Shown here piece by piece: positions 1-61,512 of a stretch of 61,512 nucleotides of DNA. The translations under genes and the position numbers were made by a program. Under the pieces are notes generated by a model. That model saw only the letters and a program-made list of their open reading frames with translations, was not told where the DNA came from and searched no databases. Origin of the DNA: Lachnospiraceae bacterium (GTDB lineage: Bacteria; Bacillota; Clostridia; Lachnospirales; Lachnospiraceae). Where the stretch lies: assembly GCA_024405155.1 (NCBI GenBank), contig JAKSPC010000007.1, forward strand, positions 1-61,512, written 5' to 3'. Within the stretch, counting starts at the first letter, position 1; the number at the start of each line of letters is the position of its first letter.

Positions 1-116
1 CGGCGCAGATGCGGAATGCAGTTTCCCAGACGGACACGCACAGCGAAGCCGCAGGTGTGAGCAGAGCGAGCAACCAGGCTGAGGTGTGCGGACCCGCTTA
101 CCTTGCGCTGCCGGGA

Positions 117-155
117 CAAAAAAAGATCCCCGCACCTTTTCGTGCGGGGATCTGT
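117..155 (-). terminator. Intrinsic terminator of the ribosomal super-operon
   Basis: Read on the minus strand this is a GATCCCCGCAC / GTGCGGGGATC stem with an AAAAG-type loop followed by a run of seven T. It lies just beyond rplQ, the last gene of the leftward ribosomal operon, so it is the likely end of that transcript. The remaining stretch 1-116 contains only imperfect inverted repeats (for example CGCACA/TGTGCG) and no supportable gene. Confidence 0.9.
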
Positions 156-187
156 CAGATCTTTGGCTTTCGCCGGTTTGCTTTCGC

Positions 188-736
188 TTAAACCAGCTCG
201 AGGAGAACCATCATAGCTGCGTCGCCCTTACGCTCGCCGATGCGGACGATACGGGTGTAGCCGCCGTTTCTGGACTGGTACTTCTGGCCATACTCATCGA
301 AAAGCTTGGCGCAGAGATCGACCTTCTTGGTGTTTCTCTTTTTGCCTGCTGCCTGTGCCGGAACTTCGGTCACATCGTAGAGGATCTCAAGCATCTGACG
401 TCTTGCATGAAGTTTGGAGGGCTTATCCTTCTTGATGGTCTTCTCGACTTCATCATAAACGGTAACCTTTACCTTCTTGCCGTTGATCTCTTTCTCTTCC
501 TTTACGCGCTTGCCGTTAGCGTCCTTGCGGGCAACCTTGGCCTTTACGGTCACTTCTTCGAAGTTATCCTTCTCACGAACTGCCAGAGCGATGAGCTTTT
601 CCACTACGGGACGGAACACCTTTGCTCTTGCTTCGGTGGTAACGATCTTACCATTGTAAAGGAGAGCGGTGACCTGGTTTCTCATCAGGGCTTTTCTCTG
701 TGATGAAGTCTTTGATAACTTTCTGTATCTTGCCAT
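188..736 (-). CDS. rplQ: 50S ribosomal protein L17
   Basis: L17 lies at the exit-tunnel side of the large subunit. The N-terminus (MARYRKLSKTSSQRKAL, then MRNQVTALL) and the C-terminal GGYTRIVRIGERKGD block are diagnostic. At 182 residues it is longer than the roughly 112-130 residues of many bacteria; the extra length is a Lys/Glu-rich segment at about residues 65-105, an insertion known in L17 of this clostridial group. It is the last gene of the operon, 58 bp after rpoA, and is followed by the terminator at 117-155. Confidence 0.97.
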   Translation of the reverse strand: MARYRKLSKTSSQRKALMRNQVTALLYNGKIVTTEARAKVFRPVVEKLIALAVREKDNFEEVTVKAKVARKDANGKRVKEEKEINGKKVKVTVYDEVEKTIKKDKPSKLHARRQMLEILYDVTEVPAQAAGKKRNTKKVDLCAKLFDEYGQKYQSRNGGYTRIVRIGERKGDAAMMVLLELV

Positions 737-794
737 TTTGTCTTCCTTTCCGCCGTGCCTGTGGTCTTACCGGCTGAACACGGGCTGATCCTTA

Positions 795-1757
795 TCAGCC
801 TTCCTCATGATCGCTTAAAGAGAGTCCCAGATCCTTGAGCTTTAAAAGAACCTCTTCCAGGCTCTTTCTGCCCAGGTTCCTTACCTTCATCATGTCATCC
901 GTGGTCTTGGAGCAAAGCTCCTGCACGGTGTTGATGCCGGCTCTCTTCAGGCAGTTGTAGGAACGTACGGAGAGCTCGAGCTCGTCGATGCTCATCTCCA
1001 GTACCTTACCCTTTTCATCCTCTTCCTTCTCTACCATGACAACTGCATTTCTGCCGTTCTCGGAAAGGTCTACGAAAAGTTTCAGATGATCGCTTAACAC
1101 TTTCGCTGCAAGGCTGACCGCCTCATCGGGGCCAAGAGTTGCATTGGTATAAACTTCCAGTGTGAGCTTGTCATAGTCTGTCTGCTGACCTACACGGGTA
1201 TTCTCCACGTTCATGTTTACACGCTCCACGGGGGTGTAAATGGAATCGATGGCGATGCTGCCCACAGGTGCATCTTCAGACTTGTTGCGGTCCGCGCCCA
1301 CATAGCCGCGGCCGTTGGTGATCGTAAGTACCATGGAAAGCTTGGAATCGGCACCGCTTAAGGTAGCGATGACCTGATCCGGATTCATGATCTCCAGATC
1401 CTGATCCAGCTGAATGTCATGGCCTGTGACCACGCAGGGACCTGTAACATCGATATAGGCCGTCTTCGCCTCGCTGCTGTCCATGTTTTTGTTCTTGATG
1501 GACAGTTCCTTCAGGTTCATGATGATCTCGGTAACGTCTTCCTTAACGCCCGGGATGGGGGAGAACTCGTGGAGAACGCCGTCGATCTGGATGCGGCTCA
1601 CTGCCGTACCGATCAGAGAAGAGAGCATGATCCTTCTGAGAGAATTTCCGAGGGTGATTCCGTAGCCTCTCTCCAGGGGCTCGCATACGAATTTTCCGTA
1701 TCTCTTGTCTTCAGAGATCTCAACTATTTCGATGTTGGGTTTTTCGAAATCGAACAC
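795..1757 (-). CDS. rpoA: DNA-directed RNA polymerase subunit alpha
   Basis: The alpha subunit dimerises to nucleate RNA polymerase assembly. It is 320 residues with an N-terminal assembly domain ([15 protein letters not shown] near residue 28) and a C-terminal domain ([13 protein letters not shown] and LGRKSLEEV) that contacts UP elements and activators. It lies in the usual place between rpsD and rplQ, 40 bp after rpsD, with a good ribosome binding site. Nothing is missing. Confidence 0.98.
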
Positions 1758-1797
1758 TTCAGACTCCTTTCTTCCTTTCGAATCAAGGGTGCTTAAA

Positions 1798-2394
1798 TTA
1801 GTTCTTTGAGTACAGCTCGACGATAAGCATCTCGTCTACAGGAACATCGATCGCTGCACGCTTCGGAAGCTCATTTACCGTAGCCTTGAGGTTTTCTTTG
1901 TCGCTCTCGAGCCACTCGGGAACACTGCGGCCGCCGGTGATCTCAAGAACGTCCTTATATCTCTGGGAAGCCTTGAACTTTTCTCTGATCTCGATCTTGT
2001 CGCCGGCCTTTACAAGGTAAGACGGAATGTTTACGGTCTTGCCGTTAACGGCTACGTGCTTGTGATCTACGATCTGTCTTGCTTCTCTTCTGGTACGTGC
2101 CCAGCCGAGACGGAAAAGAACATTATCCAGTCTGGACTCCAGCATGATCATAAGGTTCTCACCGGTCATGCCTTCCATGCGCTCAGCCTTTGCGTAGTAG
2201 TTGCGGAAGGGCTTCTCAAGAACACCATAGATGAACTTTGCCTTCTGCTTCTCGCGAAGCTGTGTGCCGTACTCAGAGAGCTTTCTCTGCATCTTCTGAT
2301 TTTTTCTGTTTGACTTCTTGTCAATTCCTAAGAACACAGGATCCAGGTCAAGGGATCTGCATCTTTTAAGAACAGGAACTCTATCTACTGCCAT
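1798..2394 (-). CDS. rpsD: 30S ribosomal protein S4
   Basis: S4 is a primary binder of the 16S rRNA 5' domain. The S4 domain ([19 protein letters not shown], then [17 protein letters not shown]) is at about residues 88-125. The length of 198 residues is normal. It lacks an obvious N-terminal zinc-binding Cys quartet (only CRS near residue 12), so it looks like the zinc-independent form. It sits in the order rpsM-rpsK-rpsD-rpoA. Confidence 0.97.
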
Positions 2395-2407
2395 AACCTA
2401 ACCTCCA

Positions 2408-2809
2408 TCAGACTCTTCTGCGCTTGGGCGGACGGCATCCGTTATGCGGAACGGGTGTTACATCCACGATGCTGGTTACTGTAAGTCCGGATGCTCCGAG
2501 AGCACGGATCGCTGCTTCTCTACCTGAACCGGGTCCCTTTACGAACACATCTACTGACTTCAAACCATGCACTAACGCTGCCTTAACGGCGGTTTCTGCA
2601 GCTGTCTGAGCTGCGTACGGAGTAGATTTTCTTGAACCTCTAAATCCCAGACCACCTGCACTTGCCCATGAAATAGCATTTCCTTCAGCATCCGTAAGAG
2701 TAACGATGGTATTGTTGAAAGAAGCCTGGATATGTGCCTGTCCGTGTTCAACGTTTTTCTTGACGCGCTTCTTGGTAACTTTCTTCGCGCCTGACACTTT
2801 CTTTGCCAT
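2408..2809 (-). CDS. rpsK: 30S ribosomal protein S11
   Basis: S11 belongs to the 30S platform. The sequence [16 protein letters not shown] and the [13 protein letters not shown] signature identify it, and the C-terminus [13 protein letters not shown] is canonical. It is 133 residues, 13 bp upstream of rpsD and 62 bp after rpsM, in the alpha-operon order. Confidence 0.98.
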
Positions 2810-2871
2810 AATAAACTAACCTACTTTCTGTTTTGCTCCTATGCTTAAAGCATGCAAATCACAAAACCTGA

Positions 2872-3240
2872 TTACTTTTTCTTGTTTGCTACAGTTTTTC
2901 TCGGACCCTTGCAGGTTCTTGCATTGGTCTTGGTCTTCTGACCGCGGCAGGGAAGTCCCTTTCTGTGACGGATTCCGCGATAGCAGCCAACTTCCTGGAG
3001 TCTCTTGATGTTCATTGCGATCTCTCTTCTGAGATCACCTTCGACCATCTGAGTCTCTCCGATCACTTCAGCGATCGCTTTGACTTCGTCATCGGTAAGA
3101 TCCTTGCAGCGTGTGTCAGGGTTAACTTTTGCTTCCTTGAGGATCCTCTTGGAGCTGGGTACGCCGATACCGTAAATATAGGTAAGACCGATCTCAACTC
3201 TCTTCTCTCTCGGAAGGTCAACGCCAGCTATACGAGCCAT
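2872..3240 (-). CDS. rpsM: 30S ribosomal protein S13
   Basis: S13 binds the 30S head and contacts the P-site t[24 protein letters not shown] starts the protein, the [21 protein letters not shown] signature is near residue 93, and the Lys-rich C-terminus is present. It is 122 residues and follows rpmJ by 15 bp with a TTTTTTCCTCC-type Shine-Dalgarno complement. Confidence 0.98.
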
Positions 3241-3255
3241 GTTTTTCCTCCTTTT

Positions 3256-3369
3256 TTAGCCTTGTACCTGTTTGTGCTTCGGGTTTTCACAGATCACTCT
3301 GATCTTTCCCTTTCTTTTGATTACCTTACACTTTTCGCATATAGGTTTTACTGAAGTTCTAACTTTCAT
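3256..3369 (-). CDS. rpmJ: 50S ribosomal protein L36
   Basis: This is a 37-codon gene. Translation begins [20 protein letters not shown] and ends with the typical NPKHKQ basic tail. The C-X2-C ... C-X4-H zinc ligands (CEKC, then IC, then H) make it the zinc-binding L36 type. It lies between infA and rpsM as expected, preceded by AAAGGAG, and is the first gene behind the predicted internal promoter at 3418-3446. Confidence 0.97.
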
Positions 3370-3417
3370 AGTAAACTCCTTTCTAAATGCTCAAATTGGC
3401 GAGGCCGCCGAACAATT

Positions 3418-3446
3418 AATATATCACAAAACGGCCGCGATATCAA
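3418..3446 (-). promoter_or_regulatory. Predicted internal promoter ahead of rpmJ-rpsM-rpsK-rpsD-rpoA-rplQ
   Basis: On the minus strand TTGATA, a 17-bp spacer and TATATT preceded by TGA (extended -10) lie in the infA-rpmJ gap. The match to the sigma-A consensus and spacing is good. It would allow the alpha-operon part, including rpoA, to be transcribed separately from the S10-spc part. Predicted only from sequence. Confidence 0.55.
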
Positions 3447-3458
3447 GCATTTATCTAC

Positions 3459-3677
3459 TTATTTGCTTCTCCATGTGATCCGTCCCTTGGTGAGATCGTA
3501 GGGACTCATTTCCAGCGTGACCTTGTCGCCGGTAAGGATCCGGATATAGTTCATTCTCAGCTTGCCGCTGATGTGAGCCAGTACACGGTGGCCGTTTTCC
3601 AGCTCGACTTCAAACGTTGCGTTGGGAAGTGTGTCGGTCACGATACCTTCTACTTCAATTACATCGTTCTTTGCCAT
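3459..3677 (-). CDS. infA: Translation initiation factor IF-1
   Basis: The 72-residue OB-fold protein occupies the 30S A site during initiation. [20 protein letters not shown] and [19 protein letters not shown] are canonical. It follows map by only 9 bp. The small KOW-domain gene often found between map and infA in Clostridia is missing here. Confidence 0.98.
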
Positions 3678-3686
3678 ATGATTCCT

Positions 3687-4466
3687 TTACTTTACATGAT
3701 AAAGCTTCTTTTCTTCCGGAAGGAGCGAAAGCACCTCCGGGGCTCCGTCTGTTACCAGGATCGTATTTTCGTAATGGGCGGAAGGCGCGCCGTCCAGGGT
3801 CACGACGGTCCATTCGTTGGAAAGCACTTCCACTTCCCAGGTCCCCAGATTGATCATGGGTTCCACGGCAAGGGTCATGTTTTTCTGAAGTTTCACGCCG
3901 CGGCGCTCGCAGGTATAATTGGGTACCTCGGGATCCTCGTGCATCTCTTTGCCGATGCCGTGTCCCACGTAATCCTCCACGATACCGTAGCCGAAAGGAC
4001 CGATGTAGTCCTCCACGGCCGCGCCGATGTCGTTGACTCTTCCGCCGGCCACTGCCTTTTTGATGCCTTCAAAAAAGCTGTTTCTGGTCCGCTCGATCAG
4101 CAGAAGGATCTCCGGATCCACATCACCCACGGCGTGCGTCCTGGCGGCATCTGACTGCCAGCCTTTGTAGATCACACCGGTGTCGATGGATACGATGTCT
4201 CCTTCCCGGATGATCCTGTCATTGGACGGGATCCCGTGGATGACTTCCTCGTTGACCGAAACGCAGGCCGATGCGGGAAATCCCGCGTAGCCCTTGAAGC
4301 TGGGAACGGCTCCCATGCTGCGGATGAGCTTTTCGCATTTTTCGTCGATGTCCAGTGTGGTAAGTCCCGGCTTTACGAACTCTTCCAGTTCCTTGTGGAC
4401 CCTGGCGAGCACCTGACCGGCTTCCCGCATCAGACTGACTTCGCGATCTGACTTAATCGTAACCAT
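3687..4466 (-). CDS. map: Type I methionine aminopeptidase
   Basis: It removes the initiator methionine from nascent proteins. The metal ligands can be seen in order: the D in SIDTGVIYKGWQSDAART (two Asp), H in DYVGHGIGKEMHEDP, E in LAVEPMI, and the final E in YENTILVTDG. The length of 259 residues is typical of type Ia enzymes. It follows secY by 74 bp; adk, normally between them, is absent. Confidence 0.97.
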   Translation of the reverse strand: MVTIKSDREVSLMREAGQVLARVHKELEEFVKPGLTTLDIDEKCEKLIRSMGAVPSFKGYAGFPASACVSVNEEVIHGIPSNDRIIREGDIVSIDTGVIYKGWQSDAARTHAVGDVDPEILLLIERTRNSFFEGIKKAVAGGRVNDIGAAVEDYIGPFGYGIVEDYVGHGIGKEMHEDPEVPNYTCERRGVKLQKNMTLAVEPMINLGTWEVEVLSNEWTVVTLDGAPSAHYENTILVTDGAPEVLSLLPEEKKLYHVK

Positions 4467-4540
4467 TGTCTGCCTTGCAAGCCACGAAAGCGGCTCCCGG
4501 GGAAAAGCCCCCGTGAGCCTCTCTCATGTCTAACGCCTCA

Positions 4541-5860
4541 TTAGTCGTTCAAAAATCCCTTGTAATTCCTTACGAGCATCATGGACTCGATCGCAGAGAG
4601 TGTCTCAAGGACAACGCCTACGATAATGATGAGCGAGGTGCCCATGAAGGAAAGACGTCCGATACCGAAAAGTCCGGAGCAAAGTATGGGAACTAAGCAT
4701 ACGATGACGAGACCAACGGCACCAATGAAGATAATGTACTTCAGGATGTGCTGTAAATAATCGCTGGTGGGCTTGCCCGGACGGATGCCGGGGATGAATC
4801 CGCCGTTCTTCTTCATGTTGTTGGCAACTTCCAGGGGATTAAAGGTGATATCCGTATAGAAGTATGCGAACAGGATGATCATTACGATGTAAACGACGAG
4901 TCCGATGTTTGCCCAGGGAAGTTCCGGTCTGCACCAGTTTCCTGAGTTGCAGCAAAGAACTACCTTCCCGATGAAAGTGGAGTAGTCCACCTTCGTCAGC
5001 TGACCGATGATCACCGGGATACTAAGGATCGATGATGCAAAGATCACGGGAATGACGCTTGCGGTATTTACCTTTAAGGGAATGTTGGAGGAGCTTCCGC
5101 CCACCATGTGTCTTCCCTGCATCTTGCGTGAGTACTGTACCGGGATATTTCTCACTGCCTCGTTTAAGAGAACGGTGAAAACCACCAGACCGATGATCAC
5201 GGCAATGATGATGGCACCGAGAACGATGCCGACCGCAAGGGTCTTGTTCTTTAAGAACGTAGCATAGATCGTTGTCAGATCGTCCGGAAGGCTTGCCAGG
5301 ATGTTGAAGAGAAGGACAACGGAGATACCGTTGCCGACTCCCTTTTCGGTGATGCACTCACCGATCCACATCAGCAGGGCAGAACCGGCCGTCATGGCAA
5401 CAACGCATACGATCACGCTCCAGAAATTGTAGTTGTACAGAAGTCCGCTTCCGCCGAAACCGACTGCCATGGCCGTTGACTCGATAAGAGCCAGAGCGAC
5501 GGTGACGTATCTGGTATACTCAGCGATCTTTCTTCTTCCGTCATCGCCTTCCTTCTGCAGTCTTTCGAGAGCAGGGATGGCAATCGTCAGAAGCTGAATG
5601 ATGATCGATGAAGTAATGTAGGGCGTGATGGACAGTGCAAATACGGAAAGGTCCGTGAAGGAACCACCCGTCATGGCATTGAACCATCCGAAAGCGTCTG
5701 TATCTGCTACAGAACCGAGCAGCTCAGCGAAATACGTGGTATTTACGCCGGGGATCGGAAGTACGGAACCGAATCTGATTATTACCAGCATCAGGAGGGT
5801 GTAAAGGATCTTATCCCTTACTTCCTTGATCTTGAATGCATTAATAATGGATTTAATCAT
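4541..5860 (-). CDS. secY: Preprotein translocase subunit SecY
   Basis: SecY forms the ten-helix protein-conducting channel. The 439-residue protein starts with the cytosolic FKIKEVRDKILYTLLMLVI segment, contains the plug/half-helix motif GGSFTDLSVFALSITPYI, and has the C-terminal IESMMLVRNYKGFL. It follows rplO by 2 bp at the end of the spc part of the operon. Confidence 0.98.
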   Translation of the reverse strand: MIKSIINAFKIKEVRDKILYTLLMLVIIRFGSVLPIPGVNTTYFAELLGSVADTDAFGWFNAMTGGSFTDLSVFALSITPYITSSIIIQLLTIAIPALERLQKEGDDGRRKIAEYTRYVTVALALIESTAMAVGFGGSGLLYNYNFWSVIVCVVAMTAGSALLMWIGECITEKGVGNGISVVLLFNILASLPDDLTTIYATFLKNKTLAVGIVLGAIIIAVIIGLVVFTVLLNEAVRNIPVQYSRKMQGRHMVGGSSSNIPLKVNTASVIPVIFASSILSIPVIIGQLTKVDYSTFIGKVVLCCNSGNWCRPELPWANIGLVVYIVMIILFAYFYTDITFNPLEVANNMKKNGGFIPGIRPGKPTSDYLQHILKYIIFIGAVGLVIVCLVPILCSGLFGIGRLSFMGTSLIIIVGVVLETLSAIESMMLVRNYKGFLND

Positions 5861-5862
5861 AC

Positions 5863-6303
5863 TTAGATCTCCTCACATGATCCGCCAGCAGCTTCGATCT
5901 TTGCTCTTGCGCTCTCTGTGAAAGCGTTTGCCTTGACCGTAAGCTTCTTAGTAAGTTCTCCGTTTCCTAAGATCTTTACGCCGCCGAGCACCTTCTTAAT
6001 GAGACCAGTCTCATAAAGAACGGCGATATCAACTGTGGTGCCGTCTTCGAAACCATTGAGAGCGCATACGTTCACGGTAGCGTACTCAACTCTGTTCCTG
6101 TTGGTGAAGCCTCTCTTGGGGAGTCTTCTGTACAGAGGCATCTGGCCGCCTTCGAAACCGGGTCTCGGAGCGCCGCTTCTTGCCTTCTGGCCCTTGTGGC
6201 CGTAGCCTGCGGTCTTTCCGTTTCCTGAACCGTGTCCGCGACCCTTACGGAAGTTATTTGAATGCTTTGAGCCCTCAGCGGGTCTTAAATTTGATAATTC
6301 CAT
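5863..6303 (-). CDS. rplO: 50S ribosomal protein L15
   Basis: L15 has the typical Gly/Arg-rich N-terminal arm ([19 protein letters not shown], then [17 protein letters not shown]) that threads into 23S rRNA. It is 146 residues and lies 11 bp after rpmD and 2 bp before secY. Confidence 0.98.
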
Positions 6304-6314
6304 TCTCTGCCTCC

Positions 6315-6497
6315 TCAGATCTCTTCGACCTTAACCATGTGTGCAACCTGCTTGAGCATTCCTCTTACGGCTGCGCTGTCCTCATACTCCTTTACCTGAT
6401 TCAGCTTCTTGAGACCAAGAGCTGCAACGGTAAGTCTGTTCTTCGGAACCTGAGCGATAGGGGACTTAACCAGGGTAACTTTTAACTTCTTAGCCAT
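6315..6497 (-). CDS. rpmD: 50S ribosomal protein L30
   Basis: This 60-residue protein ([27 protein letters not shown]) is the short bacterial L30. It sits between rpsE and rplO, as in most Firmicutes, with an AGGAGG site on the minus strand. Confidence 0.97.
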
Positions 6498-6511
6498 GTC
6501 TGTTCCTCCTA

Positions 6512-7021
6512 TTATTTCAGAATGTCAGCTACTGCCTTGTCGCGGAGTGCAGCACACTTCTCGGGAGTCTTCATAGCCTTCAGACCTTCGAGGGTGGCAA
6601 GCACGCAGTTCACTTTGTTACGTGAGCCAAGGGACTTGGTACGAATGTTCTTGATGCCTGCAAGCTCCAATACGGAACGAGCGGGGCCGCCTGCGATCAC
6701 ACCGGTACCTTCGGGAGCTCTCTTCAGAAGAACTGTGGAGCTGCCGAACTCACCATAGTAATCGTGAGGTACGGAATTGTTGGCATCCATAAGGATGGTC
6801 ACCAGATTTCTGGTAGCGGCTTCTTTTCCTTTGCGGATAGCTTCCGGAACTTCTGCTGCCTTGCCGAGGCCTGCGCCAACGTGACCGTTGCCGTCACCTA
6901 CGACTACCAGTGCGGAGAATCTCATGGTACGTCCGCCCTTAACAGTCTTGGATACACGCTTGATGGCAACGACCTTGTCATTTAATTCTAACGACTTGGG
7001 ATCGATCATTTCTCTTTTCAT
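6512..7021 (-). CDS. rpsE: 30S ribosomal protein S5
   Basis: S5 helps maintain translational accuracy at the 30S mRNA channel. The S5 double-stranded RNA-binding domain ([34 protein letters not shown]) and the C-terminal [16 protein letters not shown] region are present. It is 169 residues, 15 bp after rplR. Confidence 0.98.
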
Positions 7022-7035
7022 TGTTCTCCTCCTCC

Positions 7036-7401
7036 TTAGAATTCAAGACCTGCTTCACGAGCTGCATCTGCAAGAGCCTGTACCTTACCGTGATAGATGA
7101 AACCTGCACGGTCGAATACTACCTGCTTGATGCCCTTCTCGAGAGCTCTCTCGGCTACCAGCTTGCCAACGAACTGTGCTGCTTCCACGTTGTCGGTGTA
7201 CTCAAGGTCCTTGGCTGCCTTCTCAACGGTGGATGCTGCGCAAAGAGTCTTTCCTACAGTATCATCGATGATCTGAGCATACATGTGGTTGTTGCTTCTG
7301 AATACGCAAAGACGCGGTCTCTCAGTGGTACCTGAGATGTAATGACGAAGTCTTGCGTGCTTCTTCTGACGAATTTCGCTTTTAGCTTCTTTGTTGATCA
7401 T
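7036..7401 (-). CDS. rplR: 50S ribosomal protein L18
   Basis: L18 binds 5S rRNA with L5. The protein ([36 protein letters not shown]) is 121 residues, the usual length, in the order rplF-rplR-rpsE. Confidence 0.98.
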
Positions 7402-7418
7402 TTTGCACTCTCCTTCGA

Positions 7419-7955
7419 TTACTTACCTGTCTTGCCGACCTTACGAATGATCGTCTCGGTCTCATACTTGATACCCTTGCCCTTGTAAGGCTCCGGGGGT
7501 CTCTTGGTTCTGATCTCTGCAGCGTACTGGCCTACCTGCTCTTTGTTGATACCCTTTACGATGATCTTGTTCTGACCTTCGCATACGGTCTCGATGCCCT
7601 CGGGATCCGTCATCTCTACGGGATGGCTGTAACCCAGGTTCAGAGTAAGTACCTTGCCTGCCTTTGCAGCTCTGTAGCCGACACCGTTTACTTCCAGTAC
7701 CTTCTGGTAACCTTCGCTGACACCAACTACCATGTTGTTGATGAGAGTTCTGGTAAGGCCGTGAAGAGCCTTGTTTTCCTTCAGGTCGTTGGGACGGCTT
7801 ACAACGATGGATCCGTCTTTCTGCTCAATGTTCATGGCAGGGGAGAACTCTCTCTTCAGTTCACCCTTGGGCCCTTTAACGGTCACTACGTTACCTGCGA
7901 TAGTGACGGTCACGCCTGCCGGGATCGTTACCGGCATTTTTCCGATTCGTGACAT
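7419..7955 (-). CDS. rplF: 50S ribosomal protein L6
   Basis: L6 lies near the sarcin-ricin loop. [17 protein letters not shown] and the signature [16 protein letters not shown] identify it. It is 178 residues with two repeated L6 folds. It starts 64 bp after rpsH, and that gap contains a strong hairpin (7980-8004). Confidence 0.98.
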
Positions 7956-7979
7956 AATTTTTCTCCTTCCTTAGATTGT

Positions 7980-8004
7980 CGGCACCGCCGCTGCGGGCGG
8001 TACC
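7980..8004 (-). repeat. CGGYACCGCC inverted repeat between rpsH and rplF
   Basis: GGCACCGCC and GGCGGTACC arms separated by GCTGCG form a tight hairpin in the 64-bp gap. There is no following T-run, so it is not a standard terminator. The GGCGGTACC arm equals the flank of the structured element family at 18581, 18740 and 50384, but the rest of that element is absent here, so a relationship is not established. Confidence 0.5.
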
Positions 8005-8019
8005 GTTTTCAGATTACGA

Positions 8020-8412
8020 TTACCAGATGAAGCAGACCACTTCACCGCCGACGCCGCGCTTTCTTGCTTCCTTGTCGGTGATGACGCCTTCATTGGTAGA
8101 AACAACAGCTGTTCCCAGACCGCCAAGTACCTTGGGCATGTCTTCCTTGCCTGCGTATACTCTGAGGCCGGGCTTTGAGATCTTCTTAAGGCCGCCGATA
8201 ACGCGCTCGCCATCGGGGGTGTACTTAAGGGTGAGTCTCATGTCCTTGAACTTGCCGTTGTCCACGATCTCGTACTTCTCGATGTAACCTTCGTTTACCA
8301 TGATGTCGGCAATTGCCAGCTTGATCTTGGATACGGGTACATCTACGGTTTTGTGCTTTCTCATGTTTGCGTTACGAATTCTCGTAAGCATATCAGCGAT
8401 CGGATCACTCAT
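8020..8412 (-). CDS. rpsH: 30S ribosomal protein S8
   Basis: S8 binds the 16S central domain and in other bacteria autoregulates the spc operon. [21 protein letters not shown], and the C-terminal [11 protein letters not shown], identify it; the length of 130 is normal. Upstream lies an unusually long 257-bp gap packed with hairpins, instead of the few bases usual after rpsZ. Confidence 0.98.
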
Positions 8413-8470
8413 TTCTTTTTTCTCCTTTTCTTAATGCGATATCCACTGAGTCTTCAGACAGGCTTTACAG

Positions 8471-8506
8471 CATTCGCATTCCGCGCTGACGCGCTTCATG
8501 CTCATG
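8471..8506 (-). repeat. GA-loop hairpin, copy 1 (rpsH leader)
   Basis: On the minus strand this is CAT-GA-GCAT-GAA-GCGC, a GTCA loop, then GCGC-GGA-ATGC-GA-ATG. Three Watson-Crick blocks are separated by symmetrical purine loops (GA/GA and GAA/GGA), as expected for tandem sheared G-A pairs in RNA. Two more copies with compensatory changes stand at 33263-33300 and 33361-33406. Confidence 0.75.
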
Positions 8507-8669
8507 TAAGGCTGTTTCTAAAGACCTGTTACTATTGAGAGCGATTCCGCGGCGCTAACGCCGCTCGGCCGCAACCTGCGGTTCCGGCCTTTCGTCTGTC
8601 ATGCGTCCGTCCCGGTGAGCAAGCTCCCCGGTCCGGTCTCATGCCATCCGAATCGCATCGTCACGTTTT
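8507..8669 (-). other. Hairpin-rich spacer between rpsZ and rpsH
   Basis: This stretch holds no gene. On the minus strand it contains CCGCA-GGT-TGCGG, GCGGCG-TTAG-CGCCGC flanked by GA and GGA, and a longer stem CATG..CCG-ga-CCGG..GAGC-tt-GCTC..CCGG-ga-CGG..CATG near 8598-8643. The last again has GA/GA symmetrical loops. With copy 1 of the GA-loop hairpin it forms a block of at least four hairpins inside the ribosomal operon. Confidence 0.6.
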
Positions 8670-8855
8670 TTACCAGCTGGCCTTGCGTACGCCCGGGATC
8701 TCTCCCTTATATGCCAGTTCTCTGAAGCAGATACGGCAAATGCCATATTTCTTCAGTACGGAATGAGGTCTTCCGCAGATACGGCAGCGGGTGTATTCTC
8801 TGGTAGAGAATTTCGCGGGGCGAGCCTGCTTGATCTTCATAGAAGTCTTTGCCAT
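8670..8855 (-). CDS. rpsZ: 30S ribosomal protein S14, zinc-binding type Z
   Basis: The 61-residue protein has the zinc ribbon CRICGRPH ... [10 protein letters not shown], marking it as the C+ (type Z) paralogue rather than the longer zinc-free S14. It follows rplE by 14 bp and is separated from rpsH by the unusual 257-bp gap. Confidence 0.97.
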
Positions 8856-8869
8856 TGTTAGCTCCTCTC

Positions 8870-9409
8870 TTATTTAGCGAAAGGCATGCTGAACAGCCTG
8901 AGCAGTTCTCTTGCCTCTTCGTCTGTCTTTGCGGTAGTTACGAAAATGATATCCATTCCTCTGGTCTTATCTACCTTATCGTACTCGATCTCAGGGAAGA
9001 TGAGCTGTTCCTTGATGCCGAGAGCGTAGTTTCCTCTGCCGTCGAACGCGTTCGGGTTTACACCACGGAAGTCACGTACACGGGGAAGAGAAAGGTTGAT
9101 GAGACGATCAGCGAAATCGTACATCTTCTCGCCGCGGAGAGTTACCTTGCAGCCAATGGACATACCTTCACGAAGTTTGAAGTTAGCTACTGACTTTCTT
9201 GCCTTGGTGATAACAGCGTGCTGTCCGGAGATGATCTCAAGATCTCTTACAGCAGAGTCCAAAACCTTGGCGTTTTCCTTAGCTTCGCCAACACCCATGT
9301 TGATCACGATCTTCTCCAGCTTCGGAACTTCCATAACGTTCTTGTAGCCGAACTTCCTGATCATGGCGTCTTTGACTTCAGAATTGTAAAAATCTTTTAA
9401 TCTTGCCAC
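8870..9409 (-). CDS. rplE: 50S ribosomal protein L5
   Basis: L5 binds 5S rRNA and contacts the 30S head. [19 protein letters not shown] and [16 protein letters not shown] are diagnostic. I chose the GTG at 9409 (V-A-R-L-K-D-F-Y) because AGGAGG stands 7-8 bases upstream and the resulting 179 residues is the family length; the longer open frame would add 35 residues unlike any L5. Confidence 0.96.
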
Positions 9410-9428
9410 AGTTTTTTCCTCCTTTCGC

Positions 9429-9731
9429 TTAGATTGTCTTGCCGGTCTTCTTTGCAAAACGTACTTTCTTTCCGTTTTCCATCTTGAAGCCGACTCTTGT
9501 TGCCTTGCCATCAACGAGGAGCATTACGTTCGAAACGTCGATGGGGTTTTCCTTCTTGACGATGCCGCCGTTGGGGTTTCCTGCTGAGGGCTTCTGATGC
9601 TTGGTAGCAAGGTTGAGACCCTCTACAACGATCTTTCCTGTCTTTGTATCAACAGCGATGACCTTACCCTCTTTGCCTTTATCCTTGCCGGCGATGATCT
9701 TTACCATATCATCTTTCTTGATCTTATTCAT
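9429..9731 (-). CDS. rplX: 50S ribosomal protein L24
   Basis: L24 is an assembly initiator with an N-terminal KOW motif ([18 protein letters not shown]) followed by [13 protein letters not shown]. It is 100 residues, 12 bp after rplN and 19 bp before the GTG of rplE. Confidence 0.97.
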
Positions 9732-9743
9732 CGTAGGTCCTCC

Positions 9744-10112
9744 TTATAATACTTCGGGAGCGAGAGAAACGATCTTCATGAAGCCATGATCACGAAGCTC
9801 TCTGGCTACCGGCCCGAAAATACGGGTTCCGCGGGGAGTGCCGTCTTCCTTGAGGATAACTGCTGCATTCTCGTCGAAACGGATATATGCGCCGTTAGGT
9901 CTGCGGGTCTTCTGTACGGTACGTACTACCACTGCCTTTACGACGTCACCCTTCTTTACCATGCCGCCGGGCGTTGCATCCTTCACGGTTGCCACGAAGG
10001 TGTCGCCGATGCGTGCATATCTTCTTGTTGAGCCGCCGCATACACGGATGACAAGGAGTTCCTTGGCACCGGTGTTATCAGCAACCTTAAGTCTGGTTTC
10101 CTGCTGTACCAT
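9744..10112 (-). CDS. rplN: 50S ribosomal protein L14
   Basis: L14 is at the subunit interface. [19 protein letters not shown] and the signature region [17 protein letters not shown] are canonical; the length of 122 is exact for the family. It lies 14 bp after rpsQ. Confidence 0.98.
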
Positions 10113-10126
10113 GTTGATTCTCCTCC

Positions 10127-10384
10127 TTATCTTGCCTTCTCAACGATCTTAACCAGTCTCCATCTCTTTGTCTTGGAAAGAGGTCTGGTCTCCATTACTT
10201 CTACGGTATCGCCGATGCCGCACTCATTGTTCTCGTCGTGAGCCTTAAGGGTATAAGTCTTCTTGACGATCTTACCGATCAAGGGGTGCTTGACATGCTC
10301 TTCGATGGCAACGGTGATGGTCTTGTCCATCTTATCGCTTGTTACCTTGCCGATACGTGTTTTTCTGAGATTTCTTTCTTCCAC
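10127..10384 (-). CDS. rpsQ: 30S ribosomal protein S17
   Basis: S17 is an OB-fold protein ([20 protein letters not shown], then [19 protein letters not shown]). The GTG at 10384 is preferred: AAAGGAG lies 9 bases upstream and it yields 85 residues, the family length. An in-frame ATG at 10411 overlapping the rpmC stop would add nine residues encoded by the ribosome binding site itself. Confidence 0.93.
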
Positions 10385-10407
10385 GGTCAAATTCTCCTTT
10401 CCCCTGA

Positions 10408-10614
10408 TCATTTGTTGTTCTGCTTGGCGGTCATAACGGTCTCGATACGAGCAATGTTCTTGCGAACTTCCGTTATTCTTGCCGTGTTGTCCAGCTGATT
10501 AGTTGCGTTCTGAAACCTAAGATTGAAAAGTTCCTTCTTAGCTGCAACAAGATCCTCTGCTAATGCTTTAACGTCTTTCGCGTTCAGCTCTTCCAAATAC
10601 TTTTTACTCTTCAT
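10408..10614 (-). CDS. rpmC: 50S ribosomal protein L29
   Basis: L29 is a small helical-hairpin protein at the exit tunnel. [22 protein letters not shown] is the signature. It is 68 residues; its ATG overlaps the rplP stop (TAATG), consistent with translational coupling. Confidence 0.97.
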
Positions 10615-11042
10615 TAGTTTTCACCGCCTTCTAATTCTGCCTTGGAAGCGATCTTGCATGTAAGCGGTAACTTATGCATTGCAAGACGCAGAGCTTCCTT
10701 AGCTGCTTCCTCCGGAACGTCGCCGATCTCGAAAAGAACGCGACCCGGCTTGATTACTGCTACGTAGCCTTCTACAGCACCCTTACCTGAACCGCCTCGA
10801 ACGCCGATGGGCTTGGAGGTAACAGGCTTATCCGGGAATACCTTGATCCATACCTGGCCGCCACGCTTGATGTAACGAGTCATGGCAACACGGGCTGCTT
10901 CGATCTGGTTGGCTTTGAGCCAGCAGCGCTCGGTAGCGACGAGGCCGAAATCACCGTATGCGATCTTATTGCCGCGGTTTGCCTGGCCTTTCATGGAACC
11001 ACGCTGCTGCTTACGATATTTTGTTCTCTTAGGCATTAACAT
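10614..11042 (-). CDS. rplP: 50S ribosomal protein L16
   Basis: L16 sits near the peptidyl-transferase centre and A site. [19 protein letters not shown] starts as in other Clostridia, [14 protein letters not shown] and [17 protein letters not shown] follow. The ATG at 11042 keeps GGGAG 12 bases upstream; the Met two codons on is the alternative. Length 142. Confidence 0.96.
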
Positions 11043-11044
11043 GA

Positions 11045-11707
11045 TTATTTATCGCTCCCTTCCACTGCTTTTTTTCTCTGGGGAAGCACCTCGCCCTTGT
11101 AGATCCATACCTTGACGCCAAGTCTGCCGTAGGTAGTAGCTGCCTCTGCAAAACCGTAGTCAATGTCGGCTCTTAAGGTCTGAAGCGGGATGGTTCCTTC
11201 TGAATAGAACTCACCTCTGGCAATATCAGCGCCGCCGAGACGTCCGCCTACATATGCCTTGATTCCCTTTGCGCCTGACTTCATGGTCCTGCCGATAGCC
11301 TGCTTTACAGCACGACGGAAGGATACACGGTTCTCAAGCTGCTGTGCGATGGATTCTGCAACCAGCTGCGCATCCTTATCGGGGCGCTTGATCTCCTTGA
11401 TGTCCATGAAGAGCTTCTTTGAAGTATACTTCTGAGTTTCCTTTTTCAGGTTCTCGATCTCTGAACCGCCTTTGCCGATCACAACGCCGGGCTTTGCAGT
11501 ATAGAGGACGACCTTCACTCTGTCAGCAGTTCTTTCGATCTCGATCTTGGAGATGCCTGCTGCGTAGAGCTTTTTCTTAAGGAACTTTCTGATGTTATAG
11601 TCTTCCACGATGGAATCTGCGAAGTCTTTGCCTTCTGCATACCACTTGGAATCCCAGTCTTTAATGACACCGACTCTGAGGCCGTGCGGATTAACTTTCT
11701 GTCCCAT
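11045..11707 (-). CDS. rpsC: 30S ribosomal protein S3
   Basis: S3 forms part of the mRNA entry tunnel. [19 protein letters not shown] is the canonical start, chosen over an upstream ATG that would add 20 foreign residues. The KH-type RNA-binding segment ([19 protein letters not shown]) is at about residues 60-80 and [13 protein letters not shown] ends the C-terminal domain. Length 220. Confidence 0.97.
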
Positions 11708-11717
11708 GCTTTCCTCC

Positions 11718-12107
11718 TTACTTCTTCTCGTCCAGGATAACGGTAATGTGAGAGGTACGCTTCTCAATGCGATAAGCTCTGCCCTGTGCTCTGGGCTGTA
11801 CTCTCTTCATGGTGGGTCCCTTGTCTGCGTAGCATGCTGCCACGAAAAGGTTCTCTCTGTCCATGCCGTTGTTGTTTACTGCATTGGCTGCAGCGGATTC
11901 CAGTAACTTCTTAACTAAGGTTGAAGCATATCTGGGATTGTATGTTACGATACCCAGAGCCGTGTTAAGATCCTTGCCTCTGATCGCATCCAGTACGAAG
12001 CATGCCTTCTGTACGGATACTCTTGCGTATGAGAGCTTTGCGCTGGGACGAGTATCTTTAACGGCATTTCTTTCTCTCTTAATCTGTGATCTATGACCTT
12101 TTGCCAT
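11718..12107 (-). CDS. rplV: 50S ribosomal protein L22
   Basis: L22 lines the peptide exit tunnel with its long beta-hairpin ([19 protein letters not shown]). It is 129 residues, starting 20 bp after rpsS, with the 10-bp gap to rpsC carrying AGGAGG. Confidence 0.98.
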
Positions 12108-12127
12108 TTCAATATCCTCCTTCCAGC

Positions 12128-12412
12128 TTATTTAGCACCGGTCTTCTTCTCGTCTCTGCCATGGCCCTTGAAGGTCCTGGTTACAACGAACTCGCCGAGC
12201 TTGTGTCCTACCATGTCTTCAGTTACGAACACCGGTACGTGTTTTCTGCCGTCATGAACGGCGATCGTGAAGCCTACCATCTGCGGGAAGATAGTAGAAC
12301 GTCTTGACCATGTCTTGATGACTGCCTTCTGACCGGAAGCGTTCATAGCGTCGATCTTCTTGAGCAGTGAGGCATCAGCAAACGGTCCTTTTTTCAATGA
12401 ACGATGTGACAT
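12128..12412 (-). CDS. rpsS: 30S ribosomal protein S19
   Basis: S19 pairs with S13 in the 30S head. [20 protein letters not shown] and the signature [20 protein letters not shown] identify it. Length 94, 18 bp after rplB. Confidence 0.98.
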
Positions 12413-12430
12413 TTCCTTTCTCCTCCTCTA

Positions 12431-13276
12431 TTACTTGATGGCTCTGCCGTCGCGTCTTCTCATGATCATCTTGTTGGATGATTTCTTCTTCTTTCTGGTC
12501 TTCAGACCCATAGCGGGCTTACCCCAGGGCGTTGAAGGACCGGGACGGCCGATAGGTGCACGACCTTCTCCACCACCGTGCGGGTGGTCGTTCGGGTTCA
12601 TTACAGAACCGCGGACGGTAGGTCTGATACCCATGTTTCTTACACGTCCTGCCTTGCCGTAGTTGACAAGGTTGTGCTCACCGTTTCCTACGACACCGAT
12701 GGTGGCGCGGCACTCCAGGGAAACCATTCTCATTTCGCCTGAGGGAAGTCTTAAGGTGGCGTACTTGCCTTCCTTAGCCATCAGCTGTGCAGCGTTGCCT
12801 GCAGATCTTACCATCTGTCCGCCCTTGCCGGGAAGGAGCTCGATGTTGTGGATGCTGGTACCTACGGGAACCTTTTCCAGCGGCAGGCAGTTGCCTACTC
12901 TTGCTTCTGCCTCGGGACCATTCATTACTTCCATGCCTACGGTCAGGCCTTCGGGAGCAAGGATGTATCTCTTCTCGCCGTCGGTGTAGCAGATCAGAGC
13001 GATGTTTGCCGTTCTGTTGGGATCGTACTCGATGGCGATCACTTTTGCTGCGATGCCGTCCTTATCGTTTCTTCTGAAATCAACGATCCTGTACTTCTGT
13101 CTGTTTCCGCCGCCGTGATGACGAACGGTGATCTTACCCTGGTTATTACGTCCGGCAGTCTTCTTCTTGCCGGCAAGAAGGCTTCTCTCGGGTGTGTCCT
13201 TTGTGATCTCCGCAAAGTCATAACCGGTCATCTGTCTTCTTGAAGGTGTATAAGCCTTATATGTCTTAATACCCAT
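12431..13276 (-). CDS. rplB: 50S ribosomal protein L2
   Basis: L2 is required for subunit association and peptidyl transfer. [19 protein letters not shown] and the C-terminal signature [19 protein letters not shown], containing the conserved His near residue 230, are intact. Length 281. A 52-bp gap separates it from rplW. Confidence 0.98.
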
Positions 13277-13328
13277 GACTTTTTACTTTCTCCTTTACTT
13301 TATTCTCGCAGTGTGCTCTGCATAATCA

Positions 13329-13628
13329 TTACAGACCTGAGTAGATCTCGATCTGCTTGGAATCCTTGGTAAGGGTCACGATAGCCTTCTTGGTGGCTAC
13401 GGTCTTACCGAAGGTGTATCCGCGTCTCTTTGTCTTGCCGTCCTTGTTCATGGTGTTTACGGACTCCACTTTGGTTCCGGGGAACATCTTCTCAACGGCT
13501 TCCTTGATCTGCGTCTTGGTTGCATCCGGCTGTACAAGGAACGTGTACTTGCCTGCTGCCATAGCGCTCATGGATGATTCGGATACTACCGGGCTGAGGA
13601 TCACATCGTAATACTTTAAGTTAGCCAT
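13329..13628 (-). CDS. rplW: 50S ribosomal protein L23
   Basis: L23 is the exit-site docking protein for trigger factor and SRP. YYDVILSPVVSESSM and VEKMFPGTKVESVNTMNKDGK are recognisable; the length is 99. It abuts rplD (stop and start overlap by one base). Confidence 0.97.
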   Translation of the reverse strand: MANLKYYDVILSPVVSESSMSAMAAGKYTFLVQPDATKTQIKEAVEKMFPGTKVESVNTMNKDGKTKRRGYTFGKTVATKKAIVTLTKDSKQIEIYSGL

Positions 13629-14248
13629 TATGCGTATACCTCCTCGATCATCTTAACTGCTTCCTTGGCAACGATCACGGTATCATACTTCATTACATCG
13701 TATGTATTGAGTGAATTCACCTGAGTGGTCTTAACGCCGGGAATGTTTCTTGCGGAAAGAATTACGTTCTTGTCGTTGGAATCCAGGATCACAAGAGCCT
13801 TAGCGACCTTCAGAGCGTCCAGCATAGCCTGGAAGTTCTTTGTCTTGATCTCGTCCAGCTTGATATCCTTTACCACGAAGAACTTCTCGTCCTGTACGCG
13901 GCTGGTGAGTGCGCTCTTAAGAGCTGCTCTCTTCTCCCTCTTGTTCATGGAGATGGAATAATCTCTCGGTACGGGTGCGAATGCGATACCGCCGTGTGTC
14001 CACTGGGGAGCTCTGGTCGAACCCTGACGGGCGTGACCGGTACCCTTCTGTCTCCAGGGCTTTGCGCCGCCGCCGGATACTTCTGATCTGGTCTTGGCCT
14101 TCTGGGTGCCCTGACGCATGTTGCAAAGCTGTGCAACTACTGCCTGGTGTACAAGGTTTTCGTTGACCTCTACTCCGAATACGGCATCGGACAGGTCGAT
14201 CTTGCCGACTTTCTTGCCCTGCATATCAAATACAGCTACATTTGCCAT
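13628..14248 (-). CDS. rplD: 50S ribosomal protein L4
   Basis: L4 reaches the exit tunnel with the loop RSEVSGGGAKPWRQKGTGHA near residue 60. In enterobacteria it represses its own operon; whether it does so here, through the structured rpsJ leader, is not known. Length 206, 29 bp after rplC. Confidence 0.98.
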   Translation of the reverse strand: MANVAVFDMQGKKVGKIDLSDAVFGVEVNENLVHQAVVAQLCNMRQGTQKAKTRSEVSGGGAKPWRQKGTGHARQGSTRAPQWTHGGIAFAPVPRDYSISMNKREKRAALKSALTSRVQDEKFFVVKDIKLDEIKTKNFQAMLDALKVAKALVILDSNDKNVILSARNIPGVKTTQVNSLNTYDVMKYDTVIVAKEAVKMIEEVYA

Positions 14249-14277
14249 TTCTTTCGTCCTCCTTTCTCTCCATCAAA

Positions 14278-14913
14278 TCACTTGCCTGATTTTACAGTCT
14301 CTTTGATGGTTATGAGGGACTTCTTCGGTCCGGGTACGGAACCCTTAACCAGCAACAGATTGTTTTCAGCATCAACTCTGACGATCTCAAGATTCTGCAC
14401 AGTTCTCTGAACGGAACCCATGTGACCGGGCATTCCCTTGCCCTTCCAGATACGGCCGGGTGTGGTTGCGGAGCAGTTGGAACCCTGATGACGGTGGAAC
14501 TTGGAACCGTGCTTCATGGGACCTCTGTGCTGTCCGAATCTCTTGATGGCACCCTGGTATCCTTTACCCTTTGAAACAGCGGTAGCATCTACCTTATCGC
14601 CTGCTGCAAAGATGTCGGCCTTGATCTCATCTTTTACATTGTACTCGGAAGCATTCTCGAATCTGAATTCTCTTAAGAATCTCTTTACCGGAACGCCTGC
14701 CTTTGCAAACTGACCTTTTTCGGGCTTGTTTGCAAGCTTCTCTCTCATGTCCTGGAATGCAACCTGGACAGCATCATAACCGTCTTTATCAGCAGACTTT
14801 ACCTGCATTACCACGCAGGGACCTGCCTGAAGGACGGTCACCGGAACGAGCTCACCGTTTTCCGCGAAAACCTGAGTCATTCCCACTTTTGTAGCGAGAA
14901 TCGCCTTTTTCAT
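14278..14913 (-). CDS. rplC: 50S ribosomal protein L3
   Basis: L3 organises the peptidyl-transferase centre. [20 protein letters not shown] and the [20 protein letters not shown] loop, which holds the conserved Gln, are clear. Length 211. It follows rpsJ after an 89-bp gap that holds two GTAA-loop hairpins. Confidence 0.98.
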
Positions 14914-14941
14914 TTTGTTTCCTCCTTAATAATCTACAGCG

Positions 14942-14983
14942 GAGCCTTACGGCTCTTGAAAGACCAGCGCATCCTTACGGATG
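14942..14983 (-). promoter_or_regulatory. Two GTAA-loop hairpins in the rpsJ-rplC gap
   Basis: On the minus strand CATCC-GTAA-GGATG is followed after 14 bases by GAGCC-GTAA-GGCTC. Both are five-base-pair stems capped by the same GNRA-class tetraloop. There is no T-run, so they are unlikely to terminate; RNA processing, stability or protein binding are possible roles. Confidence 0.5.
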
Positions 14984-15002
14984 GAAGGTATTTCTTACTT
15001 AA

Positions 15003-15443
15003 TTATTCTGCCTTTTCCTCTGCAGCTTTCTTTACTGCGGGCTTCTTGGCTGCGGGCTTCTTAGCCGCGGGCTTCTTGGCTGCGGGCTTGGTGACCAGCT
15101 GCTTTCTGACTGCCTTTGTCTTGTCTGCCTCGTTCTTCATCTGAACATCGATGTATACGCCTGCGGGCATATCCAGCTTCTGAAGGGTATCCATGGTCTT
15201 GGGACCGGGATTCAGGATGTCGATGAGTCTCTTGTGCGTTCTCTGCTCGAACTGCTCTCTGCTGTCCTTATACTTGTGAACGGCACGAAGAATGGTTACT
15301 ACCTCTTTCTTGGTGGGAAGGGGTACGGGGCCGCTTACCTCTGAGCCTGACTTCTTGCAGCTGTCAACGATTTTTGCTGCGCTCTGGTCGATGAGCTCGT
15401 GATCGTAAGCCTTGAGGGTTATCCTCATGATCTGATTTGCCAT
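15003..15443 (-). CDS. rpsJ: 30S ribosomal protein S10 with an Ala-Lys-Pro tail
   Basis: S10 (also the NusE transcription factor) is recognised by [18 protein letters not shown] and [20 protein letters not shown]. The family ends at about residue 102, but this protein continues to 146. The extra part contains three near-identical AAKKP units and a final Lys/Glu-rich stretch. It is first in the operon, with AGGAGG and a long structured leader upstream. The tail has the same codon style as the rest and no frameshift is needed. Confidence 0.95.
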
Positions 15444-15640
15444 AAAAAAAGTCGCCTCCTATTCGTACTTTCTTTTGTGAGCTGTACGACGAGTGGTGAC
15501 TGTACACGTTGTCGGGTGTGTCGCGCTTTGAAGTGCGAACCTGCACCCCGCTATCCGGTCTGTGCCGGAGCTGATTGTTGGTACAGTGACTTGTCGCCAA
15601 TATTGTTTTGACATTTGCTCCCCGTAAAAACCCGCACCGG
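15444..15640 (-). promoter_or_regulatory. Structured 5' leader of the ribosomal super-operon
   Basis: The stretch upstream of rpsJ contains no gene but folds well by eye: GTACAGTGAC (15581-15590) can pair with GTGACTGTAC (15496-15505), enclosing TCGCGC-TTTGAA-GTGCGA and CCGG-TCTGTG-CCGG. This shape fits an autoregulatory r-protein leader, but I do not recognise it as a described family. I could not place its promoter with confidence. Confidence 0.4.
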
Positions 15641-15709
15641 CTTATGTTTTTGCCATGTGCGGCAACCTCACGGATCTACGCTATCATGCCACAGCTTCCC
15701 TAAAATAAC

Positions 15710-15742
15710 ACAAAAGCGCCTGCCATGCAAGCGCTTTTGATA
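15710..15742 (-). terminator. Terminator of the cell-wall-binding protein gene
   Basis: CAAAAGCGCTTGC, a short loop and GGCGCTTTTG followed by TGTTATTTTA on the minus strand form a stem-loop below the gene at 15807. On the plus strand it is followed by a long T-run as well, so it may act in both directions and insulate the ribosomal operon. Confidence 0.7.
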
Positions 15743-15806
15743 GAATCTTGTATTTTTTTTAGTACAATGTATTATCTTTCGACCACGACCACAAAATCTT
15801 GTGTTT

Positions 15807-17132
15807 TTATTCCTGTTCCTGGTACTCCGGCTCAATGGTCTCTGATACTGCAGCCGTTCCGCCGTCCCTGATACCGGAAGCATCCGATCTGTATTCCACG
15901 TCGCCGGGCTGTTTGTTCTTATTATAATTCTTTACCAGATAGCCGCTGGCGTTGACCAGATACGTGGTGCCATCCACCTTGATGAAGGCCAGTTTGTCAT
16001 CCGTTGCCTTCTGAAGCTTTCCTTTATAATAAAGGTAGTTGTTGTGAGGACCGCTGAGACCGTATCCCTGCGCATTGAACGCGTACTGCCAGGTGGTGCC
16101 GTCACCTTCAACGACTGTCGTTGCCTTCTGCAGGCAGGACTGGCTCTTGGAGCCGAAGTACATGGAAGTGAACCCGCCGCTGCCATTCCTTACCTGTACC
16201 AGACCGTAAACGGGATTTCCCTTTTCCGTGAACAGGTACGTATAGGTGGTGCCGTTCTTGGCGATCTTCTTGAAGGTGGCCGCATAGGCTTCCGCGTTGT
16301 TGTTGGAGGGGATCTTCGTTCCGTAAGTGGGAACGCCCTTGTTATCGAAGTAGTACCACTGCACGTCTCCGTTTCCTTCCGGCGGATATGCGGAGAGCCA
16401 GCCGGTATGCGCCGCACCGTAGGTGCCCAGGCTCTTGTCGTTGTTATAGTACCGGTATCCTGCAATGGCAGGTTCCCTGTCCTCCAGCTTCACCCAGCCG
16501 GTCTGCATCACGCCGTTGGTATCAAACGCATATCTGACGCCTTCGATGCTGAATTCCTTGAAATCGGTATCGCTTGCCCTGCAGGCTTTTCCGCTGTTCT
16601 GGAAGTAGAACCAGTATGTGCCATCATTGTCATCCTCCATTTTGTGGGAGATGTTCATGTCGGATGCGGGAGCCAGCTTCTTCCACGCATTCGTCACCAT
16701 GTGTCCGCCGGCCTCGGCATCGCAGTAATAATAATCGGTCCCGTCATTGTACCAGCCGGTCACCATGGTCCCGTCATAATCAAAGTAGTACCACTGTCCG
16801 GAGATCTGCTTTTTCTTTCCGCTCACCATCTTGCCGGTAGCTTCGAAATAATGCCATTTCTCTTTGATCTGGATCCATCTGCCTCTCACCATGCGTCCGG
16901 TGGCATCCACGTATCTGTCATCATCCACGAAAGCATCCGTTACCATATAGCCGTTGTAGCCAAGGTAGAAATAATCACCTGCGGAATCCTGCTTCCACTG
17001 GTTGTAGACCGGCTGCCCGTTCTCCAGATACTTCCAGCCCTTTTCATCCTTTGCCCACTCGGCAAAAGCAGCCGAAGCAAGCGCCATGGAAATGGCTGCT
17101 GCGAGGATCATGATCTTTGCGAATCTTTTCAT
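15807..17132 (-). CDS. Secreted choline/glucan-binding repeat protein
   Basis: MKRFAKIMILAAAISMALAS-AAFA is a signal peptide, and almost all of the rest is tandem cell-wall-binding repeats of about 20 residues rich in W, Y and G (GWKYLENGQPVYNQW, WYYFDYDGTMVTGW and so on). No catalytic domain is seen in its 441 residues, so it is probably a surface or matrix protein held through choline- or glucan-binding modules. I chose the ATG at 17132 since GGGAG stands 9 bases upstream and a signal peptide follows directly; an in-frame ATG 24 codons earlier lacks both. Confidence 0.85.
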   Translation of the reverse strand: MKRFAKIMILAAAISMALASAAFAEWAKDEKGWKYLENGQPVYNQWKQDSAGDYFYLGYNGYMVTDAFVDDDRYVDATGRMVRGRWIQIKEKWHYFEATGKMVSGKKKQISGQWYYFDYDGTMVTGWYNDGTDYYYCDAEAGGHMVTNAWKKLAPASDMNISHKMEDDNDGTYWFYFQNSGKACRASDTDFKEFSIEGVRYAFDTNGVMQTGWVKLEDREPAIAGYRYYNNDKSLGTYGAAHTGWLSAYPPEGNGDVQWYYFDNKGVPTYGTKIPSNNNAEAYAATFKKIAKNGTTYTYLFTEKGNPVYGLVQVRNGSGGFTSMYFGSKSQSCLQKATTVVEGDGTTWQYAFNAQGYGLSGPHNNYLYYKGKLQKATDDKLAFIKVDGTTYLVNASGYLVKNYNKNKQPGDVEYRSDASGIRDGGTAAVSETIEPEYQEQE

Positions 17133-17195
17133 AACTATATCTCCCGATGAGGCACGGATACTCTGCGCCTGATACAATATTGTCAATACAGAGGG

Positions 17196-17224
17196 ATTAT
17201 ACAATTATTATGTAAATCATGCAA
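17196..17224 (-). promoter_or_regulatory. Promoter of the cell-wall-binding protein gene
   Basis: TTGCAT, a 17-bp AT-rich spacer and TATAAT on the minus strand lie 64 bp above the chosen start. A second TTGACA at about 17180 is followed 17 bp on by the weaker GAGTAT. Confidence 0.7.
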
Positions 17225-17256
17225 CATTTATATTGTTACCAAATTGTTACATTTTC

Positions 17257-18189
17257 CTAACTTTGCGTCTTTGTAAACACGGCTCTGCCTGCGGCGCCTT
17301 CGGGAAGGATCCGGCCGGTACCGGCTACGGGAAGTCCCAGTTCTCCGGTCTCGATCACGGCATGAATACCGCTTTTTCTGAAAGCACACGGTCCGGCAGC
17401 GCCGCCGTCTCCGTTCAGCGAAAGATCCAGCATATAGCCAAGAACGCCGGGCTGCAGGCCGGTGGTGTAGCTGTTGATCAGGAAGAAAAGCGGGTCGTCG
17501 GACAGAAGCTGCTTCGTGAGTTCAACAAAAGGCCAGATGGACGTCTCGATCTTCCATACCTCTCCGTCCGGTCCTCTGCCGTAGGACGGCGGATCCATAA
17601 TGATCGCGTCGTAGTGATTGCCCCGGCGGATCTCCCGTTCCACGAACTTGCGGCAGTCATCCACCAGCCAGCGGACCGGCGCTTTTTCCAGCCCCGACGA
17701 AACGGCATTTTCTTTTGCCCATGCCACCATGCCTTTGGAAGCGTCCACGTGAGTCACTGCTGCTCCCGCCGCCGCGGCCGCCAGGGTGGCGCCGCCGGTA
17801 TAGGCAAACAGATTGAGCACTTTCACGGGACGGCCGGATGCCGTTCTCTCTGAAATGAGCCGGTAGGACCATTCCCAGTTTGCCGCCTGTTCCGGGAAGA
17901 CTCCCGTATGCTTGAAGGCAAAGGGTTTCAGGTTGAACGTGAGACGTTTTCCGGGCAGGTCGTAGCCGATCTTCCATTCTTCCGGCAGGTCGAAGAATTC
18001 CCAGGAACCGCCGCCTTTTTCGCTGCGGTGATAGTGAGCATTGGGCTTTTTCCATGCCTTTCCCTTTTCTTCCGTCCAGATCACCTGGGGGTCCGGACGG
18101 ATGAGGCGGTACGGCCCCCAGCTCTCCAGCTTTTCACCGCCGCTGGTGCCAAGCACCTGATAATCTTTCCAGTTGTCAGCGATCCACAT
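17257..18189 (-). CDS. Class I SAM-dependent methyltransferase, probably acting on 23S rRNA
   Basis: The 310-residue protein has the SAM-binding motif VLNLFAYTGGATLAAA near residue 122 followed by the acidic VTHVDASKGM, and the catalytic-loop motif MDPPSYGRG near residue 200. This arrangement is that of the RlmI/RlmK-like rRNA cytosine or guanine methyltransferases, but the N-terminal PUA domain of RlmI is not obvious. It starts directly after the stop of the acyltransferase gene and is the last gene of the dnaD operon. Confidence 0.8.
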   Translation of the reverse strand: MWIADNWKDYQVLGTSGGEKLESWGPYRLIRPDPQVIWTEEKGKAWKKPNAHYHRSEKGGGSWEFFDLPEEWKIGYDLPGKRLTFNLKPFAFKHTGVFPEQAANWEWSYRLISERTASGRPVKVLNLFAYTGGATLAAAAAGAAVTHVDASKGMVAWAKENAVSSGLEKAPVRWLVDDCRKFVEREIRRGNHYDAIIMDPPSYGRGPDGEVWKIETSIWPFVELTKQLLSDDPLFFLINSYTTGLQPGVLGYMLDLSLNGDGGAAGPCAFRKSGIHAVIETGELGLPVAGTGRILPEGAAGRAVFTKTQS

Positions 18190-19386
18190 TTATCTGCCTC
18201 CGGTCAGTACCGAATACACTTTCGGCACGTATTTCTTCATGATGACGGACAGCCCGTATGCTGTCCCTATGCAGATGGCGGGCATCATCAGATAGGTGAT
18301 GACGTTTGCCGTCTGATTGCCGTTCAGTCCCGCCGCCGTCTCCAGCGCCCAGATGATGCGGATGATCATGTAGTGGGTGGCGTAGACGAAGAAGTTCACT
18401 TTCATCCAGGGCCGCACCTCTATGCCGCCCTTCTTTTCATATACAAGTTCCACAAGGAAATATACGGCCAGTGCCCCGGCGGCGCGGTAGCCTACTTCGC
18501 AAATGTTCCTTAAGTCCGCGGGAAGCACGCTCCGCACCAGCAGGAATAACGCTGTCGCGGCAACTGTGATAATGAAGCCACGCGCGGGCGGTACCATGCT
18601 TCGGCGCCATTCCGCAGCTTCGGACAGTTCTCGCTTCGCTGCGAAACTCGCTGCGGAGCTGGCGCAGCTCGCAATCCACCCGCGCTGTGCGTCGTCAGGC
18701 AGAGAGGCAGCCGGTAGCGAATCGTGCAGGGCATCGTCAGGCGACGGTGGATTTCGGTGTGTGCCTGCTTCGGGACGAGTAGCAGCTTGCTGCTCCCGAA
18801 GGCCCGAACAGGCACCCCGAAGGGTACCGCCGTCGCCGTATGTGCCGCGCAGCACCAAATAGGCTCCCAGACAGTAGTAGAACAGCGCGTCTTCGTTGCA
18901 GTAGTGGAACGGAAGTTTTGCGTACAGGACCGCCAGTGTAAAGATGGCGGCAAGCAGAATGAGCGCCGCCGCGCGCCCTTTCTTCATTATATAATAGATG
19001 ACCGGTGCCAGGACGGTGATGAGGATGAGCTGGAACATGTACCAGAACACGGGATTGCACCGGTACAGGAATACGGCTTCGAAGATCTCCCCGATCTGCG
19101 CCCGTCCCGTCACCAGATAGATCACGAAATAGATGGCATTCCACAGAAGATACGGGATCACCAGGGTGTTCACCCGGCGCTTCAGCTTCCCTCTGACGGC
19201 TTCCTTTTCGGCAGCCGCGTCATCCGACGGGATCCCCTTCATGAACAGATATCCGCTCAGCATGAAGAATCCGGGCACGGCCACCTGTCCGGGAACATAA
19301 CTTAAGAGTGGCTCCCCTGCGTGGAGCCACACTACAAAGATCGTAAATATGAAACTGGTGAGCAGAAGCTTTTCGTTCTGTTTCAT
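18190..19386 (-). CDS. Membrane acyltransferase (acyltransferase 3 family) with an in-frame repeat insertion
   Basis: This polytopic protein (398 residues) shows hydrophobic segments throughout and the VPGFFMLSGYLFMKG motif typical of acyltransferase-3 proteins, which O-acylate cell-surface glycans. Between about residues 183 and 269 the hydrophobic pattern stops and a Pro/Ala/Ser/Arg-rich stretch appears (for example PPSPDDALHDSLPAASLPDD), which breaks what would be one membrane helix pair (YLVLRGTY ... FIITVAATALFLLV). That stretch is encoded by two oppositely oriented structured repeat elements (18581-18687 and 18740-18838). The insertion is a multiple of three and stop-free, so the reading frame survives. 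Whether the product is active is unknown. Confidence 0.8.
   Translation of the reverse strand: MKQNEKLLLTSFIFTIFVVWLHAGEPLLSYVPGQVAVPGFFMLSGYLFMKGIPSDDAAAEKEAVRGKLKRRVNTLVIPYLLWNAIYFVIYLVTGRAQIGEIFEAVFLYRCNPVFWYMFQLILITVLAPVIYYIMKKGRAAALILLAAIFTLAVLYAKLPFHYCNEDALFYYCLGAYLVLRGTYGDGGTLRGACSGLREQQAATRPEAGTHRNPPSPDDALHDSLPAASLPDDAQRGWIASCASSAASFAAKRELSEAAEWRRSMVPPARGFIITVAATALFLLVRSVLPADLRNICEVGYRAAGALAVYFLVELVYEKKGGIEVRPWMKVNFFVYATHYMIIRIIWALETAAGLNGNQTANVITYLMMPAICIGTAYGLSVIMKKYVPKVYSVLTGGR
18581..18687 (+). repeat. Structured element family (GGCGGTACC/AATCCACC), copy A, inside the acyltransferase gene
   Basis: The outer stem is GCGCGGG/CCCGCGC, followed by conserved GGTACC on the left and AATCCACC on the right, then TGC/GCA and inner stems GCGCCA/TGGCGC and CCGCAGC/GCTGCGG. 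Its apical part differs from that of copies B and C. It is oriented opposite to the host gene. Confidence 0.75.
18740..18838 (-). repeat. Structured element family, copy B, inside the acyltransferase gene
   Basis: Read on the minus strand: outer stem GGCGACGG/CCGTCGCC, GGTACC and AATCCACC internal loop strands, stem TTCGG/CCGAA, stem GTGCCTG/CAGGCAC with a bulged G, stem TTCGGG/CCCGAA and a conserved apical hairpin GGAGCAGCAAGCTGCT. The same layout with different base pairs occurs in copy C at 50384-50483. It faces copy A across about 52 bp. Confidence 0.8.
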
Positions 19387-19388
19387 CT

Positions 19389-20579
19389 TTATTTTTTCTG
19401 CGCTTCCTTATACTCCGCCACTTTATTGGCGATCCTTTCGTAGGGGGCCAGCAGCGGATCCATGGATGCGTTGTGATTCAGGGTATCGATGATCAGCGCC
19501 ACATACTTGGCCAGCTTCACTTCCTTATACCAGGGCTTTTCCACCAGCCCGTCGGGATGATGGATCAGGTCCGTGGTGAATACCTTGTCGATGATGCCGA
19601 ACTCATTGGCCACGTCGAATTTCTCCAGTCCGCCGGTAAAGAGGCCGAAACTTGCGAAACAGAACACTCTCTTCGCGCCTCTCTTCTTTAAGGACTTGGC
19701 AACATCCACCATGGTGCCGCCGGAGGAGATCATGTCATCTACGATGAGCACGTCCTTGCCGGTCACGTCGGCGCCCAGGAATTCAAAGGCCACCACCGGG
19801 TTTCCTTCTGCAGAATAATCTCTTCTCTTATAGAACATGCCCATGTCCAGGCCCAGGTTGTTGGCAAAGAAGATCGCACGGGGCATGCCGGCTTCATCGG
19901 GGCTGATCACCATCATGTGGTCGGTGTCGATGGTAAGATCCGGCACGGAATTCAAAAGTGCCTTGATGTGCTGATGCACGGGGGTCACGGATTCGAAGGT
20001 GGTAAGGGGGATGGCGTTCTGTACTCTGGGCTCGTGGGCGTCGAAGGTAATGATGGTGCTGACGCCCATCTCCTCCAGCTCCTGCAGCATCTGGGCGCAG
20101 TCCAGAGATTCCCGCTCCGTTCTGGCATCCTGTCTGCCTTCATACAGATAGGGCATGATGACGGTAAGGCGCTTTGCCCGGCCGGCGGAAGCGGAGATCA
20201 GACGCTTTAAGTCCGCGAAATGATCGTCGGGAGAATAATGGTTCTCCACGCCGTTTACCTTATAGGTGATGGAACTGTTGGTCACGTCCGAAATGAAATA
20301 CAGATCGTAGCCACGGACGGATTCCTCGAACACGCCCTTTCCTTCGCCGGAACCGAAACGGGGCGTTTTGGAACCGATGATATAGCTTTCGCGCTCGTAG
20401 CCGGTGAACAGAAGATGATCTTTCTCCAGATCGTCACGCTCCGCTCTCCACTTCTCCAGATAATCGTCCACTTCCTTTACGAAGCTTTCCTCTCCTGCCA
20501 GGGAAACGATCCCCAGGGGGCCGAAAGGAACGGATACCGGTTTCTGCTCAGATCTGCCTTTGATTTTTTCTGTACTCAT
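19389..20579 (-). CDS. prs: Ribose-phosphate pyrophosphokinase
   Basis: PRPP synthetase makes 5-phosphoribosyl diphosphate from ribose 5-phosphate and ATP for nucleotide, His and Trp synthesis. The PRPP-binding loop VLIVDDMISSGGTM is near residue 275, and PYLYEGRQDARTERESLD resembles the catalytic flexible loop. At 396 residues it is longer than the usual 310-320, owing mainly to an N-terminal extension. Its start overlaps the dnaC stop (ATGA), so it is translationally coupled to the replication genes. Confidence 0.9.
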   Translation of the reverse strand: MSTEKIKGRSEQKPVSVPFGPLGIVSLAGEESFVKEVDDYLEKWRAERDDLEKDHLLFTGYERESYIIGSKTPRFGSGEGKGVFEESVRGYDLYFISDVTNSSITYKVNGVENHYSPDDHFADLKRLISASAGRAKRLTVIMPYLYEGRQDARTERESLDCAQMLQELEEMGVSTIITFDAHEPRVQNAIPLTTFESVTPVHQHIKALLNSVPDLTIDTDHMMVISPDEAGMPRAIFFANNLGLDMGMFYKRRDYSAEGNPVVAFEFLGADVTGKDVLIVDDMISSGGTMVDVAKSLKKRGAKRVFCFASFGLFTGGLEKFDVANEFGIIDKVFTTDLIHHPDGLVEKPWYKEVKLAKYVALIIDTLNHNASMDPLLAPYERIANKVAEYKEAQKK

Positions 20580-21604
20580 GTTCTGTCTCCTTTGGTGCGT
20601 GCCTTTTTCAGGCGAAGATCCGTTCCGAAAAATCCGATGACGGTGTACCCTCCCATGATGCGGGAAGAAATGCGTTCCCCGTACATGCGGCTTATTTCGT
20701 TCAGATCACAGTTCGATGATATTATAGTTGAAGAACCCGTGGAAAGTCTACGGGAAATCAGCGAAAACAGCCGGGATACGGAAAAATCGGAAATGGCCTC
20801 CGTTCCCAGATCGTCAATGATGAGAAGATCGCAGTTCTCCGCCTTCTCAAGCCGTGAAGCCGTGCCGTCCGGCTCGTCGCCTCTGGCGGCTTTCCGGTAC
20901 ATGTCGAAAAGCTCCGCGGCGCTTACGTAGATCACCGTGTTCTGCCGGTCCATGAGGCTCTTTGCCACGCAGCCGGTCAGATAGGTCTTTCCGGTGCCGG
21001 AGGGCCCGGTAAGAAACAGGTTGTGGGAACCGGGACGGTCGAACTCCTCCACGTACCTGATCATCCAGGGGATCACGTTCTTTTCCATGTAAGCCTTCTG
21101 GGTAAGTTTCCTTCCGGGAAGATCCGGCATGGGCGCGGAATCGTCATAAACGGCGGAAGAAAACTTCTCCATGCCGAAGACGGGAAGAAATCCGGGAAGT
21201 CCGGACTCCCGGTTGATGAGCTCCGCCTCCAGAGAAGCAAAGCAGGAACACTTCTCATTCTCCACGTAGCCGGTATCCCCGCATTTTCTGCAGGTGAACG
21301 ACGGCTCCAGCTGATCCGGCCGGAACCCGTATTCCTTTAACAGATCCTTTTTCGTCTTCAGAAGATCCCGGCGCATCTTCACGCACTCGGACACCTTCTT
21401 TTTCCCCGCTTCCCTATCCTTCGCGAACCGGGCGGAAAGCTCCTCCCGGTTAATGCGCATCAGTTCCTCATTTAAGTCGGAAAGAGCAGGAATGGCCTTT
21501 TCCGCCTCTTCCTGCTTTCTGCTCTGATCCCTGTAAGCGAACGCCCTGCGCCCGTCAAGGACTCTCTTTATTTCGTTGTACTGCTCTGCTGTCAGTGACA
21601 TCAA
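20576..21604 (-). CDS. dnaC: Helicase-loader ATPase DnaC/DnaI
   Basis: This AAA+ protein loads the replicative helicase. It has an N-terminal helical part, a zinc-binding C-X2-C ... C-X-C cluster (CRKCGDTGYVENEKCSC) near residue 105, Walker A GPSGTGKTYL near residue 200 and Walker B LLIIDDLG near residue 262. Length 342. It overlaps dnaD (upstream) and prs (downstream) by four bases each, a tight operon. Confidence 0.9.
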   Translation of the reverse strand: MMSLTAEQYNEIKRVLDGRRAFAYRDQSRKQEEAEKAIPALSDLNEELMRINREELSARFAKDREAGKKKVSECVKMRRDLLKTKKDLLKEYGFRPDQLEPSFTCRKCGDTGYVENEKCSCFASLEAELINRESGLPGFLPVFGMEKFSSAVYDDSAPMPDLPGRKLTQKAYMEKNVIPWMIRYVEEFDRPGSHNLFLTGPSGTGKTYLTGCVAKSLMDRQNTVIYVSAAELFDMYRKAARGDEPDGTASRLEKAENCDLLIIDDLGTEAISDFSVSRLFSLISRRLSTGSSTIISSNCDLNEISRMYGERISSRIMGGYTVIGFFGTDLRLKKARTKGDRT

Positions 21605-22293
21605 TCCACCAGTTTCTCCATGAGATCCTGCATGGCCAGTTTGTTGTAGTCCGTCTTTCTGTCGGACGAAACGATCCTGGGGGAAACGCTCTCCGCTTTC
21701 TTTTTCTTCTTCCCCTGGCGGCTCTTCACGTAATTTCTGGCCGCTTCCTCCGTCCGGATACCGTTGGCGGCCCAGTCCGCGCCGGCTTTCTCAATGTAGC
21801 GCATATCGCCGCCGGCGTTATCCACCGCGTAGGCCACCAGATAATCGATCACCTCTGCGGGAAGGGACAGCCCGTCATACAGATAGGCCAGCACCTGGAT
21901 CTCCGCGTCGCTCATCACACGGGAAAGATAGGTCTGCGCGATGATGAGCAGCTGCCGGAAGGTATCGTCCAGCTTTAAGCGGGCCAGGATCCTGGTGCTC
22001 TCCGCGCCGCGGTAACGGCTTCTCAGATCGTCCGTCTGTGGTCTTTCTTCTTCCTGCCCGGTCATGGTCAGTACGCCTTTCTCCTGCCAGTATTTCACGG
22101 CACGTTCCACATCGCCCTCGGTGAGCATCAGTGCACCGGCCGCTTCGCTTAAGGTAACTTCCCGGGCAGCGTTTCGTAAAAGCCACAGATAGACCTTCAC
22201 GTAATCGCCGTTTGCCTGGGGCATGTATTCATCTATAAATCGATCGCTTACGGGGACTGCTCCCACGGAAAGCGCGTTTTGTACATTCATCAT
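21601..22293 (-). CDS. dnaD: DnaD-domain primosome protein
   Basis: The 230-residue protein has an N-terminal winged-helix-like part (YVKVYLWLLRNAAREVTLSEAA) and a C-terminal DnaD/DnaB domain with the YxxxI-like core (YLYDGLSLPAEVIDYLVAYAV and IEKAGADWAANGI). DnaD-family proteins remodel the origin and recruit the helicase loader, which matches the coupled dnaC gene downstream. GGAG lies 5 bases upstream of the first of two tandem ATGs. Confidence 0.88.
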   Translation of the reverse strand: MMNVQNALSVGAVPVSDRFIDEYMPQANGDYVKVYLWLLRNAAREVTLSEAAGALMLTEGDVERAVKYWQEKGVLTMTGQEEERPQTDDLRSRYRGAESTRILARLKLDDTFRQLLIIAQTYLSRVMSDAEIQVLAYLYDGLSLPAEVIDYLVAYAVDNAGGDMRYIEKAGADWAANGIRTEEAARNYVKSRQGKKKKKAESVSPRIVSSDRKTDYNKLAMQDLMEKLVD

Positions 22294-22372
22294 TTCACTC
22301 CAATGGTTGATGTCTGAATTTTAACACCTGAGGGGTGAAAAGTGAATAGATGAGGGGTTTACGTAAAGATTT

Positions 22373-22487
22373 TGTGGATAATGTGGATAAATCCGAAAAA
22401 GCCTTATAAATAAGGGGTTTCCGTTTTCACTTATCCACAGAGAAACTTTACATAAATAGCTGAACGGCTGTTCACGGATGTTGATAA
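22373..22487. promoter_or_regulatory. Cluster of DnaA boxes upstream of dnaD-dnaC
   Basis: Three perfect TTATCCACA nonamers occur: two tandem on the minus strand (22373-22381 and 22382-22390) and one on the plus strand (22431-22439). A near match (TTATCAACA, minus strand) is at 22479-22487. The intervening sequence is AT-rich (CCTTATAAATAAGG). The cluster lies between murC and dnaD and could be a DnaA-controlled promoter region, a DnaA titration site, or part of an origin. A possible dnaD promoter (TTCACT-N17-TAAAAT, minus strand) lies just downstream. Confidence 0.75.
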
Positions 22488-23870
22488 CTATTCCTCTGTC
22501 AGCGAATCCGCTATTTCTACCACGTTTCCGGCACCCATGGTTATCAACACGTCGCCGGGGGACAAATTCTCTCTCACGTAATTCTTAATTTTTTCAAAAT
22601 CGCCCAGATAAACGGCATTTCCGCCGATCTGATTGATCCGTTTGGCCAGGTCTTCCGAACTGACACCGTAAACGTCCTTTTCTCTCGCCGCGTAGATATC
22701 GGCCACGATCACCTCGTCGCACAGCATCAGCGCATTGGCAAAATCCTTTAAAAGCGCCTTCGTACGGGAATAGGTATGGGGCTGGAAAACCACCGTCAGC
22801 TTCCTGTGGGGATACAGCTGTGCGGCTTTCAGCGTGGCCATGATCTCCTGGGGATGATGGGCGTAGTCGTCGATGACGGTCCAGCCGTCCACTTCGCCTC
22901 TCACCTGGAACCTGCGGTCCGTGCCGGTGTAATACACCAGTGCCTTTGCCGCTTCTTCCGGAGCGATTCCCAGGCGCTCGCAGGCGGCGATGGCCGCCAG
23001 GGAATTGTACACGTTGTGCTGTCCGGGAACGGAAAGCTGCACATGGCAGCAGGGCTCTCCCTTCTTTAACAGCGTATAGGACGCACAGGCCTTGTCATCG
23101 TAAGTAATGTCCTTCGCCGCGTAGTCATAGTCCGCGGATTTACCGAAAGTCACGAAGCCGCACTTCAGATCTTCCAGGAAATACTCCACGTGATGGATAT
23201 CCCCGTTGATCACCAGAAATCCCCGTTCATCCTGGGGCAGCCGCATGATGAATTCCCTGAAGGAATGACGGATGTCGTCGATGTCGCGGAAGAAATCCAG
23301 ATGATCCGCTTCCACGTTCAGCACCACGGAAAGGGTGGGATAGAAACTTAAGAAGCTGTTGCAATACTCACAGGCCTCTGCCACGAAAACGTCGGAGGCG
23401 CCGATGCGGATGTTTCCGCCGATGGACTTCAATACGCCGCCTACGGAAACGGTGGGATCCTTCCCGGCCTCCAGAAGGATCTGGGTGATCATGGAGGTGG
23501 TGGTGGTCTTTCCGTGGGTGCCGGCCACGTTTACGGATTCCCGGTAGTTGAGCATCAGCTCACCCAGAAGCTCCGCCCTGGTCATCAGCGGGATGTGGCG
23601 GCGATATACTTCCTGAAGTTCCGGATTGTCCTGCCGGATGGCAGCCGTATAGACCACCACGTCGGGCGCGTCGATATTGGAGGCCGCCTGACCGATGGTA
23701 ACTCTGGCGCCGGCTCTTTTCAGATTTTCCGTCAGTTCCGATTCTTTCGTATCGGAACCGGAAACAGAAAAGCCCTTGTCCATCAGGATGTCGGCCAGTC
23801 CGGACATGGAGATGCCGCCGATACCGATGAAATGGACGCGGCAGGGTTTATTGAAATTTATCTGATACAT
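22488..23870 (-). CDS. murC: UDP-N-acetylmuramate--L-alanine ligase
   Basis: MurC adds L-Ala to UDP-MurNAc in peptidoglycan synthesis. The UDP-binding FIGIGGISMSGLADIL is near residue 14, the ATP loop NVAGTHGKTTTTSM near residue 113, and the C-terminal domain carries DDYAHHPQEIMATL and FQPHTYSRT. The start at 23870 gives 460 residues, the family length; the longer open frame upstream overlaps the ATPase gene and looks non-coding. It ends at the DnaA-box cluster. Confidence 0.95.
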   Translation of the reverse strand: MYQINFNKPCRVHFIGIGGISMSGLADILMDKGFSVSGSDTKESELTENLKRAGARVTIGQAASNIDAPDVVVYTAAIRQDNPELQEVYRRHIPLMTRAELLGELMLNYRESVNVAGTHGKTTTTSMITQILLEAGKDPTVSVGGVLKSIGGNIRIGASDVFVAEACEYCNSFLSFYPTLSVVLNVEADHLDFFRDIDDIRHSFREFIMRLPQDERGFLVINGDIHHVEYFLEDLKCGFVTFGKSADYDYAAKDITYDDKACASYTLLKKGEPCCHVQLSVPGQHNVYNSLAAIAACERLGIAPEEAAKALVYYTGTDRRFQVRGEVDGWTVIDDYAHHPQEIMATLKAAQLYPHRKLTVVFQPHTYSRTKALLKDFANALMLCDEVIVADIYAAREKDVYGVSSEDLAKRINQIGGNAVYLGDFEKIKNYVRENLSPGDVLITMGAGNVVEIADSLTEE

Positions 23871-23908
23871 GTATTGCCTTTCTGTTGCGGAGAATTCCCC
23901 GCTGTAAA

Positions 23909-25810
23909 TTATTCTTTCCACGCAAGCATCCGCATGGAATTGAGGATGCACAGCACGGTGACGCCTACGTCCGCGAAAACGGCCATCCACATGCCGGTGA
24001 TGCCGAAAGCTCCCAGGATAAGGAACAGCACTTTTATAAAAAGCGCAAAGACGATATTCTGTTTCGCGATCTTCATGGTGTCGCCCGCCAGCCGCATGGC
24101 CTTCGGGATCTTCAAGAGGTCGTCGTCCATGATGACCACATCGGCCGCTTCGATGGCCGCGTCCGACCCCAGGCATCCCATACTGATGCCTACGTCAGCC
24201 CGCTTTAGTACCGGCGCGTCGTTGATGCCGTCACCCACGTAGCCCAGCATCCCTTCCACCTTCTGCTTAAGCTTTTCCAGTTCCGTGATCTTTCCTTCCG
24301 GAAGAAGAGACGCGTGGACCTCGTCCAGTCCCAGTTCCTCTCTGACAGCTTCTGCCGCAGTCTCGTTGTCGCCGGTAAGGAGCGCGATCTTTTTCACGCC
24401 AAGTTGTCTGAGTTTTGCCAGAGCCTCTTTTGCCTCCGGCTTTACGGAGTCCGCAATGAGCACGGTGCCCAGGTATTTTCCGTTTTCCGCCACCCGTACC
24501 AGAGTGCCGGCTTCCTTCGTTTTTTCAAAAGGCACACCGTACTGCTCCATCAGAGCGTCGTTTCCGGCCAGAAGCTCGCTGCTTCCTGCCTTTACCACCA
24601 GTCCTTTTCCGGAAAGGTACTCGGATCGGTCCGCCTTCGGATACTCTCCCTTTGCCTCCGCCAGGATGCTTAAAGCAATGGGATGATCGGAAAGGCTTTC
24701 CGCCGTACAGGCCTTTTTCATAAGCTCTTCTTCCGAAACGCCTGCTGCCGGCATCACCTTCTGCACTTTGAATTCGCCTTTGGTGAGCGTTCCCGTTTTA
24801 TCCGAAGCCAGCGTCCTCATGCCGGAAAGGGCCTCCAGATAGTTGGATCCCTTGATGAGGATGCCGTTTGCGGATGCCGTTCCCAGTCCCGCAAAGAAGC
24901 TTAAAGGTACGGAGACCACCAGGGCGCAGGGGCAGCTGATCACCAGGAAGGTGCAGGCGCGCCGGAGCCACTCCGAAAACGGCTGTCCGGTAAGAAGCGG
25001 CGGTATCACGCAAAGGAGCACCGCGGCTCCCACCACGATCGGCGTGTAGACCCGCGCGAATTTCGTAATGAAGTTTTCCGTCTCCGATTTCCGGTCGGCG
25101 GCTTCTTCGGTCAGTTCCAGCACCCTTGCCACCGTGGAATCCCTGTATTCCTTCTGCACCAGACACTGTAAGGTGCCGGGGCCGTTGACACAGCCGGAGA
25201 TCAGACTGTCACCGGGACCTGCGCCTTGCGGCACGGATTCGCCGGTCATGGACGAAGTATCCACCCGGGAGCTTCCTTCCCGTACTTCGCAGTCCACGGG
25301 GATCCTCTCCCCGGGAAGGATCTGAATGATATCACCTGCCTTCAGGTCTTTCGGATCCAGCGTAACGAGCGTTCCGTCCCCCTCCAGCCTGTGCGCCGTC
25401 TGCGGCACGATGTCCAGAAGAGCCCGGATGGAGTCGTGAGACTTATCCACCGCATAGTCCTCGAACATTTCGCCAATGCCGTAGAAAAGGAATACTGCGG
25501 CGGCTTCCGCGTTCTCTCCCACGAAAAACGCGCCCACGGATGCCAGGAACATGAGGAAATTTTCGTCCAGCACCTCGCCGTGAAAGATTCCGCCTGCGGC
25601 CTCTCTGATCACGCCGGTGCCGCAGAGCAGATAGGGTACCAGGTAGCAGATGAGGTTCACCCACCGGTTTTTGAGGATGGGGAGCTTCACCACGTGCTCC
25701 AGGATCAGAAGTATCCCGAAAATAACGATGGCAAGGACCAGACGGACTTTCTTTCCCCGTCCGTTCTCTTCCTCGCCGTGTTCGTGTTCATGACCGTGTT
25801 CGTGCTCCAT
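23909..25810 (-). CDS. Zn/Cd-type heavy-metal P1B-ATPase
   Basis: This exporter has the metal-site motif SCPCALV near residue 295, the phosphorylation motif DKTGTLTKG near residue 335, the hinge GDGINDAP, and an Asp in the last membrane helices (MAVFADVGVTVL) as in ZntA/CadA enzymes, which favours Zn2+/Cd2+/Pb2+. No ferredoxin-like HMA domain is present; the N-terminus is a short His/Glu-rich tail (HEHGHEHEHG). Length 633. Its ATG overlaps the stop of the upstream TolC-like gene, so it belongs to the efflux operon. Confidence 0.9.
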   Translation of the reverse strand: MEHEHGHEHEHGEEENGRGKKVRLVLAIVIFGILLILEHVVKLPILKNRWVNLICYLVPYLLCGTGVIREAAGGIFHGEVLDENFLMFLASVGAFFVGENAEAAAVFLFYGIGEMFEDYAVDKSHDSIRALLDIVPQTAHRLEGDGTLVTLDPKDLKAGDIIQILPGERIPVDCEVREGSSRVDTSSMTGESVPQGAGPGDSLISGCVNGPGTLQCLVQKEYRDSTVARVLELTEEAADRKSETENFITKFARVYTPIVVGAAVLLCVIPPLLTGQPFSEWLRRACTFLVISCPCALVVSVPLSFFAGLGTASANGILIKGSNYLEALSGMRTLASDKTGTLTKGEFKVQKVMPAAGVSEEELMKKACTAESLSDHPIALSILAEAKGEYPKADRSEYLSGKGLVVKAGSSELLAGNDALMEQYGVPFEKTKEAGTLVRVAENGKYLGTVLIADSVKPEAKEALAKLRQLGVKKIALLTGDNETAAEAVREELGLDEVHASLLPEGKITELEKLKQKVEGMLGYVGDGINDAPVLKRADVGISMGCLGSDAAIEAADVVIMDDDLLKIPKAMRLAGDTMKIAKQNIVFALFIKVLFLILGAFGITGMWMAVFADVGVTVLCILNSMRMLAWKE

Positions 25811-27057
25811 CAGTCAAACGCTCCTTTCAGCGCCCATTCATAGGTATTGGCCGCCTGGGCAAAGGAAAGCGACGCGTTGGATACCGCTGCCTCGCAGCTT
25901 AAACATTCCAGCTCCCTTCCCAGATATTCTGCCCTGCCCAGAAGCCCCAGCGCATACTGCCGCTTTGCCTGGTCCCTGGTAAGCTGTGCCCGCCTGAGGG
26001 AGGTCTGCGCGGAAGCATACAAAAGCTTCTGCTCCATGAGCGAAGCATAGATCTTATCGAATTTTCCGGAAAGTTCCGCCTTCTTCTGATTGACGGCACC
26101 GTCCCGCTCAACGAGCGCGCCGCTGCCCTTGTAGTTTTTCAGATCCGAAATGCTTTCCAGTTCCTTGTTATTGTCAAAAGCCTGCTTTCTGGCGGCTTCC
26201 ACGTCGATCCCGTCATATTTTGCGGGATCCGGTACCGGCACGGGGCCGATCTCCGGCGGGTCCTCCGCCGCGTAGCCGGTCTGCATGCCGATGGCCCTCT
26301 TAAGCTCCGTAAGGCCGTTGTCTACGGTAAGCAGCGTGGCCCGCGCCTCCTGAAGCTGGGCATCGGCCGATGCCACCGCCGCCTGGGTGGCCAGATCCTT
26401 TCCCTGCAAGTCTGCCTGGGTCTGCGCCATGGCTTCATAAAGGGCGATCTGTTTTTCCACCAGCTGCCTGTTCACCAGAAGCTGATGATACGATACCATC
26501 AGACCTTCCACCACCCGGGTGATCTGATCTCTCACCGGCTTTAAGGAATCGTCATACGTCTTTGTGATCATGTGCACCTGGTTGTCCAGCTGCTGGATCC
26601 CCTTTTTGGCCTGCTGCCGGGATTCCTTCAGATAGTTTTCCGTCTGGGAAAGCATTGCCAGCGTCTGGTCCACCGTGGTGCCGCGGGCATCGATGACCAT
26701 GCTGCCGGGAAGGCCGGAAAGTTTTTCCCTCTGGAGCCTGATCTCCTCCAGGTTCTGATCGATGGTATCGATGGACTTTTCCAGGTTCTCCGCGTCTTCT
26801 CTGCGGCCGGAATCCAGATCGTTCACAAACCCTTCCGCCGTATCCGCATACTGACGGTAGGTGGGATTCCAGTATTTCACCAGCGTCTCCACCTCGTCCC
26901 ATTCCACGGTGTGGTCCATGAGCCGGGCATTTTCCTCCCCGTTTTCCAAAAGGGAAGCTGCCGGTCCCACGGCAAGGGAAGCAAAGCTCCATGTGCCCGA
27001 AAGCACTGCCGCCAGCACCAGTCCCGCTATTTTTTTCTTCATGTTTTTCTTCATCAC
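25810..27057 (-). CDS. TolC-like exported coiled-coil protein (second of a pair)
   Basis: A signal peptide (KKKIAGLVLAAVLSGTWSFASLA) is followed by long heptad-rich helices with the repeat layout of TolC-family proteins (two helical halves, each ending in a region like RAQLTRDQAKRQYALGLLGRAEY). Length 415. It is coupled to the TolC-like gene upstream (start and stop overlap) and to the P-ATPase downstream. A Gram-positive cell has no outer membrane for a classical TolC, so a role as periplasm-like or wall-spanning adaptor is only an inference. Family assignment rests on pattern. Confidence 0.65.
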   Translation of the reverse strand: MMKKNMKKKIAGLVLAAVLSGTWSFASLAVGPAASLLENGEENARLMDHTVEWDEVETLVKYWNPTYRQYADTAEGFVNDLDSGRREDAENLEKSIDTIDQNLEEIRLQREKLSGLPGSMVIDARGTTVDQTLAMLSQTENYLKESRQQAKKGIQQLDNQVHMITKTYDDSLKPVRDQITRVVEGLMVSYHQLLVNRQLVEKQIALYEAMAQTQADLQGKDLATQAAVASADAQLQEARATLLTVDNGLTELKRAIGMQTGYAAEDPPEIGPVPVPDPAKYDGIDVEAARKQAFDNNKELESISDLKNYKGSGALVERDGAVNQKKAELSGKFDKIYASLMEQKLLYASAQTSLRRAQLTRDQAKRQYALGLLGRAEYLGRELECLSCEAAVSNASLSFAQAANTYEWALKGAFD

Positions 27058-28181
27058 AGAGCACCGTCCAGTGCCATATCGTAATCCACTTTTGCTTCCA
27101 TCAGGTCGTACCAGGCGTTTTCGCTGGCGCTCCTGGCAGAATTCACCTCATATTCCCTGGCCGCGTATTCCATCCGGGAAATAAGCCCCAGGGAGAGCTG
27201 CTTGGCCGAAACGGAAAGTTCCTGGGCCTTCACCGCGTACAGAGCCGCCTTTGCTTCATAGGTGCTCTTCTTTAAGATGAGCGCGTCGTAGGCCGAAACG
27301 AAAGCCGATCTTACGGTAACGGTATCGTTCTCCAGCTGCTTTCTGTATTTTTCCTCCGTGGTGCCGCCCATGCGTTTGGCATTCTCATAAAGCACCCTGT
27401 CCGAACGGAGCGTCAGGCTCTGTTCCAGAGCTTTCGCCATGTCCCCGTCCTTATCCGCCGGCACCAGAGCGGACAGTTCCGGCACGGGCTCCGGCCCGAT
27501 CTCGGCGGGGCTGTCATACTGCCAGCCGCACATGGTGATGAGCCGCTTGTAGCCGGCACTGATGGATGCGTCCATGGAAACGGCGGCCGCCTGTGCCTTC
27601 TGCAGCGCCTCCAGAGCGGTAAGTTCCTCGATCTCCGTCCCGGCTCCGTAACGGCGGCGCGTCACTGCCGAAGTATAGGCCCGGTTCAGATAATCCAGCT
27701 CCTGCTGCCCGAAGACCTTCTGCTTTCCCAGACGGTAATACTCCAGAAACAGCTTCTTCGTTTCCGCTATGATGTCCTTCCTCACCTTTTCGGAAGAAAG
27801 CTCCATGGTACGGTAGTCGTTCACGTGATCGGCCGCCTGGGTGCGCAGCGTTTCCGCCTGCATCAGGTATGCCGCCGCCTGAGTGGCGCTGGTGGCCTCC
27901 GCCTGATACGCCATGTCCTCATAAGTCTGGGCCATGGACTCCAGCCTGTTGGCCGTAGCCTCGGCGCTCCGGCCGTTTTCCGCCTGGGAGGCGCGGCCTA
28001 TCTCATTGGCGATCACCGTGGGATTATACGTGCCGATCAGATCCGGGATCTCGTCGTATTCCAGTACATTGTCCTGAAGGCGTGTCAATACTTCCTGGGG
28101 AAGAGCGGGCCCTGCCAGGGCGGGCACACAAAGGGCAAATGTGAGGATCAGTGCAATTGTGATCTTTAAAAATCGTTTCAT
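27054..28181 (-). CDS. TolC-like exported coiled-coil protein (first of a pair)
   Basis: MKRFLKITIALILTFALCVPALA is a signal peptide. The rest (375 residues) is mostly heptad-rich helix with Ala- and Glu-rich stretches, and a terminal KQLSLGLISRMEYAAREYEVNSA segment closely resembling the same region of its downstream neighbour (QYALGLLGRAEYLGRELE). PAEIGPEPVPE here and PPEIGPVPVPDP in the neighbour also match. The two proteins are therefore probably diverged duplicates. It follows the RND gene by 12 bp. Confidence 0.65.
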   Translation of the reverse strand: MKRFLKITIALILTFALCVPALAGPALPQEVLTRLQDNVLEYDEIPDLIGTYNPTVIANEIGRASQAENGRSAEATANRLESMAQTYEDMAYQAEATSATQAAAYLMQAETLRTQAADHVNDYRTMELSSEKVRKDIIAETKKLFLEYYRLGKQKVFGQQELDYLNRAYTSAVTRRRYGAGTEIEELTALEALQKAQAAAVSMDASISAGYKRLITMCGWQYDSPAEIGPEPVPELSALVPADKDGDMAKALEQSLTLRSDRVLYENAKRMGGTTEEKYRKQLENDTVTVRSAFVSAYDALILKKSTYEAKAALYAVKAQELSVSAKQLSLGLISRMEYAAREYEVNSARSASENAWYDLMEAKVDYDMALDGAL

Positions 28182-28193
28182 CAGATAATTTCC

Positions 28194-31100
28194 TCAGTCT
28201 AATTCCGCATAATTCTTGCGCACGCCCCGGTTCCGGTTCATGACGTGATAGTATACGGGCAGCACCAGAAGTGCCATTACCGTGGAGGTGATCAGGCCGC
28301 CGATGTTTACCATGGCAAGTCCCTTCATCAGAGCGCCGGCGCCCTGTCCGGTAAATACCAGGGGCAGCATGGAAAGCACGGTGGTAAGGGTGGTCATCAG
28401 GATGGGGCGCAGTCTGGTGGCACCGGCCTCAATAAGGGCGGTCTCCAGCTCCATGCCTTCCTCCCGGTACTGGTTCACGGTATCCACGTACAGGATACCG
28501 TTGTTTACCACAGTTCCGATGAGCATCAGAAATCCCACCAGAGCCACCATGGTAAGTTCCAGGTTAAAGAGCCACATGAGGCCGAAGGAGCCGATGCAGG
28601 CGAAGGGAATGGTGGTCATCACCATGATGGAGAACCTGGGCGACTCGAACTGGGCCGCCATCACCACGAAGATCAGGAATACGGAAATGGCAATGGCCAC
28701 GTACAGGCTGTTGAACTCCGTATCCAGCATCCTGGAGATCTGGCTCTTTTTCACGCTCGTTCCGCCGATCAGGTTGGGCGTCACGTATTTTGCCGTCAGA
28801 TCGTCTGCGGTATCGGTATCCGCCAGGTCGGTATACAGAGCGGTCACGGTGCAGGTGTACTGCTTGTCGCTGCGTTCGATGGCCGCCGGGCTGTCTTCAT
28901 AGCTCACTTTGCCGATATCCCTGAGGAACGCAGTGGTCCCGGCCTGGGAGGTAAGACGGATGTCTTCCACTTTGGACAGGGAATCGAACTCATCCGCCGG
29001 GTAGCGGATCTTCACGCTGTATTCCTCTCCGTCGATCTCCATGGTATCCGCTTCCACGCCGGTCATCATGGCATAGATCTGGGCGGAAGCCTGAGCGGGG
29101 ACGAAACCTTCCGCCGCGGCCAGCACGGGATCGATAGTCACCTTGATGATGGGAGACGCATTATCCAGAGAAGAGCGGATGCCCGTCACTCTGGCGTCCT
29201 GCTTCATGCCGTCCTTGATGGCTTCGGAAGCCTCCTTCAGATGATCGTAGGAGGAGTTTACCAGAGTCACGCTGTAGGACTCCGGCACGTTCATGATGCT
29301 GGTATAGGAAGAATTGGACACCTCGATGTCGCAGTCCGCCACTGCCTGCAGGTCTCTCCGCCACTTTTCAATGGTCTGGGCCGTCGTCTTTTTCCTGTCG
29401 GACTTCAGGTACCCGGTAAGGGTAGCCGAACCGCCGCCGCCATCCAGAGAAAGTCCGGATCCGCCGGAAGAGAGCCGGTAGGATTCCAGGTCCTCATCCT
29501 GCGTCACGATGGCTTCGATGTTTTTCAGGATCTTATCTTCTTCCTCTACGGAAATGTTGGGCTTTAAGTTGATGGAGACCTGCACGGTGCCCTGGTCGAT
29601 ATCGGGCATGAGCTTCATATCCATGGTCAGCGCCAGACAGACGGAACCGACAAACAGCACCACTGCCGTAATGAGCACTGCCTTCTTGTGGGCCAGCACG
29701 GACTTCATCAGCTTCCGGTAGCCGTCCTGCATGGAACGGATCATCCGGTAGGCGGGCGCCTGTTCCTTTTCCGTCGGTTTATAGTACACGTAGCACAGCG
29801 GCACGATGGATACGGCCGAAATGAGGGACGCCGCCATGCAGAACACGATGGTAAGTCCCATGGGCTGGAAGAACTGACTGGCAAGACCGGAAGTGAATGC
29901 CAGGGGCAGGAATACCACGCAGGTGGTAAGCGTGGATCCCAGGATGGATTCCGCCACCACGTCGGTGCCCCGCACCGCCGCATGGATATATCCCTTGAAA
30001 GTGCGGTCCGGCTCCTCTTCCATCACGCGGAAGCAGGATTCCAGCACTACGATGGAGTTGTCCACCATCATGCCGATGGCCAGCACCAGGGAGCCCATGG
30101 TGATGATGTTCAGCGTGTATTTCATGGCCCACATGGCCACAACGCCGGTGAGAGCCGCCAGAGGGATGGACGTGGCAACGATAAGGGATGCCTTCACGTC
30201 GCCGTAGAACAGAAACAGCACCACGGTGGAAATGGCGATGGCGACCAGCATGGTCTCGAACATGCTGCGGAGAGAATCCTTGATCTGGTCCGCGCCGTCT
30301 TCCACGATGATGAAGCTTAAGTTGCTGTCTTTTGCCTGAAGCTCCGCCAGTGCTTCCTTCACCTGCCTGGAAACGTCCATGGCAGTGAACTGCTGGTTCC
30401 GTTCCACGGAAAGGAGCACGTTGTCGGCGCCGTTATAACGGCCGATGGACTTCGCCTCCTCCTGGGTCCGGTTCACGTAGGCGATGTCTTCCAGATACAG
30501 GATGTTGCCGTTTCCCGCGGTGATGGGGATGCGCTTCAGCTCTTCCGGGGTCTTGTATTCCACACCGGTAGAGATGCTCATGTCCGTGTTGCCCAGCTTC
30601 GTGCTGCCTGCGGGCATGGAATAGGAAGCCGCTCCCACCAGAGCCGCCACGGTATTGATGTCCAGACGGTACTGGCTCATCTTTTCGGGGATCAGCTCGA
30701 TCTTCACGTAATCCTGTCTGCCGCCGGAGACAGCAACGCTTGCCACGGAGGAAAGCTTCTCCAGTTCCGGCACGATGTTCGCCGTGGAGTAGTTGTAGAT
30801 GTTATTGACGGCGGTGTTGTTCACACACAGATACATGGCCGAGAGCTGGTCGATGTTCATGATGATGATAAGGGGCTCGTTTGCGTCCTCGGGAAGGCCC
30901 GCCTTGGCCACGTCCAGCTTTTTTCTCAGCTCGGAATAGGCATTGTCCATGTCGGTGCCGTAATCGTAGGTGATCATGGTAATGCCGTAGTTCTCATAGG
31001 AATTGGAGGAGATGTTGTCCACGTTTGCCAGTGTGGCGCAGCCGTCTTCGATGGGCTTCGTCACCAGCTCGTTGATCTCCTTCGGGGAGGCGCCGGGGTA

Positions 31101-31253
31101 CGTGGTGGTAATGATCAGCATGGGCATGCTGATATCCGGCGTCAGCTCCAGCTTCATGTTGAAGATGGCCATGAAGCCGAAGAACAGAAGCGACAGCACC
31201 ACAAGGAGTGTGGTGATGGGGCGTTTTAATACAGTCTTTGTGATCCTCAGCAT
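28194..31253 (-). CDS. RND-family efflux transporter
   Basis: This is an AcrB-like proton-driven pump (1019 residues). Visible features are the N-terminal LKRPITTLLVVLSLLFFGF helix, the repeated porter domains (PGASPKEINELVTKPIED; PILAAAEGFVPAQA-like region), the helix-4 type motif GMMVDNSIVVLE with its conserved Asp, and the duplicated GTVVNNGILYVD in the second half, where Asp is replaced by Asn as in other RND pumps. I chose the ATG at 31253, which overlaps the hlyD stop (ATGA). Confidence 0.92.
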   Translation of the reverse strand: MLRITKTVLKRPITTLLVVLSLLFFGFMAIFNMKLELTPDISMPMLIITTTYPGASPKEINELVTKPIEDGCATLANVDNISSNSYENYGITMITYDYGTDMDNAYSELRKKLDVAKAGLPEDANEPLIIIMNIDQLSAMYLCVNNTAVNNIYNYSTANIVPELEKLSSVASVAVSGGRQDYVKIELIPEKMSQYRLDINTVAALVGAASYSMPAGSTKLGNTDMSISTGVEYKTPEELKRIPITAGNGNILYLEDIAYVNRTQEEAKSIGRYNGADNVLLSVERNQQFTAMDVSRQVKEALAELQAKDSNLSFIIVEDGADQIKDSLRSMFETMLVAIAISTVVLFLFYGDVKASLIVATSIPLAALTGVVAMWAMKYTLNIITMGSLVLAIGMMVDNSIVVLESCFRVMEEEPDRTFKGYIHAAVRGTDVVAESILGSTLTTCVVFLPLAFTSGLASQFFQPMGLTIVFCMAASLISAVSIVPLCYVYYKPTEKEQAPAYRMIRSMQDGYRKLMKSVLAHKKAVLITAVVLFVGSVCLALTMDMKLMPDIDQGTVQVSINLKPNISVEEEDKILKNIEAIVTQDEDLESYRLSSGGSGLSLDGGGGSATLTGYLKSDRKKTTAQTIEKWRRDLQAVADCDIEVSNSSYTSIMNVPESYSVTLVNSSYDHLKEASEAIKDGMKQDARVTGIRSSLDNASPIIKVTIDPVLAAAEGFVPAQASAQIYAMMTGVEADTMEIDGEEYSVKIRYPADEFDSLSKVEDIRLTSQAGTTAFLRDIGKVSYEDSPAAIERSDKQYTCTVTALYTDLADTDTADDLTAKYVTPNLIGGTSVKKSQISRMLDTEFNSLYVAIAISVFLIFVVMAAQFESPRFSIMVMTTIPFACIGSFGLMWLFNLELTMVALVGFLMLIGTVVNNGILYVDTVNQYREEGMELETALIEAGATRLRPILMTTLTTVLSMLPLVFTGQGAGALMKGLAMVNIGGLITSTVMALLVLPVYYHVMNRNRGVRKNYAELD

Positions 31254-32449
31254 CAGTTTCCGCCTCCCAGCACCTGTACTCTGGCGCCTCCATAAAGCTG
31301 TGCCGTCCAGGTGGCGGCAATTTCGTCCGCGTTCGTCACACCGGATGCGATCTCCGTCAGTTTCCCGTCGGAAAGACCGGTCTGCACCTCCACCTTGTGT
31401 ACGATGGCCGCACGGTTTCCTTCCATAACACCGGCATCCGTTTCGGCATCGTAGGTCACGGTGAACACGTACTGTTTTCCGCCGTCGTAATAAATGCATG
31501 CCGTGGGAAGAGAGGGAACGTTCTCCGCCTTTTCGGAGGTGAAGAATACCTTCACGGAGGAGCCCTTGGCGATGACGCCGCCGTCATTCACCTTTGCCTC
31601 CACCAGATAAAGACCGGTGTTCTGTCCGGGCATGTTGGCCCGGGAAGTCACCTTGCCGGTAAAGATCTCGCCCTGCTTTTCCACCCGGATCTCATCCCCG
31701 GGCTGGATGGACTTTAAGAGTCTGTCGGTCACGTTGAACTGCAGCTTGCCGTCGCTTTCGGAGGTGATCACGGCCACCTGCGCCGTCTGGGTGGCAATGC
31801 CCTTTAACGTCATGTTGGTGGAATCCACGGTGCCGGAAGCCGGTGCCGTTACGGTGGAAAACTCCACCTGGGTATCATAACCGAGTTTTGCCGCCGAAAG
31901 CTGCAGCTCGCAGGCGGAAAGCTGGGCCGCCGCCTGGTCGTAGGCGGATTTCACCTGCTCATAGCTCTGCGCGGAAATATCGCCGGACTGATACAGCGCT
32001 TCCATGCGGTCCAGGTTGGTTTTTGCCATGGCCACGGAATCTCTCACCGCGTCCAGCTGCACCTGCGCGCTGTCCATCTGGATCTTTGCGGAGTCGATCT
32101 GCTTCTGGTTGTCGATCTGGCAGATGGGATCTCCAGCTTTCGCTTTATCGCCGGCATTTACATAGATCTTCGTGATCTCGCCGGCCACCTTGGGCACCAC
32201 GTAGTACACGTCGCCCGGCATCATGATGCCGATGAGTGACGTTTCCACGGAGATATCCTTATTTTCCACGCGGGTGGTGGAAACGGTGGACAGCGGATTG
32301 GTCTCCACCGTCTTCTTTACGAAAAAGATCCTCCATACGGCAAGGATCACCACTGCCGCGGCGCAGGCGATGAGAAGGATCTTCCCCAGCCGGCCCCACT
32401 GAAACGTTTTTTTATTCTGCTGTTTTTCCATGGTATTCTGTTCGTTCAT
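31253..32449 (-). CDS. HlyD-type periplasmic adaptor (membrane fusion) protein
   Basis: One N-terminal membrane helix (ILLIACAAAVVILAVWRIFF) anchors a 398-residue protein with a split biotinyl-lipoyl domain (VAGEITKIYVNAGDKAKAGD and VTAPASGTVDSTNMTLKG), a helical hairpin between the halves and a beta-barrel region. This is the adaptor that couples an RND pump to an outer component. It lies between gntR and the RND gene and overlaps the latter. Confidence 0.9.
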   Translation of the reverse strand: MNEQNTMEKQQNKKTFQWGRLGKILLIACAAAVVILAVWRIFFVKKTVETNPLSTVSTTRVENKDISVETSLIGIMMPGDVYYVVPKVAGEITKIYVNAGDKAKAGDPICQIDNQKQIDSAKIQMDSAQVQLDAVRDSVAMAKTNLDRMEALYQSGDISAQSYEQVKSAYDQAAAQLSACELQLSAAKLGYDTQVEFSTVTAPASGTVDSTNMTLKGIATQTAQVAVITSESDGKLQFNVTDRLLKSIQPGDEIRVEKQGEIFTGKVTSRANMPGQNTGLYLVEAKVNDGGVIAKGSSVKVFFTSEKAENVPSLPTACIYYDGGKQYVFTVTYDAETDAGVMEGNRAAIVHKVEVQTGLSDGKLTEIASGVTNADEIAATWTAQLYGGARVQVLGGGN

Positions 32450-32477
32450 TTTTATGCTTCCTTATGTCAGAGAGTCC

Positions 32478-33185
32478 TTACCGTTCGTAAAGAGCTTCCC
32501 GTTTTTTCTCCGATCCGTCCTGATCGATGCGGCCAAGTACCGCCTTCTTCTGGTTCTCGATGTGGCTCTCTGCCACGGAAAGACCTTTTTTCAGGTCCTT
32601 CTTTAGGATGCTGTCCACCAGCGCTCTGTGCTCTTTCTCCAGCCTCTTCCGGTAGGCGGAATCTTTCAGATACTCCAGCCGGTACCGGTACATGCTTTCC
32701 TTCAGATCGTTCAGGATATCCCTCAGCTTATTGTTGGCGGCGGCCTCGTAGATGACGGAATGGAACTGTTCGTCCGCGTCCACCATTTTTAAAATGTCAT
32801 CCTCATCCACGGCTTCCTCGAAAGCCGACATACGCCGGGAAAGGTCTTCCATCTGTTCCTTGCTGATGCTCTCAAACGCCAGACGGAATGCCAGGATCTC
32901 CAGATCCTTTCTCACCGTCAGCACGTCGTTTAAAGTCTTTCTGGACATGCCTGCCACTTCCGCTCCCTTCCGGGGGATCAGGGTCACCAGGCCCTCCCGG
33001 GAAAGTTTGTGAATGGCTTCCCGGATGGGGGTGCGGGATACGCCCATCTTTTCCGCCAGCTGCAGTTCCATCAGACGGTCACCGGGCTGGAGCTCGCCTT
33101 TGATGATGGCTTTTTTCAGTGTGGTGAATACAAGCTCCTTTAAGGGCATGTATTCGTCAAAAATAATCGTGAAATCTGTAGTCAT
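32478..33185 (-). CDS. GntR-family transcriptional regulator (FadR/FCD subfamily)
   Basis: The N-terminal winged helix (ELQPGDRLMELQLAEKMGVSR, TPIREAIHKLSREGLV) is followed by an all-helical FCD domain with metal-ligand-like Asp and His residues (DADEQFHSVIYEAA, EHRALVDSI, ESHIENQ). Length 235. As first gene of the efflux operon it is the probable local regulator. A long leader with tandem hairpin units precedes it. Confidence 0.9.
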   Translation of the reverse strand: MTTDFTIIFDEYMPLKELVFTTLKKAIIKGELQPGDRLMELQLAEKMGVSRTPIREAIHKLSREGLVTLIPRKGAEVAGMSRKTLNDVLTVRKDLEILAFRLAFESISKEQMEDLSRRMSAFEEAVDEDDILKMVDADEQFHSVIYEAAANNKLRDILNDLKESMYRYRLEYLKDSAYRKRLEKEHRALVDSILKKDLKKGLSVAESHIENQKKAVLGRIDQDGSEKKREALYER

Positions 33186-33204
33186 GGTTCCCTTTATTCC
33201 TTAT

Positions 33205-33351
33205 ATGATACGAGTCGCTCCGCGCTTCGCGCTCTGAGCGTAACTATTCAGAACGCGCGCGTCATTCGCATTCCGCCGCTATCGCGGCTTCATGCTCATG
33301 AACGGTTCATCCGGCATGATACGAGTCGCTCCGCGCTTCGCGCTCCGAGCG
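33205..33351 (-). repeat. Tandem pair of TGATACGAGTCGCTCC repeats in the gntR leader
   Basis: Two nearly identical 36-bp segments, 33205-33240 and 33316-33351, differ by a single base in the matching part. On the minus strand each contains GCGCGAAGCGC, a stem with the GAA triloop known to be unusually stable in the GCGAAGC context, flanked by CGCTC/GAGCG. They alternate with the GA-loop hairpins at 33263 and 33361, so the leader is a two-fold repeat of about 100-110 bp. Confidence 0.75.
33263..33300 (-). repeat. GA-loop hairpin, copy 2 (gntR leader)
   Basis: On the minus strand: CAT-GA-GCAT-GAA-GCCGC, GATA loop, GCGGC-GGA-ATGC-GA-ATG. The upper stem differs from copy 1 (GCGC) but remains fully paired. 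Confidence 0.75.
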
Positions 33352-33360
33352 CCTCTAAAA

Positions 33361-33406
33361 CATTCGCAATCCGCACGTTTTCTTCGAAAACGGCTTCTTG
33401 CTCATG
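33361..33406 (-). repeat. GA-loop hairpin, copy 3 (gntR leader)
   Basis: On the minus strand: CAT-GA-GCAA-GAA-GC-CGTTTTC, GAA loop, GAAAACG-(T)GC-GGA-TTGC-GA-ATG. Relative to copies 1 and 2, GCAT/ATGC became GCAA/TTGC on both sides, a compensatory change, while the GA/GA and GAA/GGA loops are unchanged. Confidence 0.75.
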
Positions 33407-33474
33407 TTTTGCGGGCCAGAAGACCGCTTTTACTGCAGCGAGCTGCGTAAAATCGATCTCCTGACCCTTGTATC

Positions 33475-33503
33475 ATTGTATCAAAAATAATACATTCGTA
33501 CAA
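33475..33503 (-). promoter_or_regulatory. Promoter of the gntR efflux operon
   Basis: TTGTAC, a 17-bp spacer and TACAAT with an upstream TGA (extended -10) lie on the minus strand. A tandem direct repeat of TTGTATCA (plus strand, 33468-33483) overlaps the -10 element and is a candidate operator for the GntR protein. The predicted leader is about 280 nt. Confidence 0.65.
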
Positions 33504-33511
33504 TATGAAAA

Positions 33512-33547
33512 AGAGACGGACATTTGTGCCTGCCGTCTCTTTTTTTT
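33512..33547. terminator. Terminator between the 5'-nucleotidase gene and gntR
   Basis: AGAGACGG / CCGTCTCT stem, 13-base loop, followed by eight T on the plus strand and by TTTTT on the minus strand. It can end the leftward transcript of the 5'-nucleotidase operon just before the gntR promoter. Confidence 0.8.
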
Positions 33548-33599
33548 GTGATATGTGCTCCATCGAGGCCCTTATGCCTGTTTTCGTTCACCTCAAAAA

Positions 33600-33869
33600 C
33601 CGGCATGTGAGCCGGTAAGCGGTTTAAGCCGCTTCCGGCTCACATAAATGCTCAGGAAATTTTTGCCGATTTGGACCTCTGGGGCCTTTGCTCCCTCTCC
33701 GGCTCACATCGTCTCCGAAAATCCTGCTGAAATTGTCTCAAAACAGTTTACATAACTTTCTACATGTGAGCCTATCGGCGTCAAACCACGCCAGCGGCTC
33801 ACATCACAGTTTTTTGCCTTTTTCAGCATGTGAGCCGGAACGGCCTTGATGCGCCTAGCGGCTCACATC
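33600..33869. repeat. Four-unit palindrome element ATGTGAGCC-N23-GGCTCACAT, copy 1
   Basis: Units of exactly 41 bp start at 33605, 33669, 33764 and 33828. Units 1, 3 and 4 have arms ATGTGAGCC and GGCTCACAT; unit 2 has a degenerate left arm ATTTGGACC. Unit 1 is paired throughout (AAGCGG-TTTAAG-CCGCTT inside). The block lies between the 5'-nucleotidase 3' end and the terminator at 33512 and contains no reading frame of note. A second copy with identical spacing is at 56748-57017. Confidence 0.9.
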
Positions 33870-33921
33870 ACGGTTTTGAGCAGTTCTCGCCCTTATGGTA
33901 GCGGAGCTGTCAGCCTGATCA

Positions 33922-35706
33922 TCACTTCACGATGGTGATCCTTCCTGCGCCATGAACATCTTCGTAATTGATGCCGAAGTCCGGATACTTCTGCAGCGGA
34001 CTTTTATCGGAGGCGATCTGCGGGAATTCCGTTCCTCCCTTATCAAAAGCCTTTGCGTAGGATGCCAGGATCATGTAATCCTCGCCGATGCCTTCTTCCA
34101 CCAGCTCCGAACCGGTAAGCATGGTGAAACCGTCGCCGCCGTTTCTCAGATCATAGTTGTTGCCGGCCACGGTGTACATCTTCTGAAGATCCAGCGCCTC
34201 ATACTTTCCGGCATCTCTGTTATAGACCATCACGTCTTTCACGCGGTACTCTCCGGAAGGCCCTTTCACCCAGTTGTCCTCCGCGTCAGCTGTGACCGTT
34301 GCGGGGATCTCCGTATGGATGGTGAACTTTACGCCGGAGACCTGCAGGAATCCGCCGCACTCTCCGCTCTTCGGATCCCCGGGAACGGACAGGCCCACTT
34401 TTCTGGAACCCCACTCCAGCGCGTCCAGAAGCTGCTGCCCGGACACCTTTACAGCGCAGATCACGTTGCTGAAGGGGTGCTGCGTCTTTGCTTCCAGATA
34501 CCGGTAATCCCCTTTGAGGATATCCGAACGGTTGCCGCCGCCGTTGCTGATGGCAACGTCAACGTCGGCGCCTCGTTCCACAGCCGCATAGTAATACAGC
34601 GAGTCCGCACTGAAATCACCGGCGTTCGTTTCGGAACTTCTTACCAGGCGCTCACCGGTGGCCGGATCGTTGATGTACAGATCCGTAGTCAGGTCGGCGA
34701 TCTTTTCTCCCAGCTTGTCCTCCACCTCACCGATCCAGGACTGCTCTGCCTTTTCCACTAACTCGTCTCTCTTTTCGTAGTCGGAGATCAGTTCCGCGGT
34801 AATGGTGCCGTCGGCGGCAATGGTCATTTTTCCGATATTCTTGAATGCGGTCCCCGTCTGGGTAAGGAGGATCTCCTTCCCGTCCAGGTTCTTCACATAG
34901 TCGTGCTCCACCACGTGATGGGAATGACCGTCGATGTAGGCGTCGATCCCACGGGTATTCTGAATGATATCAACACTTCGCCAGGGGGCCGAAGACGGAT
35001 CGATGCCGGTATGGCCCAGGGCGATCACGTAGTCGGCGCCCAAGGTCCGTGCCTCATCCACTGCCAGCTGTACCGTTTCGTACAGTTCTTCCGTCTTTTC
35101 CATGCCGTAGAATTTGTAGCGCAGCTTGCCGTTCTCGTCGTAAAAATACACGGGCGTTGTCTTGCCCAGTGTCTCCGGCGTGGTGATGCCTACGAAAGCA
35201 ATGATCTTTCCGTCGGCCGTGGTGTGGAGATAGAAAGGCTGCAGCGCCAGGCCGCCGTCGAATGCGTCATAAAAATTTGCGGAAACGTAGGGGAAGACCG
35301 CCTTGGAAATAAAGGAGAACGTGCGGAGAAGCCCGTAGTCGAATTCGTGGTTGCCAAGGGTCGCCACGTCGTACCCTACGCAGTTCATCAGGTTGATGAT
35401 GGCCCTTCCCTGGTCCAGAGCGCCGTAAGCGGAACCCTGCACGTGGTCGCCGGCATCTGCCACGATCACGTTTTCACCCGCTTCCTGCAGTTCTTTTTTG
35501 AGAGCTGCCACATTGGCGAAAGACATGCCCCGCTTTTCCGTGCCGTCACCCTGCTTTGTCTTGTTGTTGATGAAGGTGTGGGTGTCGTTTGTATAGAGGA
35601 TCACCGCCGCGTTTTTTGCCGGTGCTGTGGCCGCCTTCGGCGCGCAGGCTGCTGCGGAAAGCACCAGCACGGCTGCCAGAAGGATGGATACCGTTTTCTT
35701 TAACAT
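33922..35706 (-). CDS. Exported 5'-nucleotidase / 2',3'-cyclic phosphodiesterase
   Basis: The protein (594 residues) has a lipoprotein-like signal (MLKKTVSILLAAVLVLSAAAC), an N-terminal metallophosphatase domain with ILYTNDTHTF, DAGDHVQGS, GNHEFDYG and DGHSHHVVEH metal ligands, and a C-terminal substrate-binding 5'-nucleotidase domain (SNGGGNRSDI, NYDLRNGGDGF). It would dephosphorylate nucleotides outside the membrane. The ATG at 35706 overlaps the end of the HD-domain gene; nine extra upstream codons in frame precede its ribosome binding site. Confidence 0.93.
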   Translation of the reverse strand: MLKKTVSILLAAVLVLSAAACAPKAATAPAKNAAVILYTNDTHTFINNKTKQGDGTEKRGMSFANVAALKKELQEAGENVIVADAGDHVQGSAYGALDQGRAIINLMNCVGYDVATLGNHEFDYGLLRTFSFISKAVFPYVSANFYDAFDGGLALQPFYLHTTADGKIIAFVGITTPETLGKTTPVYFYDENGKLRYKFYGMEKTEELYETVQLAVDEARTLGADYVIALGHTGIDPSSAPWRSVDIIQNTRGIDAYIDGHSHHVVEHDYVKNLDGKEILLTQTGTAFKNIGKMTIAADGTITAELISDYEKRDELVEKAEQSWIGEVEDKLGEKIADLTTDLYINDPATGERLVRSSETNAGDFSADSLYYYAAVERGADVDVAISNGGGNRSDILKGDYRYLEAKTQHPFSNVICAVKVSGQQLLDALEWGSRKVGLSVPGDPKSGECGGFLQVSGVKFTIHTEIPATVTADAEDNWVKGPSGEYRVKDVMVYNRDAGKYEALDLQKMYTVAGNNYDLRNGGDGFTMLTGSELVEEGIGEDYMILASYAKAFDKGGTEFPQIASDKSPLQKYPDFGINYEDVHGAGRITIVK

Positions 35707-37163
35707 GTTTCTGTTTCCTTTCTCTGTTTCCAACTGTCGTAGCGGTCAAACAGGAACTTCGCTTCTTCCTCGCTTAATCCCTTGTCCGCCATGGACAGGT
35801 AGATGATATCTTCGGGCGCGGGCACGCTGTCGAAAAGCCTGTCCGTGGAACTTTCTTTTGATCTGTCGTGCAGATAGATGTTCGGCTTCATGTGCCAGGG
35901 CACCATGGAGAGCACGTAGCGCTTTACTCTTTCATCATTGGTAAGGCGGTTCAGAAGCACCGAAATGCCGTGAAGCCCTGCGGTCTCGTGGCCGATGGAA
36001 CGGATGCGCCCGTCCTCTTCTTTCGTGGTGGTCTTCGCTTTCCCGATATCGTGACACAGCGCCGTCAGCATGAATGCGTAGGGATCGCTCACCTTATCCC
36101 GAAGCTTTGCCGCCCGGTCGATGACCTGCATGGTGTGGGTCCATACGTCCCCCTCCGGATGCCACCGGGGGTCTTGTTCCAGGCCGATGAGCTTTCTAAG
36201 CTCCTCAAACCGGTTCACCAGTTTGTTTCTCGCTTTCAGATCTTCAAAATACTCCGAAGGTTTTTCGGCAGTAAGAAGCACCGGCTTTACGTCTTTTTCC
36301 AGAGCGGTCTCCGTATTCTGACGCTCCAGATCCGCCACGAAATCCTTTTCCACCCGGCCCAGCTGCTCCTTTAAGGAGCTCATCATGTCACGGGCCAGCT
36401 TTTTGGCGTCCTTTTCCTCAAACTCCGGCAGACCGTTCTCCCGTTTGCAGAAATCCGCCAGCCCCTGATACAGAAAGGCGGTAAGGTCTTTGCACAGCGT
36501 TACCGCAGCCTCTTCTTCCAAAGGCGTAAGCTTCATGCTCTCCAGAAGCACCACGCTCTCGAAGTTCTTCAAAAAAACGAACAGTCCCAGAAACTGCGCC
36601 AGCTCCGCATTCTTTTCGCTGCTTACGGTGAAATCTCCGTGTTCATCCAGAAACGCGTCCGCTTCGCTGATGTTGCAGTGCGCGATCTGACACATCACGC
36701 TGTACAGGCGGAAGAAATATCCCCTGTCCTTTCCCAGGATCAGCTCATAGGGCTCCCGCTTGTCGTGCTCGATCGTTTCCCCGGTCACCCGGTCCACCAC
36801 CCGGTCGCCCTGATAGACGATGGCTCCCTCCGCCATCAGCGTGGGGATCACCACCATGTCGCGGACTGTCTCGGCATCGAATTTCTCATCAAAATAGCGG
36901 GCGGACAGATAACACTCCAGAATGGAACGGGACAGGATGATGGCATCCTCGTAGTTTCCCATCTCCAAAAGAGCCCGCAGGCCCATAAGGCTCTTCGTGC
37001 TCTTCGTAAAGGTATAGAACCGGTAGTCATTTAAGAAGTGCGGGTCCGGCTTTCCGGAAAGGAGCCGCTGAAAAGACCCGGTGGCCCGGCAGTATTTCTC
37101 TATGAACGCGTTTGACTGCGCGATCAGCCTGTCGTAGTACTCTCTGTATCTGTCCTCGATCAT
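35700..37163 (-). CDS. HD-domain phosphohydrolase with N-terminal DUF5677-like region
   Basis: The C-terminal third carries an HD domain (HTMQVIDRAA, then LCHDIGKAKTT, then HETAGLHG) like that of tRNA nucleotidyltransferases and nucleotide phosphohydrolases. The N-terminal half (NDYRFYTFTKSTKSLMGLRALLEMGNYED style, ARYFDEKFDA) resembles the helical DUF5677 family. Length 487. It is the third gene of the NERD-Nudix-HD-nucleotidase operon. The substrate is unknown. Confidence 0.75.
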   Translation of the reverse strand: MIEDRYREYYDRLIAQSNAFIEKYCRATGSFQRLLSGKPDPHFLNDYRFYTFTKSTKSLMGLRALLEMGNYEDAIILSRSILECYLSARYFDEKFDAETVRDMVVIPTLMAEGAIVYQGDRVVDRVTGETIEHDKREPYELILGKDRGYFFRLYSVMCQIAHCNISEADAFLDEHGDFTVSSEKNAELAQFLGLFVFLKNFESVVLLESMKLTPLEEEAAVTLCKDLTAFLYQGLADFCKRENGLPEFEEKDAKKLARDMMSSLKEQLGRVEKDFVADLERQNTETALEKDVKPVLLTAEKPSEYFEDLKARNKLVNRFEELRKLIGLEQDPRWHPEGDVWTHTMQVIDRAAKLRDKVSDPYAFMLTALCHDIGKAKTTTKEEDGRIRSIGHETAGLHGISVLLNRLTNDERVKRYVLSMVPWHMKPNIYLHDRSKESSTDRLFDSVPAPEDIIYLSMADKGLSEEEAKFLFDRYDSWKQRKETETC

Positions 37164-37167
37164 AGCT

Positions 37168-37572
37168 CTATCCTTTCTGCCGCCGGTAAAGATCCCTGCG
37201 CCGGATCTCCTTTAAGATCTCCACGTCCGCAGGGCAGAACTCATATCTGTCGATCTCGTCCACGGTGATCCACCGGATATCGTTATGTTCCAGAAGCTGC
37301 GGCGTTCCTTCCGCGATCACCGCATTGAAAAGAGAAAGATGCACCGTCAGATCCGGGTATTCATGGACCACGTCCATGAACAGATCTTTCGGTGCCACGG
37401 TGACTGCCAGTTCCTCCCGGCACTCCCGGATGAGCGCTTCCTCCTTCGTTTCGCCCGGTTCCACCTTGCCGCCCACGAATTCCCACAGAAGTCCTCTGGC
37501 CTTATGCGCCGGCCGCTGGCAGATCATGAATCTGTCCCCGTCCCATATGAGCGCCGCAACCACTTCTACCAT
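37168..37572 (-). CDS. Nudix hydrolase of the MutT/(d)CTP pyrophosphatase type
   Basis: The Nudix box is complete (GGKVEPGETKEEALIRECRE then ELAVTV). DGDRFMICQRP and LLWEFVGGKVE place it near MutT/NudG-like enzymes that hydrolyse oxidised or modified nucleoside triphosphates. The start at 37572 is preceded by AAAGGAGAAGAT. Length 134, between the NERD and HD genes. Confidence 0.9.
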   Translation of the reverse strand: MVEVVAALIWDGDRFMICQRPAHKARGLLWEFVGGKVEPGETKEEALIRECREELAVTVAPKDLFMDVVHEYPDLTVHLSLFNAVIAEGTPQLLEHNDIRWITVDEIDRYEFCPADVEILKEIRRRDLYRRQKG

Positions 37573-37582
37573 ATCTTCTCCT

Positions 37583-38203
37583 TTACCTGGCATTCCGCCT
37601 CTGATCCATTTCCAGAAGGTTCCTGATCTTTTCCTGCGTCTGTTTCGGCAGCTTCCGCTTCGCCGGCGCGTGAAGCGCCTTTTCGATATCCTTGATGTAG
37701 GGAAGCACGTAAGGGCTCTTCACCGGGCTGTTGTTCTGCACCAGATACACGTATCCCCGCACCCAGGCGCGGACCTTGTTCTGCGTCAGATATTTTGACA
37801 GGATATATGTCTGCCTTTTCACCTGGCCGATGGGATTCCTGACGGTCTTGGCGTAAGTGTTTCCCTTTTCCGTGGTCTTTTCCTTGTACCACTCCCGGTC
37901 GTCCGCCCGGCCCTTCAGTTTTCCGGCGTAATTCTTCACTTCAATGATGAAAACGCCGTTGTCGTTGATCACCACGTTGTCCAGTTCCGTTTCCTGATCC
38001 AGGTAATGCACGGAAATGTTGGAAAGATGAATGTCGTCACGGCGCAGAGTACTGCGGATCACGTCTCCCGCAATCTCCTCGCCCTTGTTTCCGAAGGCCT
38101 TTTCCGGCGACTCCTCTTCCCCCCTGTTCTTTTTTCCAAGCAGCACGATGGCCGCGATCCCCAGGATCACCGCCGCTGCGATCACAATTACTGTCATACT
38201 CAT
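37583..38203 (-). CDS. Membrane-anchored NERD-domain protein
   Basis: One N-terminal membrane helix (VIVIAAAVILGIAAIVLLG) is followed by a NERD nuclease-related domain with the core ELDNVVINDNGVFIIEVKNY, containing the D ... E-V-K triad of the PD-(D/E)XK-like fold. Length 206. The -10 element sits 9 bp from the ATG and there is no Shine-Dalgarno sequence, so the mRNA may be leaderless. Confidence 0.85.
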   Translation of the reverse strand: MSMTVIVIAAAVILGIAAIVLLGKKNRGEEESPEKAFGNKGEEIAGDVIRSTLRRDDIHLSNISVHYLDQETELDNVVINDNGVFIIEVKNYAGKLKGRADDREWYKEKTTEKGNTYAKTVRNPIGQVKRQTYILSKYLTQNKVRAWVRGYVYLVQNNSPVKSPYVLPYIKDIEKALHAPAKRKLPKQTQEKIRNLLEMDQRRNAR

Positions 38204-38212
38204 AATAGGAAC

Positions 38213-38221
38213 ATTATATCA
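38213..38221 (-). promoter_or_regulatory. Extended -10 promoter of the NERD operon
   Basis: TATAAT preceded by TGA on the minus strand stands 9 bp upstream of the first ATG. Transcription would begin at or within a few bases of the start codon. No good -35 is visible. Confidence 0.5.
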
Positions 38222-38322
38222 TATTTTCAGCCGCAAAGCCGCCGGAAAGCCCTGCATTTTTCACAGCCTTTTAATAATTATACCGACCGGTCCATGATAC
38301 AATATGCATGGAGGATCTTATA

Positions 38323-38730
38323 TTGAAGAAAAGCAAAGGGATCTTTTCCCTCATCTGCAAAATTTCATCACTGATCTGCAAGGCATGTTCCATCGGCAAG
38401 GGGATCTTCGTGATCTACGCCTTTTCCGTGGGCCGCGCCATTGCGGCGCCCTGGCTGCAGACTCTGGCCCAGACCTTTTGTGCGGACCAGCTGTATTACT
38501 GCTACCAGAACGTGATCGAGGCCATGCGGACCGCCAACTCCACTTTTGTGTGGCGCACCATCGGGAACATCTGCTCCGGCTGCTTTGCGCTGCTCAAAAG
38601 AAAGACTCTCCCCTTCTTCTTAAACGCGGCCCGATATCCGGCCAGCTGCTGCCGCACGGAGCGGTTTCTGGTCCGTCACATGGTGCGGGCTCACCGTCCC
38701 GTCCAGGCACCGGACGCATCCACTTCGTAA
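38323..38730 (+). CDS. Hypothetical small protein with TTG start
   Basis: GGAGG lies 8 bases before TTG at 38323, and TG-A-TACAAT at about 38295-38303 is a possible extended -10. The product (135 residues) has a hydrophobic, Cys-containing N-terminal half (FSLICKISSLICKACSIGKG, FVIYAFSVGRAIAAPW). I do not recognise a family. The last 40 bp overlap the 3' end of the convergent PI-PLC gene, and part of the C-terminus may just be its shadow. An in-frame ATG at 38308 overlaps the ribosome binding site. Confidence 0.4.
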   Translation: MKKSKGIFSLICKISSLICKACSIGKGIFVIYAFSVGRAIAAPWLQTLAQTFCADQLYYCYQNVIEAMRTANSTFVWRTIGNICSGCFALLKRKTLPFFLNAARYPASCCRTERFLVRHMVRAHRPVQAPDASTS

Positions 38731-40958
38731 CCGTCCGGCGTTCTGCCCGAGCCAATAAAGCAGGCACCGAAGCTGCCGTCATGGACGGGGTTTAAGTAGT
38801 ACCATTTCCCGTTCACCAACTGCCATCCGGAAAGCAGCTCCCCGCCTTTTCCGAACAGGTACCACTGTGCTTTTCCGCCTGCATCCGGATCTGCGATATA
38901 CCCCCAGGTATCCTTAAATACGCCGTTATTTTCATAGTGCCAGTTCCCTGCGGGATCGGTATACCACCTTCCGCCGGAAACGGGCTTTTCCCAGGTGCCG
39001 GTAAAGGAAGCTGTCTCTTCCGGCTCTGCATCCCGCTCCGTAACGCGCTCCGGGATCACCACCGGCGCCGCTTCGGAACCGTTCGTAAAGAACACCACGA
39101 AACTGTGGGTGCCGGGGGAAAGCTTGTCAAGATACCTCTTGTACACCGTGATCTTTGCCTGCGGATATTCCTTTGTCACCGGGGCATACACGTGGAGGTC
39201 GTCCAGCGGGATGCTTTCACCATCCATGCAGATGTTGATCATCTTCACCGCGTCTCCGGCGGTCTCGTACACCAGATCTCCGTTTTCATCATAGGAAACG
39301 CTGTGTTCTGTATAACCGTTATCGATGATCATCTGATAGCCGCCCAGGAAATCGGCCTTCAGTTCTTTCACAGATTCCAGCTCTTCATATTCCTTCTGCC
39401 AGTCGTATGACGCATCGCCGCCGTCTCCGCTGCCCAGCGTTTTCGTGTTGGTCACTTCTGTGGAGCTCTCGGTATATTTCGGTCCGAATCCCGTGGTCTG
39501 ATTCACGTTGGCGACGGCACGCGCGTATCCTTCTTTCATGAAATCCATGCTGATCACGCCAAGACCGGGCTCTGTATGACCGGCGTCTTTCACATAATCC
39601 TCCAGGATCTTTCTGATCCGCGGGTTGATGGCCTCGGCATTTTCCAGGGGCGTCTTCAGAAGGGACTCCAGATTGAGATCGATCCCCACCGGCACCTTGA
39701 CCGAGGGAAGGAACCAGAAGATCTTTATCGGAAGCCAGATGATCTTCGGGATCGGAAGGCATTCGAAAAAGGGATCCAGGAATCCCACGACTTTGACCTG
39801 CACGTTGGTCTGGCGCTCTTCCAGTTTTCCCGAATGCTTCTGCAGGCTGTTCTTAAAAAGCGTGACCTTGTAGTCCGGCGTGACGACCCACTCATCCCCG
39901 GTCACATTGTTGGTGATCGTCTGCACGTCTTTTTTCGTCACGGCGTTTTTCAGGGCGCCGGTCACGTCCAGCATCGTCCCGAAAAACTGCTGCTGCGTGT
40001 AGCCACCCGCATTGACGTCATAGTAGTCTTTGTAGAGTTCTTTGCCCTCTTTGCTCACAATGACGCTGTGGCTGTAATCTCTTTTGGCAAAACGCATCTC
40101 CACGCCGTACTTTTTCTCCAGATCGTAAAGCTCCCCTTCGATCGTCTCGTCGTATTCGCCGCCCTCCCGCTGCAGCTTTAAGAAGACGACCTCGCCGCTG
40201 TGCTTGTCCAGGAACGCGCTGATATCCTTCAGCACTTTTTCCACCGTCAGCCGCTTGCCGTACTCGTCATAGCATTCGCAGTCCATGAAGAATCCCTTGA
40301 AACCTTCGTTGTCGCCGTGATAGATATTGAATTTTCCGTCATCGTAGCGGAAACGCAGGTCAAACTCTCTCACGCCCTGCGCCAGCTGCTCTTTTATGGT
40401 GAGGGACTGGCATCTGCCCGCTCTTCTCTGGATCAGCTCTCCCAGTTCGTTCACAAGTGCCAGCACGGCACCGCCGGTGATGAACTCCACCGCCCGGGTG
40501 GCGACGCTGGTGAGGAATGAGTTATCCGGCAGAAGATCTATGATCCAGCCCTCGATCTTATCCACAAAGCCTTCCGTCAGCTTGTTGGTGATGCCGAAAC
40601 GGATGTTGAAGGTGCCGGCGTCATGGCTGCCCGGCACGGTAAGTTTTGAAAGCGGGATGTCGTGATCCAGGTCCGCCATCCAGTCGGAACCGCGAAACAC
40701 CACTTCCTTTTCATAGATAGGTCTTTCCGCGCCGGAAAGAAGGGCATCCGCGGTACCTTCCGCGCCGGCATTTCCCGTGTCAGTGCCTTCGGTATCGGCT
40801 TCGGCCGCTTCCGGAGCTGCCTCTTCGGCCACGGCAACTTTGGGCTCGGCTGCTGTGATCATCTCCTCGGCGGAAGTTTCCGCCCATGCGGGGACGACCC
40901 CCGCAAGGATCATGGATATGCTTAAGATAATGGCTGTAAACCGTTTCGCTTTTTTCAT
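38691..40958 (-). CDS. Exported PI-PLC-like phosphodiesterase with cell-wall-binding repeats
   Basis: A signal peptide (MKKAKRFTAIILSISMILAGVVPAWA) and an acidic Ala/Glu-rich linker precede a PI-PLC X-like domain. The first catalytic His is in TVPGSHDAGTF near residue 113; GVREFDLRF and IYHGDN hold the Arg/Asp and second His region. A large middle part is unrecognised, and the last 110 residues are choline-binding-like repeats (GRWYTDPAGNWHYENNG, GKWYYLNP). Start at 40958 is favoured by GAGG six bases upstream. Length 755. It probably cleaves phosphatidylinositol or GPI-type lipids from the wall surface. Confidence 0.8.
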   Translation of the reverse strand: MKKAKRFTAIILSISMILAGVVPAWAETSAEEMITAAEPKVAVAEEAAPEAAEADTEGTDTGNAGAEGTADALLSGAERPIYEKEVVFRGSDWMADLDHDIPLSKLTVPGSHDAGTFNIRFGITNKLTEGFVDKIEGWIIDLLPDNSFLTSVATRAVEFITGGAVLALVNELGELIQRRAGRCQSLTIKEQLAQGVREFDLRFRYDDGKFNIYHGDNEGFKGFFMDCECYDEYGKRLTVEKVLKDISAFLDKHSGEVVFLKLQREGGEYDETIEGELYDLEKKYGVEMRFAKRDYSHSVIVSKEGKELYKDYYDVNAGGYTQQQFFGTMLDVTGALKNAVTKKDVQTITNNVTGDEWVVTPDYKVTLFKNSLQKHSGKLEERQTNVQVKVVGFLDPFFECLPIPKIIWLPIKIFWFLPSVKVPVGIDLNLESLLKTPLENAEAINPRIRKILEDYVKDAGHTEPGLGVISMDFMKEGYARAVANVNQTTGFGPKYTESSTEVTNTKTLGSGDGGDASYDWQKEYEELESVKELKADFLGGYQMIIDNGYTEHSVSYDENGDLVYETAGDAVKMINICMDGESIPLDDLHVYAPVTKEYPQAKITVYKRYLDKLSPGTHSFVVFFTNGSEAAPVVIPERVTERDAEPEETASFTGTWEKPVSGGRWYTDPAGNWHYENNGVFKDTWGYIADPDAGGKAQWYLFGKGGELLSGWQLVNGKWYYLNPVHDGSFGACFIGSGRTPDGYEVDASGAWTGR

Positions 40959-41006
40959 CGTTTGCCTCATTCTTTTCTGATATGTGACCTTTTGATCCCG
41001 GGCGTT

Positions 41007-41660
41007 TTACGCTTCCTCCCGCAAGATCCGGCAGGTCTCTTCCGTAAGCCCTTCGGGAACGAACAGTTTCTCCGGCTTTTCGCCGAAAAACGTTTTGTAG
41101 AATTCACAGGCCGCCAGGAAACTTCCCGCGGTGGTGGGATGATAATCATCCGCCTCCTCAAACAGGTTTATCTCCGGGTGGGAAAGGGACACCCGGTAAA
41201 ATGCCGTGCCCACGGGGGAGATCAGGGCGTCGTTTTCGGCAGCGGCCTTTTCATAGGAAGCCTTCAGCGCCTCGTAAAACTCCCGGTACCCCATGCCCGT
41301 GGAAGCCAGTTTTTCCGTGCCGTCCCGGTAGGCCCAGGTCTGATAGAAGCAGGGCTTTGCCCCGTTTTCTTTTGCCCATCCGCTAAGCGTGCGGGAGGCC
41401 GCGAAGAAATCCTCCGGGTCTTTGGCCGGATTGGCGCTCTGGTCCTGCAGCACCACGAAGTCCCACTTTTTCTGACGGAGCTTGTAGGGCACCGCCGTGC
41501 CGTGCTTGTCCGCCGGGTCCGTGTACTGGTGCAGATACCAGCCGCCCACGGTGATCTCTTCCACAGCCGCGTCTTTGCCGTTTGCATGGCAGAGCTCCCA
41601 GAAGATCCCCGTCATGGTGTGATAGTAAGTAAAGCTGTTGCCGACAAATAGAATGTTCAT
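41007..41660 (-). CDS. SGNH/GDSL-type hydrolase
   Basis: MNILFVGNSFTYYHTM contains the block-I Ser in a GNS motif at about residue 9, and DYHPTTAGSFLAA near residue 185 has the block-V Asp and His. These families are esterases or carbohydrate deacetylases. The start is supported by AGGAGG. It overlaps the beta-lactamase-like gene upstream by four bases. Length 217. Confidence 0.8.
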   Translation of the reverse strand: MNILFVGNSFTYYHTMTGIFWELCHANGKDAAVEEITVGGWYLHQYTDPADKHGTAVPYKLRQKKWDFVVLQDQSANPAKDPEDFFAASRTLSGWAKENGAKPCFYQTWAYRDGTEKLASTGMGYREFYEALKASYEKAAAENDALISPVGTAFYRVSLSHPEINLFEEADDYHPTTAGSFLAACEFYKTFFGEKPEKLFVPEGLTEETCRILREEA

Positions 41661-42745
41661 AAGGACCCTCCTGAAGTAAAAAGTTCCGGCACGATATAGT
41701 TTGTGAAGGCAGGGCCGCCTTCGGTGTTTATGGTAAAGCAGACGCCAAAGCCGCTTTCCGGTTCCGTCCAGATGCAGCTGTAAAATGGCGGATGAGACCC
41801 GGTGTGGCCGTAGAGCCATGTGCCGTTGTAACAGCGCTTCATGAGCGTGAGCCCGTAGTATCCTTCCTGTTTGATATCCGTCATCCGCACGTAAGGCGTG
41901 GACATCTGCCGCCAGGTTTCCGGAGAAAGCAGCGGCGCGCCGCCGTTTAATTTTACTCTGGCCAGGGCTGTCATTTCGTGCACGTTGGAAAACAGGCCGC
42001 CGGCCGCGTACCGGGCGGCATTTTCGTGGAACTGATGCTCCACTGCCGGCTCTCCGGCTTCGTTTTTGTAATGAGGGAGTGCCAGCTCATAGGTGGCTGC
42101 CTGAAAAAGATCAAAGGTGGTCTTTTCCATGCCAAGGGGCGCAAGCACCAGTTCCCGGCACAGCGCGGAAAATTTCTTTCCGGTGATCTTTTCCATAAGG
42201 CAGGCCACAAGGCGCACGCCGTAGTTGGAATAGAGATAGTGGTTTTCGTCCGGATCGGCAATGAGAGTGAGCGGCGGCACGATCTCCATGAGCACTTCCT
42301 CCAGCCGGCTCTCCTCCCTGGGACCGTCCGGGGTGTACTCTGCCGGGAGCCCTGCCGTATGATTCAAGAGTTTCCGCACGGTGATCCTTTCGGCCGCGTC
42401 CGGTCCTGCCGTCTTCTTCACGCTGCCGGCGTTTTCCGGCGCTTCCGTAATCCCTGCCACGGTAAACCAGGGAAGGTACTCTCTAACCGGCACATCAAGA
42501 TCCAGAAGGCCTCTCTCCCACAGGATCATGGCGCAGAGCCCCACGGTGAATTTCGTGTTGGACGCAATGCGAAACAGCGTCTGCGGGCTCACTTTGTCCC
42601 AGGGCTTTTCTGCGCTTGTCACGCCGAAACCCTGCTCCCACAGTATCTTATCTCTGTCGGTCAGCGCGACGGCTGCCCCCGCGATCTTTTTTTCTTCCAT
42701 CCACCGGGAAAGCTCCTTTTCCCATATGGCTCTGTCAGTGATCAT
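41657..42745 (-). CDS. Serine hydrolase of the class C beta-lactamase / penicillin-binding family
   Basis: The SxxK motif (RIASNTKFTVGL) is near residue 60, the YxN motif (LYSNYGVRL) near residue 175, and HTG (YGHTGSHPP) near residue 325. There is no signal peptide, so an intracellular esterase or peptidase is as likely as a true beta-lactamase. Length 362. It is coupled to the SGNH hydrolase gene. Confidence 0.85.
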   Translation of the reverse strand: MITDRAIWEKELSRWMEEKKIAGAAVALTDRDKILWEQGFGVTSAEKPWDKVSPQTLFRIASNTKFTVGLCAMILWERGLLDLDVPVREYLPWFTVAGITEAPENAGSVKKTAGPDAAERITVRKLLNHTAGLPAEYTPDGPREESRLEEVLMEIVPPLTLIADPDENHYLYSNYGVRLVACLMEKITGKKFSALCRELVLAPLGMEKTTFDLFQAATYELALPHYKNEAGEPAVEHQFHENAARYAAGGLFSNVHEMTALARVKLNGGAPLLSPETWRQMSTPYVRMTDIKQEGYYGLTLMKRCYNGTWLYGHTGSHPPFYSCIWTEPESGFGVCFTINTEGGPAFTNYIVPELFTSGGSL

Positions 42746-42819
42746 ATGTCTGCTGCCTCTTCTCTTTCTTCACAGGAAACGTTTCTTATCCGGGATCCGC
42801 GGTTCCCTGCGCGCCGGCG

Positions 42820-43518
42820 TCATTTATCGTTGGTCGCGTCCCCGTTTCCCGTGATGGGAATGGGGTCTCCCAGATATTTGGGGAGCGGTCTTGCTCCGCA
42901 ATACACCATGTCTTTCACTCTGGCTGCCACTTCCCTCAGATCCCGCCAGACCTGCCCGGGATCCTCACTTGCCTGTGCCGGGACGCCCACCGCGTCGATG
43001 CCGAAATTGATGGCGTCATACAGTGCCCGGTAAAGGTGATACTCCTGGGTCACGATGAACGCGCTCTTTACGCCGAACACCTCCTTCGCCCGGTAAATGG
43101 TCTCATAGGTGGAAAAACCCGCGTGGTCCATGAATATGTCCTCCGAAGGCACGCCGTTTACGGTAAGCCACCTTTTCATCATGTTCACTTCGTCATAGTC
43201 CTTCGTACCGTGATCTCCGCTTACCAGGATCTTTTTCGAAGCGCCGGCATTGTAAAGTTCCAGGGCTTTTTCCAGCCGGTAGGTAAGCATCGGCGAAGGC
43301 GTTCCGTCATCCTGAACACCGCAGCCGGGCACCAGGATACAGTCAAAGGTCTTTTCCTCCGGAATGGCGGCGGCGATGGCCTCTGCCGGCACATTGATCC
43401 CGAAGACCTTGTCCCTGACGGAGACTTTCACATAAAAGCTCATCAGAAACGCCAGCAGCAAAAGGTCCACCAGAATAAATGCCGCGGTCTTCAGGATCTT
43501 TTTTGTTTTCTCGCTCAT
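42820..43518 (-). CDS. SanA/YdcF-like DUF218 membrane protein
   Basis: One N-terminal membrane helix (AAFILVDLLLLAFLMSFYV) is followed by the DUF218 fold: CILVPGCGVQDDGTPSPMLT, KILVSGDHG and YETIYRAKEVFGVKSAFIVT. Members affect envelope permeability and peptidoglycan precursors. The start at 43518 has AAAGGAGG directly upstream. Length 232. A 33-codon gene lies 27 bp upstream. Confidence 0.85.
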   Translation of the reverse strand: MSEKTKKILKTAAFILVDLLLLAFLMSFYVKVSVRDKVFGINVPAEAIAAAIPEEKTFDCILVPGCGVQDDGTPSPMLTYRLEKALELYNAGASKKILVSGDHGTKDYDEVNMMKRWLTVNGVPSEDIFMDHAGFSTYETIYRAKEVFGVKSAFIVTQEYHLYRALYDAINFGIDAVGVPAQASEDPGQVWRDLREVAARVKDMVYCGARPLPKYLGDPIPITGNGDATNDK

Positions 43519-43545
43519 CTTTCCTCCTTTCCCGGTCACTGGTGA

Positions 43546-43647
43546 TCAGTAAAGAAGTACGGTAATGAGGGCCATCAGTTCCCTGCGGGAAAGGTAACCG
43601 TCGATCTCGTAGAGATAGTTCCCGCAATAACGCCGGATCCGTGCCAT
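43546..43647 (-). CDS. Small 33-residue protein upstream of the SanA-like gene
   Basis: AGGAGG, 8-base spacing, ATG and 33 codons: MARIRRYCGNYLYEIDGYL, then SRRELMALITVLLY. It has its own extended -10 promoter (TGC-TATACT, 43674-43682, minus strand) and stops 27 bp before the SanA-like start, so both are probably one transcript. I do not recognise the peptide; it has a basic start and a hydrophobic end. Confidence 0.6.
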   Translation of the reverse strand: MARIRRYCGNYLYEIDGYLSRRELMALITVLLY

Positions 43648-43673
43648 AGCATGTACCTCCTGACTCTGTATCA

Positions 43674-43682
43674 AGTATAGCA
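43674..43682 (-). promoter_or_regulatory. Extended -10 promoter of the small gene and SanA-like gene
   Basis: TGC-TATACT on the minus strand about 26 bp upstream of the small gene's start. The -35 region is poor (GTTTTT), which suits an activated promoter. The palindrome array begins about 50 bp upstream of it. Confidence 0.5.
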
Positions 43683-43730
43683 CACTTCCCATGAAAAAAA
43701 ACAGACGTCCGCCCCGCCCGAAATTCAAAA

Positions 43731-43896
43731 ATACATATAACTGGCCGCTTTCGACCGTATTATATGCAAAAAAACCGGATTTTCGGCAGCGGGATACATA
43801 TAACTGTCGCTTTTTCGTTCAATTATATGTATGTAACCCCTTGTCCTTAGCCTAAATATACATATAATAGCGCGATTATTGTTGTATTATATGTAT
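43731..43896. repeat. Array of three ATACATATAA-N19-TTATATGTAT palindromes
   Basis: Units of 39 bp start at 43731, 43794 and 43858, each with 10-bp inverted arms and exactly 19 bp between them. Only the right arm of unit 1 has a mismatch (TTATATGCAA). The inner 19-mers and the spacers are unrelated in sequence. The period is 63-64 bp. The array lies in a 405-bp gap without genes, upstream of the small gene's promoter. Confidence 0.9.
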
Positions 43897-43939
43897 GGAG
43901 TCGTTCACACACCCTGGCCGTCAGGCGCACCATTCAAAT

Positions 43940-43969
43940 AGCCCGGAGTTCCTGGCTCCGGGCTTTTTG
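43940..43969 (+). terminator. Intrinsic terminator
   Basis: AGCCCGGAG-TTCCTGG-CTCCGGGCT is followed by TTTTTGTT on the plus strand. On the minus strand the following bases are only moderately T-rich, so as a terminator of the Gfo/Idh/MocA gene it is weaker. No plus-strand gene ends here, which leaves open that the palindrome array is transcribed. Confidence 0.65.
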
Positions 43970-44052
43970 TTATCTCTTTCTTGTTCTCTCTTTTTTCGAT
44001 TTTCTTTTTCGATGCCTGCCCGGGATCCTTGCCCGCTCAGGCCGTGACCACG

Positions 44053-45225
44053 TTAAAACTCTGTCCGCTTTCCTTCTTCCGCTGCCGCGTAGGCCGCATA
44101 CATGGCCAGAGTCACGTTCTTTGCCAGCTCGAAATCCGCCTGGGCTTCCCGGTCATAGGCCACTGCCTCGCAGAAGTCCTGGATCTCCGCCGCATAGCCC
44201 CTTATCACGTCATCTACCACAAAGGGATTGTTCCAGCCGGTCTTGATGGGAAGCATCTCGGAAAGGGAAACGTTCTCCAGGCCGTCCTCATCCACCATGT
44301 AGGTCTGCATGAGATCCGCCAGAGTAAGGTTGCACTTGATGGCCGCGTCGTTGCAGTAGCAGTCCACGTAGTTGAGGCTGCCGCCCAGAAGCGCATCCGT
44401 TGCAATGATGGTGGCCTTGGTGCCGTCGGTAAAGGTGAGACACATGGTGCACAGATCCTCCACGTCGTGGGGATCGGCGGCAATGTGCCGATGCTCATAT
44501 GCGGAAAGGGAAGGGGTGATGCGGGTCATATCCGCCACCACGGACTCCGGACGGATCTCCTCGCCCCGGGCCTTTGCCTCCACGCTCTTTAAGTAAAGCG
44601 CCGCGCCCAAAGGATGGGAACCCACCCGCATCAGAGTGCCGCCGCCGCTCTTTTTCCAGTAGCCGGCCACGGGAGAAGAGCTTCCTTTCAGGCTCTCTTC
44701 GCCCTTCAGATACAGGATGCGGGATTTCTTTGCCCGGATGATCTCCGCCGCGCGCTGCACGGCCGGCGCATAGACGAAATTCTCCGCGTAGCAGAAATGC
44801 TTTCCGGATCCTTTCACAGCTTTTTCCAGTCTGGCGATGTCCTCCTTCATGCACTCAAACATGTGCGTCTTTGACACTTTGTCGCCGATGGGCTCTTCAT
44901 CGCCCTCCCGGCCGAAATAACCGGTGAGGGGCTTTTCGCAGATCACGTTCTTGCCGGCGGCAAGAGCCTTTATGATCATATCGGGATGGGCATAGGGCGG
45001 CGTGCAGATATCAATAAGGTTGATCTCCGGATCCTTCAACAGGTCCTCGAAATCATAGACCGCCTCTTCGAAGCCGTAGCGCGTCTTTGCCGCGTCCGCC
45101 GCCTCTTTTTTCATATCCATGACCTTCTTGAGGCGCAGGTCAACGCCGTATACCTTCTGATATCCTCCCATGTGCAGCTCGCAGCCTCTGGCCGCGCCCG
45201 CCATGCCAAGTACTACCTGATTCAT
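44053..45225 (-). CDS. Gfo/Idh/MocA-family NAD(P)-dependent oxidoreductase
   Basis: This family oxidises sugars, cyclitols and related alcohols. The N-terminal Rossmann fold begins MNQVVLGMAGAARGCEL, the conserved EKP motif with its Lys is in NVICEKPLTG near residue 97, and GGGTLMRVGSHPLGAALYL near residue 195 forms the substrate side. Length 390. It is the last gene of the catabolic operon, 16 bp after the isomerase gene. Confidence 0.9.
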   Translation of the reverse strand: MNQVVLGMAGAARGCELHMGGYQKVYGVDLRLKKVMDMKKEAADAAKTRYGFEEAVYDFEDLLKDPEINLIDICTPPYAHPDMIIKALAAGKNVICEKPLTGYFGREGDEEPIGDKVSKTHMFECMKEDIARLEKAVKGSGKHFCYAENFVYAPAVQRAAEIIRAKKSRILYLKGEESLKGSSSPVAGYWKKSGGGTLMRVGSHPLGAALYLKSVEAKARGEEIRPESVVADMTRITPSLSAYEHRHIAADPHDVEDLCTMCLTFTDGTKATIIATDALLGGSLNYVDCYCNDAAIKCNLTLADLMQTYMVDEDGLENVSLSEMLPIKTGWNNPFVVDDVIRGYAAEIQDFCEAVAYDREAQADFELAKNVTLAMYAAYAAAEEGKRTEF

Positions 45226-45241
45226 AAAACAACCTCCATGT

Positions 45242-46075
45242 TCATCCCAGACATTTCTTTGCCGTATCCAGGCACATCTTTGCGTGACCTGCGGCGCCCA
45301 GCTCCTGCATCTTCTTCAGGTTGGGGAGCTCAATGGAAATATCGTGGCCGGGAAGGGCATCAATGAGACCCTTCACGTCCATGGCGCCTTCGCCGGCATA
45401 GAATCTTGCCTCTCTGGCGGTGTAGAGCATCAGGTCATCGTGGATGTCGGCAAGCACGGGGTCTCCGTCGGGACCGGCCGGGCCGTCGCACAGATGGATG
45501 AAGCCGAAATAATCGCCGGTGGTCCTCTTCACTTCCTCTTTGGTCACACCGGCTCTGCCTGCGTGAAGCGTATCCAGCATGACGAATACGTTGTCATGAC
45601 CCAGCGCGCGCATGTTGTCCACCAGCGTGATGTCCTCCTGCAGGCTCCGGATGCCTGCCCAGGGAAGGAACTCCACATTGACTTTGAGACCGTACTTTGC
45701 GGCCAGCGCTGCGGTCTCCGCCACCTTTTCGTTATAGATGGCCTTGTCGCGGGTCCATACGGAAGAAAGCACGTCGGTGGCGCCGATCTCGGCGGCCTTT
45801 TCGAAAGCGGGCTCCAGTTCGGAAACGTTAAGCTCCGGGCGGAACCGCACCAGCTCGATGTCGTGCACCTTCATGCCGGTCTCTTTAAGAGCGGCCTTGA
45901 TGTCGGAAAGCAGTTTCGCGTCCTTTTCCAGCACAAATTCCGGCTCACCGGGAAGGTGCATGGGGATGGTACGGAGGCTCACGAAATCATAGCCCGCGTC
46001 TTTGGCGATGTGGATCTGGGAAACCGGGTCCGTTCCCGGAATGGTAAGATAGGCAAGAGAATACTTTCTATCCAT
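45242..46075 (-). CDS. Sugar phosphate isomerase/epimerase-like TIM-barrel protein
   Basis: The 277-residue protein has the metal-binding pattern of the xylose-isomerase-like barrel: VNVEFLPW, VMLDTLHAGR, FGFIHLCDGP and DISIELPN give Glu, Asp/His, His and Glu. Relatives isomerise sugars, dehydrate inosose, or act as 3-dehydroshikimate dehydratase. The start at 46075 has AAAGGAAAA upstream; a longer open frame runs into the ThDP-enzyme gene and is not credible. Confidence 0.85.
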   Translation of the reverse strand: MDRKYSLAYLTIPGTDPVSQIHIAKDAGYDFVSLRTIPMHLPGEPEFVLEKDAKLLSDIKAALKETGMKVHDIELVRFRPELNVSELEPAFEKAAEIGATDVLSSVWTRDKAIYNEKVAETAALAAKYGLKVNVEFLPWAGIRSLQEDITLVDNMRALGHDNVFVMLDTLHAGRAGVTKEEVKRTTGDYFGFIHLCDGPAGPDGDPVLADIHDDLMLYTAREARFYAGEGAMDVKGLIDALPGHDISIELPNLKKMQELGAAGHAKMCLDTAKKCLG

Positions 46076-46095
46076 GAGTTTTCCTTTCTTTGCAT

Positions 46096-46134
46096 AAAAA
46101 GCGGCAGGCGTTTCCCGAAAGAAGCGCTTGCCGC
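46096..46134 (-). terminator. Terminator-like hairpin between the ThDP-enzyme and isomerase genes
   Basis: GCGGCA-A-GCG / CGC-C-TGCCGC followed by TTTTTA on the minus strand lies within the 70-bp gap. It could cut expression of the isomerase and Gfo/Idh/MocA genes to partial read-through. Confidence 0.65.
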
Positions 46135-46145
46135 AGGGGGACCGC

Positions 46146-47981
46146 TTACTGCGGTTTATGGCTCTTCTTGTGATCGGGACGCAGGTAGCCGCCGTTTCCG
46201 TCGGGTACCAGACGGCCGTTCTCCACGGCCTCGTTAGGCCGGTAGATATCGTTGATGTTCCAGCAGCCGGGCGTGGGCACGGCGATATTTTCCATGATGG
46301 CTTCCACCAGGAAGGGACGTCCTTCACGGTTCGCCTGCATGGCCTTTTCCATGGCGGGCTTGAAATCATCCGCGCATGTGGTGCGAATGGCTTCCACGCC
46401 GTAAGCCTTTGCCACTTCCGCCCAGTTGGGGGAATAGGGCTTCCCGTCCGGCGTCCTGAACTCGGTGCCGAACTTGGTCTCGTAACTGCCGTTTTCCAGA
46501 CCGGCAATGGTGCCGAACGCGTAGTTGTTCATCACCACGAAGGTGCAGGCGATGCCGTGCTCCACGGCGCCCGCCAGTACGGACGGGTTGATGCCGAAAC
46601 CGCCGTCGCCGGTAAGGGTAACTGCCACTTTATCCGGAGCCGCCAGCTTTCCGCCCATCACCGCTGCCGCGCCGAAGCCCATGGTGGCAAGGCCGGAGCT
46701 GTGGTGAATGGTGCCGGGGATGGTGATGTCATACTGCTGTGCCACGCCGTTCTTGTTCCAGCCCACATCGGTAAAGATGAGAGCGTCTTCCGGAAGGACT
46801 TCCTTTACGTCCTTAAGGATGCGCTGGGGCGTCATGGGGAAGCGGCCGTCTTCGGAAATGGCCACGTTGGAAGCCTTGAATGCGGCTCTTGCAGCGGCGA
46901 TCTTTTCTCTTACTTCGGGGCGCTTCTTTCCTTCCGGGCAAATCTTCTTTGCTGCCGCAAGGATCTGTGCCAGAGCCTTTTTCAGGTCTGCCACGGCACC
47001 GGCGATAACGGGATAGTTCCTTCCGATCTCTGCGGGATCGATGTCGATCTGCATGAACTTCGTCTTTGTGGGATCGAAGGTCACGCCCTGATACCAGCTG
47101 GAGCTGTCCGCTTCGGCGAAACGGGTGCCGAGACCTAAAATAAGGTCTGCGTTTTTGGTGAATTCATGGGTCTGATCCAGGCCCCAGAAACCGGTCTGGC
47201 CTGCCATGAGAGGATGGGTATCCGGGATGCAGCCCTGGCCTGCCAGAGTGCGGGATACGGGAATATCCAGAAATTCCGCCAGCGCGGCCAGCTCTTCGGA
47301 GGCTCTTGCCAGCAGGATGCCGCCGCCGGCATGAAGCACCGGAGCTTTGGCTTCGATCAGCTTTTTCGCAAAGAACTCTGCGTCCTCTTCGGAAAGAGCG
47401 GGTTTCGCGAGCAGCTCTTTTTTCACTTTGGTACGGTCCCACAGAGACTCTTCCATCTCCCGCGAAAACATGTCCATGGGCACGTCGATGAGCACCGGGC
47501 CGGGACGGCCGGATTCCGCCAGGTTGAAGGCGCGCTCCACGATATCCGGCATGGCGTTCACGTCGTCGATCCTCCAGGCACGCTTCACCACGGGACGCAG
47601 CAGTTCGTACTGGTTCCCGTCCTCGTGCATCTGCACTTCCTGATGGGGATGACGGCCATAGTAATAGCTGGGCACATCGCCGGCAATGACTACCATGGGA
47701 ATGGAATCCAGAGAGGCGTTGGCCACTCCGGTGATCACGTTGGTGATGCCGGGGCCCACGTGGCACATGGCCACAGATGCCTTGTGAGTTACTCTGGCGT
47801 ATCCGTCGGCGGCGCAGGAAGCGATGGCTTCATGGCGCATGCCGATGTACTCGATTTTTTCGCTGCGGGAAAGGGCATCCAGAAAACCGATCAGGGTATG
47901 GCCGCAAAGTCCGAAGATCTTTTCGACGCCGCGGTTTTCCAGGTATTCGACCAGAAGGTCGGCCATCAGTCTTTTACTCAT
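46146..47981 (-). CDS. Thiamine-diphosphate-dependent enzyme (acetolactate-synthase-like)
   Basis: The protein (611 residues) has three domains: an N-terminal pyrimidine-binding domain with the catalytic Glu in GMRHEAIASCAADGYAR near residue 51, a central domain, and a C-terminal diphosphate-binding domain with GDGGFGINPSVLAGAVEH near residue 450 and the NN of VVMNNYAFG. Relatives include acetolactate synthase, benzoylformate decarboxylase and sulfoacetaldehyde acetyltransferase. The linked acylating dehydrogenase suggests 2-oxo-acid decarboxylation to an aldehyde, but that is inferred. No small regulatory subunit gene is nearby. Confidence 0.85.
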   Translation of the reverse strand: MSKRLMADLLVEYLENRGVEKIFGLCGHTLIGFLDALSRSEKIEYIGMRHEAIASCAADGYARVTHKASVAMCHVGPGITNVITGVANASLDSIPMVVIAGDVPSYYYGRHPHQEVQMHEDGNQYELLRPVVKRAWRIDDVNAMPDIVERAFNLAESGRPGPVLIDVPMDMFSREMEESLWDRTKVKKELLAKPALSEEDAEFFAKKLIEAKAPVLHAGGGILLARASEELAALAEFLDIPVSRTLAGQGCIPDTHPLMAGQTGFWGLDQTHEFTKNADLILGLGTRFAEADSSSWYQGVTFDPTKTKFMQIDIDPAEIGRNYPVIAGAVADLKKALAQILAAAKKICPEGKKRPEVREKIAAARAAFKASNVAISEDGRFPMTPQRILKDVKEVLPEDALIFTDVGWNKNGVAQQYDITIPGTIHHSSGLATMGFGAAAVMGGKLAAPDKVAVTLTGDGGFGINPSVLAGAVEHGIACTFVVMNNYAFGTIAGLENGSYETKFGTEFRTPDGKPYSPNWAEVAKAYGVEAIRTTCADDFKPAMEKAMQANREGRPFLVEAIMENIAVPTPGCWNINDIYRPNEAVENGRLVPDGNGGYLRPDHKKSHKPQ

Positions 47982-47984
47982 GAT

Positions 47985-48911
47985 TCATTCCTTTCTTAAC
48001 AATATCCTGTCTGCTCTTCCCGCCCGAAGCATAGAGCTGTCGGTGGGGTGTCCCACGGCCTCAGCCACCCGGCGGGCTGTTTCGATAGCCATGTCCAGGT
48101 CGATACCGGTATGAACGCCGCAGCCTTTCATGGCGTGCACCACATCTTCCGAGGCCACATTTCCGGTGGCGCCGGGTACGAAGGGGCATCCGCCCACGCC
48201 GGCAAAAGCGCTGTCAAAATTGGTAAATCCCGCCTCGATGCCGGCAAGGATGTTGGCGATGCCGAGACCGCGGGTGTTGTGGAAGTGGAGCCAGAACTTC
48301 ACCTCCGGGTAGCGCTTCTTCATCTCCTCGCAGATGTCGTAGACCTGACCGGGATAGGCCTGGCCGGAGGCATCGGAAAGAGAGATCTCGGTCACGCCTG
48401 CTGCCAGATAGGCGTCAATAATGCTGCAGACCGTGCTTACGGGGATCTCACTGTCCCAGGGAGAACCGAAGGCCATGGAGATGGAGCCGGAGACCTCGAT
48501 CTTCTTTTCTTTTGCCGCTTCCACGATGGGAGCAAACCTGGCCACAGATTCCGCCGGGGTGCAGTTTAAGTTCTTCAGGTTGTGGGTCTCGGAGGCGGAA
48601 ACGTTCAGTTTCGTCTTTACGCATCCGCAGTCGGCGGCCCGCTCCAGTCCCTTCATGTTGGCGATGAGCGCCCGGTATTCCACGCCGGGAGCTTTCGTGA
48701 GGCGGCGGAAAACTTCGTCCGTATCCGCCATCTGGGGCACGGCTTTGGGGCTCATAAAAGAGCCCACTTCCACTACCTTGAAACCGGAGGAGACGGCGCG
48801 CTCAATGAGGCACACCTTCTCATCGGTGGAAAGGATCTTCTGCTCGTTCTGGAGACCGTCCCGGGGGCCTACCTCACAGAGCGTAATGGTTTTTCCAGTG
48901 TAAAGCGACAT
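47985..48911 (-). CDS. HMG-CoA-lyase-like DRE-TIM metallolyase
   Basis: VGPRDGLQNEQKIL near residue 13 holds the metal-binding Asp and catalytic Arg, and the signature FAGVGGCPFVPGATGNVASE contains the catalytic Cys near residue 237. The second metal-site motif is HFHNTRGLGIANI. Family members cleave 3-hydroxyacyl-CoA thioesters, for example HMG-CoA into acetyl-CoA and acetoacetate. Here an operon with no leucine-degradation genes suggests another 3-hydroxyacyl-CoA. Length 308, 3 bp from both neighbours. Confidence 0.88.
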   Translation of the reverse strand: MSLYTGKTITLCEVGPRDGLQNEQKILSTDEKVCLIERAVSSGFKVVEVGSFMSPKAVPQMADTDEVFRRLTKAPGVEYRALIANMKGLERAADCGCVKTKLNVSASETHNLKNLNCTPAESVARFAPIVEAAKEKKIEVSGSISMAFGSPWDSEIPVSTVCSIIDAYLAAGVTEISLSDASGQAYPGQVYDICEEMKKRYPEVKFWLHFHNTRGLGIANILAGIEAGFTNFDSAFAGVGGCPFVPGATGNVASEDVVHAMKGCGVHTGIDLDMAIETARRVAEAVGHPTDSSMLRAGRADRILLRKE

Positions 48912-48913
48912 GT

Positions 48914-50350
48914 TTATTCCTCATCCATTCCGTCATGATAGAACTCGCCGAACAGCTCGGTAAGGGAGGGCATGTCCTCGGGAATGGGACGTGCCACCCA
49001 GGTGGTGTTCATGTAATGCTTCAGGCAGATATTCTCGGAAACGATGTTGCCGCCCCAGGTGCCGCAGCCCATGGATGACGTGGGCGGCATGCCGTTGGTG
49101 GCGGAACCGGCGTTGCCCTTGTTGTTGGGCTGACGCACCATGATACGTGAAACGGGAGCTGCCAGGCCCAGGCGATGGATGTGGTCGTCATTCCAGGAAT
49201 AGATGCCGCAGGAATGGCCCTTGCCGCCTACGTTAAAGATCTTGCGCATCATATCGAGGGCGTTCTCAAACTCGCCTTCGTACTTGAAAAGCGCCAGGAG
49301 CGTGGTGAGCTTTTCGGAGGAGAACAGGTACTCCTTGCCGATCTCATTAATGCCGCCGCCGGTGACGGCGATGAACTTTCTGTCCGCGGGAATGCTGAAC
49401 CCTGCCGCCTCGGCAAGCTTCACTGCCGAAATGGCCACGGTGCCGGGAAGACGGTGACCTTCCGCATCCCACATGACGGCTTTCAGCTTTTCGGCCTCTT
49501 CTTCATTGGCAAGATAGGCGCCCTCTTCCTGAAGCGCCTTTACGAACTCATCGTAAACGGACTCGTGAACTACCAGGTTGCCGTCGCAGCTGCAGCCGGA
49601 ACCGAAGTCGGAAGTCTTGGAAATGCGGGTATTTCTTGCTGCCTCGCGGACCTTTTCGGCCGTATTGGCAGTCTCATCCACGATGACGGTGGCGTTGCCG
49701 GCACCGGAACCGTAAGCGGGAGTTCCGGAAGAGTACGCGCTCTTTACCATGGGACGGCCGCCGGTGGCGATGACAAGGTCACATTTCTGCATCAGCACCT
49801 GGGTAAGGGCGATGGAGGGCTCTTCGATGCCCTGGATGATATCCGCGGGAGCGCCCTCGCGTACCAGCACGTCACGAATGATGTTGATGCACTTCATGGT
49901 GACTTTCTTTGCCCTGGGATGGGGGGAGCAGATGATGACGTCACGGGCCTTTACCGCATACAGGATCTGGCCTGCGGGAGTAAGGCAGGGATTGGTGGTG
50001 GGTACGAGGCTGGCGATCACGCCTACGGGCTTCGCATATTTCACCAGGCCCTTTTCCGGGTTCTCTTCAATAATGCCCACGGACTTCTGTCTGAGGCAGT
50101 CGCGCAGGATCAGTTTCAGTTTGTTTCTCTTATTTCTCTTTGTTACCTTGTCGCCCAGGCCTGTCTCGTCCACGGCCTCATCGCTGAGCTCTGCCCATAC
50201 CTTCAGGTCATAGAGCTTTGCGGCGATGGCGCGGCACAGTCTGTCGACTGTTTCCTGGTCGTAGGTCTCAATGACAGCGGCGGCCTTTCTTGCCTTTGCC
50301 ACCATCTCGTCGATCATGATGATGTCCTGTTCCGTTACTTCTCTTGCCAT
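48914..50350 (-). CDS. CoA-acylating aldehyde dehydrogenase
   Basis: This 478-residue protein resembles the aldehyde dehydrogenase half of AdhE and the sulfoacetaldehyde dehydrogenase group: GVIASLVPTTNPCLTPAG near residue 105, ATVIVDETANTAEKVREAA, and the probable catalytic Cys in TSDFGSGCSCDGNLVV near residue 253. NNKGNAGSATNGMPPTSSMG and CGTWGGNIVSENI match the AdhE-type C-terminus. It would turn an aldehyde plus CoA and NAD(P)+ into an acyl-CoA. It is the first gene of the operon, with GGAGG before the ATG. Confidence 0.88.
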   Translation of the reverse strand: MAREVTEQDIIMIDEMVAKARKAAAVIETYDQETVDRLCRAIAAKLYDLKVWAELSDEAVDETGLGDKVTKRNKRNKLKLILRDCLRQKSVGIIEENPEKGLVKYAKPVGVIASLVPTTNPCLTPAGQILYAVKARDVIICSPHPRAKKVTMKCINIIRDVLVREGAPADIIQGIEEPSIALTQVLMQKCDLVIATGGRPMVKSAYSSGTPAYGSGAGNATVIVDETANTAEKVREAARNTRISKTSDFGSGCSCDGNLVVHESVYDEFVKALQEEGAYLANEEEAEKLKAVMWDAEGHRLPGTVAISAVKLAEAAGFSIPADRKFIAVTGGGINEIGKEYLFSSEKLTTLLALFKYEGEFENALDMMRKIFNVGGKGHSCGIYSWNDDHIHRLGLAAPVSRIMVRQPNNKGNAGSATNGMPPTSSMGCGTWGGNIVSENICLKHYMNTTWVARPIPEDMPSLTELFGEFYHDGMDEE

Positions 50351-50383
50351 ATATATGCCTCCGTTTACTATTTTGCATCATTC

Positions 50384-50483
50384 ACGCGCGGGCGGTACCA
50401 TGCTCGGTGAGTGTTTGCGCCTTCGGGAGCAGCAAGCTGCTACTCGCCGCAAAGCACTCACGCGTCGCAATCCACCCGCGCTG
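50384..50483 (+). repeat. Structured element family, copy C, in the leader of the aldehyde-dehydrogenase operon
   Basis: Outer stem GCGCGGG/CCCGCGC, GGTACC and AATCCACC loop strands, TGC/GCA, stem GTGAGTG/CACTCAC, a bulged G, stem TTTGCG/CGCAAA and the conserved apical hairpin GGAGCAGCAAGCTGCT. It lies between the predicted transcription start near 50515 and the ATG at 50350, in antisense orientation relative to that transcript. Confidence 0.8.
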
Positions 50484-50521
50484 ATTTTGAAATGCAGAGT
50501 TATAGATATTCACCTACTTTT

Positions 50522-50550
50522 ATTATAGTTTCATTGCATATAAAGTACAG
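50522..50550 (-). promoter_or_regulatory. Promoter of the aldehyde-dehydrogenase operon
   Basis: CTGTAC, 17-bp spacer, TATAAT on the minus strand. The promoter of the aroE-like/TRAP operon (55531-55559) has the same two hexamers and spacer length, adjoining the same LysR-box block. Confidence 0.7.
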
Positions 50551-50588
50551 TATTTTCATTCTATTCTTTTCATAAGGATTTACTTATG
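50542..50588. promoter_or_regulatory. LysR-type operator block 1
   Basis: The block starts AAAGTACAGTATT and ends in ATAAGGATTTACTTAT, an ATAAG-N6-CTTAT imperfect palindrome that fits the T-N11-A rule of LysR boxes. It matches 41 of 47 positions of the block at 55551-55597. It lies between divergent lysR and the aldehyde-dehydrogenase operon. Confidence 0.8.
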
Positions 50589-50639
50589 CTATGATACTCG
50601 AAAGTCAGCTGCCGGTACGGCACTGCAAGGGAGGCCCCC

Positions 50640-51533
50640 ATGACACTTCTTCAGCTGGAATATTTCACGGCTCTTGCCGAAAATCTTCACTTTACGCGCA
50701 CCGCGGAGATGCTCCACATTTCCCAGCCGGCCTTAAGCTATGAGATCGCCGAAATGGAAAAGGAACTGGGCGTCAAGCTTTTCATCACGGAAAAGAGAAA
50801 GGTGCGCCTGTCGGACTACGGCGCCACGTTTCTTCCCTACGCAAAAAAGTCTCTTTCCACCATTGAGCGCGGGAAGAACGCTATCAGCGAAAAGCTTGAC
50901 TCGGCGGCAAAAACGGTACGTCTGGGATATTTCCACAGCATCGGCGCCTCTCTGATCCCGGAACTGATCAGCGGTTATAACTCCGTCCATCCGGATTCCG
51001 GCACGGAGTTTTCCTTCATGGAGCTTCGCGCCGTGGACATCCCGGACCGCATCCGCGCAGGCGAGATCGACCTGGGTTTCTACCCGGTGGCCTCCGCGGA
51101 AGAAAATTTCCGCGGCGTTGTGGAAGGGGAAGTCGCATCCCTGCAGCATCTGTATCTGGTAGTCCCCGCTAATCACGCCTTCTCTTCCCGAAAGACGGTG
51201 GACATCAGCGAGCTGGAAAACGAACCTCTCATCATGCTGGACCGGAAGACCCACATCCGGAAGCTGGTGGAGGAATGCTTCCGGCAAAACGACATGATCC
51301 CGCTGACTGCCATGGAAGTGCCGGAATGCAACACTGCCCTTCAGTACGCTTCCTTCGGAAAGGGGATCTCCATTCTGCCGCCCATCCCCGGCATGCATTC
51401 GGAAAAAATCGTGACCGTTCCCCTTACGGCACGGAACAGGATCCTGATGCGGAAAGTCCTGATGCTTACTTCCGACAGCCCGAGCCCGGCGGTCAGAGAG
51501 TTTCAGGAGTATATCCGGTCCCGCAACAGCTGA
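50640..51533 (+). CDS. LysR-family transcriptional regulator
   Basis: The N-terminal winged helix (QLEYFTALAENLHFTRTAEM, then LHISQPALSYEIAEMEKELG) is classic LysR. The effector domain follows (VRLGYFHSIGASLIPELISG). Length 297. It is divergent from the aldehyde-dehydrogenase operon and only 51 bp from operator block 1, so it is the obvious regulator of both catabolic operons and probably of itself. GGGAGG precedes the ATG. Confidence 0.93.
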   Translation: MTLLQLEYFTALAENLHFTRTAEMLHISQPALSYEIAEMEKELGVKLFITEKRKVRLSDYGATFLPYAKKSLSTIERGKNAISEKLDSAAKTVRLGYFHSIGASLIPELISGYNSVHPDSGTEFSFMELRAVDIPDRIRAGEIDLGFYPVASAEENFRGVVEGEVASLQHLYLVVPANHAFSSRKTVDISELENEPLIMLDRKTHIRKLVEECFRQNDMIPLTAMEVPECNTALQYASFGKGISILPPIPGMHSEKIVTVPLTARNRILMRKVLMLTSDSPSPAVREFQEYIRSRNS

Positions 51534-51573
51534 TCCGCCCCCGGCACGCCCCGTCCGCCTGACACGAAAAAGA

Positions 51574-51604
51574 CCCCGCAGCTTTTCGCTGCGGGGCTTT
51601 CTTT
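51574..51604. terminator. Bidirectional terminator between lysR and dctP
   Basis: CCCCGCAGC-TTTTC-GCTGCGGGG followed by CTTTCTTTT on the plus strand and GTCTTTTT on the minus strand separates the convergent lysR and dctP genes. Confidence 0.85.
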
Positions 51605-51634
51605 TGTGCTTTGTTTTCCTTTACTTAAAAGGGC

Positions 51635-52684
51635 TTATTTCAGAGCGCCTTCCAGCTTGGAACCAAGACCGTTGGTATCGGCATCGATCTTCTTGTAAAG
51701 ATCCTGAACGCCGCTTACGTTGAGCATCTCATCGTAGAATGCTGCATCGTACTCAATAAGAGTCATGCCGCCGTCCGTAAGGATCTTCTTGTTGTCCTTG
51801 TCGATGGACTCAAGCTGCGGTCTCATGTAAGCGATAGCCTCGGAAACTGCCTGATCCAGAGCCTTCTGATACAGGGGATCCAGTCCGTTGTAAGCATCCT
51901 TGTTGATGCAGATCTGGTTGCAGTACAGGATGTGGTTGGTGCAGGCAAGATACTTCTGAACTTCCTGGAAGTTTGCGCCTACGCAGGTATCAGCAGCGTT
52001 CTCTTCTGCATCGATGGTACCGGACTGCAGTGCGAAGTAAACCTCTGCCCATGCAAGGGGTGTGGGCTCTGCGCCGATGGCTGACCAGAATGCCATGTGG
52101 TTTGCGTTCTCCATGGTACGGATCTGAAGTCCCTTGAAATCTGCCAGAGTCTTAAGCTCTCTGTTGGCAGTGGTAAGGCGGTAGGTAGCGTTCTGAAGGA
52201 ATCCAAGAAGGTGAAGTCCCTGTGCCTCATAAGCTGTGCCCAGAGCCTTGTTGAAATCGTTGTCGCCGTTCAGAGCCTTATCGATCTGGTCGCCGGTGTA
52301 CTTTGCGAATACCATGGGAAGATCGAATACTGCCATCTCGGGGATGAAGGATACGGTGGGAGCCGTCTGGCATACTACCAGCTGGATGTCGTTTGACTGC
52401 ATCTGACGAAGAAGGTCAGCGTCGCCGCCAAGGTCTCCGTTGGGATGATAGTCGATGGTCAGCTGACCGCCGGTGATCTCGGATACGCGCTTTGCCACGT
52501 ACTCGCCGAAGATCTGGCCTGCAGCGCCCTTACCGGTGGAGTCGGCACCGATCAGCTCTACTTTTGCAAGCTTGGTATAGTCGTCACCGGCTGCTGCTTC
52601 TGTCTGCTGTGCTGCGCCCTGGCTGCATGCTGCCAGAGAAAAGATGCATGCACCGACCAGGAACAGAGATACTAATTTCTTCAT
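51635..52684 (-). CDS. dctP: TRAP transporter solute-binding protein
   Basis: This is the extracytoplasmic binding lipoprotein of a TRAP system: MKKLVSLFLVGACIFSLAAC is a lipoprotein signal with an LAAC lipobox, and the DctP fold shows in HPNGDLGGDADLLRQMQSND, LPMVFAKYTG, and RTMENANHMAFWSAIGAEPTP near residue 185, where the conserved Arg binds a carboxylate. Length 349. The intact Arg means the ligand is probably an organic acid. Last gene of the operon. Confidence 0.9.
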   Translation of the reverse strand: MKKLVSLFLVGACIFSLAACSQGAAQQTEAAAGDDYTKLAKVELIGADSTGKGAAGQIFGEYVAKRVSEITGGQLTIDYHPNGDLGGDADLLRQMQSNDIQLVVCQTAPTVSFIPEMAVFDLPMVFAKYTGDQIDKALNGDNDFNKALGTAYEAQGLHLLGFLQNATYRLTTANRELKTLADFKGLQIRTMENANHMAFWSAIGAEPTPLAWAEVYFALQSGTIDAEENAADTCVGANFQEVQKYLACTNHILYCNQICINKDAYNGLDPLYQKALDQAVSEAIAYMRPQLESIDKDNKKILTDGGMTLIEYDAAFYDEMLNVSGVQDLYKKIDADTNGLGSKLEGALK

Positions 52685-52727
52685 ACTTTTCCTCCTGTTG
52701 ATTTGAATTAAAAATTATATACCCGGC

Positions 52728-54014
52728 TTACAAAAGAACTGTTGAGAACCAGGGGATATATGTGATGAGGAGCAGGGCCAGCAGGAAAGCAATGATAAAG
52801 GGCACTGCTTTTTTGGCCACGCTCATCGGCGGTTCCTCCGCCAGGTTTCCGGATACGAACAGATCCAGGCCAAACGGCGGTGTAGCAAGACCGATGGACA
52901 GGCAGCATACCAGGATAACGCCGAAGTGTACGGGGTTCACGCCCAGTTCCTGTACTGCGGGCAGGAGCACCGGTGCCAGAATGATAATGGCGGGACCGGT
53001 ATCCATGACCATGCCCAGCAGCAGGAAGATGATGACCAGTACCGTAAGGACGGTCCATCCGGAGTGGAAGTTGGTGGTGATAAAGGAAGTAACTGCGGAT
53101 GTCGCCTTGGTGAGGGACAGCACACGGCCGAACGCGGTGGCGAATGCCAGCACGAAGGCAAGTCCGCCGTAGGTCTTGACGGCTGAACAGAACATGGGAA
53201 GCAGCTGCTTCACGGTGATCGACTTATAAATGAACAGGGAAACGATCAGTGCGTAAACTACGGAAATAACGGCAGCTTCCGTGGGTGTTACGAATCCGGC
53301 ATAAATGCCGCCAAGCACTACGATGGGGCATAGGAGCGCCCAGAAGCTCTCCTTGAAAAGAGGCCACAGGCCGCGGGATTTCAGCTCACTCATCCTTTCT
53401 TTGATGAGGGCTTTGTCCTCGCCGTTCTTCAGGCAGTAGAACACGGCATAGGCCATCATGAACACGCCGATGAGGATGCCGGGAAGCACGCCGCCCAGGA
53501 ACAGATCGCCGGTGGAAACGCCCGTTGCCAGGGAATACAGCACGAAGGGGATGGACGGCGGAATGATAACGCCCAGGCCTCCGGCTACGGCTACCAGACC
53601 TGCCGACCACTTCTTGTCATATCCCAGAGATACCATGAACGGGATGCACATGGAGCCGACGGCTGCGGTGGTGGCGGGACCGGAACCGGAAATGGCACCG
53701 TAGAACAGGCACGTGATGATCACGGCACAGGGGATGCCTCCGGGGAAACGGCCCACAAAGTAGGCAAAGAAGTTGAACAGCTTCTTGCTGATGCCGCCCT
53801 CCGCCATGATGACACCGCCCAGGATAAACAGCGGGACTGCCAGGATGGGGGTGGAGTTGGCACCGGAGAAGGTGTTGTTAAGCACCTGCGCAATGGAACC
53901 GCCCTTCTGCATTAGAAGGATCGGAGAAATGGATCCCAGGACCATGGAGGTCCCGATCGGGATCGACAAAGCTATGGCGATCAGAAATACGAGAAATACC
54001 AGTAACGCTGCCAT
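52728..54014 (-). CDS. dctM: TRAP transporter large membrane subunit
   Basis: The 428-residue polytopic protein carries out Na+-coupled translocation. LFILGGVIMAEGGISKKLFNF, GAISGSGPATTAAVGSMCIP and GMVMDTGPAIIILAPVLLP are typical DctM signatures. Its ATG overlaps the dctQ stop. Confidence 0.93.
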   Translation of the reverse strand: MAALLVFLVFLIAIALSIPIGTSMVLGSISPILLMQKGGSIAQVLNNTFSGANSTPILAVPLFILGGVIMAEGGISKKLFNFFAYFVGRFPGGIPCAVIITCLFYGAISGSGPATTAAVGSMCIPFMVSLGYDKKWSAGLVAVAGGLGVIIPPSIPFVLYSLATGVSTGDLFLGGVLPGILIGVFMMAYAVFYCLKNGEDKALIKERMSELKSRGLWPLFKESFWALLCPIVVLGGIYAGFVTPTEAAVISVVYALIVSLFIYKSITVKQLLPMFCSAVKTYGGLAFVLAFATAFGRVLSLTKATSAVTSFITTNFHSGWTVLTVLVIIFLLLGMVMDTGPAIIILAPVLLPAVQELGVNPVHFGVILVCCLSIGLATPPFGLDLFVSGNLAEEPPMSVAKKAVPFIIAFLLALLLITYIPWFSTVLL

Positions 54015-54583
54015 CAGTCATTTCCTCCTTCCTCAGCTGCTCTTCCGGCTGCAGCTTCCTCTTCGGCATCCTTCATGGTCTGCTCGAGGGTGGAAAGCTG
54101 ATCATCTTTGAAGTTCTTAATGTGAAGGACTCCCTGCTGGACCGCGCGGAATGCTCCCAGGAAAAATCCCAGCAGCATGACGGAGTAGATGATCCACATG
54201 GGCCACTCCATGGCAGGGGAGGTCTCTCCGCTCTTTTTGATGAGATCCACGACGCCGATGGAATAGTACCCCAGCACGATCATCACGATGGCATTGATGA
54301 AATCCACCGAGATGTTGATGATCTTTCTTGCCTTCTGGGGAAGAAGGTCCATCAGGACGTTCACTCTCAGCATGCTTCCTCTTTTGATGGTATACGGAAG
54401 CGAAAGGAAAACGCTCCAGATCCAGCAGAACCGGCAGAACTCCTCCGCCCACTTCAGTGCCGGGATCCAGGGGATGTTTCGGATGACGACCTGAAGGAAC
54501 TCCACCACGGTGATCAGTATGAGCATGATCACCAGGAGAGCCTCTTCAAAGTGCTCATCCAGAAAAGCTACGATTTTTTTCAC
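54014..54583 (-). CDS. dctQ: TRAP transporter small membrane subunit
   Basis: Four hydrophobic segments (LLVIMLILITVVEFLQVVI to VMLLGFFLGAFRAV) with WAEEFCRFCWIWSVFL fit the DctQ family. I chose the GTG at 54583 (V-K-K-I-V-A-F), which has GAGGTAGAGGG upstream; a TTG nine codons earlier overlaps the aroE-like stop. Length 189, with a charged C-terminal tail. Confidence 0.88.
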   Translation of the reverse strand: MKKIVAFLDEHFEEALLVIMLILITVVEFLQVVIRNIPWIPALKWAEEFCRFCWIWSVFLSLPYTIKRGSMLRVNVLMDLLPQKARKIINISVDFINAIVMIVLGYYSIGVVDLIKKSGETSPAMEWPMWIIYSVMLLGFFLGAFRAVQQGVLHIKNFKDDQLSTLEQTMKDAEEEAAAGRAAEEGGND

Positions 54584-54596
54584 GGGACCCTCTACC

Positions 54597-55454
54597 TCAC
54601 TTTCCTGCAATGATATCCATAAGCTCCTGTCTCATGACGTCCACGGGAGCTTTCTTATCTGTCCAGAGCTCGATCTGGGCAACGCCCTGATACAGGCTCA
54701 TTCCCAGACCGTTCAGGATCTTTGCACCTTTCTTTTCGGCGTTCAGAAGGAACTGTGTCCTGTCCGGATTGTAGCAGGCGTCAAAATAAAGCTTTGACGG
54801 ATCGATGCTCTCTTCCGGAAGGGGAGAGGTACCGATGGACTTTCCCATGCCAACGCCGGAAGCGTTGATCACTACCCGGCACTCCGGGATCTTTGAAAAG
54901 TCACCCTGGGGCACAAGTTCCGCCACGGGTGCGAAATTCGTGTTGATGTCCTTCACCAGCTCTTCCGCGGATTCCATGAAGCGGTCGGTGATATAGATCT
55001 TCTTTGCGCCGTAGTAGGCAAGAACGGAACAGATGGCACGTCCCGCGCCGCCGGCGCCGATGCAGAAGAAGGTCTCGCCCTTGACGTCGATCCCGGCTTC
55101 CGTGGTGATGGAGGTATAGAAACCGATGCCGTCGGTGTTGTATCCCTTAAGTTTCCCGTCGGGAAGTTTCATAACGGTGTTGCAGGCGCCCATCTTTTCA
55201 CACAGCGGATCCAGTTCGTCCAGATACCGGAGGACCTTTACCTTGTTGGGCTTGGTCACGGCCGCGCCGGCGAAAGAGGGCATGTAGCGGATGCCATTGA
55301 TGATCTCGCCCAGATGCTCGCTGTCGGTCTCCGTGTAGAAGTAGCGCATGTTGATATCTGCGGCGTCATAGGCAGCATTCTGCATCCTTGCCGCAAAACT
55401 CTGAGAAAGTGGTGTTCCAATCAGTGTGATGAATTTCGTATCGATATTGATCAT
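54597..55454 (-). CDS. aroE: Shikimate/quinate dehydrogenase-like protein
   Basis: The shikimate-dehydrogenase fold is clear: N-terminal LIGTPLSQSFAARMQNAA, the Lys of FAGAAVTKPNKVKVL near residue 69, CNTVMKLPDGKLKGYNTDG with the catalytic Asp near residue 110, and the NAD(P) loop FCIGAGGAGRAICSVL. Substrate-binding residues differ from housekeeping AroE (SQS-FAA in place of SHS-LSP), and it is coupled to TRAP genes, so a catabolic hydroxy-acid or cyclitol substrate is likelier than aromatic biosynthesis. Length 285. Confidence 0.82.
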   Translation of the reverse strand: MINIDTKFITLIGTPLSQSFAARMQNAAYDAADINMRYFYTETDSEHLGEIINGIRYMPSFAGAAVTKPNKVKVLRYLDELDPLCEKMGACNTVMKLPDGKLKGYNTDGIGFYTSITTEAGIDVKGETFFCIGAGGAGRAICSVLAYYGAKKIYITDRFMESAEELVKDINTNFAPVAELVPQGDFSKIPECRVVINASGVGMGKSIGTSPLPEESIDPSKLYFDACYNPDRTQFLLNAEKKGAKILNGLGMSLYQGVAQIELWTDKKAPVDVMRQELMDIIAGK

Positions 55455-55530
55455 AGAAACGGATCCCCCCTTTGTTTTTTCCCCCGGAAAGTTTCTATAG
55501 AACGGGGTTCAGATGTACCTTTTCAATTTA

Positions 55531-55559
55531 ATTATAAACGGCGCCCGTACAAAGTACAG
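55531..55559 (-). promoter_or_regulatory. Promoter of the aroE-like/TRAP operon
   Basis: CTGTAC-N17-TATAAT on the minus strand, 77 bp upstream of the start codon, adjoining operator block 2 exactly as in the aldehyde-dehydrogenase promoter. Confidence 0.7.
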
Positions 55560-55597
55560 TATTCTTATTCTATGCTTTTGATAAGGAATTCCTTATG
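55551..55597. promoter_or_regulatory. LysR-type operator block 2
   Basis: The block starts AAAGTACAGTATT and ends with ATAAGGAATTCCTTAT (55581-55596), a perfect 16-bp palindrome. Six of 47 bases differ from block 1, and three of those differences make the palindrome perfect or sit outside it. Confidence 0.8.
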
Positions 55598-55610
55598 AAA
55601 ACAATAAAAA

Positions 55611-55640
55611 ACCGGATGCCCCGAAAGGACATCCGGTTAT
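55611..55640 (-). terminator. Terminator of the alpha/beta hydrolase gene
   Basis: ACCGGATG / CATCCGGT stem with a TCCTTTCGGGG-type loop, followed by TTTTTTATTG on the minus strand. It also isolates the aroE-like promoter. Confidence 0.8.
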
Positions 55641-55686
55641 GTTTTCTGCTATACCCCGAAAAAGCTGCTGAAGTCTGCAGCCTTTC

Positions 55687-56571
55687 CTATGCTCTATTGT
55701 TCATTACCTCTCTGCAGTAGCCGATGACGGTCTTTGCCGCCGTGAATTTACAGGAGTTAAACCCATGGTTCGTTGGGAGGAGCACATAGCGGTGCACGCC
55801 GTTTCCAAAGCGCCCGTTCCCGCAACCCCGGCTCTCTCCGGCAGCTCTATTCTCCCCGCTCTCTTCCAGAATGCCGCTTCGAAGCACCTCCAGACTTTCT
55901 TTCGGAATGATCGTGTCCTCCGCACATTCGATCAGCAGGAAATTCCTGCCGCAAAGCGAAGGTGCCGCCGCGGCGAAGGAAGTGACGACGCTTAAAGATC
56001 TCGCGTTTTCCACCAGGTCCGTATTGGTCCTCAGAAATCCCTCCGACTCGGTATGGAGATACTCCATAAAGCCCGTCTCCGGGTGTCCGCACTCCCAGCC
56101 CAGGTTGCAGGGGGCCGCAAAGATGAATCCCTTCACGAAGGGGAGCCGCGCTGCCGCGTTCACCGCGGTAAATCCGCCCATGCTGTGGCCGAACACAAAA
56201 ATGTTTTCTCTGTCAATGTGATACTTTTCGGCAGTTTCCGGCGCATGAACGTATTCCGTTACGTCGCAGGCCGCATCGATGATCCCGTCAAAAGAATAAA
56301 AACCTTCACTTCCCCAGGCACCGGGGGCATTGGGTACCACCACCGTAAAACCCGCATTGCAGAAAAGCATGGCAAGGTCGTGATTGTTGCAGATCCCGGG
56401 GAACCCGTGGAGCATCACCATGGCAGGGTGCAGCTCGCCCTCTTTGTGATTCGGCGTCAGCGTATAGCCTATCACCCGCCCTCGCCGCGTTTCCACGCTG
56501 AGCGCGTTCGTCGCCGCTCTTTTTACTCCCTCACCTGGGAAATGATCTTCATATATATTTTCTGTCAGCAT
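55687..56571 (-). CDS. Alpha/beta hydrolase
   Basis: The oxyanion region HGFPGICNNHDLAMLF is near residue 55, the nucleophile elbow GHSMGG near residue 128, an acid candidate in IECAEDTIIP, and the His in TNHGFNSC near residue 272. It looks like a cytosolic dienelactone-hydrolase-like esterase or peptidase of 294 residues. It has its own promoter and terminator. A Gly/Asn/Arg-rich stretch at about residues 237-258 is unusual. Confidence 0.82.
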   Translation of the reverse strand: MLTENIYEDHFPGEGVKRAATNALSVETRRGRVIGYTLTPNHKEGELHPAMVMLHGFPGICNNHDLAMLFCNAGFTVVVPNAPGAWGSEGFYSFDGIIDAACDVTEYVHAPETAEKYHIDRENIFVFGHSMGGFTAVNAAARLPFVKGFIFAAPCNLGWECGHPETGFMEYLHTESEGFLRTNTDLVENARSLSVVTSFAAAAPSLCGRNFLLIECAEDTIIPKESLEVLRSGILEESGENRAAGESRGCGNGRFGNGVHRYVLLPTNHGFNSCKFTAAKTVIGYCREVMNNRA

Positions 56572-56600
56572 ACGGCACCTCCGCCAAACATTCTAAAAAA

Positions 56601-56628
56601 ATTGTACACCAACCCGCACCGTTGTCAA
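56601..56628 (-). promoter_or_regulatory. Promoter of the alpha/beta hydrolase gene
   Basis: TTGACA, 16-bp spacer, TACAAT on the minus strand, about 30 bp upstream of the ATG and its GGAGG site. Confidence 0.75.
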
Positions 56629-56747
56629 CAATAAGCCCCGGCGAACGCTTCATAGCCATAATCATTCGCATTCGCCATAAGACAGCCTGATCCGTAAAAA
56701 CTATGTGTAATAGCTGCCGTACCTGGCCTGTTTAATGCCCGTAAAAA

Positions 56748-57017
56748 CCGGCATGTGAGCCGGTGAGCTGTTTAAGCCGCTTCCGGCTCACATAAATGCT
56801 CAGGAAATTTTTGCCGATTTGGACCTCTGGGGCGTTTGCCCCCTTTCCGGCTCACATCACTCTCGAAAATCCTGCCGAAATCATCCCAAATCAGTTTACA
56901 TAACTATTTTTATGTGAGCTAAATGCCGGCAAAACACGTCTCCGGCTCACATCCCGGTTTTTGGCCTTGGAACGCATGTGAGCCGGAACAGCCTTAATGT
57001 GCCCTGCGGCTCACATC
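56748..57017. repeat. Four-unit palindrome element, copy 2
   Basis: Units start at 56753, 56817, 56912 and 56976, the same spacings (64, 95, 64) as copy 1. Unit 2 again has the degenerate left arm ATTTGGACC; unit 3 has shorter arms ATGTGAGC/GCTCACAT. Sequence outside the arms has diverged, mainly in the second half, without net insertion or deletion. It ends 13 bp before the -35 of the GNAT gene. Confidence 0.9.
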
Positions 57018-57030
57018 GCATCGATGGTGC

Positions 57031-57060
57031 TTGACACGGCAGGTGCCCCGTGATTACAAT
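57031..57060 (+). promoter_or_regulatory. Promoter of the GNAT gene
   Basis: TTGACA, 18-bp spacer, TACAAT. It follows palindrome element copy 2 directly. Confidence 0.75.
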
Positions 57061-57092
57061 CGTTGATATTTCCATAGAGAAAGGGGAACTCC

Positions 57093-57662
57093 ATGAAATT
57101 CCGGTTTGCCGTGCGGGAAGATACGCCGCTGATCCTTACCTTCATTAAGGAACTTGCCGCTTACGAAAAGATGCTCGATGAAGTGGTTGCGGACGAAAAG
57201 ACGCTGGAGGAATGGATCTTCGACAAACAGAAGGCTGAAGTGATCTTTGTGCTTAACGATGAAGCGCAGGCTGCCGGCTTCGCCCTTTTCTTCCACAATT
57301 TCTCCACCTTCCTGGGAAGGGCCGGGATCTATCTGGAAGATCTGTACGTGCGCCCGGAATACAGAGGCAAGGGCTTCGGAAAAGGCCTGATCAAAGAACT
57401 GGCCAGGATCGCGGTCGAACGAAAATGCGGGCGCCTGGAATGGTGGTGCCTGGACTGGAACAAGCCCTCCATAGACTTCTATCTTTCGCTTGGCGCGGAA
57501 CCCATGTCCGACTGGACCGTATACCGCATCGCGGGCGATACTCTGACAAAACTGGCGCAGCCGAAAACTGACACAAAAAGATCCATCCGCACGGTCTTTC
57601 ACGGACGGATGGATCTCTCTTTTTCAGAATATTTCAGCGAATTGTCTTTCGGTTCTCTTTGA
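57093..57662 (+). CDS. GNAT-family N-acetyltransferase
   Basis: The acetyl-CoA loop is EYRGKGFGKGLIKEL near residue 90, preceded by GIYLEDLYVRPEYRG; the pattern resembles diamine/spermidine acetyltransferases (AAYEKM, FALFFHNFSTFLGRAG, EWWCLDWNKPSIDFY). The expected end is near residue 160; the frame runs on to 189, through the terminator hairpin at 57578-57620, and overlaps the sulP 3' end. Either the tail is real or the mRNA lacks its stop codon. Confidence 0.85.
   Translation: MKFRFAVREDTPLILTFIKELAAYEKMLDEVVADEKTLEEWIFDKQKAEVIFVLNDEAQAAGFALFFHNFSTFLGRAGIYLEDLYVRPEYRGKGFGKGLIKELARIAVERKCGRLEWWCLDWNKPSIDFYLSLGAEPMSDWTVYRIAGDTLTKLAQPKTDTKRSIRTVFHGRMDLSFSEYFSELSFGSL
57578..57620. terminator. 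Bidirectional terminator inside the GNAT 3' coding region
   Basis: AGATCCATCCG / CGGATGGATCT stem, followed by CTCTTTTT on the plus strand and TTTTTG on the minus strand. It lies in the last fifth of the GNAT frame and just past the sulP stop. Confidence 0.8.
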
Positions 57663-58890
57663 TGATCCCCGGCAGGGCGATGATCATTCCCGCCACAATG
57701 GCCACCACAAGATTGAACACCACGGTGAGCACGAAAGTGATCACCAGAATAAACACGTTAAGGGGCGTCTCCGTTTTGCAGATCTTCACGAAAGGCCGCC
57801 ACTGGCACATGTTGTAGGCCACGATAAACAGAATGGCTGCGATGGTGGGCATGGGGATCCAGGTCACGTAGGGCATGAAGATCACTAAAATCAGCACCAG
57901 CGTCAGCGCGTGGACCATGCCGGCCACGGGGGTGCGCCCGCCGTTTTTGATGTTGGCCGCCGTACGGGCAATGGCGCCGGTGGCGGGAATGCCGCCGAAC
58001 AGAGCCGAGCCGATGTTGCCGATGCCCTGGGCGATCAGTTCCGTATTGGGGCGGTGGGTGCTGCCCACCATCTGGTCTGCCACCACGCAGGAAAGCAGCG
58101 ACTCAATGGCCGCCAGCAGCGCGATGGTCACCGCGTTGGGAAGCATCTTTATTAGAAGTGAGCCCGAAAGCTCCGGCATGTGGAACACGGGCAGACCGCT
58201 GCGCACGGTGTAGAGATCCCCTATGGTATTCACGGGAAGCTTAAGGAGCTTCACCGCCAGGATGCCGAAAAGCACCGCGATGATGGAAGCGGGGATCTTT
58301 TTGCTGAACCTGGGCCAGACGATCTGAATGAGAAGGCAGCAGAGGCCCACGCCCACGGCCCACCAGTTGACGGTACCGAAATTGGCGATCACGGCCTTCA
58401 ACTTATCCATGGTCTCGATAGCCACGGTCCCCGCGGGATAGCTGAGCCCGCAGAAATCCTTTACCTGCCCTACGGCAATAGTCACCGCGATACCGGCGGT
58501 AAAACCGGTGGTGATGGTATTGGGAATGTAGCGGATCAGATCTCCCAGCTTCAGAAATCCCATGATCACCAGAAGCACGCCCGCCATGATGGTGGCAATG
58601 GCCAGTCCCGAAATACCGTTAGCCGCCACGATGCCTGCCACGATGGCGGCAAAGGCCGCCGTGGGACCGGCGATCTGTACGGTGCTGCCGCCCAGGAAAG
58701 AGATCAGAAAACCTGCCACGATGGCCGTATAAAGTCCCTCCTCAGGACCCACGCCGGAAGCGAGGGCCAGGGCAACGGACAGCGGCAGCGCGATAATGGC
58801 AACGATGATACCTGCCACCAGGTCTTTTACGAACTGCTCTTTGCTGTAGTTTCTGATGCTGGTAAAAAACATGGGCTGAAACATTTTCAT
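57634..58890 (-). CDS. SulP-family anion transporter
   Basis: SulP proteins carry sulfate, bicarbonate or other anions. ALPLSVALALASGVGPEEGLYTAIVAGF, GGSTVQIAGPTAAF and QGIGNIGSALFGGIPATGAIARTAAN are the family signatures. At 418 residues it contains the membrane part but no C-terminal STAS domain, which many SulP proteins have. GGAGG precedes the start. First gene ahead of its 3' overlap with GNAT. Confidence 0.9.
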   Translation of the reverse strand: MKMFQPMFFTSIRNYSKEQFVKDLVAGIIVAIIALPLSVALALASGVGPEEGLYTAIVAGFLISFLGGSTVQIAGPTAAFAAIVAGIVAANGISGLAIATIMAGVLLVIMGFLKLGDLIRYIPNTITTGFTAGIAVTIAVGQVKDFCGLSYPAGTVAIETMDKLKAVIANFGTVNWWAVGVGLCCLLIQIVWPRFSKKIPASIIAVLFGILAVKLLKLPVNTIGDLYTVRSGLPVFHMPELSGSLLIKMLPNAVTIALLAAIESLLSCVVADQMVGSTHRPNTELIAQGIGNIGSALFGGIPATGAIARTAANIKNGGRTPVAGMVHALTLVLILVIFMPYVTWIPMPTIAAILFIVAYNMCQWRPFVKICKTETPLNVFILVITFVLTVVFNLVVAIVAGMIIALPGIIKENRKTIR

Positions 58891-58900
58891 AGAGTCCTCC

Positions 58901-59227
58901 TTACGCCGACGGCTGATAATATTTCATGAATACGCCCAGCAGCACCACGCCTGCGATAAACAGCACCACGTGGAGCCAGCGGGAACGGGTCCTGATTTTC
59001 CCTGCGCCGATGAGCCAGGACAGCACGAAAAGGCCCGTCTGGCTGAGTGCCACATATCCGGCGGCAGAGATCCCCGCGCGGAATCCCGAAAACGCGTAAA
59101 ATGCCGAAATGGCGGCAAGGAAAAGAATGATCTTGCTGAAACTTCCGCTTTTGAACTCCTCCGCTCTTTCCGCAAGTTCCTGTTCGATCTCCGCTTCTGT
59201 CTTTACTTTCTTCAGTTCCTTATCCAT
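58901..59227 (-). CDS. Small membrane protein of unknown function
   Basis: The 108-residue protein has a charged N-terminus (MDKELKKVKTEAEIEQELAE) and two or three hydrophobic segments (IILFLAAISAFYAFSG, ALSQTGLFVLSWLIGAG, WLHVVLFIAGVVLLGVFM). No family is recognised. It ends 10 bp before sulP and may be co-transcribed with it. Confidence 0.7.
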   Translation of the reverse strand: MDKELKKVKTEAEIEQELAERAEEFKSGSFSKIILFLAAISAFYAFSGFRAGISAAGYVALSQTGLFVLSWLIGAGKIRTRSRWLHVVLFIAGVVLLGVFMKYYQPSA

Positions 59228-59262
59228 CCTGCTCCTTCCCTTTCCGACTCACTTTTCATCCG

Positions 59263-59778
59263 TTATTTCCTTCTGCTTTTCTGCAGAAGTTTTTTACGGA
59301 ACATGGACCGCAGCAGGCTGAACTTGCCCAGCGTCTTCCCGTCCACTTCCGTAACGTCCGGCAGTTCTTCCGCAGAAAGCCCTTTGCTGCGCCGCCACAT
59401 CATGTACTCGTTCAGGTCCTTCTTCACCATGGAAAGGGCGCCGGCGATCACGGCAGCGTCATCCACGAAACCGATCCCCGGGATGATGTCCATCAGAACA
59501 TCCATAGGCGCCAGCCAGTAAAGGAGCGTTGCCACGATGGCAAGCAGCGTCGCCACCGGCACCTTCCGGTACTCCCTTCTCACAAACGAACGGACCAGCG
59601 AGATCAGGGCAGGAATGTACGACAGCGCGCCGCCCGCCACGGGGACCGTTTTCAGCTTCTTTTCCAGCTGCTCCAGAAGCAACTCCAGCTTATCCTCATC
59701 CCTTATGAATTCCTCCGCCTTCCGAAGGCTGGTATCCAGAAAATTCTCCGCTTTATCCTTATCAAAACGAATTGCCAT
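59263..59778 (-). CDS. DUF1232 (YkvA-like) protein
   Basis: The DUF1232 core YWLAPMDVLMDIIPGIGFVD (with DD following) is near residue 93, preceded by a hydrophobic stretch PVATLLAIVATL. The N-terminal half is charged and helical. Length 171. Function unknown in the family. It lies 36 bp upstream of the small membrane protein gene. Confidence 0.85.
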   Translation of the reverse strand: MAIRFDKDKAENFLDTSLRKAEEFIRDEDKLELLLEQLEKKLKTVPVAGGALSYIPALISLVRSFVRREYRKVPVATLLAIVATLLYWLAPMDVLMDIIPGIGFVDDAAVIAGALSMVKKDLNEYMMWRRSKGLSAEELPDVTEVDGKTLGKFSLLRSMFRKKLLQKSRRK

Positions 59779-59837
59779 GGTGTCACCTGTTATCCTTTGC
59801 TGATGTCTCTTACGATCTCTTCCAGAGATCCGGTCGT

Positions 59838-60371
59838 TTACCGGATCTTTGCCACTTCCGAAAGGGCCTTCCGGGGGCCGGGCTTAATGTCTCCTTCGTG
59901 AGTCCCCACGGCAATGACGCTCATGATGACTTCATTTTCCGGAATGGCAAAGAGCTCTCTGAGCTTGTTTTCATCCCTGAGTCCCATGATCAGGCTGTCA
60001 TACCCGTGATCTTTCAGAGAAAGCACCAGGTATGCGTCATGCAGGCCCAGGTCATAAGCGCCCCACTGGTCGCCCAGCCCGTCCGAAGGCTTTCCGCCGA
60101 TATATCCGGAAGCTCCCTTTTCATAGGCTGTCACGATATAGGCACAGGCATTTTTCGAATTGTTCTTATTGTAATCAGGCAGTGCCGAGCGCACTGCCTC
60201 GATTTTTTCAGGCGAAACAGCCACATAGCATCTTGCGCTTTCATAATTGCACCATGAGGGCGCCAGAAGCGCCTCATTAAGCACCTCTTCCACCTCTGCC
60301 TTTTCTATCCTGCCGCTTTCCTCATAAGCGCGGCAGCTGCGTCTTTTCAGGATCAGTTCTTTAAACTCCAT
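59838..60371 (-). CDS. Nitroreductase-family flavoprotein
   Basis: The FMN-binding N-terminus LILKRRSCRAYEESGRIEKA and LNEALLAPSWCNYESARCYV, with WGAYDLGLHDAYLVLSLKDHGYDS and the C-terminal IPENEVIMSVIAVG, show a short nitroreductase of 177 residues. Such enzymes reduce quinones or nitro compounds with NAD(P)H. AGGAG stands upstream of the ATG. Confidence 0.88.
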   Translation of the reverse strand: MEFKELILKRRSCRAYEESGRIEKAEVEEVLNEALLAPSWCNYESARCYVAVSPEKIEAVRSALPDYNKNNSKNACAYIVTAYEKGASGYIGGKPSDGLGDQWGAYDLGLHDAYLVLSLKDHGYDSLIMGLRDENKLRELFAIPENEVIMSVIAVGTHEGDIKPGPRKALSEVAKIR

Positions 60372-60393
60372 AATATCTCTCCTTCTGTATTGT

Positions 60394-61512
60394 TCACGTC
60401 ACCTGTTCGTTGTTTACTTTGATCCCCGCGGATACGGGAATGATCAGCACGTCTTCCCCGTCAATGATCTCCCTTTTAATGATGGCGACATCCTCTGCCT
60501 TCACGTTGACGGATACCTTCCGGTATTCCTTCACCAGGCTCTTTACCGCGTACAGCGGCACATCAACGGCTGCCACCTCCCGGATCTTTTCCTCGATCTC
60601 TTTTTCTTCCGGAAGATCCTCCGGGGCCACGGAAGCAAGGACCAGTTCCTTCATCACTTCTTTTGTGATCACAGGCTCCGAATCGTCATCTTTGTGTTCT
60701 TCTTTGAACTCCTGCAGTTTAGTATCAAACACCTCCACAGCCTCCGGTCTTTCTGCCGGATCCACGAAAGCCTCCACAACGGTCTTTAACTGCTCAAAGC
60801 CCCGGTCTTTCGATACCGGCGCCTCTTTTCCGCAGAATTTGAGGATAAAGTCCTCTGCCGCGTCTTCTTTTTTGTTCCTTGCAAAAACGACCACTCTTGA
60901 CATGTCTGCCCCATCCCCGTCGGGCGCGGGATACAGCATGGATACCAGCGGCATTTCGGCCACCCAGTCACAGTTCCGGGAACGGAACACGCCGCTTTCC
61001 TTCTGATAGGAAAGCCCGGATTCCGTGATATGCGCCGGGCACAGGCTTACGAGCACATAACTGTAGGAGACTTCCGACGCGTCGTCTATGACCTGACGGT
61101 CTGACGTTTTCGGCTTCAGGTCGATGGTATTTCTTACGACGGTAAGAAGATAGTTGGTGGAATTCTCGAACGTGATGGCTTCCATCACCTTCCCGCAAAG
61201 CTTCAATACGGTCCCTTCGCTGACGCCGGTCCCGGAAAGCGACTTGAGGATGCTTTTTGCCTCGCCGTCTTCCTGTTTTTCGGCAGAAAAGCCGGAGGCA
61301 AAGACAGTCTTGTGAAGAGATCCCTTCAGCGATTCCTTGAGGATCTGAAAGAACTTCAGCGCATCCGTTCTCTCCAGGGAACTCAGCTTCTCCGTGGTAA
61401 CAGATTCCAGTTCCCGCGCACCATTAAAATAACAGTAAGTGATACTGTCGTAGGTACATTTATCAAAATCTTTCGTTGCGTCTTTTACAGGTTTCAGGTC
61501 ATACTGTTTCAT
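60394..61512 (-). CDS. DUF4317-like protein (may extend beyond the window)
   Basis: The frame reaches the window edge with an ATG as its last codon; the opening (DFDKCTYDSITYCYFNGARE, then LKFFQILKESLKGSL) resembles DUF4317 proteins of Lachnospiraceae, so the gene is probably nearly complete, but upstream codons cannot be excluded. It is cytosolic, with an acidic Asp/Glu-rich segment at about residues 270-285. Function unknown. Confidence 0.7.
   Translation of the reverse strand: MKQYDLKPVKDATKDFDKCTYDSITYCYFNGARELESVTTEKLSSLERTDALKFFQILKESLKGSLHKTVFASGFSAEKQEDGEAKSILKSLSGTGVSEGTVLKLCGKVMEAITFENSTNYLLTVVRNTIDLKPKTSDRQVIDDASEVSYSYVLVSLCPAHITESGLSYQKESGVFRSRNCDWVAEMPLVSMLYPAPDGDGADMSRVVVFARNKKEDAAEDFILKFCGKEAPVSKDRGFEQLKTVVEAFVDPAERPEAVEVFDTKLQEFKEEHKDDDSEPVITKEVMKELVLASVAPEDLPEEKEIEEKIREVAAVDVPLYAVKSLVKEYRKVSVNVKAEDVAIIKREIIDGEDVLIIPVSAGIKVNNEQVT

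What the first reader, a model, noticed from the sequence alone, without database searches (positions are those of the whole stretch)
18740..50483. A roughly 100-nt structured element with strong covariation between copies
Copies B (18740-18838, minus) and C (50384-50483, plus) keep GGCGGTACC, the apical GGAGCAGCAAGCTGCT region and AATCCACC, while three stems change in step: GGCGACGG/CCGTCGCC versus GCGCGGG/CCCGCGC, GTGCCTG/CAGGCAC versus GTGAGTG/CACTCAC, and TTCGGG/CCCGAA versus TTTGCG/CGCAAA, each with the same bulged G. Copy A (18581-18687) shares the outer module with a different apical part. Such compensatory change implies selection on folding, as RNA or single-stranded DNA.
Basis: seen in the sequence. 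Interest (0 to 1): 0.85.

Follow-up and report, generated by a model that had tools for sequence, protein, structure and literature searches.

The report
Dispersed mobile hairpin DNA repeat family
The three hairpins are among about fifty copies of a roughly 100-base repeat scattered through one gut bacterium's genome, whose two arms change together with few visible intermediates, which makes it a good natural test of how DNA hairpins keep their arms matched.

Summary
Copies A, B and C are three of 52 copies of an imperfect hairpin of about 100 nt in this 2.03 Mb Lachnospiraceae genome. One diverged copy exists in 1 of 24 congeners; none was found in 396 other family genomes searched with stricter filters. 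Over 38 aligned copies 97.0% of pair cells are standard; 121 cells carry changes on both sides against 36.4 in shuffles. Between nearest relatives both-sided flips outnumber one-sided changes 60 to 6, with almost no G.U at the 25 pairs scored. A bulged base is invariant. 49 of 52 copies lie outside predicted genes; A and B sit inside an acyltransferase gene whose 11 aligned congeneric homologues lack the insert. No Rfam match, no consistent target-site duplication; a recurrent AC foot. Best reading: a new, nearly species-restricted family of non-autonomous palindromic mobile DNA of the REP/ERIC/bcr1/RPE kind, probably recognised as folded single-stranded DNA; mobilising enzyme unknown. The covariation does not by itself prove selection on an RNA: arm-to-arm template switching is a serious alternative that fits the scarcity of intermediates.

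The parts
18580..18687 (+). Copy A (type-2 apex), plus-sense on +: foot AC, outer arms GCGCGGG/CCCGCGC, loop GGTACC.../...AATCC, foot TG; inside the acyltransferase ORF
18738..18841 (-). Copy B (type-1 apex), plus-sense on -: foot ATAC, outer arms GGCGACGG/CCGTCGCC, foot TG; inside the same ORF, about 50 nt from copy A in opposite orientation
50384..50484 (+). Copy C (type-1 apex), plus-sense on +: foot AC, outer arms GCGCGGG/CCCGCGC, foot TG; between a divergent Aldedh gene and a LysR-type regulator gene
18190..19386 (-). Acyltransferase ORF (PF01757), 398 aa, carrying copies A and B as an in-frame insert of about 87 residues that 11 aligned congeneric homologues lack
48914..50350 (-). Aldehyde dehydrogenase family gene (PF00171) whose start lies about 35 nt from copy C (context only)
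50640..51533 (+). LysR-family regulator gene, divergent from the Aldedh gene (context only)

Best explanation
This is a family of small non-autonomous mobile DNA elements that act as single-stranded DNA hairpins. Shown: 52 dispersed copies in one genome; an imperfect stem of 25-30 pairs with a conserved asymmetric internal loop near the base (plus sense GGTACC / AATCC), an invariant bulged base in mid-stem (38 of 38) and a variable apex; one clean insertion into a gene against homologues; no consistent target-site duplication; AC (often ATAC) directly 5' of the hairpin and TG 3' of it in a large minority of copies; near-absence from the relatives searched. Inferred: an HUH/Y1-type or other structure-reading recombinase, not identified, recognises the folded strand through loop, bulge and foot, and pastes it mainly between genes, as for REP or IS200/IS605 ends. 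Inferred, less sure: the arms stay complementary because DNA hairpin synthesis (template switching at the fork) copies one arm onto the other, while transposition weeds out hairpins that lose loop and bulge. Side effects probably include acting as part of terminators at some gene ends and adding peptide to a gene.
For: Copy number and dispersal. Near species restriction. In-frame insert absent from 11 aligned homologues, of 16 congeners with a match. Bulged C33 in 38 of 38 copies. At least 70 Watson-Crick to Watson-Crick changes over 30 pairs on the copy tree, and all four state combinations for 42 of 45 pairings of ten variable stem pairs; 60 both-sided vs 6 one-sided changes between nearest relatives. 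AC directly outside the left arm in 21 of 49 copies, including 11 of 23 with non-default arms; TG on the right in 16 of 49. ATAC near the left boundary in 14 of 49 vs 1-3 at four farther offsets. Adjacent direct repeats within the shuffled range. Foot tetranucleotide plus stem irregularity is what the E. coli TnpA-REP enzyme needs (PMC8266576, passages). Internally deleted forms, as hairpin slippage gives.
Against: No mobilising enzyme is tied to it: the two Y1_Tnp genes have no model hit within 5 kb, and the RAYT-like one has its own different inverted ends. The foot is not the GTAG or CGTC of classical REPs, was noticed after looking, and is missing in more than half of the copies. Minus sense runs with the genes in 23 of 31 co-directional gaps (p = 0.011), which could point to an RNA role (or strand bias). 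A second hairpin repeat in the window shows mostly one-sided differences (3 one-sided, 1 both-sided of 71 predicted pairs, one pair of copies), so concerted arms are not shown to be general in this genome. The letters GGTACC and AATCC were part of the pattern that chose the aligned rows, so their invariance there is by construction; among the 52 model hits one (C8:21965) has GATCC for AATCC.
Confidence: 0.7

Rival explanations
1. A functional RNA: a processed 3' UTR or intergenic RNA module that binds a protein through the conserved internal loops, multiplied in this species, with stems kept by selection on RNA folding.
For: Minus sense is co-oriented with neighbouring genes in 23 of 31 co-directional gaps; the non-Watson-Crick pairs of the basal stem are U.G in that sense (column pair 17-99 in 38 of 38, 13-104 in 30 of 38); RNA folding energy is on average 3.9 kcal/mol lower in that sense, and lower in 33 of 39 copies; conserved unpaired motifs.
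Against: G.U almost absent at the 25 other pairs scored (1 of 1217 ungapped cells); copies inside a gene, nested copies and stripped-down copies; near-absence outside one species; no Rfam family.
Confidence: 0.13
2. Mobile transcription terminators: the hairpins persist because the outer arms serve as terminators at gene ends.
For: Outer arms with A-run/T-run tails at several convergent or 3'-end sites, e.g. AAAAGCCCCCTAAG/CTTAGGGGGCTTTT at C42:71300; the exact 14-mer occurs at only two loci, both element arms; even among 26 default-arm copies 11 have at least 4 T in the 6 nt after the right arm.
Against: 15 of those 26 have no such T-rich stretch; the T-rich side follows the plus sense, but plus sense runs with the genes in only 8 of 31 co-directional gaps; gene context is like element-free gaps by length. 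The one-mismatch search gave 4 matches and its reversed control also 4, so only the exact matches count.
Confidence: 0.1
3. A MITE derived from a classical DDE insertion sequence with terminal inverted repeats.
For: Size, palindromy, intergenic location.
Against: No consistent target-site duplication; arms differ in sequence and length between copies, so there is no fixed terminal repeat. DDE transposase families as such were not searched.
Confidence: 0.07

Closest known systems
bcr1 of the Bacillus cereus group
   Same: One hairpin-forming dispersed repeat of similar size (147-167 bp), narrow host range, mobile behaviour (table entry and a reference title seen in PMC2267715; hairpin details recalled)
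   Different: No sequence comparison was made; bcr1 copies are reported with a duplicated target (recalled), none consistent here
REP / BIME / REPIN with TnpA-REP (RAYT)
   Same: Hairpin with a stem irregularity and a foot tetranucleotide; mostly between co-directional and convergent genes; some intragenic units (PMC8266576, PMC3733652, passages)
   Different: About 100 nt rather than 20-40; foot AC/ATAC...TG, not GTAG or CGTC; the RAYT-like gene in this genome is not flanked by it
Rickettsia palindromic elements (RPE)
   Same: Palindromic repeat inserted in frame in a protein gene (a passage on RPEs seen in PMC3733652)
   Different: Here only one gene with in-frame copies is verified; most copies are outside predicted genes; no sequence comparison made
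ERIC / BOX / YPAL intergenic repeats
   Same: 70-170 nt dispersed stem-loop repeats (ERIC and YPAL: table in PMC2267715; BOX modularity recalled)
   Different: No direct sequence comparison made; no Rfam hit here

Membership tests
REP (GTAG or CGTC class) with RAYT | GTAG or CGTC tetranucleotide at the foot of the hairpin | tested here: not met
   Flank profiles and k-mer counts of 49 copies show AC/ATAC and TG, not GTAG or CGTC
REP (GTAG or CGTC class) with RAYT | 20-40 nt unit | tested here: not met
   Core plus arms 83-134 nt in 49 copies
REP (GTAG or CGTC class) with RAYT | Linked or flanked RAYT gene | tested here: inconclusive
   Two Y1_Tnp genes, neither with a model hit within 5 kb; one has other inverted ends; one lies at a contig start and the genome is about 93% complete
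Small dispersed palindromic mobile elements (the general kind: ERIC, bcr1, RPE, REP) | Many dispersed copies of a hairpin-forming unit in one genome | tested here: met
   52 copies
Small dispersed palindromic mobile elements (the general kind: ERIC, bcr1, RPE, REP) | Insertion at sites empty in relatives | tested here: met
   One site tested: acyltransferase gene, 11 of 16 matching congeners aligned, none with the insert; other sites not compared because the relatives are distant
Small dispersed palindromic mobile elements (the general kind: ERIC, bcr1, RPE, REP) | Shown to move, with a known enzyme | not testable with these tools
   No strain series and no mobiliser found
MITE of a DDE insertion sequence | Target-site duplication | tested here: not met
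   At most 2 of 49 copies with an adjacent repeat of 3 nt or more at each of five offsets; shuffled partners mean 0.6-2.2, within their range
Known Rfam RNA family | Covariance-model score above gathering threshold | tested here: not met
   No match at the window's copies; none overlapping the copy in 5 loci at E up to 10

The most novel reading that the evidence does not exclude
The hairpin's two arms evolve as one character: a change in one arm is copied to the other in a single step by templated DNA synthesis during replication or transposition, so the element diversifies through whole-pair and whole-arm rewrites, while its recognition loops are kept by the mobilising enzyme. The family would be a natural record of template-switch mutation producing textbook covariation without selection on RNA.
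Probability: 0.35. Interest if true: 0.75.

Novelty: new member of a known kind. Interest (0 to 1): 0.5.

Why it matters
Covariation is commonly taken as the best evidence of functional RNA structure. This family shows very strong covariation among paralogues in one genome in what looks like mobile DNA. If the paired changes are made in one step, covariation alone cannot be taken as proof of RNA function, and the family makes the template-switch hypothesis of Monttinen and Loytynoja (PMC8794818, abstract and the start of the introduction as shown in the outline) directly testable in bacteria. It also adds a repeat family that I found in neither Rfam nor the papers searched, and shows short palindromic DNA lying in frame within a protein gene.

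Tried and rejected
Rfam at gathering and permissive thresholds: no family at the element. RAYT or IS200 as direct parent: two Y1_Tnp genes found, neither near the element. IS110 and reverse transcriptase in the own genome: none at E <= 0.001. Outer arms taken from target terminators: favoured for a while because arms differ by site and some look like terminators; weakened because AC and TG lie outside arms of quite different sequence and one terminator-like arm occurs at two unrelated element loci and nowhere else exactly. Preference for particular gene gaps: not supported against 64 element-free gaps from the window and four long loci (co-directional 31 vs 33.7 expected, convergent 7 vs 4.2, divergent 4 vs 4.1; that control holds only 2 divergent and 3 convergent gaps). 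Paralogous empty sites by flank BLAST within fetched loci: none seen. Viral contigs: none. The only genome-contig hit outside the genus, in an Acidobacteria MAG, shows no such hairpin by eye and looks like chance.

Rows dropped: the interrupted copy L038 and the contig-end copy L016 were left out of the pair counts; L033 and the odd apex L036:181 were kept. The 49 copies of the boundary counts are the 52 pattern rows without L038, L016 and L014; the 49 are those without L038, L016 and L087. The G.U count leaves out column pairs 13-104 and 17-99 (wobbles), 40-76 (15 of 38 non-standard, 3 G.U), 41-75 and 6-111. C8:21965, C11:12826, C42:24668, C45:39546, C34:25948, C17:9307, C45:11629 and C23:104428 are not in the 38-row alignment. 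The 11 rows added came from covariance-model hits and lean towards pairing; the 38 rows do not. The family search scored only 9 candidates per genome, so weak copies could be missed. An earlier alignment held one row at wrong coordinates and was replaced. The tree was built on the same columns whose changes it counts, and recombination between copies would inflate those counts. Gene calls come from a home-made codon score. The maximal arm can over-extend by chance pairing. The control hairpin was folded as an alignment, which favours pairs kept in both copies. Confidence in the best explanation went from 0.72 to 0.70 and the terminator rival from 0.08 to 0.10 after the recount of T-rich tails.
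Full report
WHAT IS THERE. BLAST of copy C against the window's own genome (2,027,948 bases, 46 contigs, 93% complete) gave 44 matches, some of them fragments. A covariance model built from 38 copies found 52 matches with E <= 1.7e-7. Below, the sense with GGTACC first is called plus and the opposite sense minus.

ANATOMY. In minus sense the unit is: outer arm, GGYGG, ATT, GC(G), a 7-pair stem, a bulged C, a further stem of about 6-8 pairs, a variable apex, and the return strand ending ...GC, two to four unpaired bases, GGTACC, GCC, outer arm. Among the 38 aligned copies 19 have the type-1 apex, 17 type-2 and 2 others. Two long forms carry an extra side hairpin at the basal loop (C11:12826; C42:24668) and one has that side hairpin alone (C45:39546). 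Core plus arms measure 83-134 nt in 49 copies. The bulged C33 is present in 38 of 38. The letters GGTACC and AATCC were part of the pattern that chose the rows, so their invariance in the alignment is by construction; independently, the 30 best BLAST loci all show both, while one of the 52 model hits has GATCC.

COVARIATION. 97.0% of 1137 pair cells are standard pairs (shuffled 84.8%); 16 of 30 pairs have both-sided changes (shuffled 8.9); 121 cells are both-sided (shuffled 36.4; slid registers 4-18); covariation score 0.306 against 0.098 shuffled. The number of further pair types (26) does not exceed shuffles (23.9; 93 of 500 reach it). On a FastTree tree of the same rows at least 70 Watson-Crick to Watson-Crick changes are needed over the 30 pairs, and 42 of 45 pairings of ten variable stem pairs show all four state combinations. 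Between nearest neighbours (31 comparisons) there are 60 both-sided Watson-Crick flips, 6 one-sided changes, 2 other both-sided changes, and 47 substitutions over 35 unpaired columns. Per position: 1.79 flips per inner pair and 4.33 per outer pair, against 1.34 substitutions per unpaired site. Among the 17 comparisons that differ by at most 6 nt there are 12 flips, 2 one-sided changes and 10 unpaired substitutions. Over 49 copies and 25 pairs there are 1198 Watson-Crick, 1 G.U, 18 mismatched and 8 gapped cells. That count leaves out the wobble pairs 13-104 and 17-99, the irregular pairs 40-76 (3 G.U, 15 non-standard of 38) and 41-75, and the edge pair 6-111. As a control, another hairpin repeat in the window (33595-33869 and 56743-57017) differs on one side at 3 and on both sides at 1 of 71 predicted pairs; that is one pair of copies, folded as an alignment.

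WHICH STRAND, RNA OR DNA. In minus sense the basal pairs 17-99 (38 of 38) and 13-104 (30 of 38) are U.G; in plus sense they would be C.A. RNA folding energy is lower in minus sense in 33 of 39 copies, and minus sense runs with the flanking genes in 23 of 31 co-directional gaps, p = 0.011. This marks the minus strand as the structured one, but does not separate RNA from a strand-selective single-stranded DNA substrate. The near-absence of G.U at the other pairs argues for DNA-level pairing.

PLACES. Of 52 copies found by the loop pattern, 31 lie between co-directional genes, 7 between convergent genes, 4 between divergent genes, 3 inside predicted genes, and 7 lack a called gene on one side (home-made gene calls). 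That split is about what element-free gaps give by length, in a small control of 64 gaps. So genes are avoided, but no preference among gaps is shown. Copies A and B form an inverted pair inside an acyltransferase gene (PF01757). Alignment with 11 of the 16 congeners that have a homologue shows an in-frame insert of about 87 residues containing both copies, absent from all 11. The third 'inside' call (C34:93482) is a weak ORF that I did not verify.

ENDS. The outer arm differs in sequence and length between copies (26 different arm strings in 49 copies), with 5 to 14 complementary bases beyond the first position in every one. AC lies directly outside the left arm in 21 of 49 copies (11 of 23 with non-default arms), and TG directly outside the right arm in 16 of 49. 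ATAC falls near the left boundary in 14 of 49, against 1-3 at four farther offsets. These motifs were noticed after looking, and more than half of the copies lack them. Adjacent direct repeats stay within the shuffled range. Several copies at gene ends have arms with A-run and T-run tails, like intrinsic terminators. 11 of 26 default-arm copies have at least 4 T in the 6 nt after the right arm. The exact 14-mer AAAAGCCCCCTAAG occurs only in arms of two element copies on different contigs; with one mismatch there are 4 matches and the reversed control also has 4. So such arms appear able to travel with the element.

RESIDUES OF ACTIVITY. One copy carries another hairpin inserted in its apex (C23:107657). 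One stands next to a half copy (C26:19326). Stripped forms retain outer arms and loop remnants (C17:9307, C45:11629, C34:25948). These are what hairpin slippage and nested insertion would leave; this is inference.

SPREAD. One diverged copy in 1 of 24 congeners (G017), none in 16 other genomes of the order. The G017 contig has the same length as a contig titled Lachnospiraceae bacterium Horse_feces194, and a search of G017 with that copy finds no second one. None in 396 other family genomes, searched with stricter filters and 9 candidates each. A loop pattern finds 48 places in the own genome, none in 24 congeners, and none for the reversed control. Viral contigs: none.

WHAT MOVES IT. Unknown. 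Two Y1_Tnp genes exist, neither with a model hit within 5 kb; one is RAYT-like with its own different inverted ends. No IS110 and no reverse transcriptase were found. The foot plus irregular-stem design resembles what TnpA-REP and IS200/IS605 enzymes read (PMC8266576, passages), so a Y1-type enzyme acting in trans is my preferred but unproven mobiliser.

HOW THE ARMS STAY MATCHED. Two accounts remain. (i) Selection at transposition: only well-paired hairpins move, and copies are young. (ii) Templated arm-to-arm change by fork template switching, a mechanism proposed to create and maintain RNA hairpins (PMC8794818, abstract and start of the introduction). The flip rate per pair, at or above the single-site rate, is hard for (i) alone, though the unpaired columns are themselves partly constrained. 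Recombination between copies could also reshuffle stems, but would have to be symmetric about the hairpin. I put (ii), alone or with (i), at about one in three.

RELATION TO KNOWN KINDS. It works like a REP/ERIC/bcr1/RPE-type dispersed palindrome, but it fails defining features of REP proper (foot, size) and of a DDE MITE (target-site duplication). I therefore file it as a new family of the general kind. I found no description of it; searches were Rfam and the paper searches, which cover only open-licence papers. PMC12306157 and PMC2267715 were seen as passages only; no passage shown mentions a Lachnospiraceae family.

Noticed in passing
window 33595-33869 and 56743-57017: Another dispersed repeat, about 275 nt, 85.5% identical, built of ATGTGAGCCGG...CCGGCTCACAT hairpins; parts recur in other fetched contigs.
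   Followed up: partly
window 33317-33475 (minus): Clostridiales-1 RNA (RF01699), 88.9 bits; one copy of a 36-nt 97% direct repeat (33205-33240 and 33316-33351) overlaps its 3' end.
   Followed up: no
window 15591-15686 (minus): S10-Clostridia ribosomal protein leader (RF03136), 60.9 bits.
   Followed up: no
window 50539-50588 and 55548-55597: 50-nt stretch 86% alike at two places, one of them between copy C and the LysR-type gene.
   Followed up: no
L043 1395-2241 (G000 contig C14): RAYT-like 251-aa Y1 protein flanked by a 36-nt inverted pair (83% complementary) containing GGACGGTTCTTC, a different system from the hairpin studied here.
   Followed up: partly
L086 1480-1640, L087 1472-1612, L140 (G000 C45:39546-39630): Variants of the element with a side hairpin GGCGC..GCGTCCGGGGGACGC..GCGCC at the basal loop, possibly closer to an ancestral form.
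   Followed up: partly
G000 contigs C3, C35, C23, C17; also C25, C18, C45: Copies or fragments lie at the ends of four contigs and within about 100 nt of an end in three more, so the repeat may break the assembly and the true copy number may be higher.
   Followed up: no
49 copies, right flank in plus sense: Bases just outside the right arm are T-rich (T in 31, 17, 28, 28 and 25 of 49 at positions +1 to +5); terminator tails or a target preference would both give this.
   Followed up: partly
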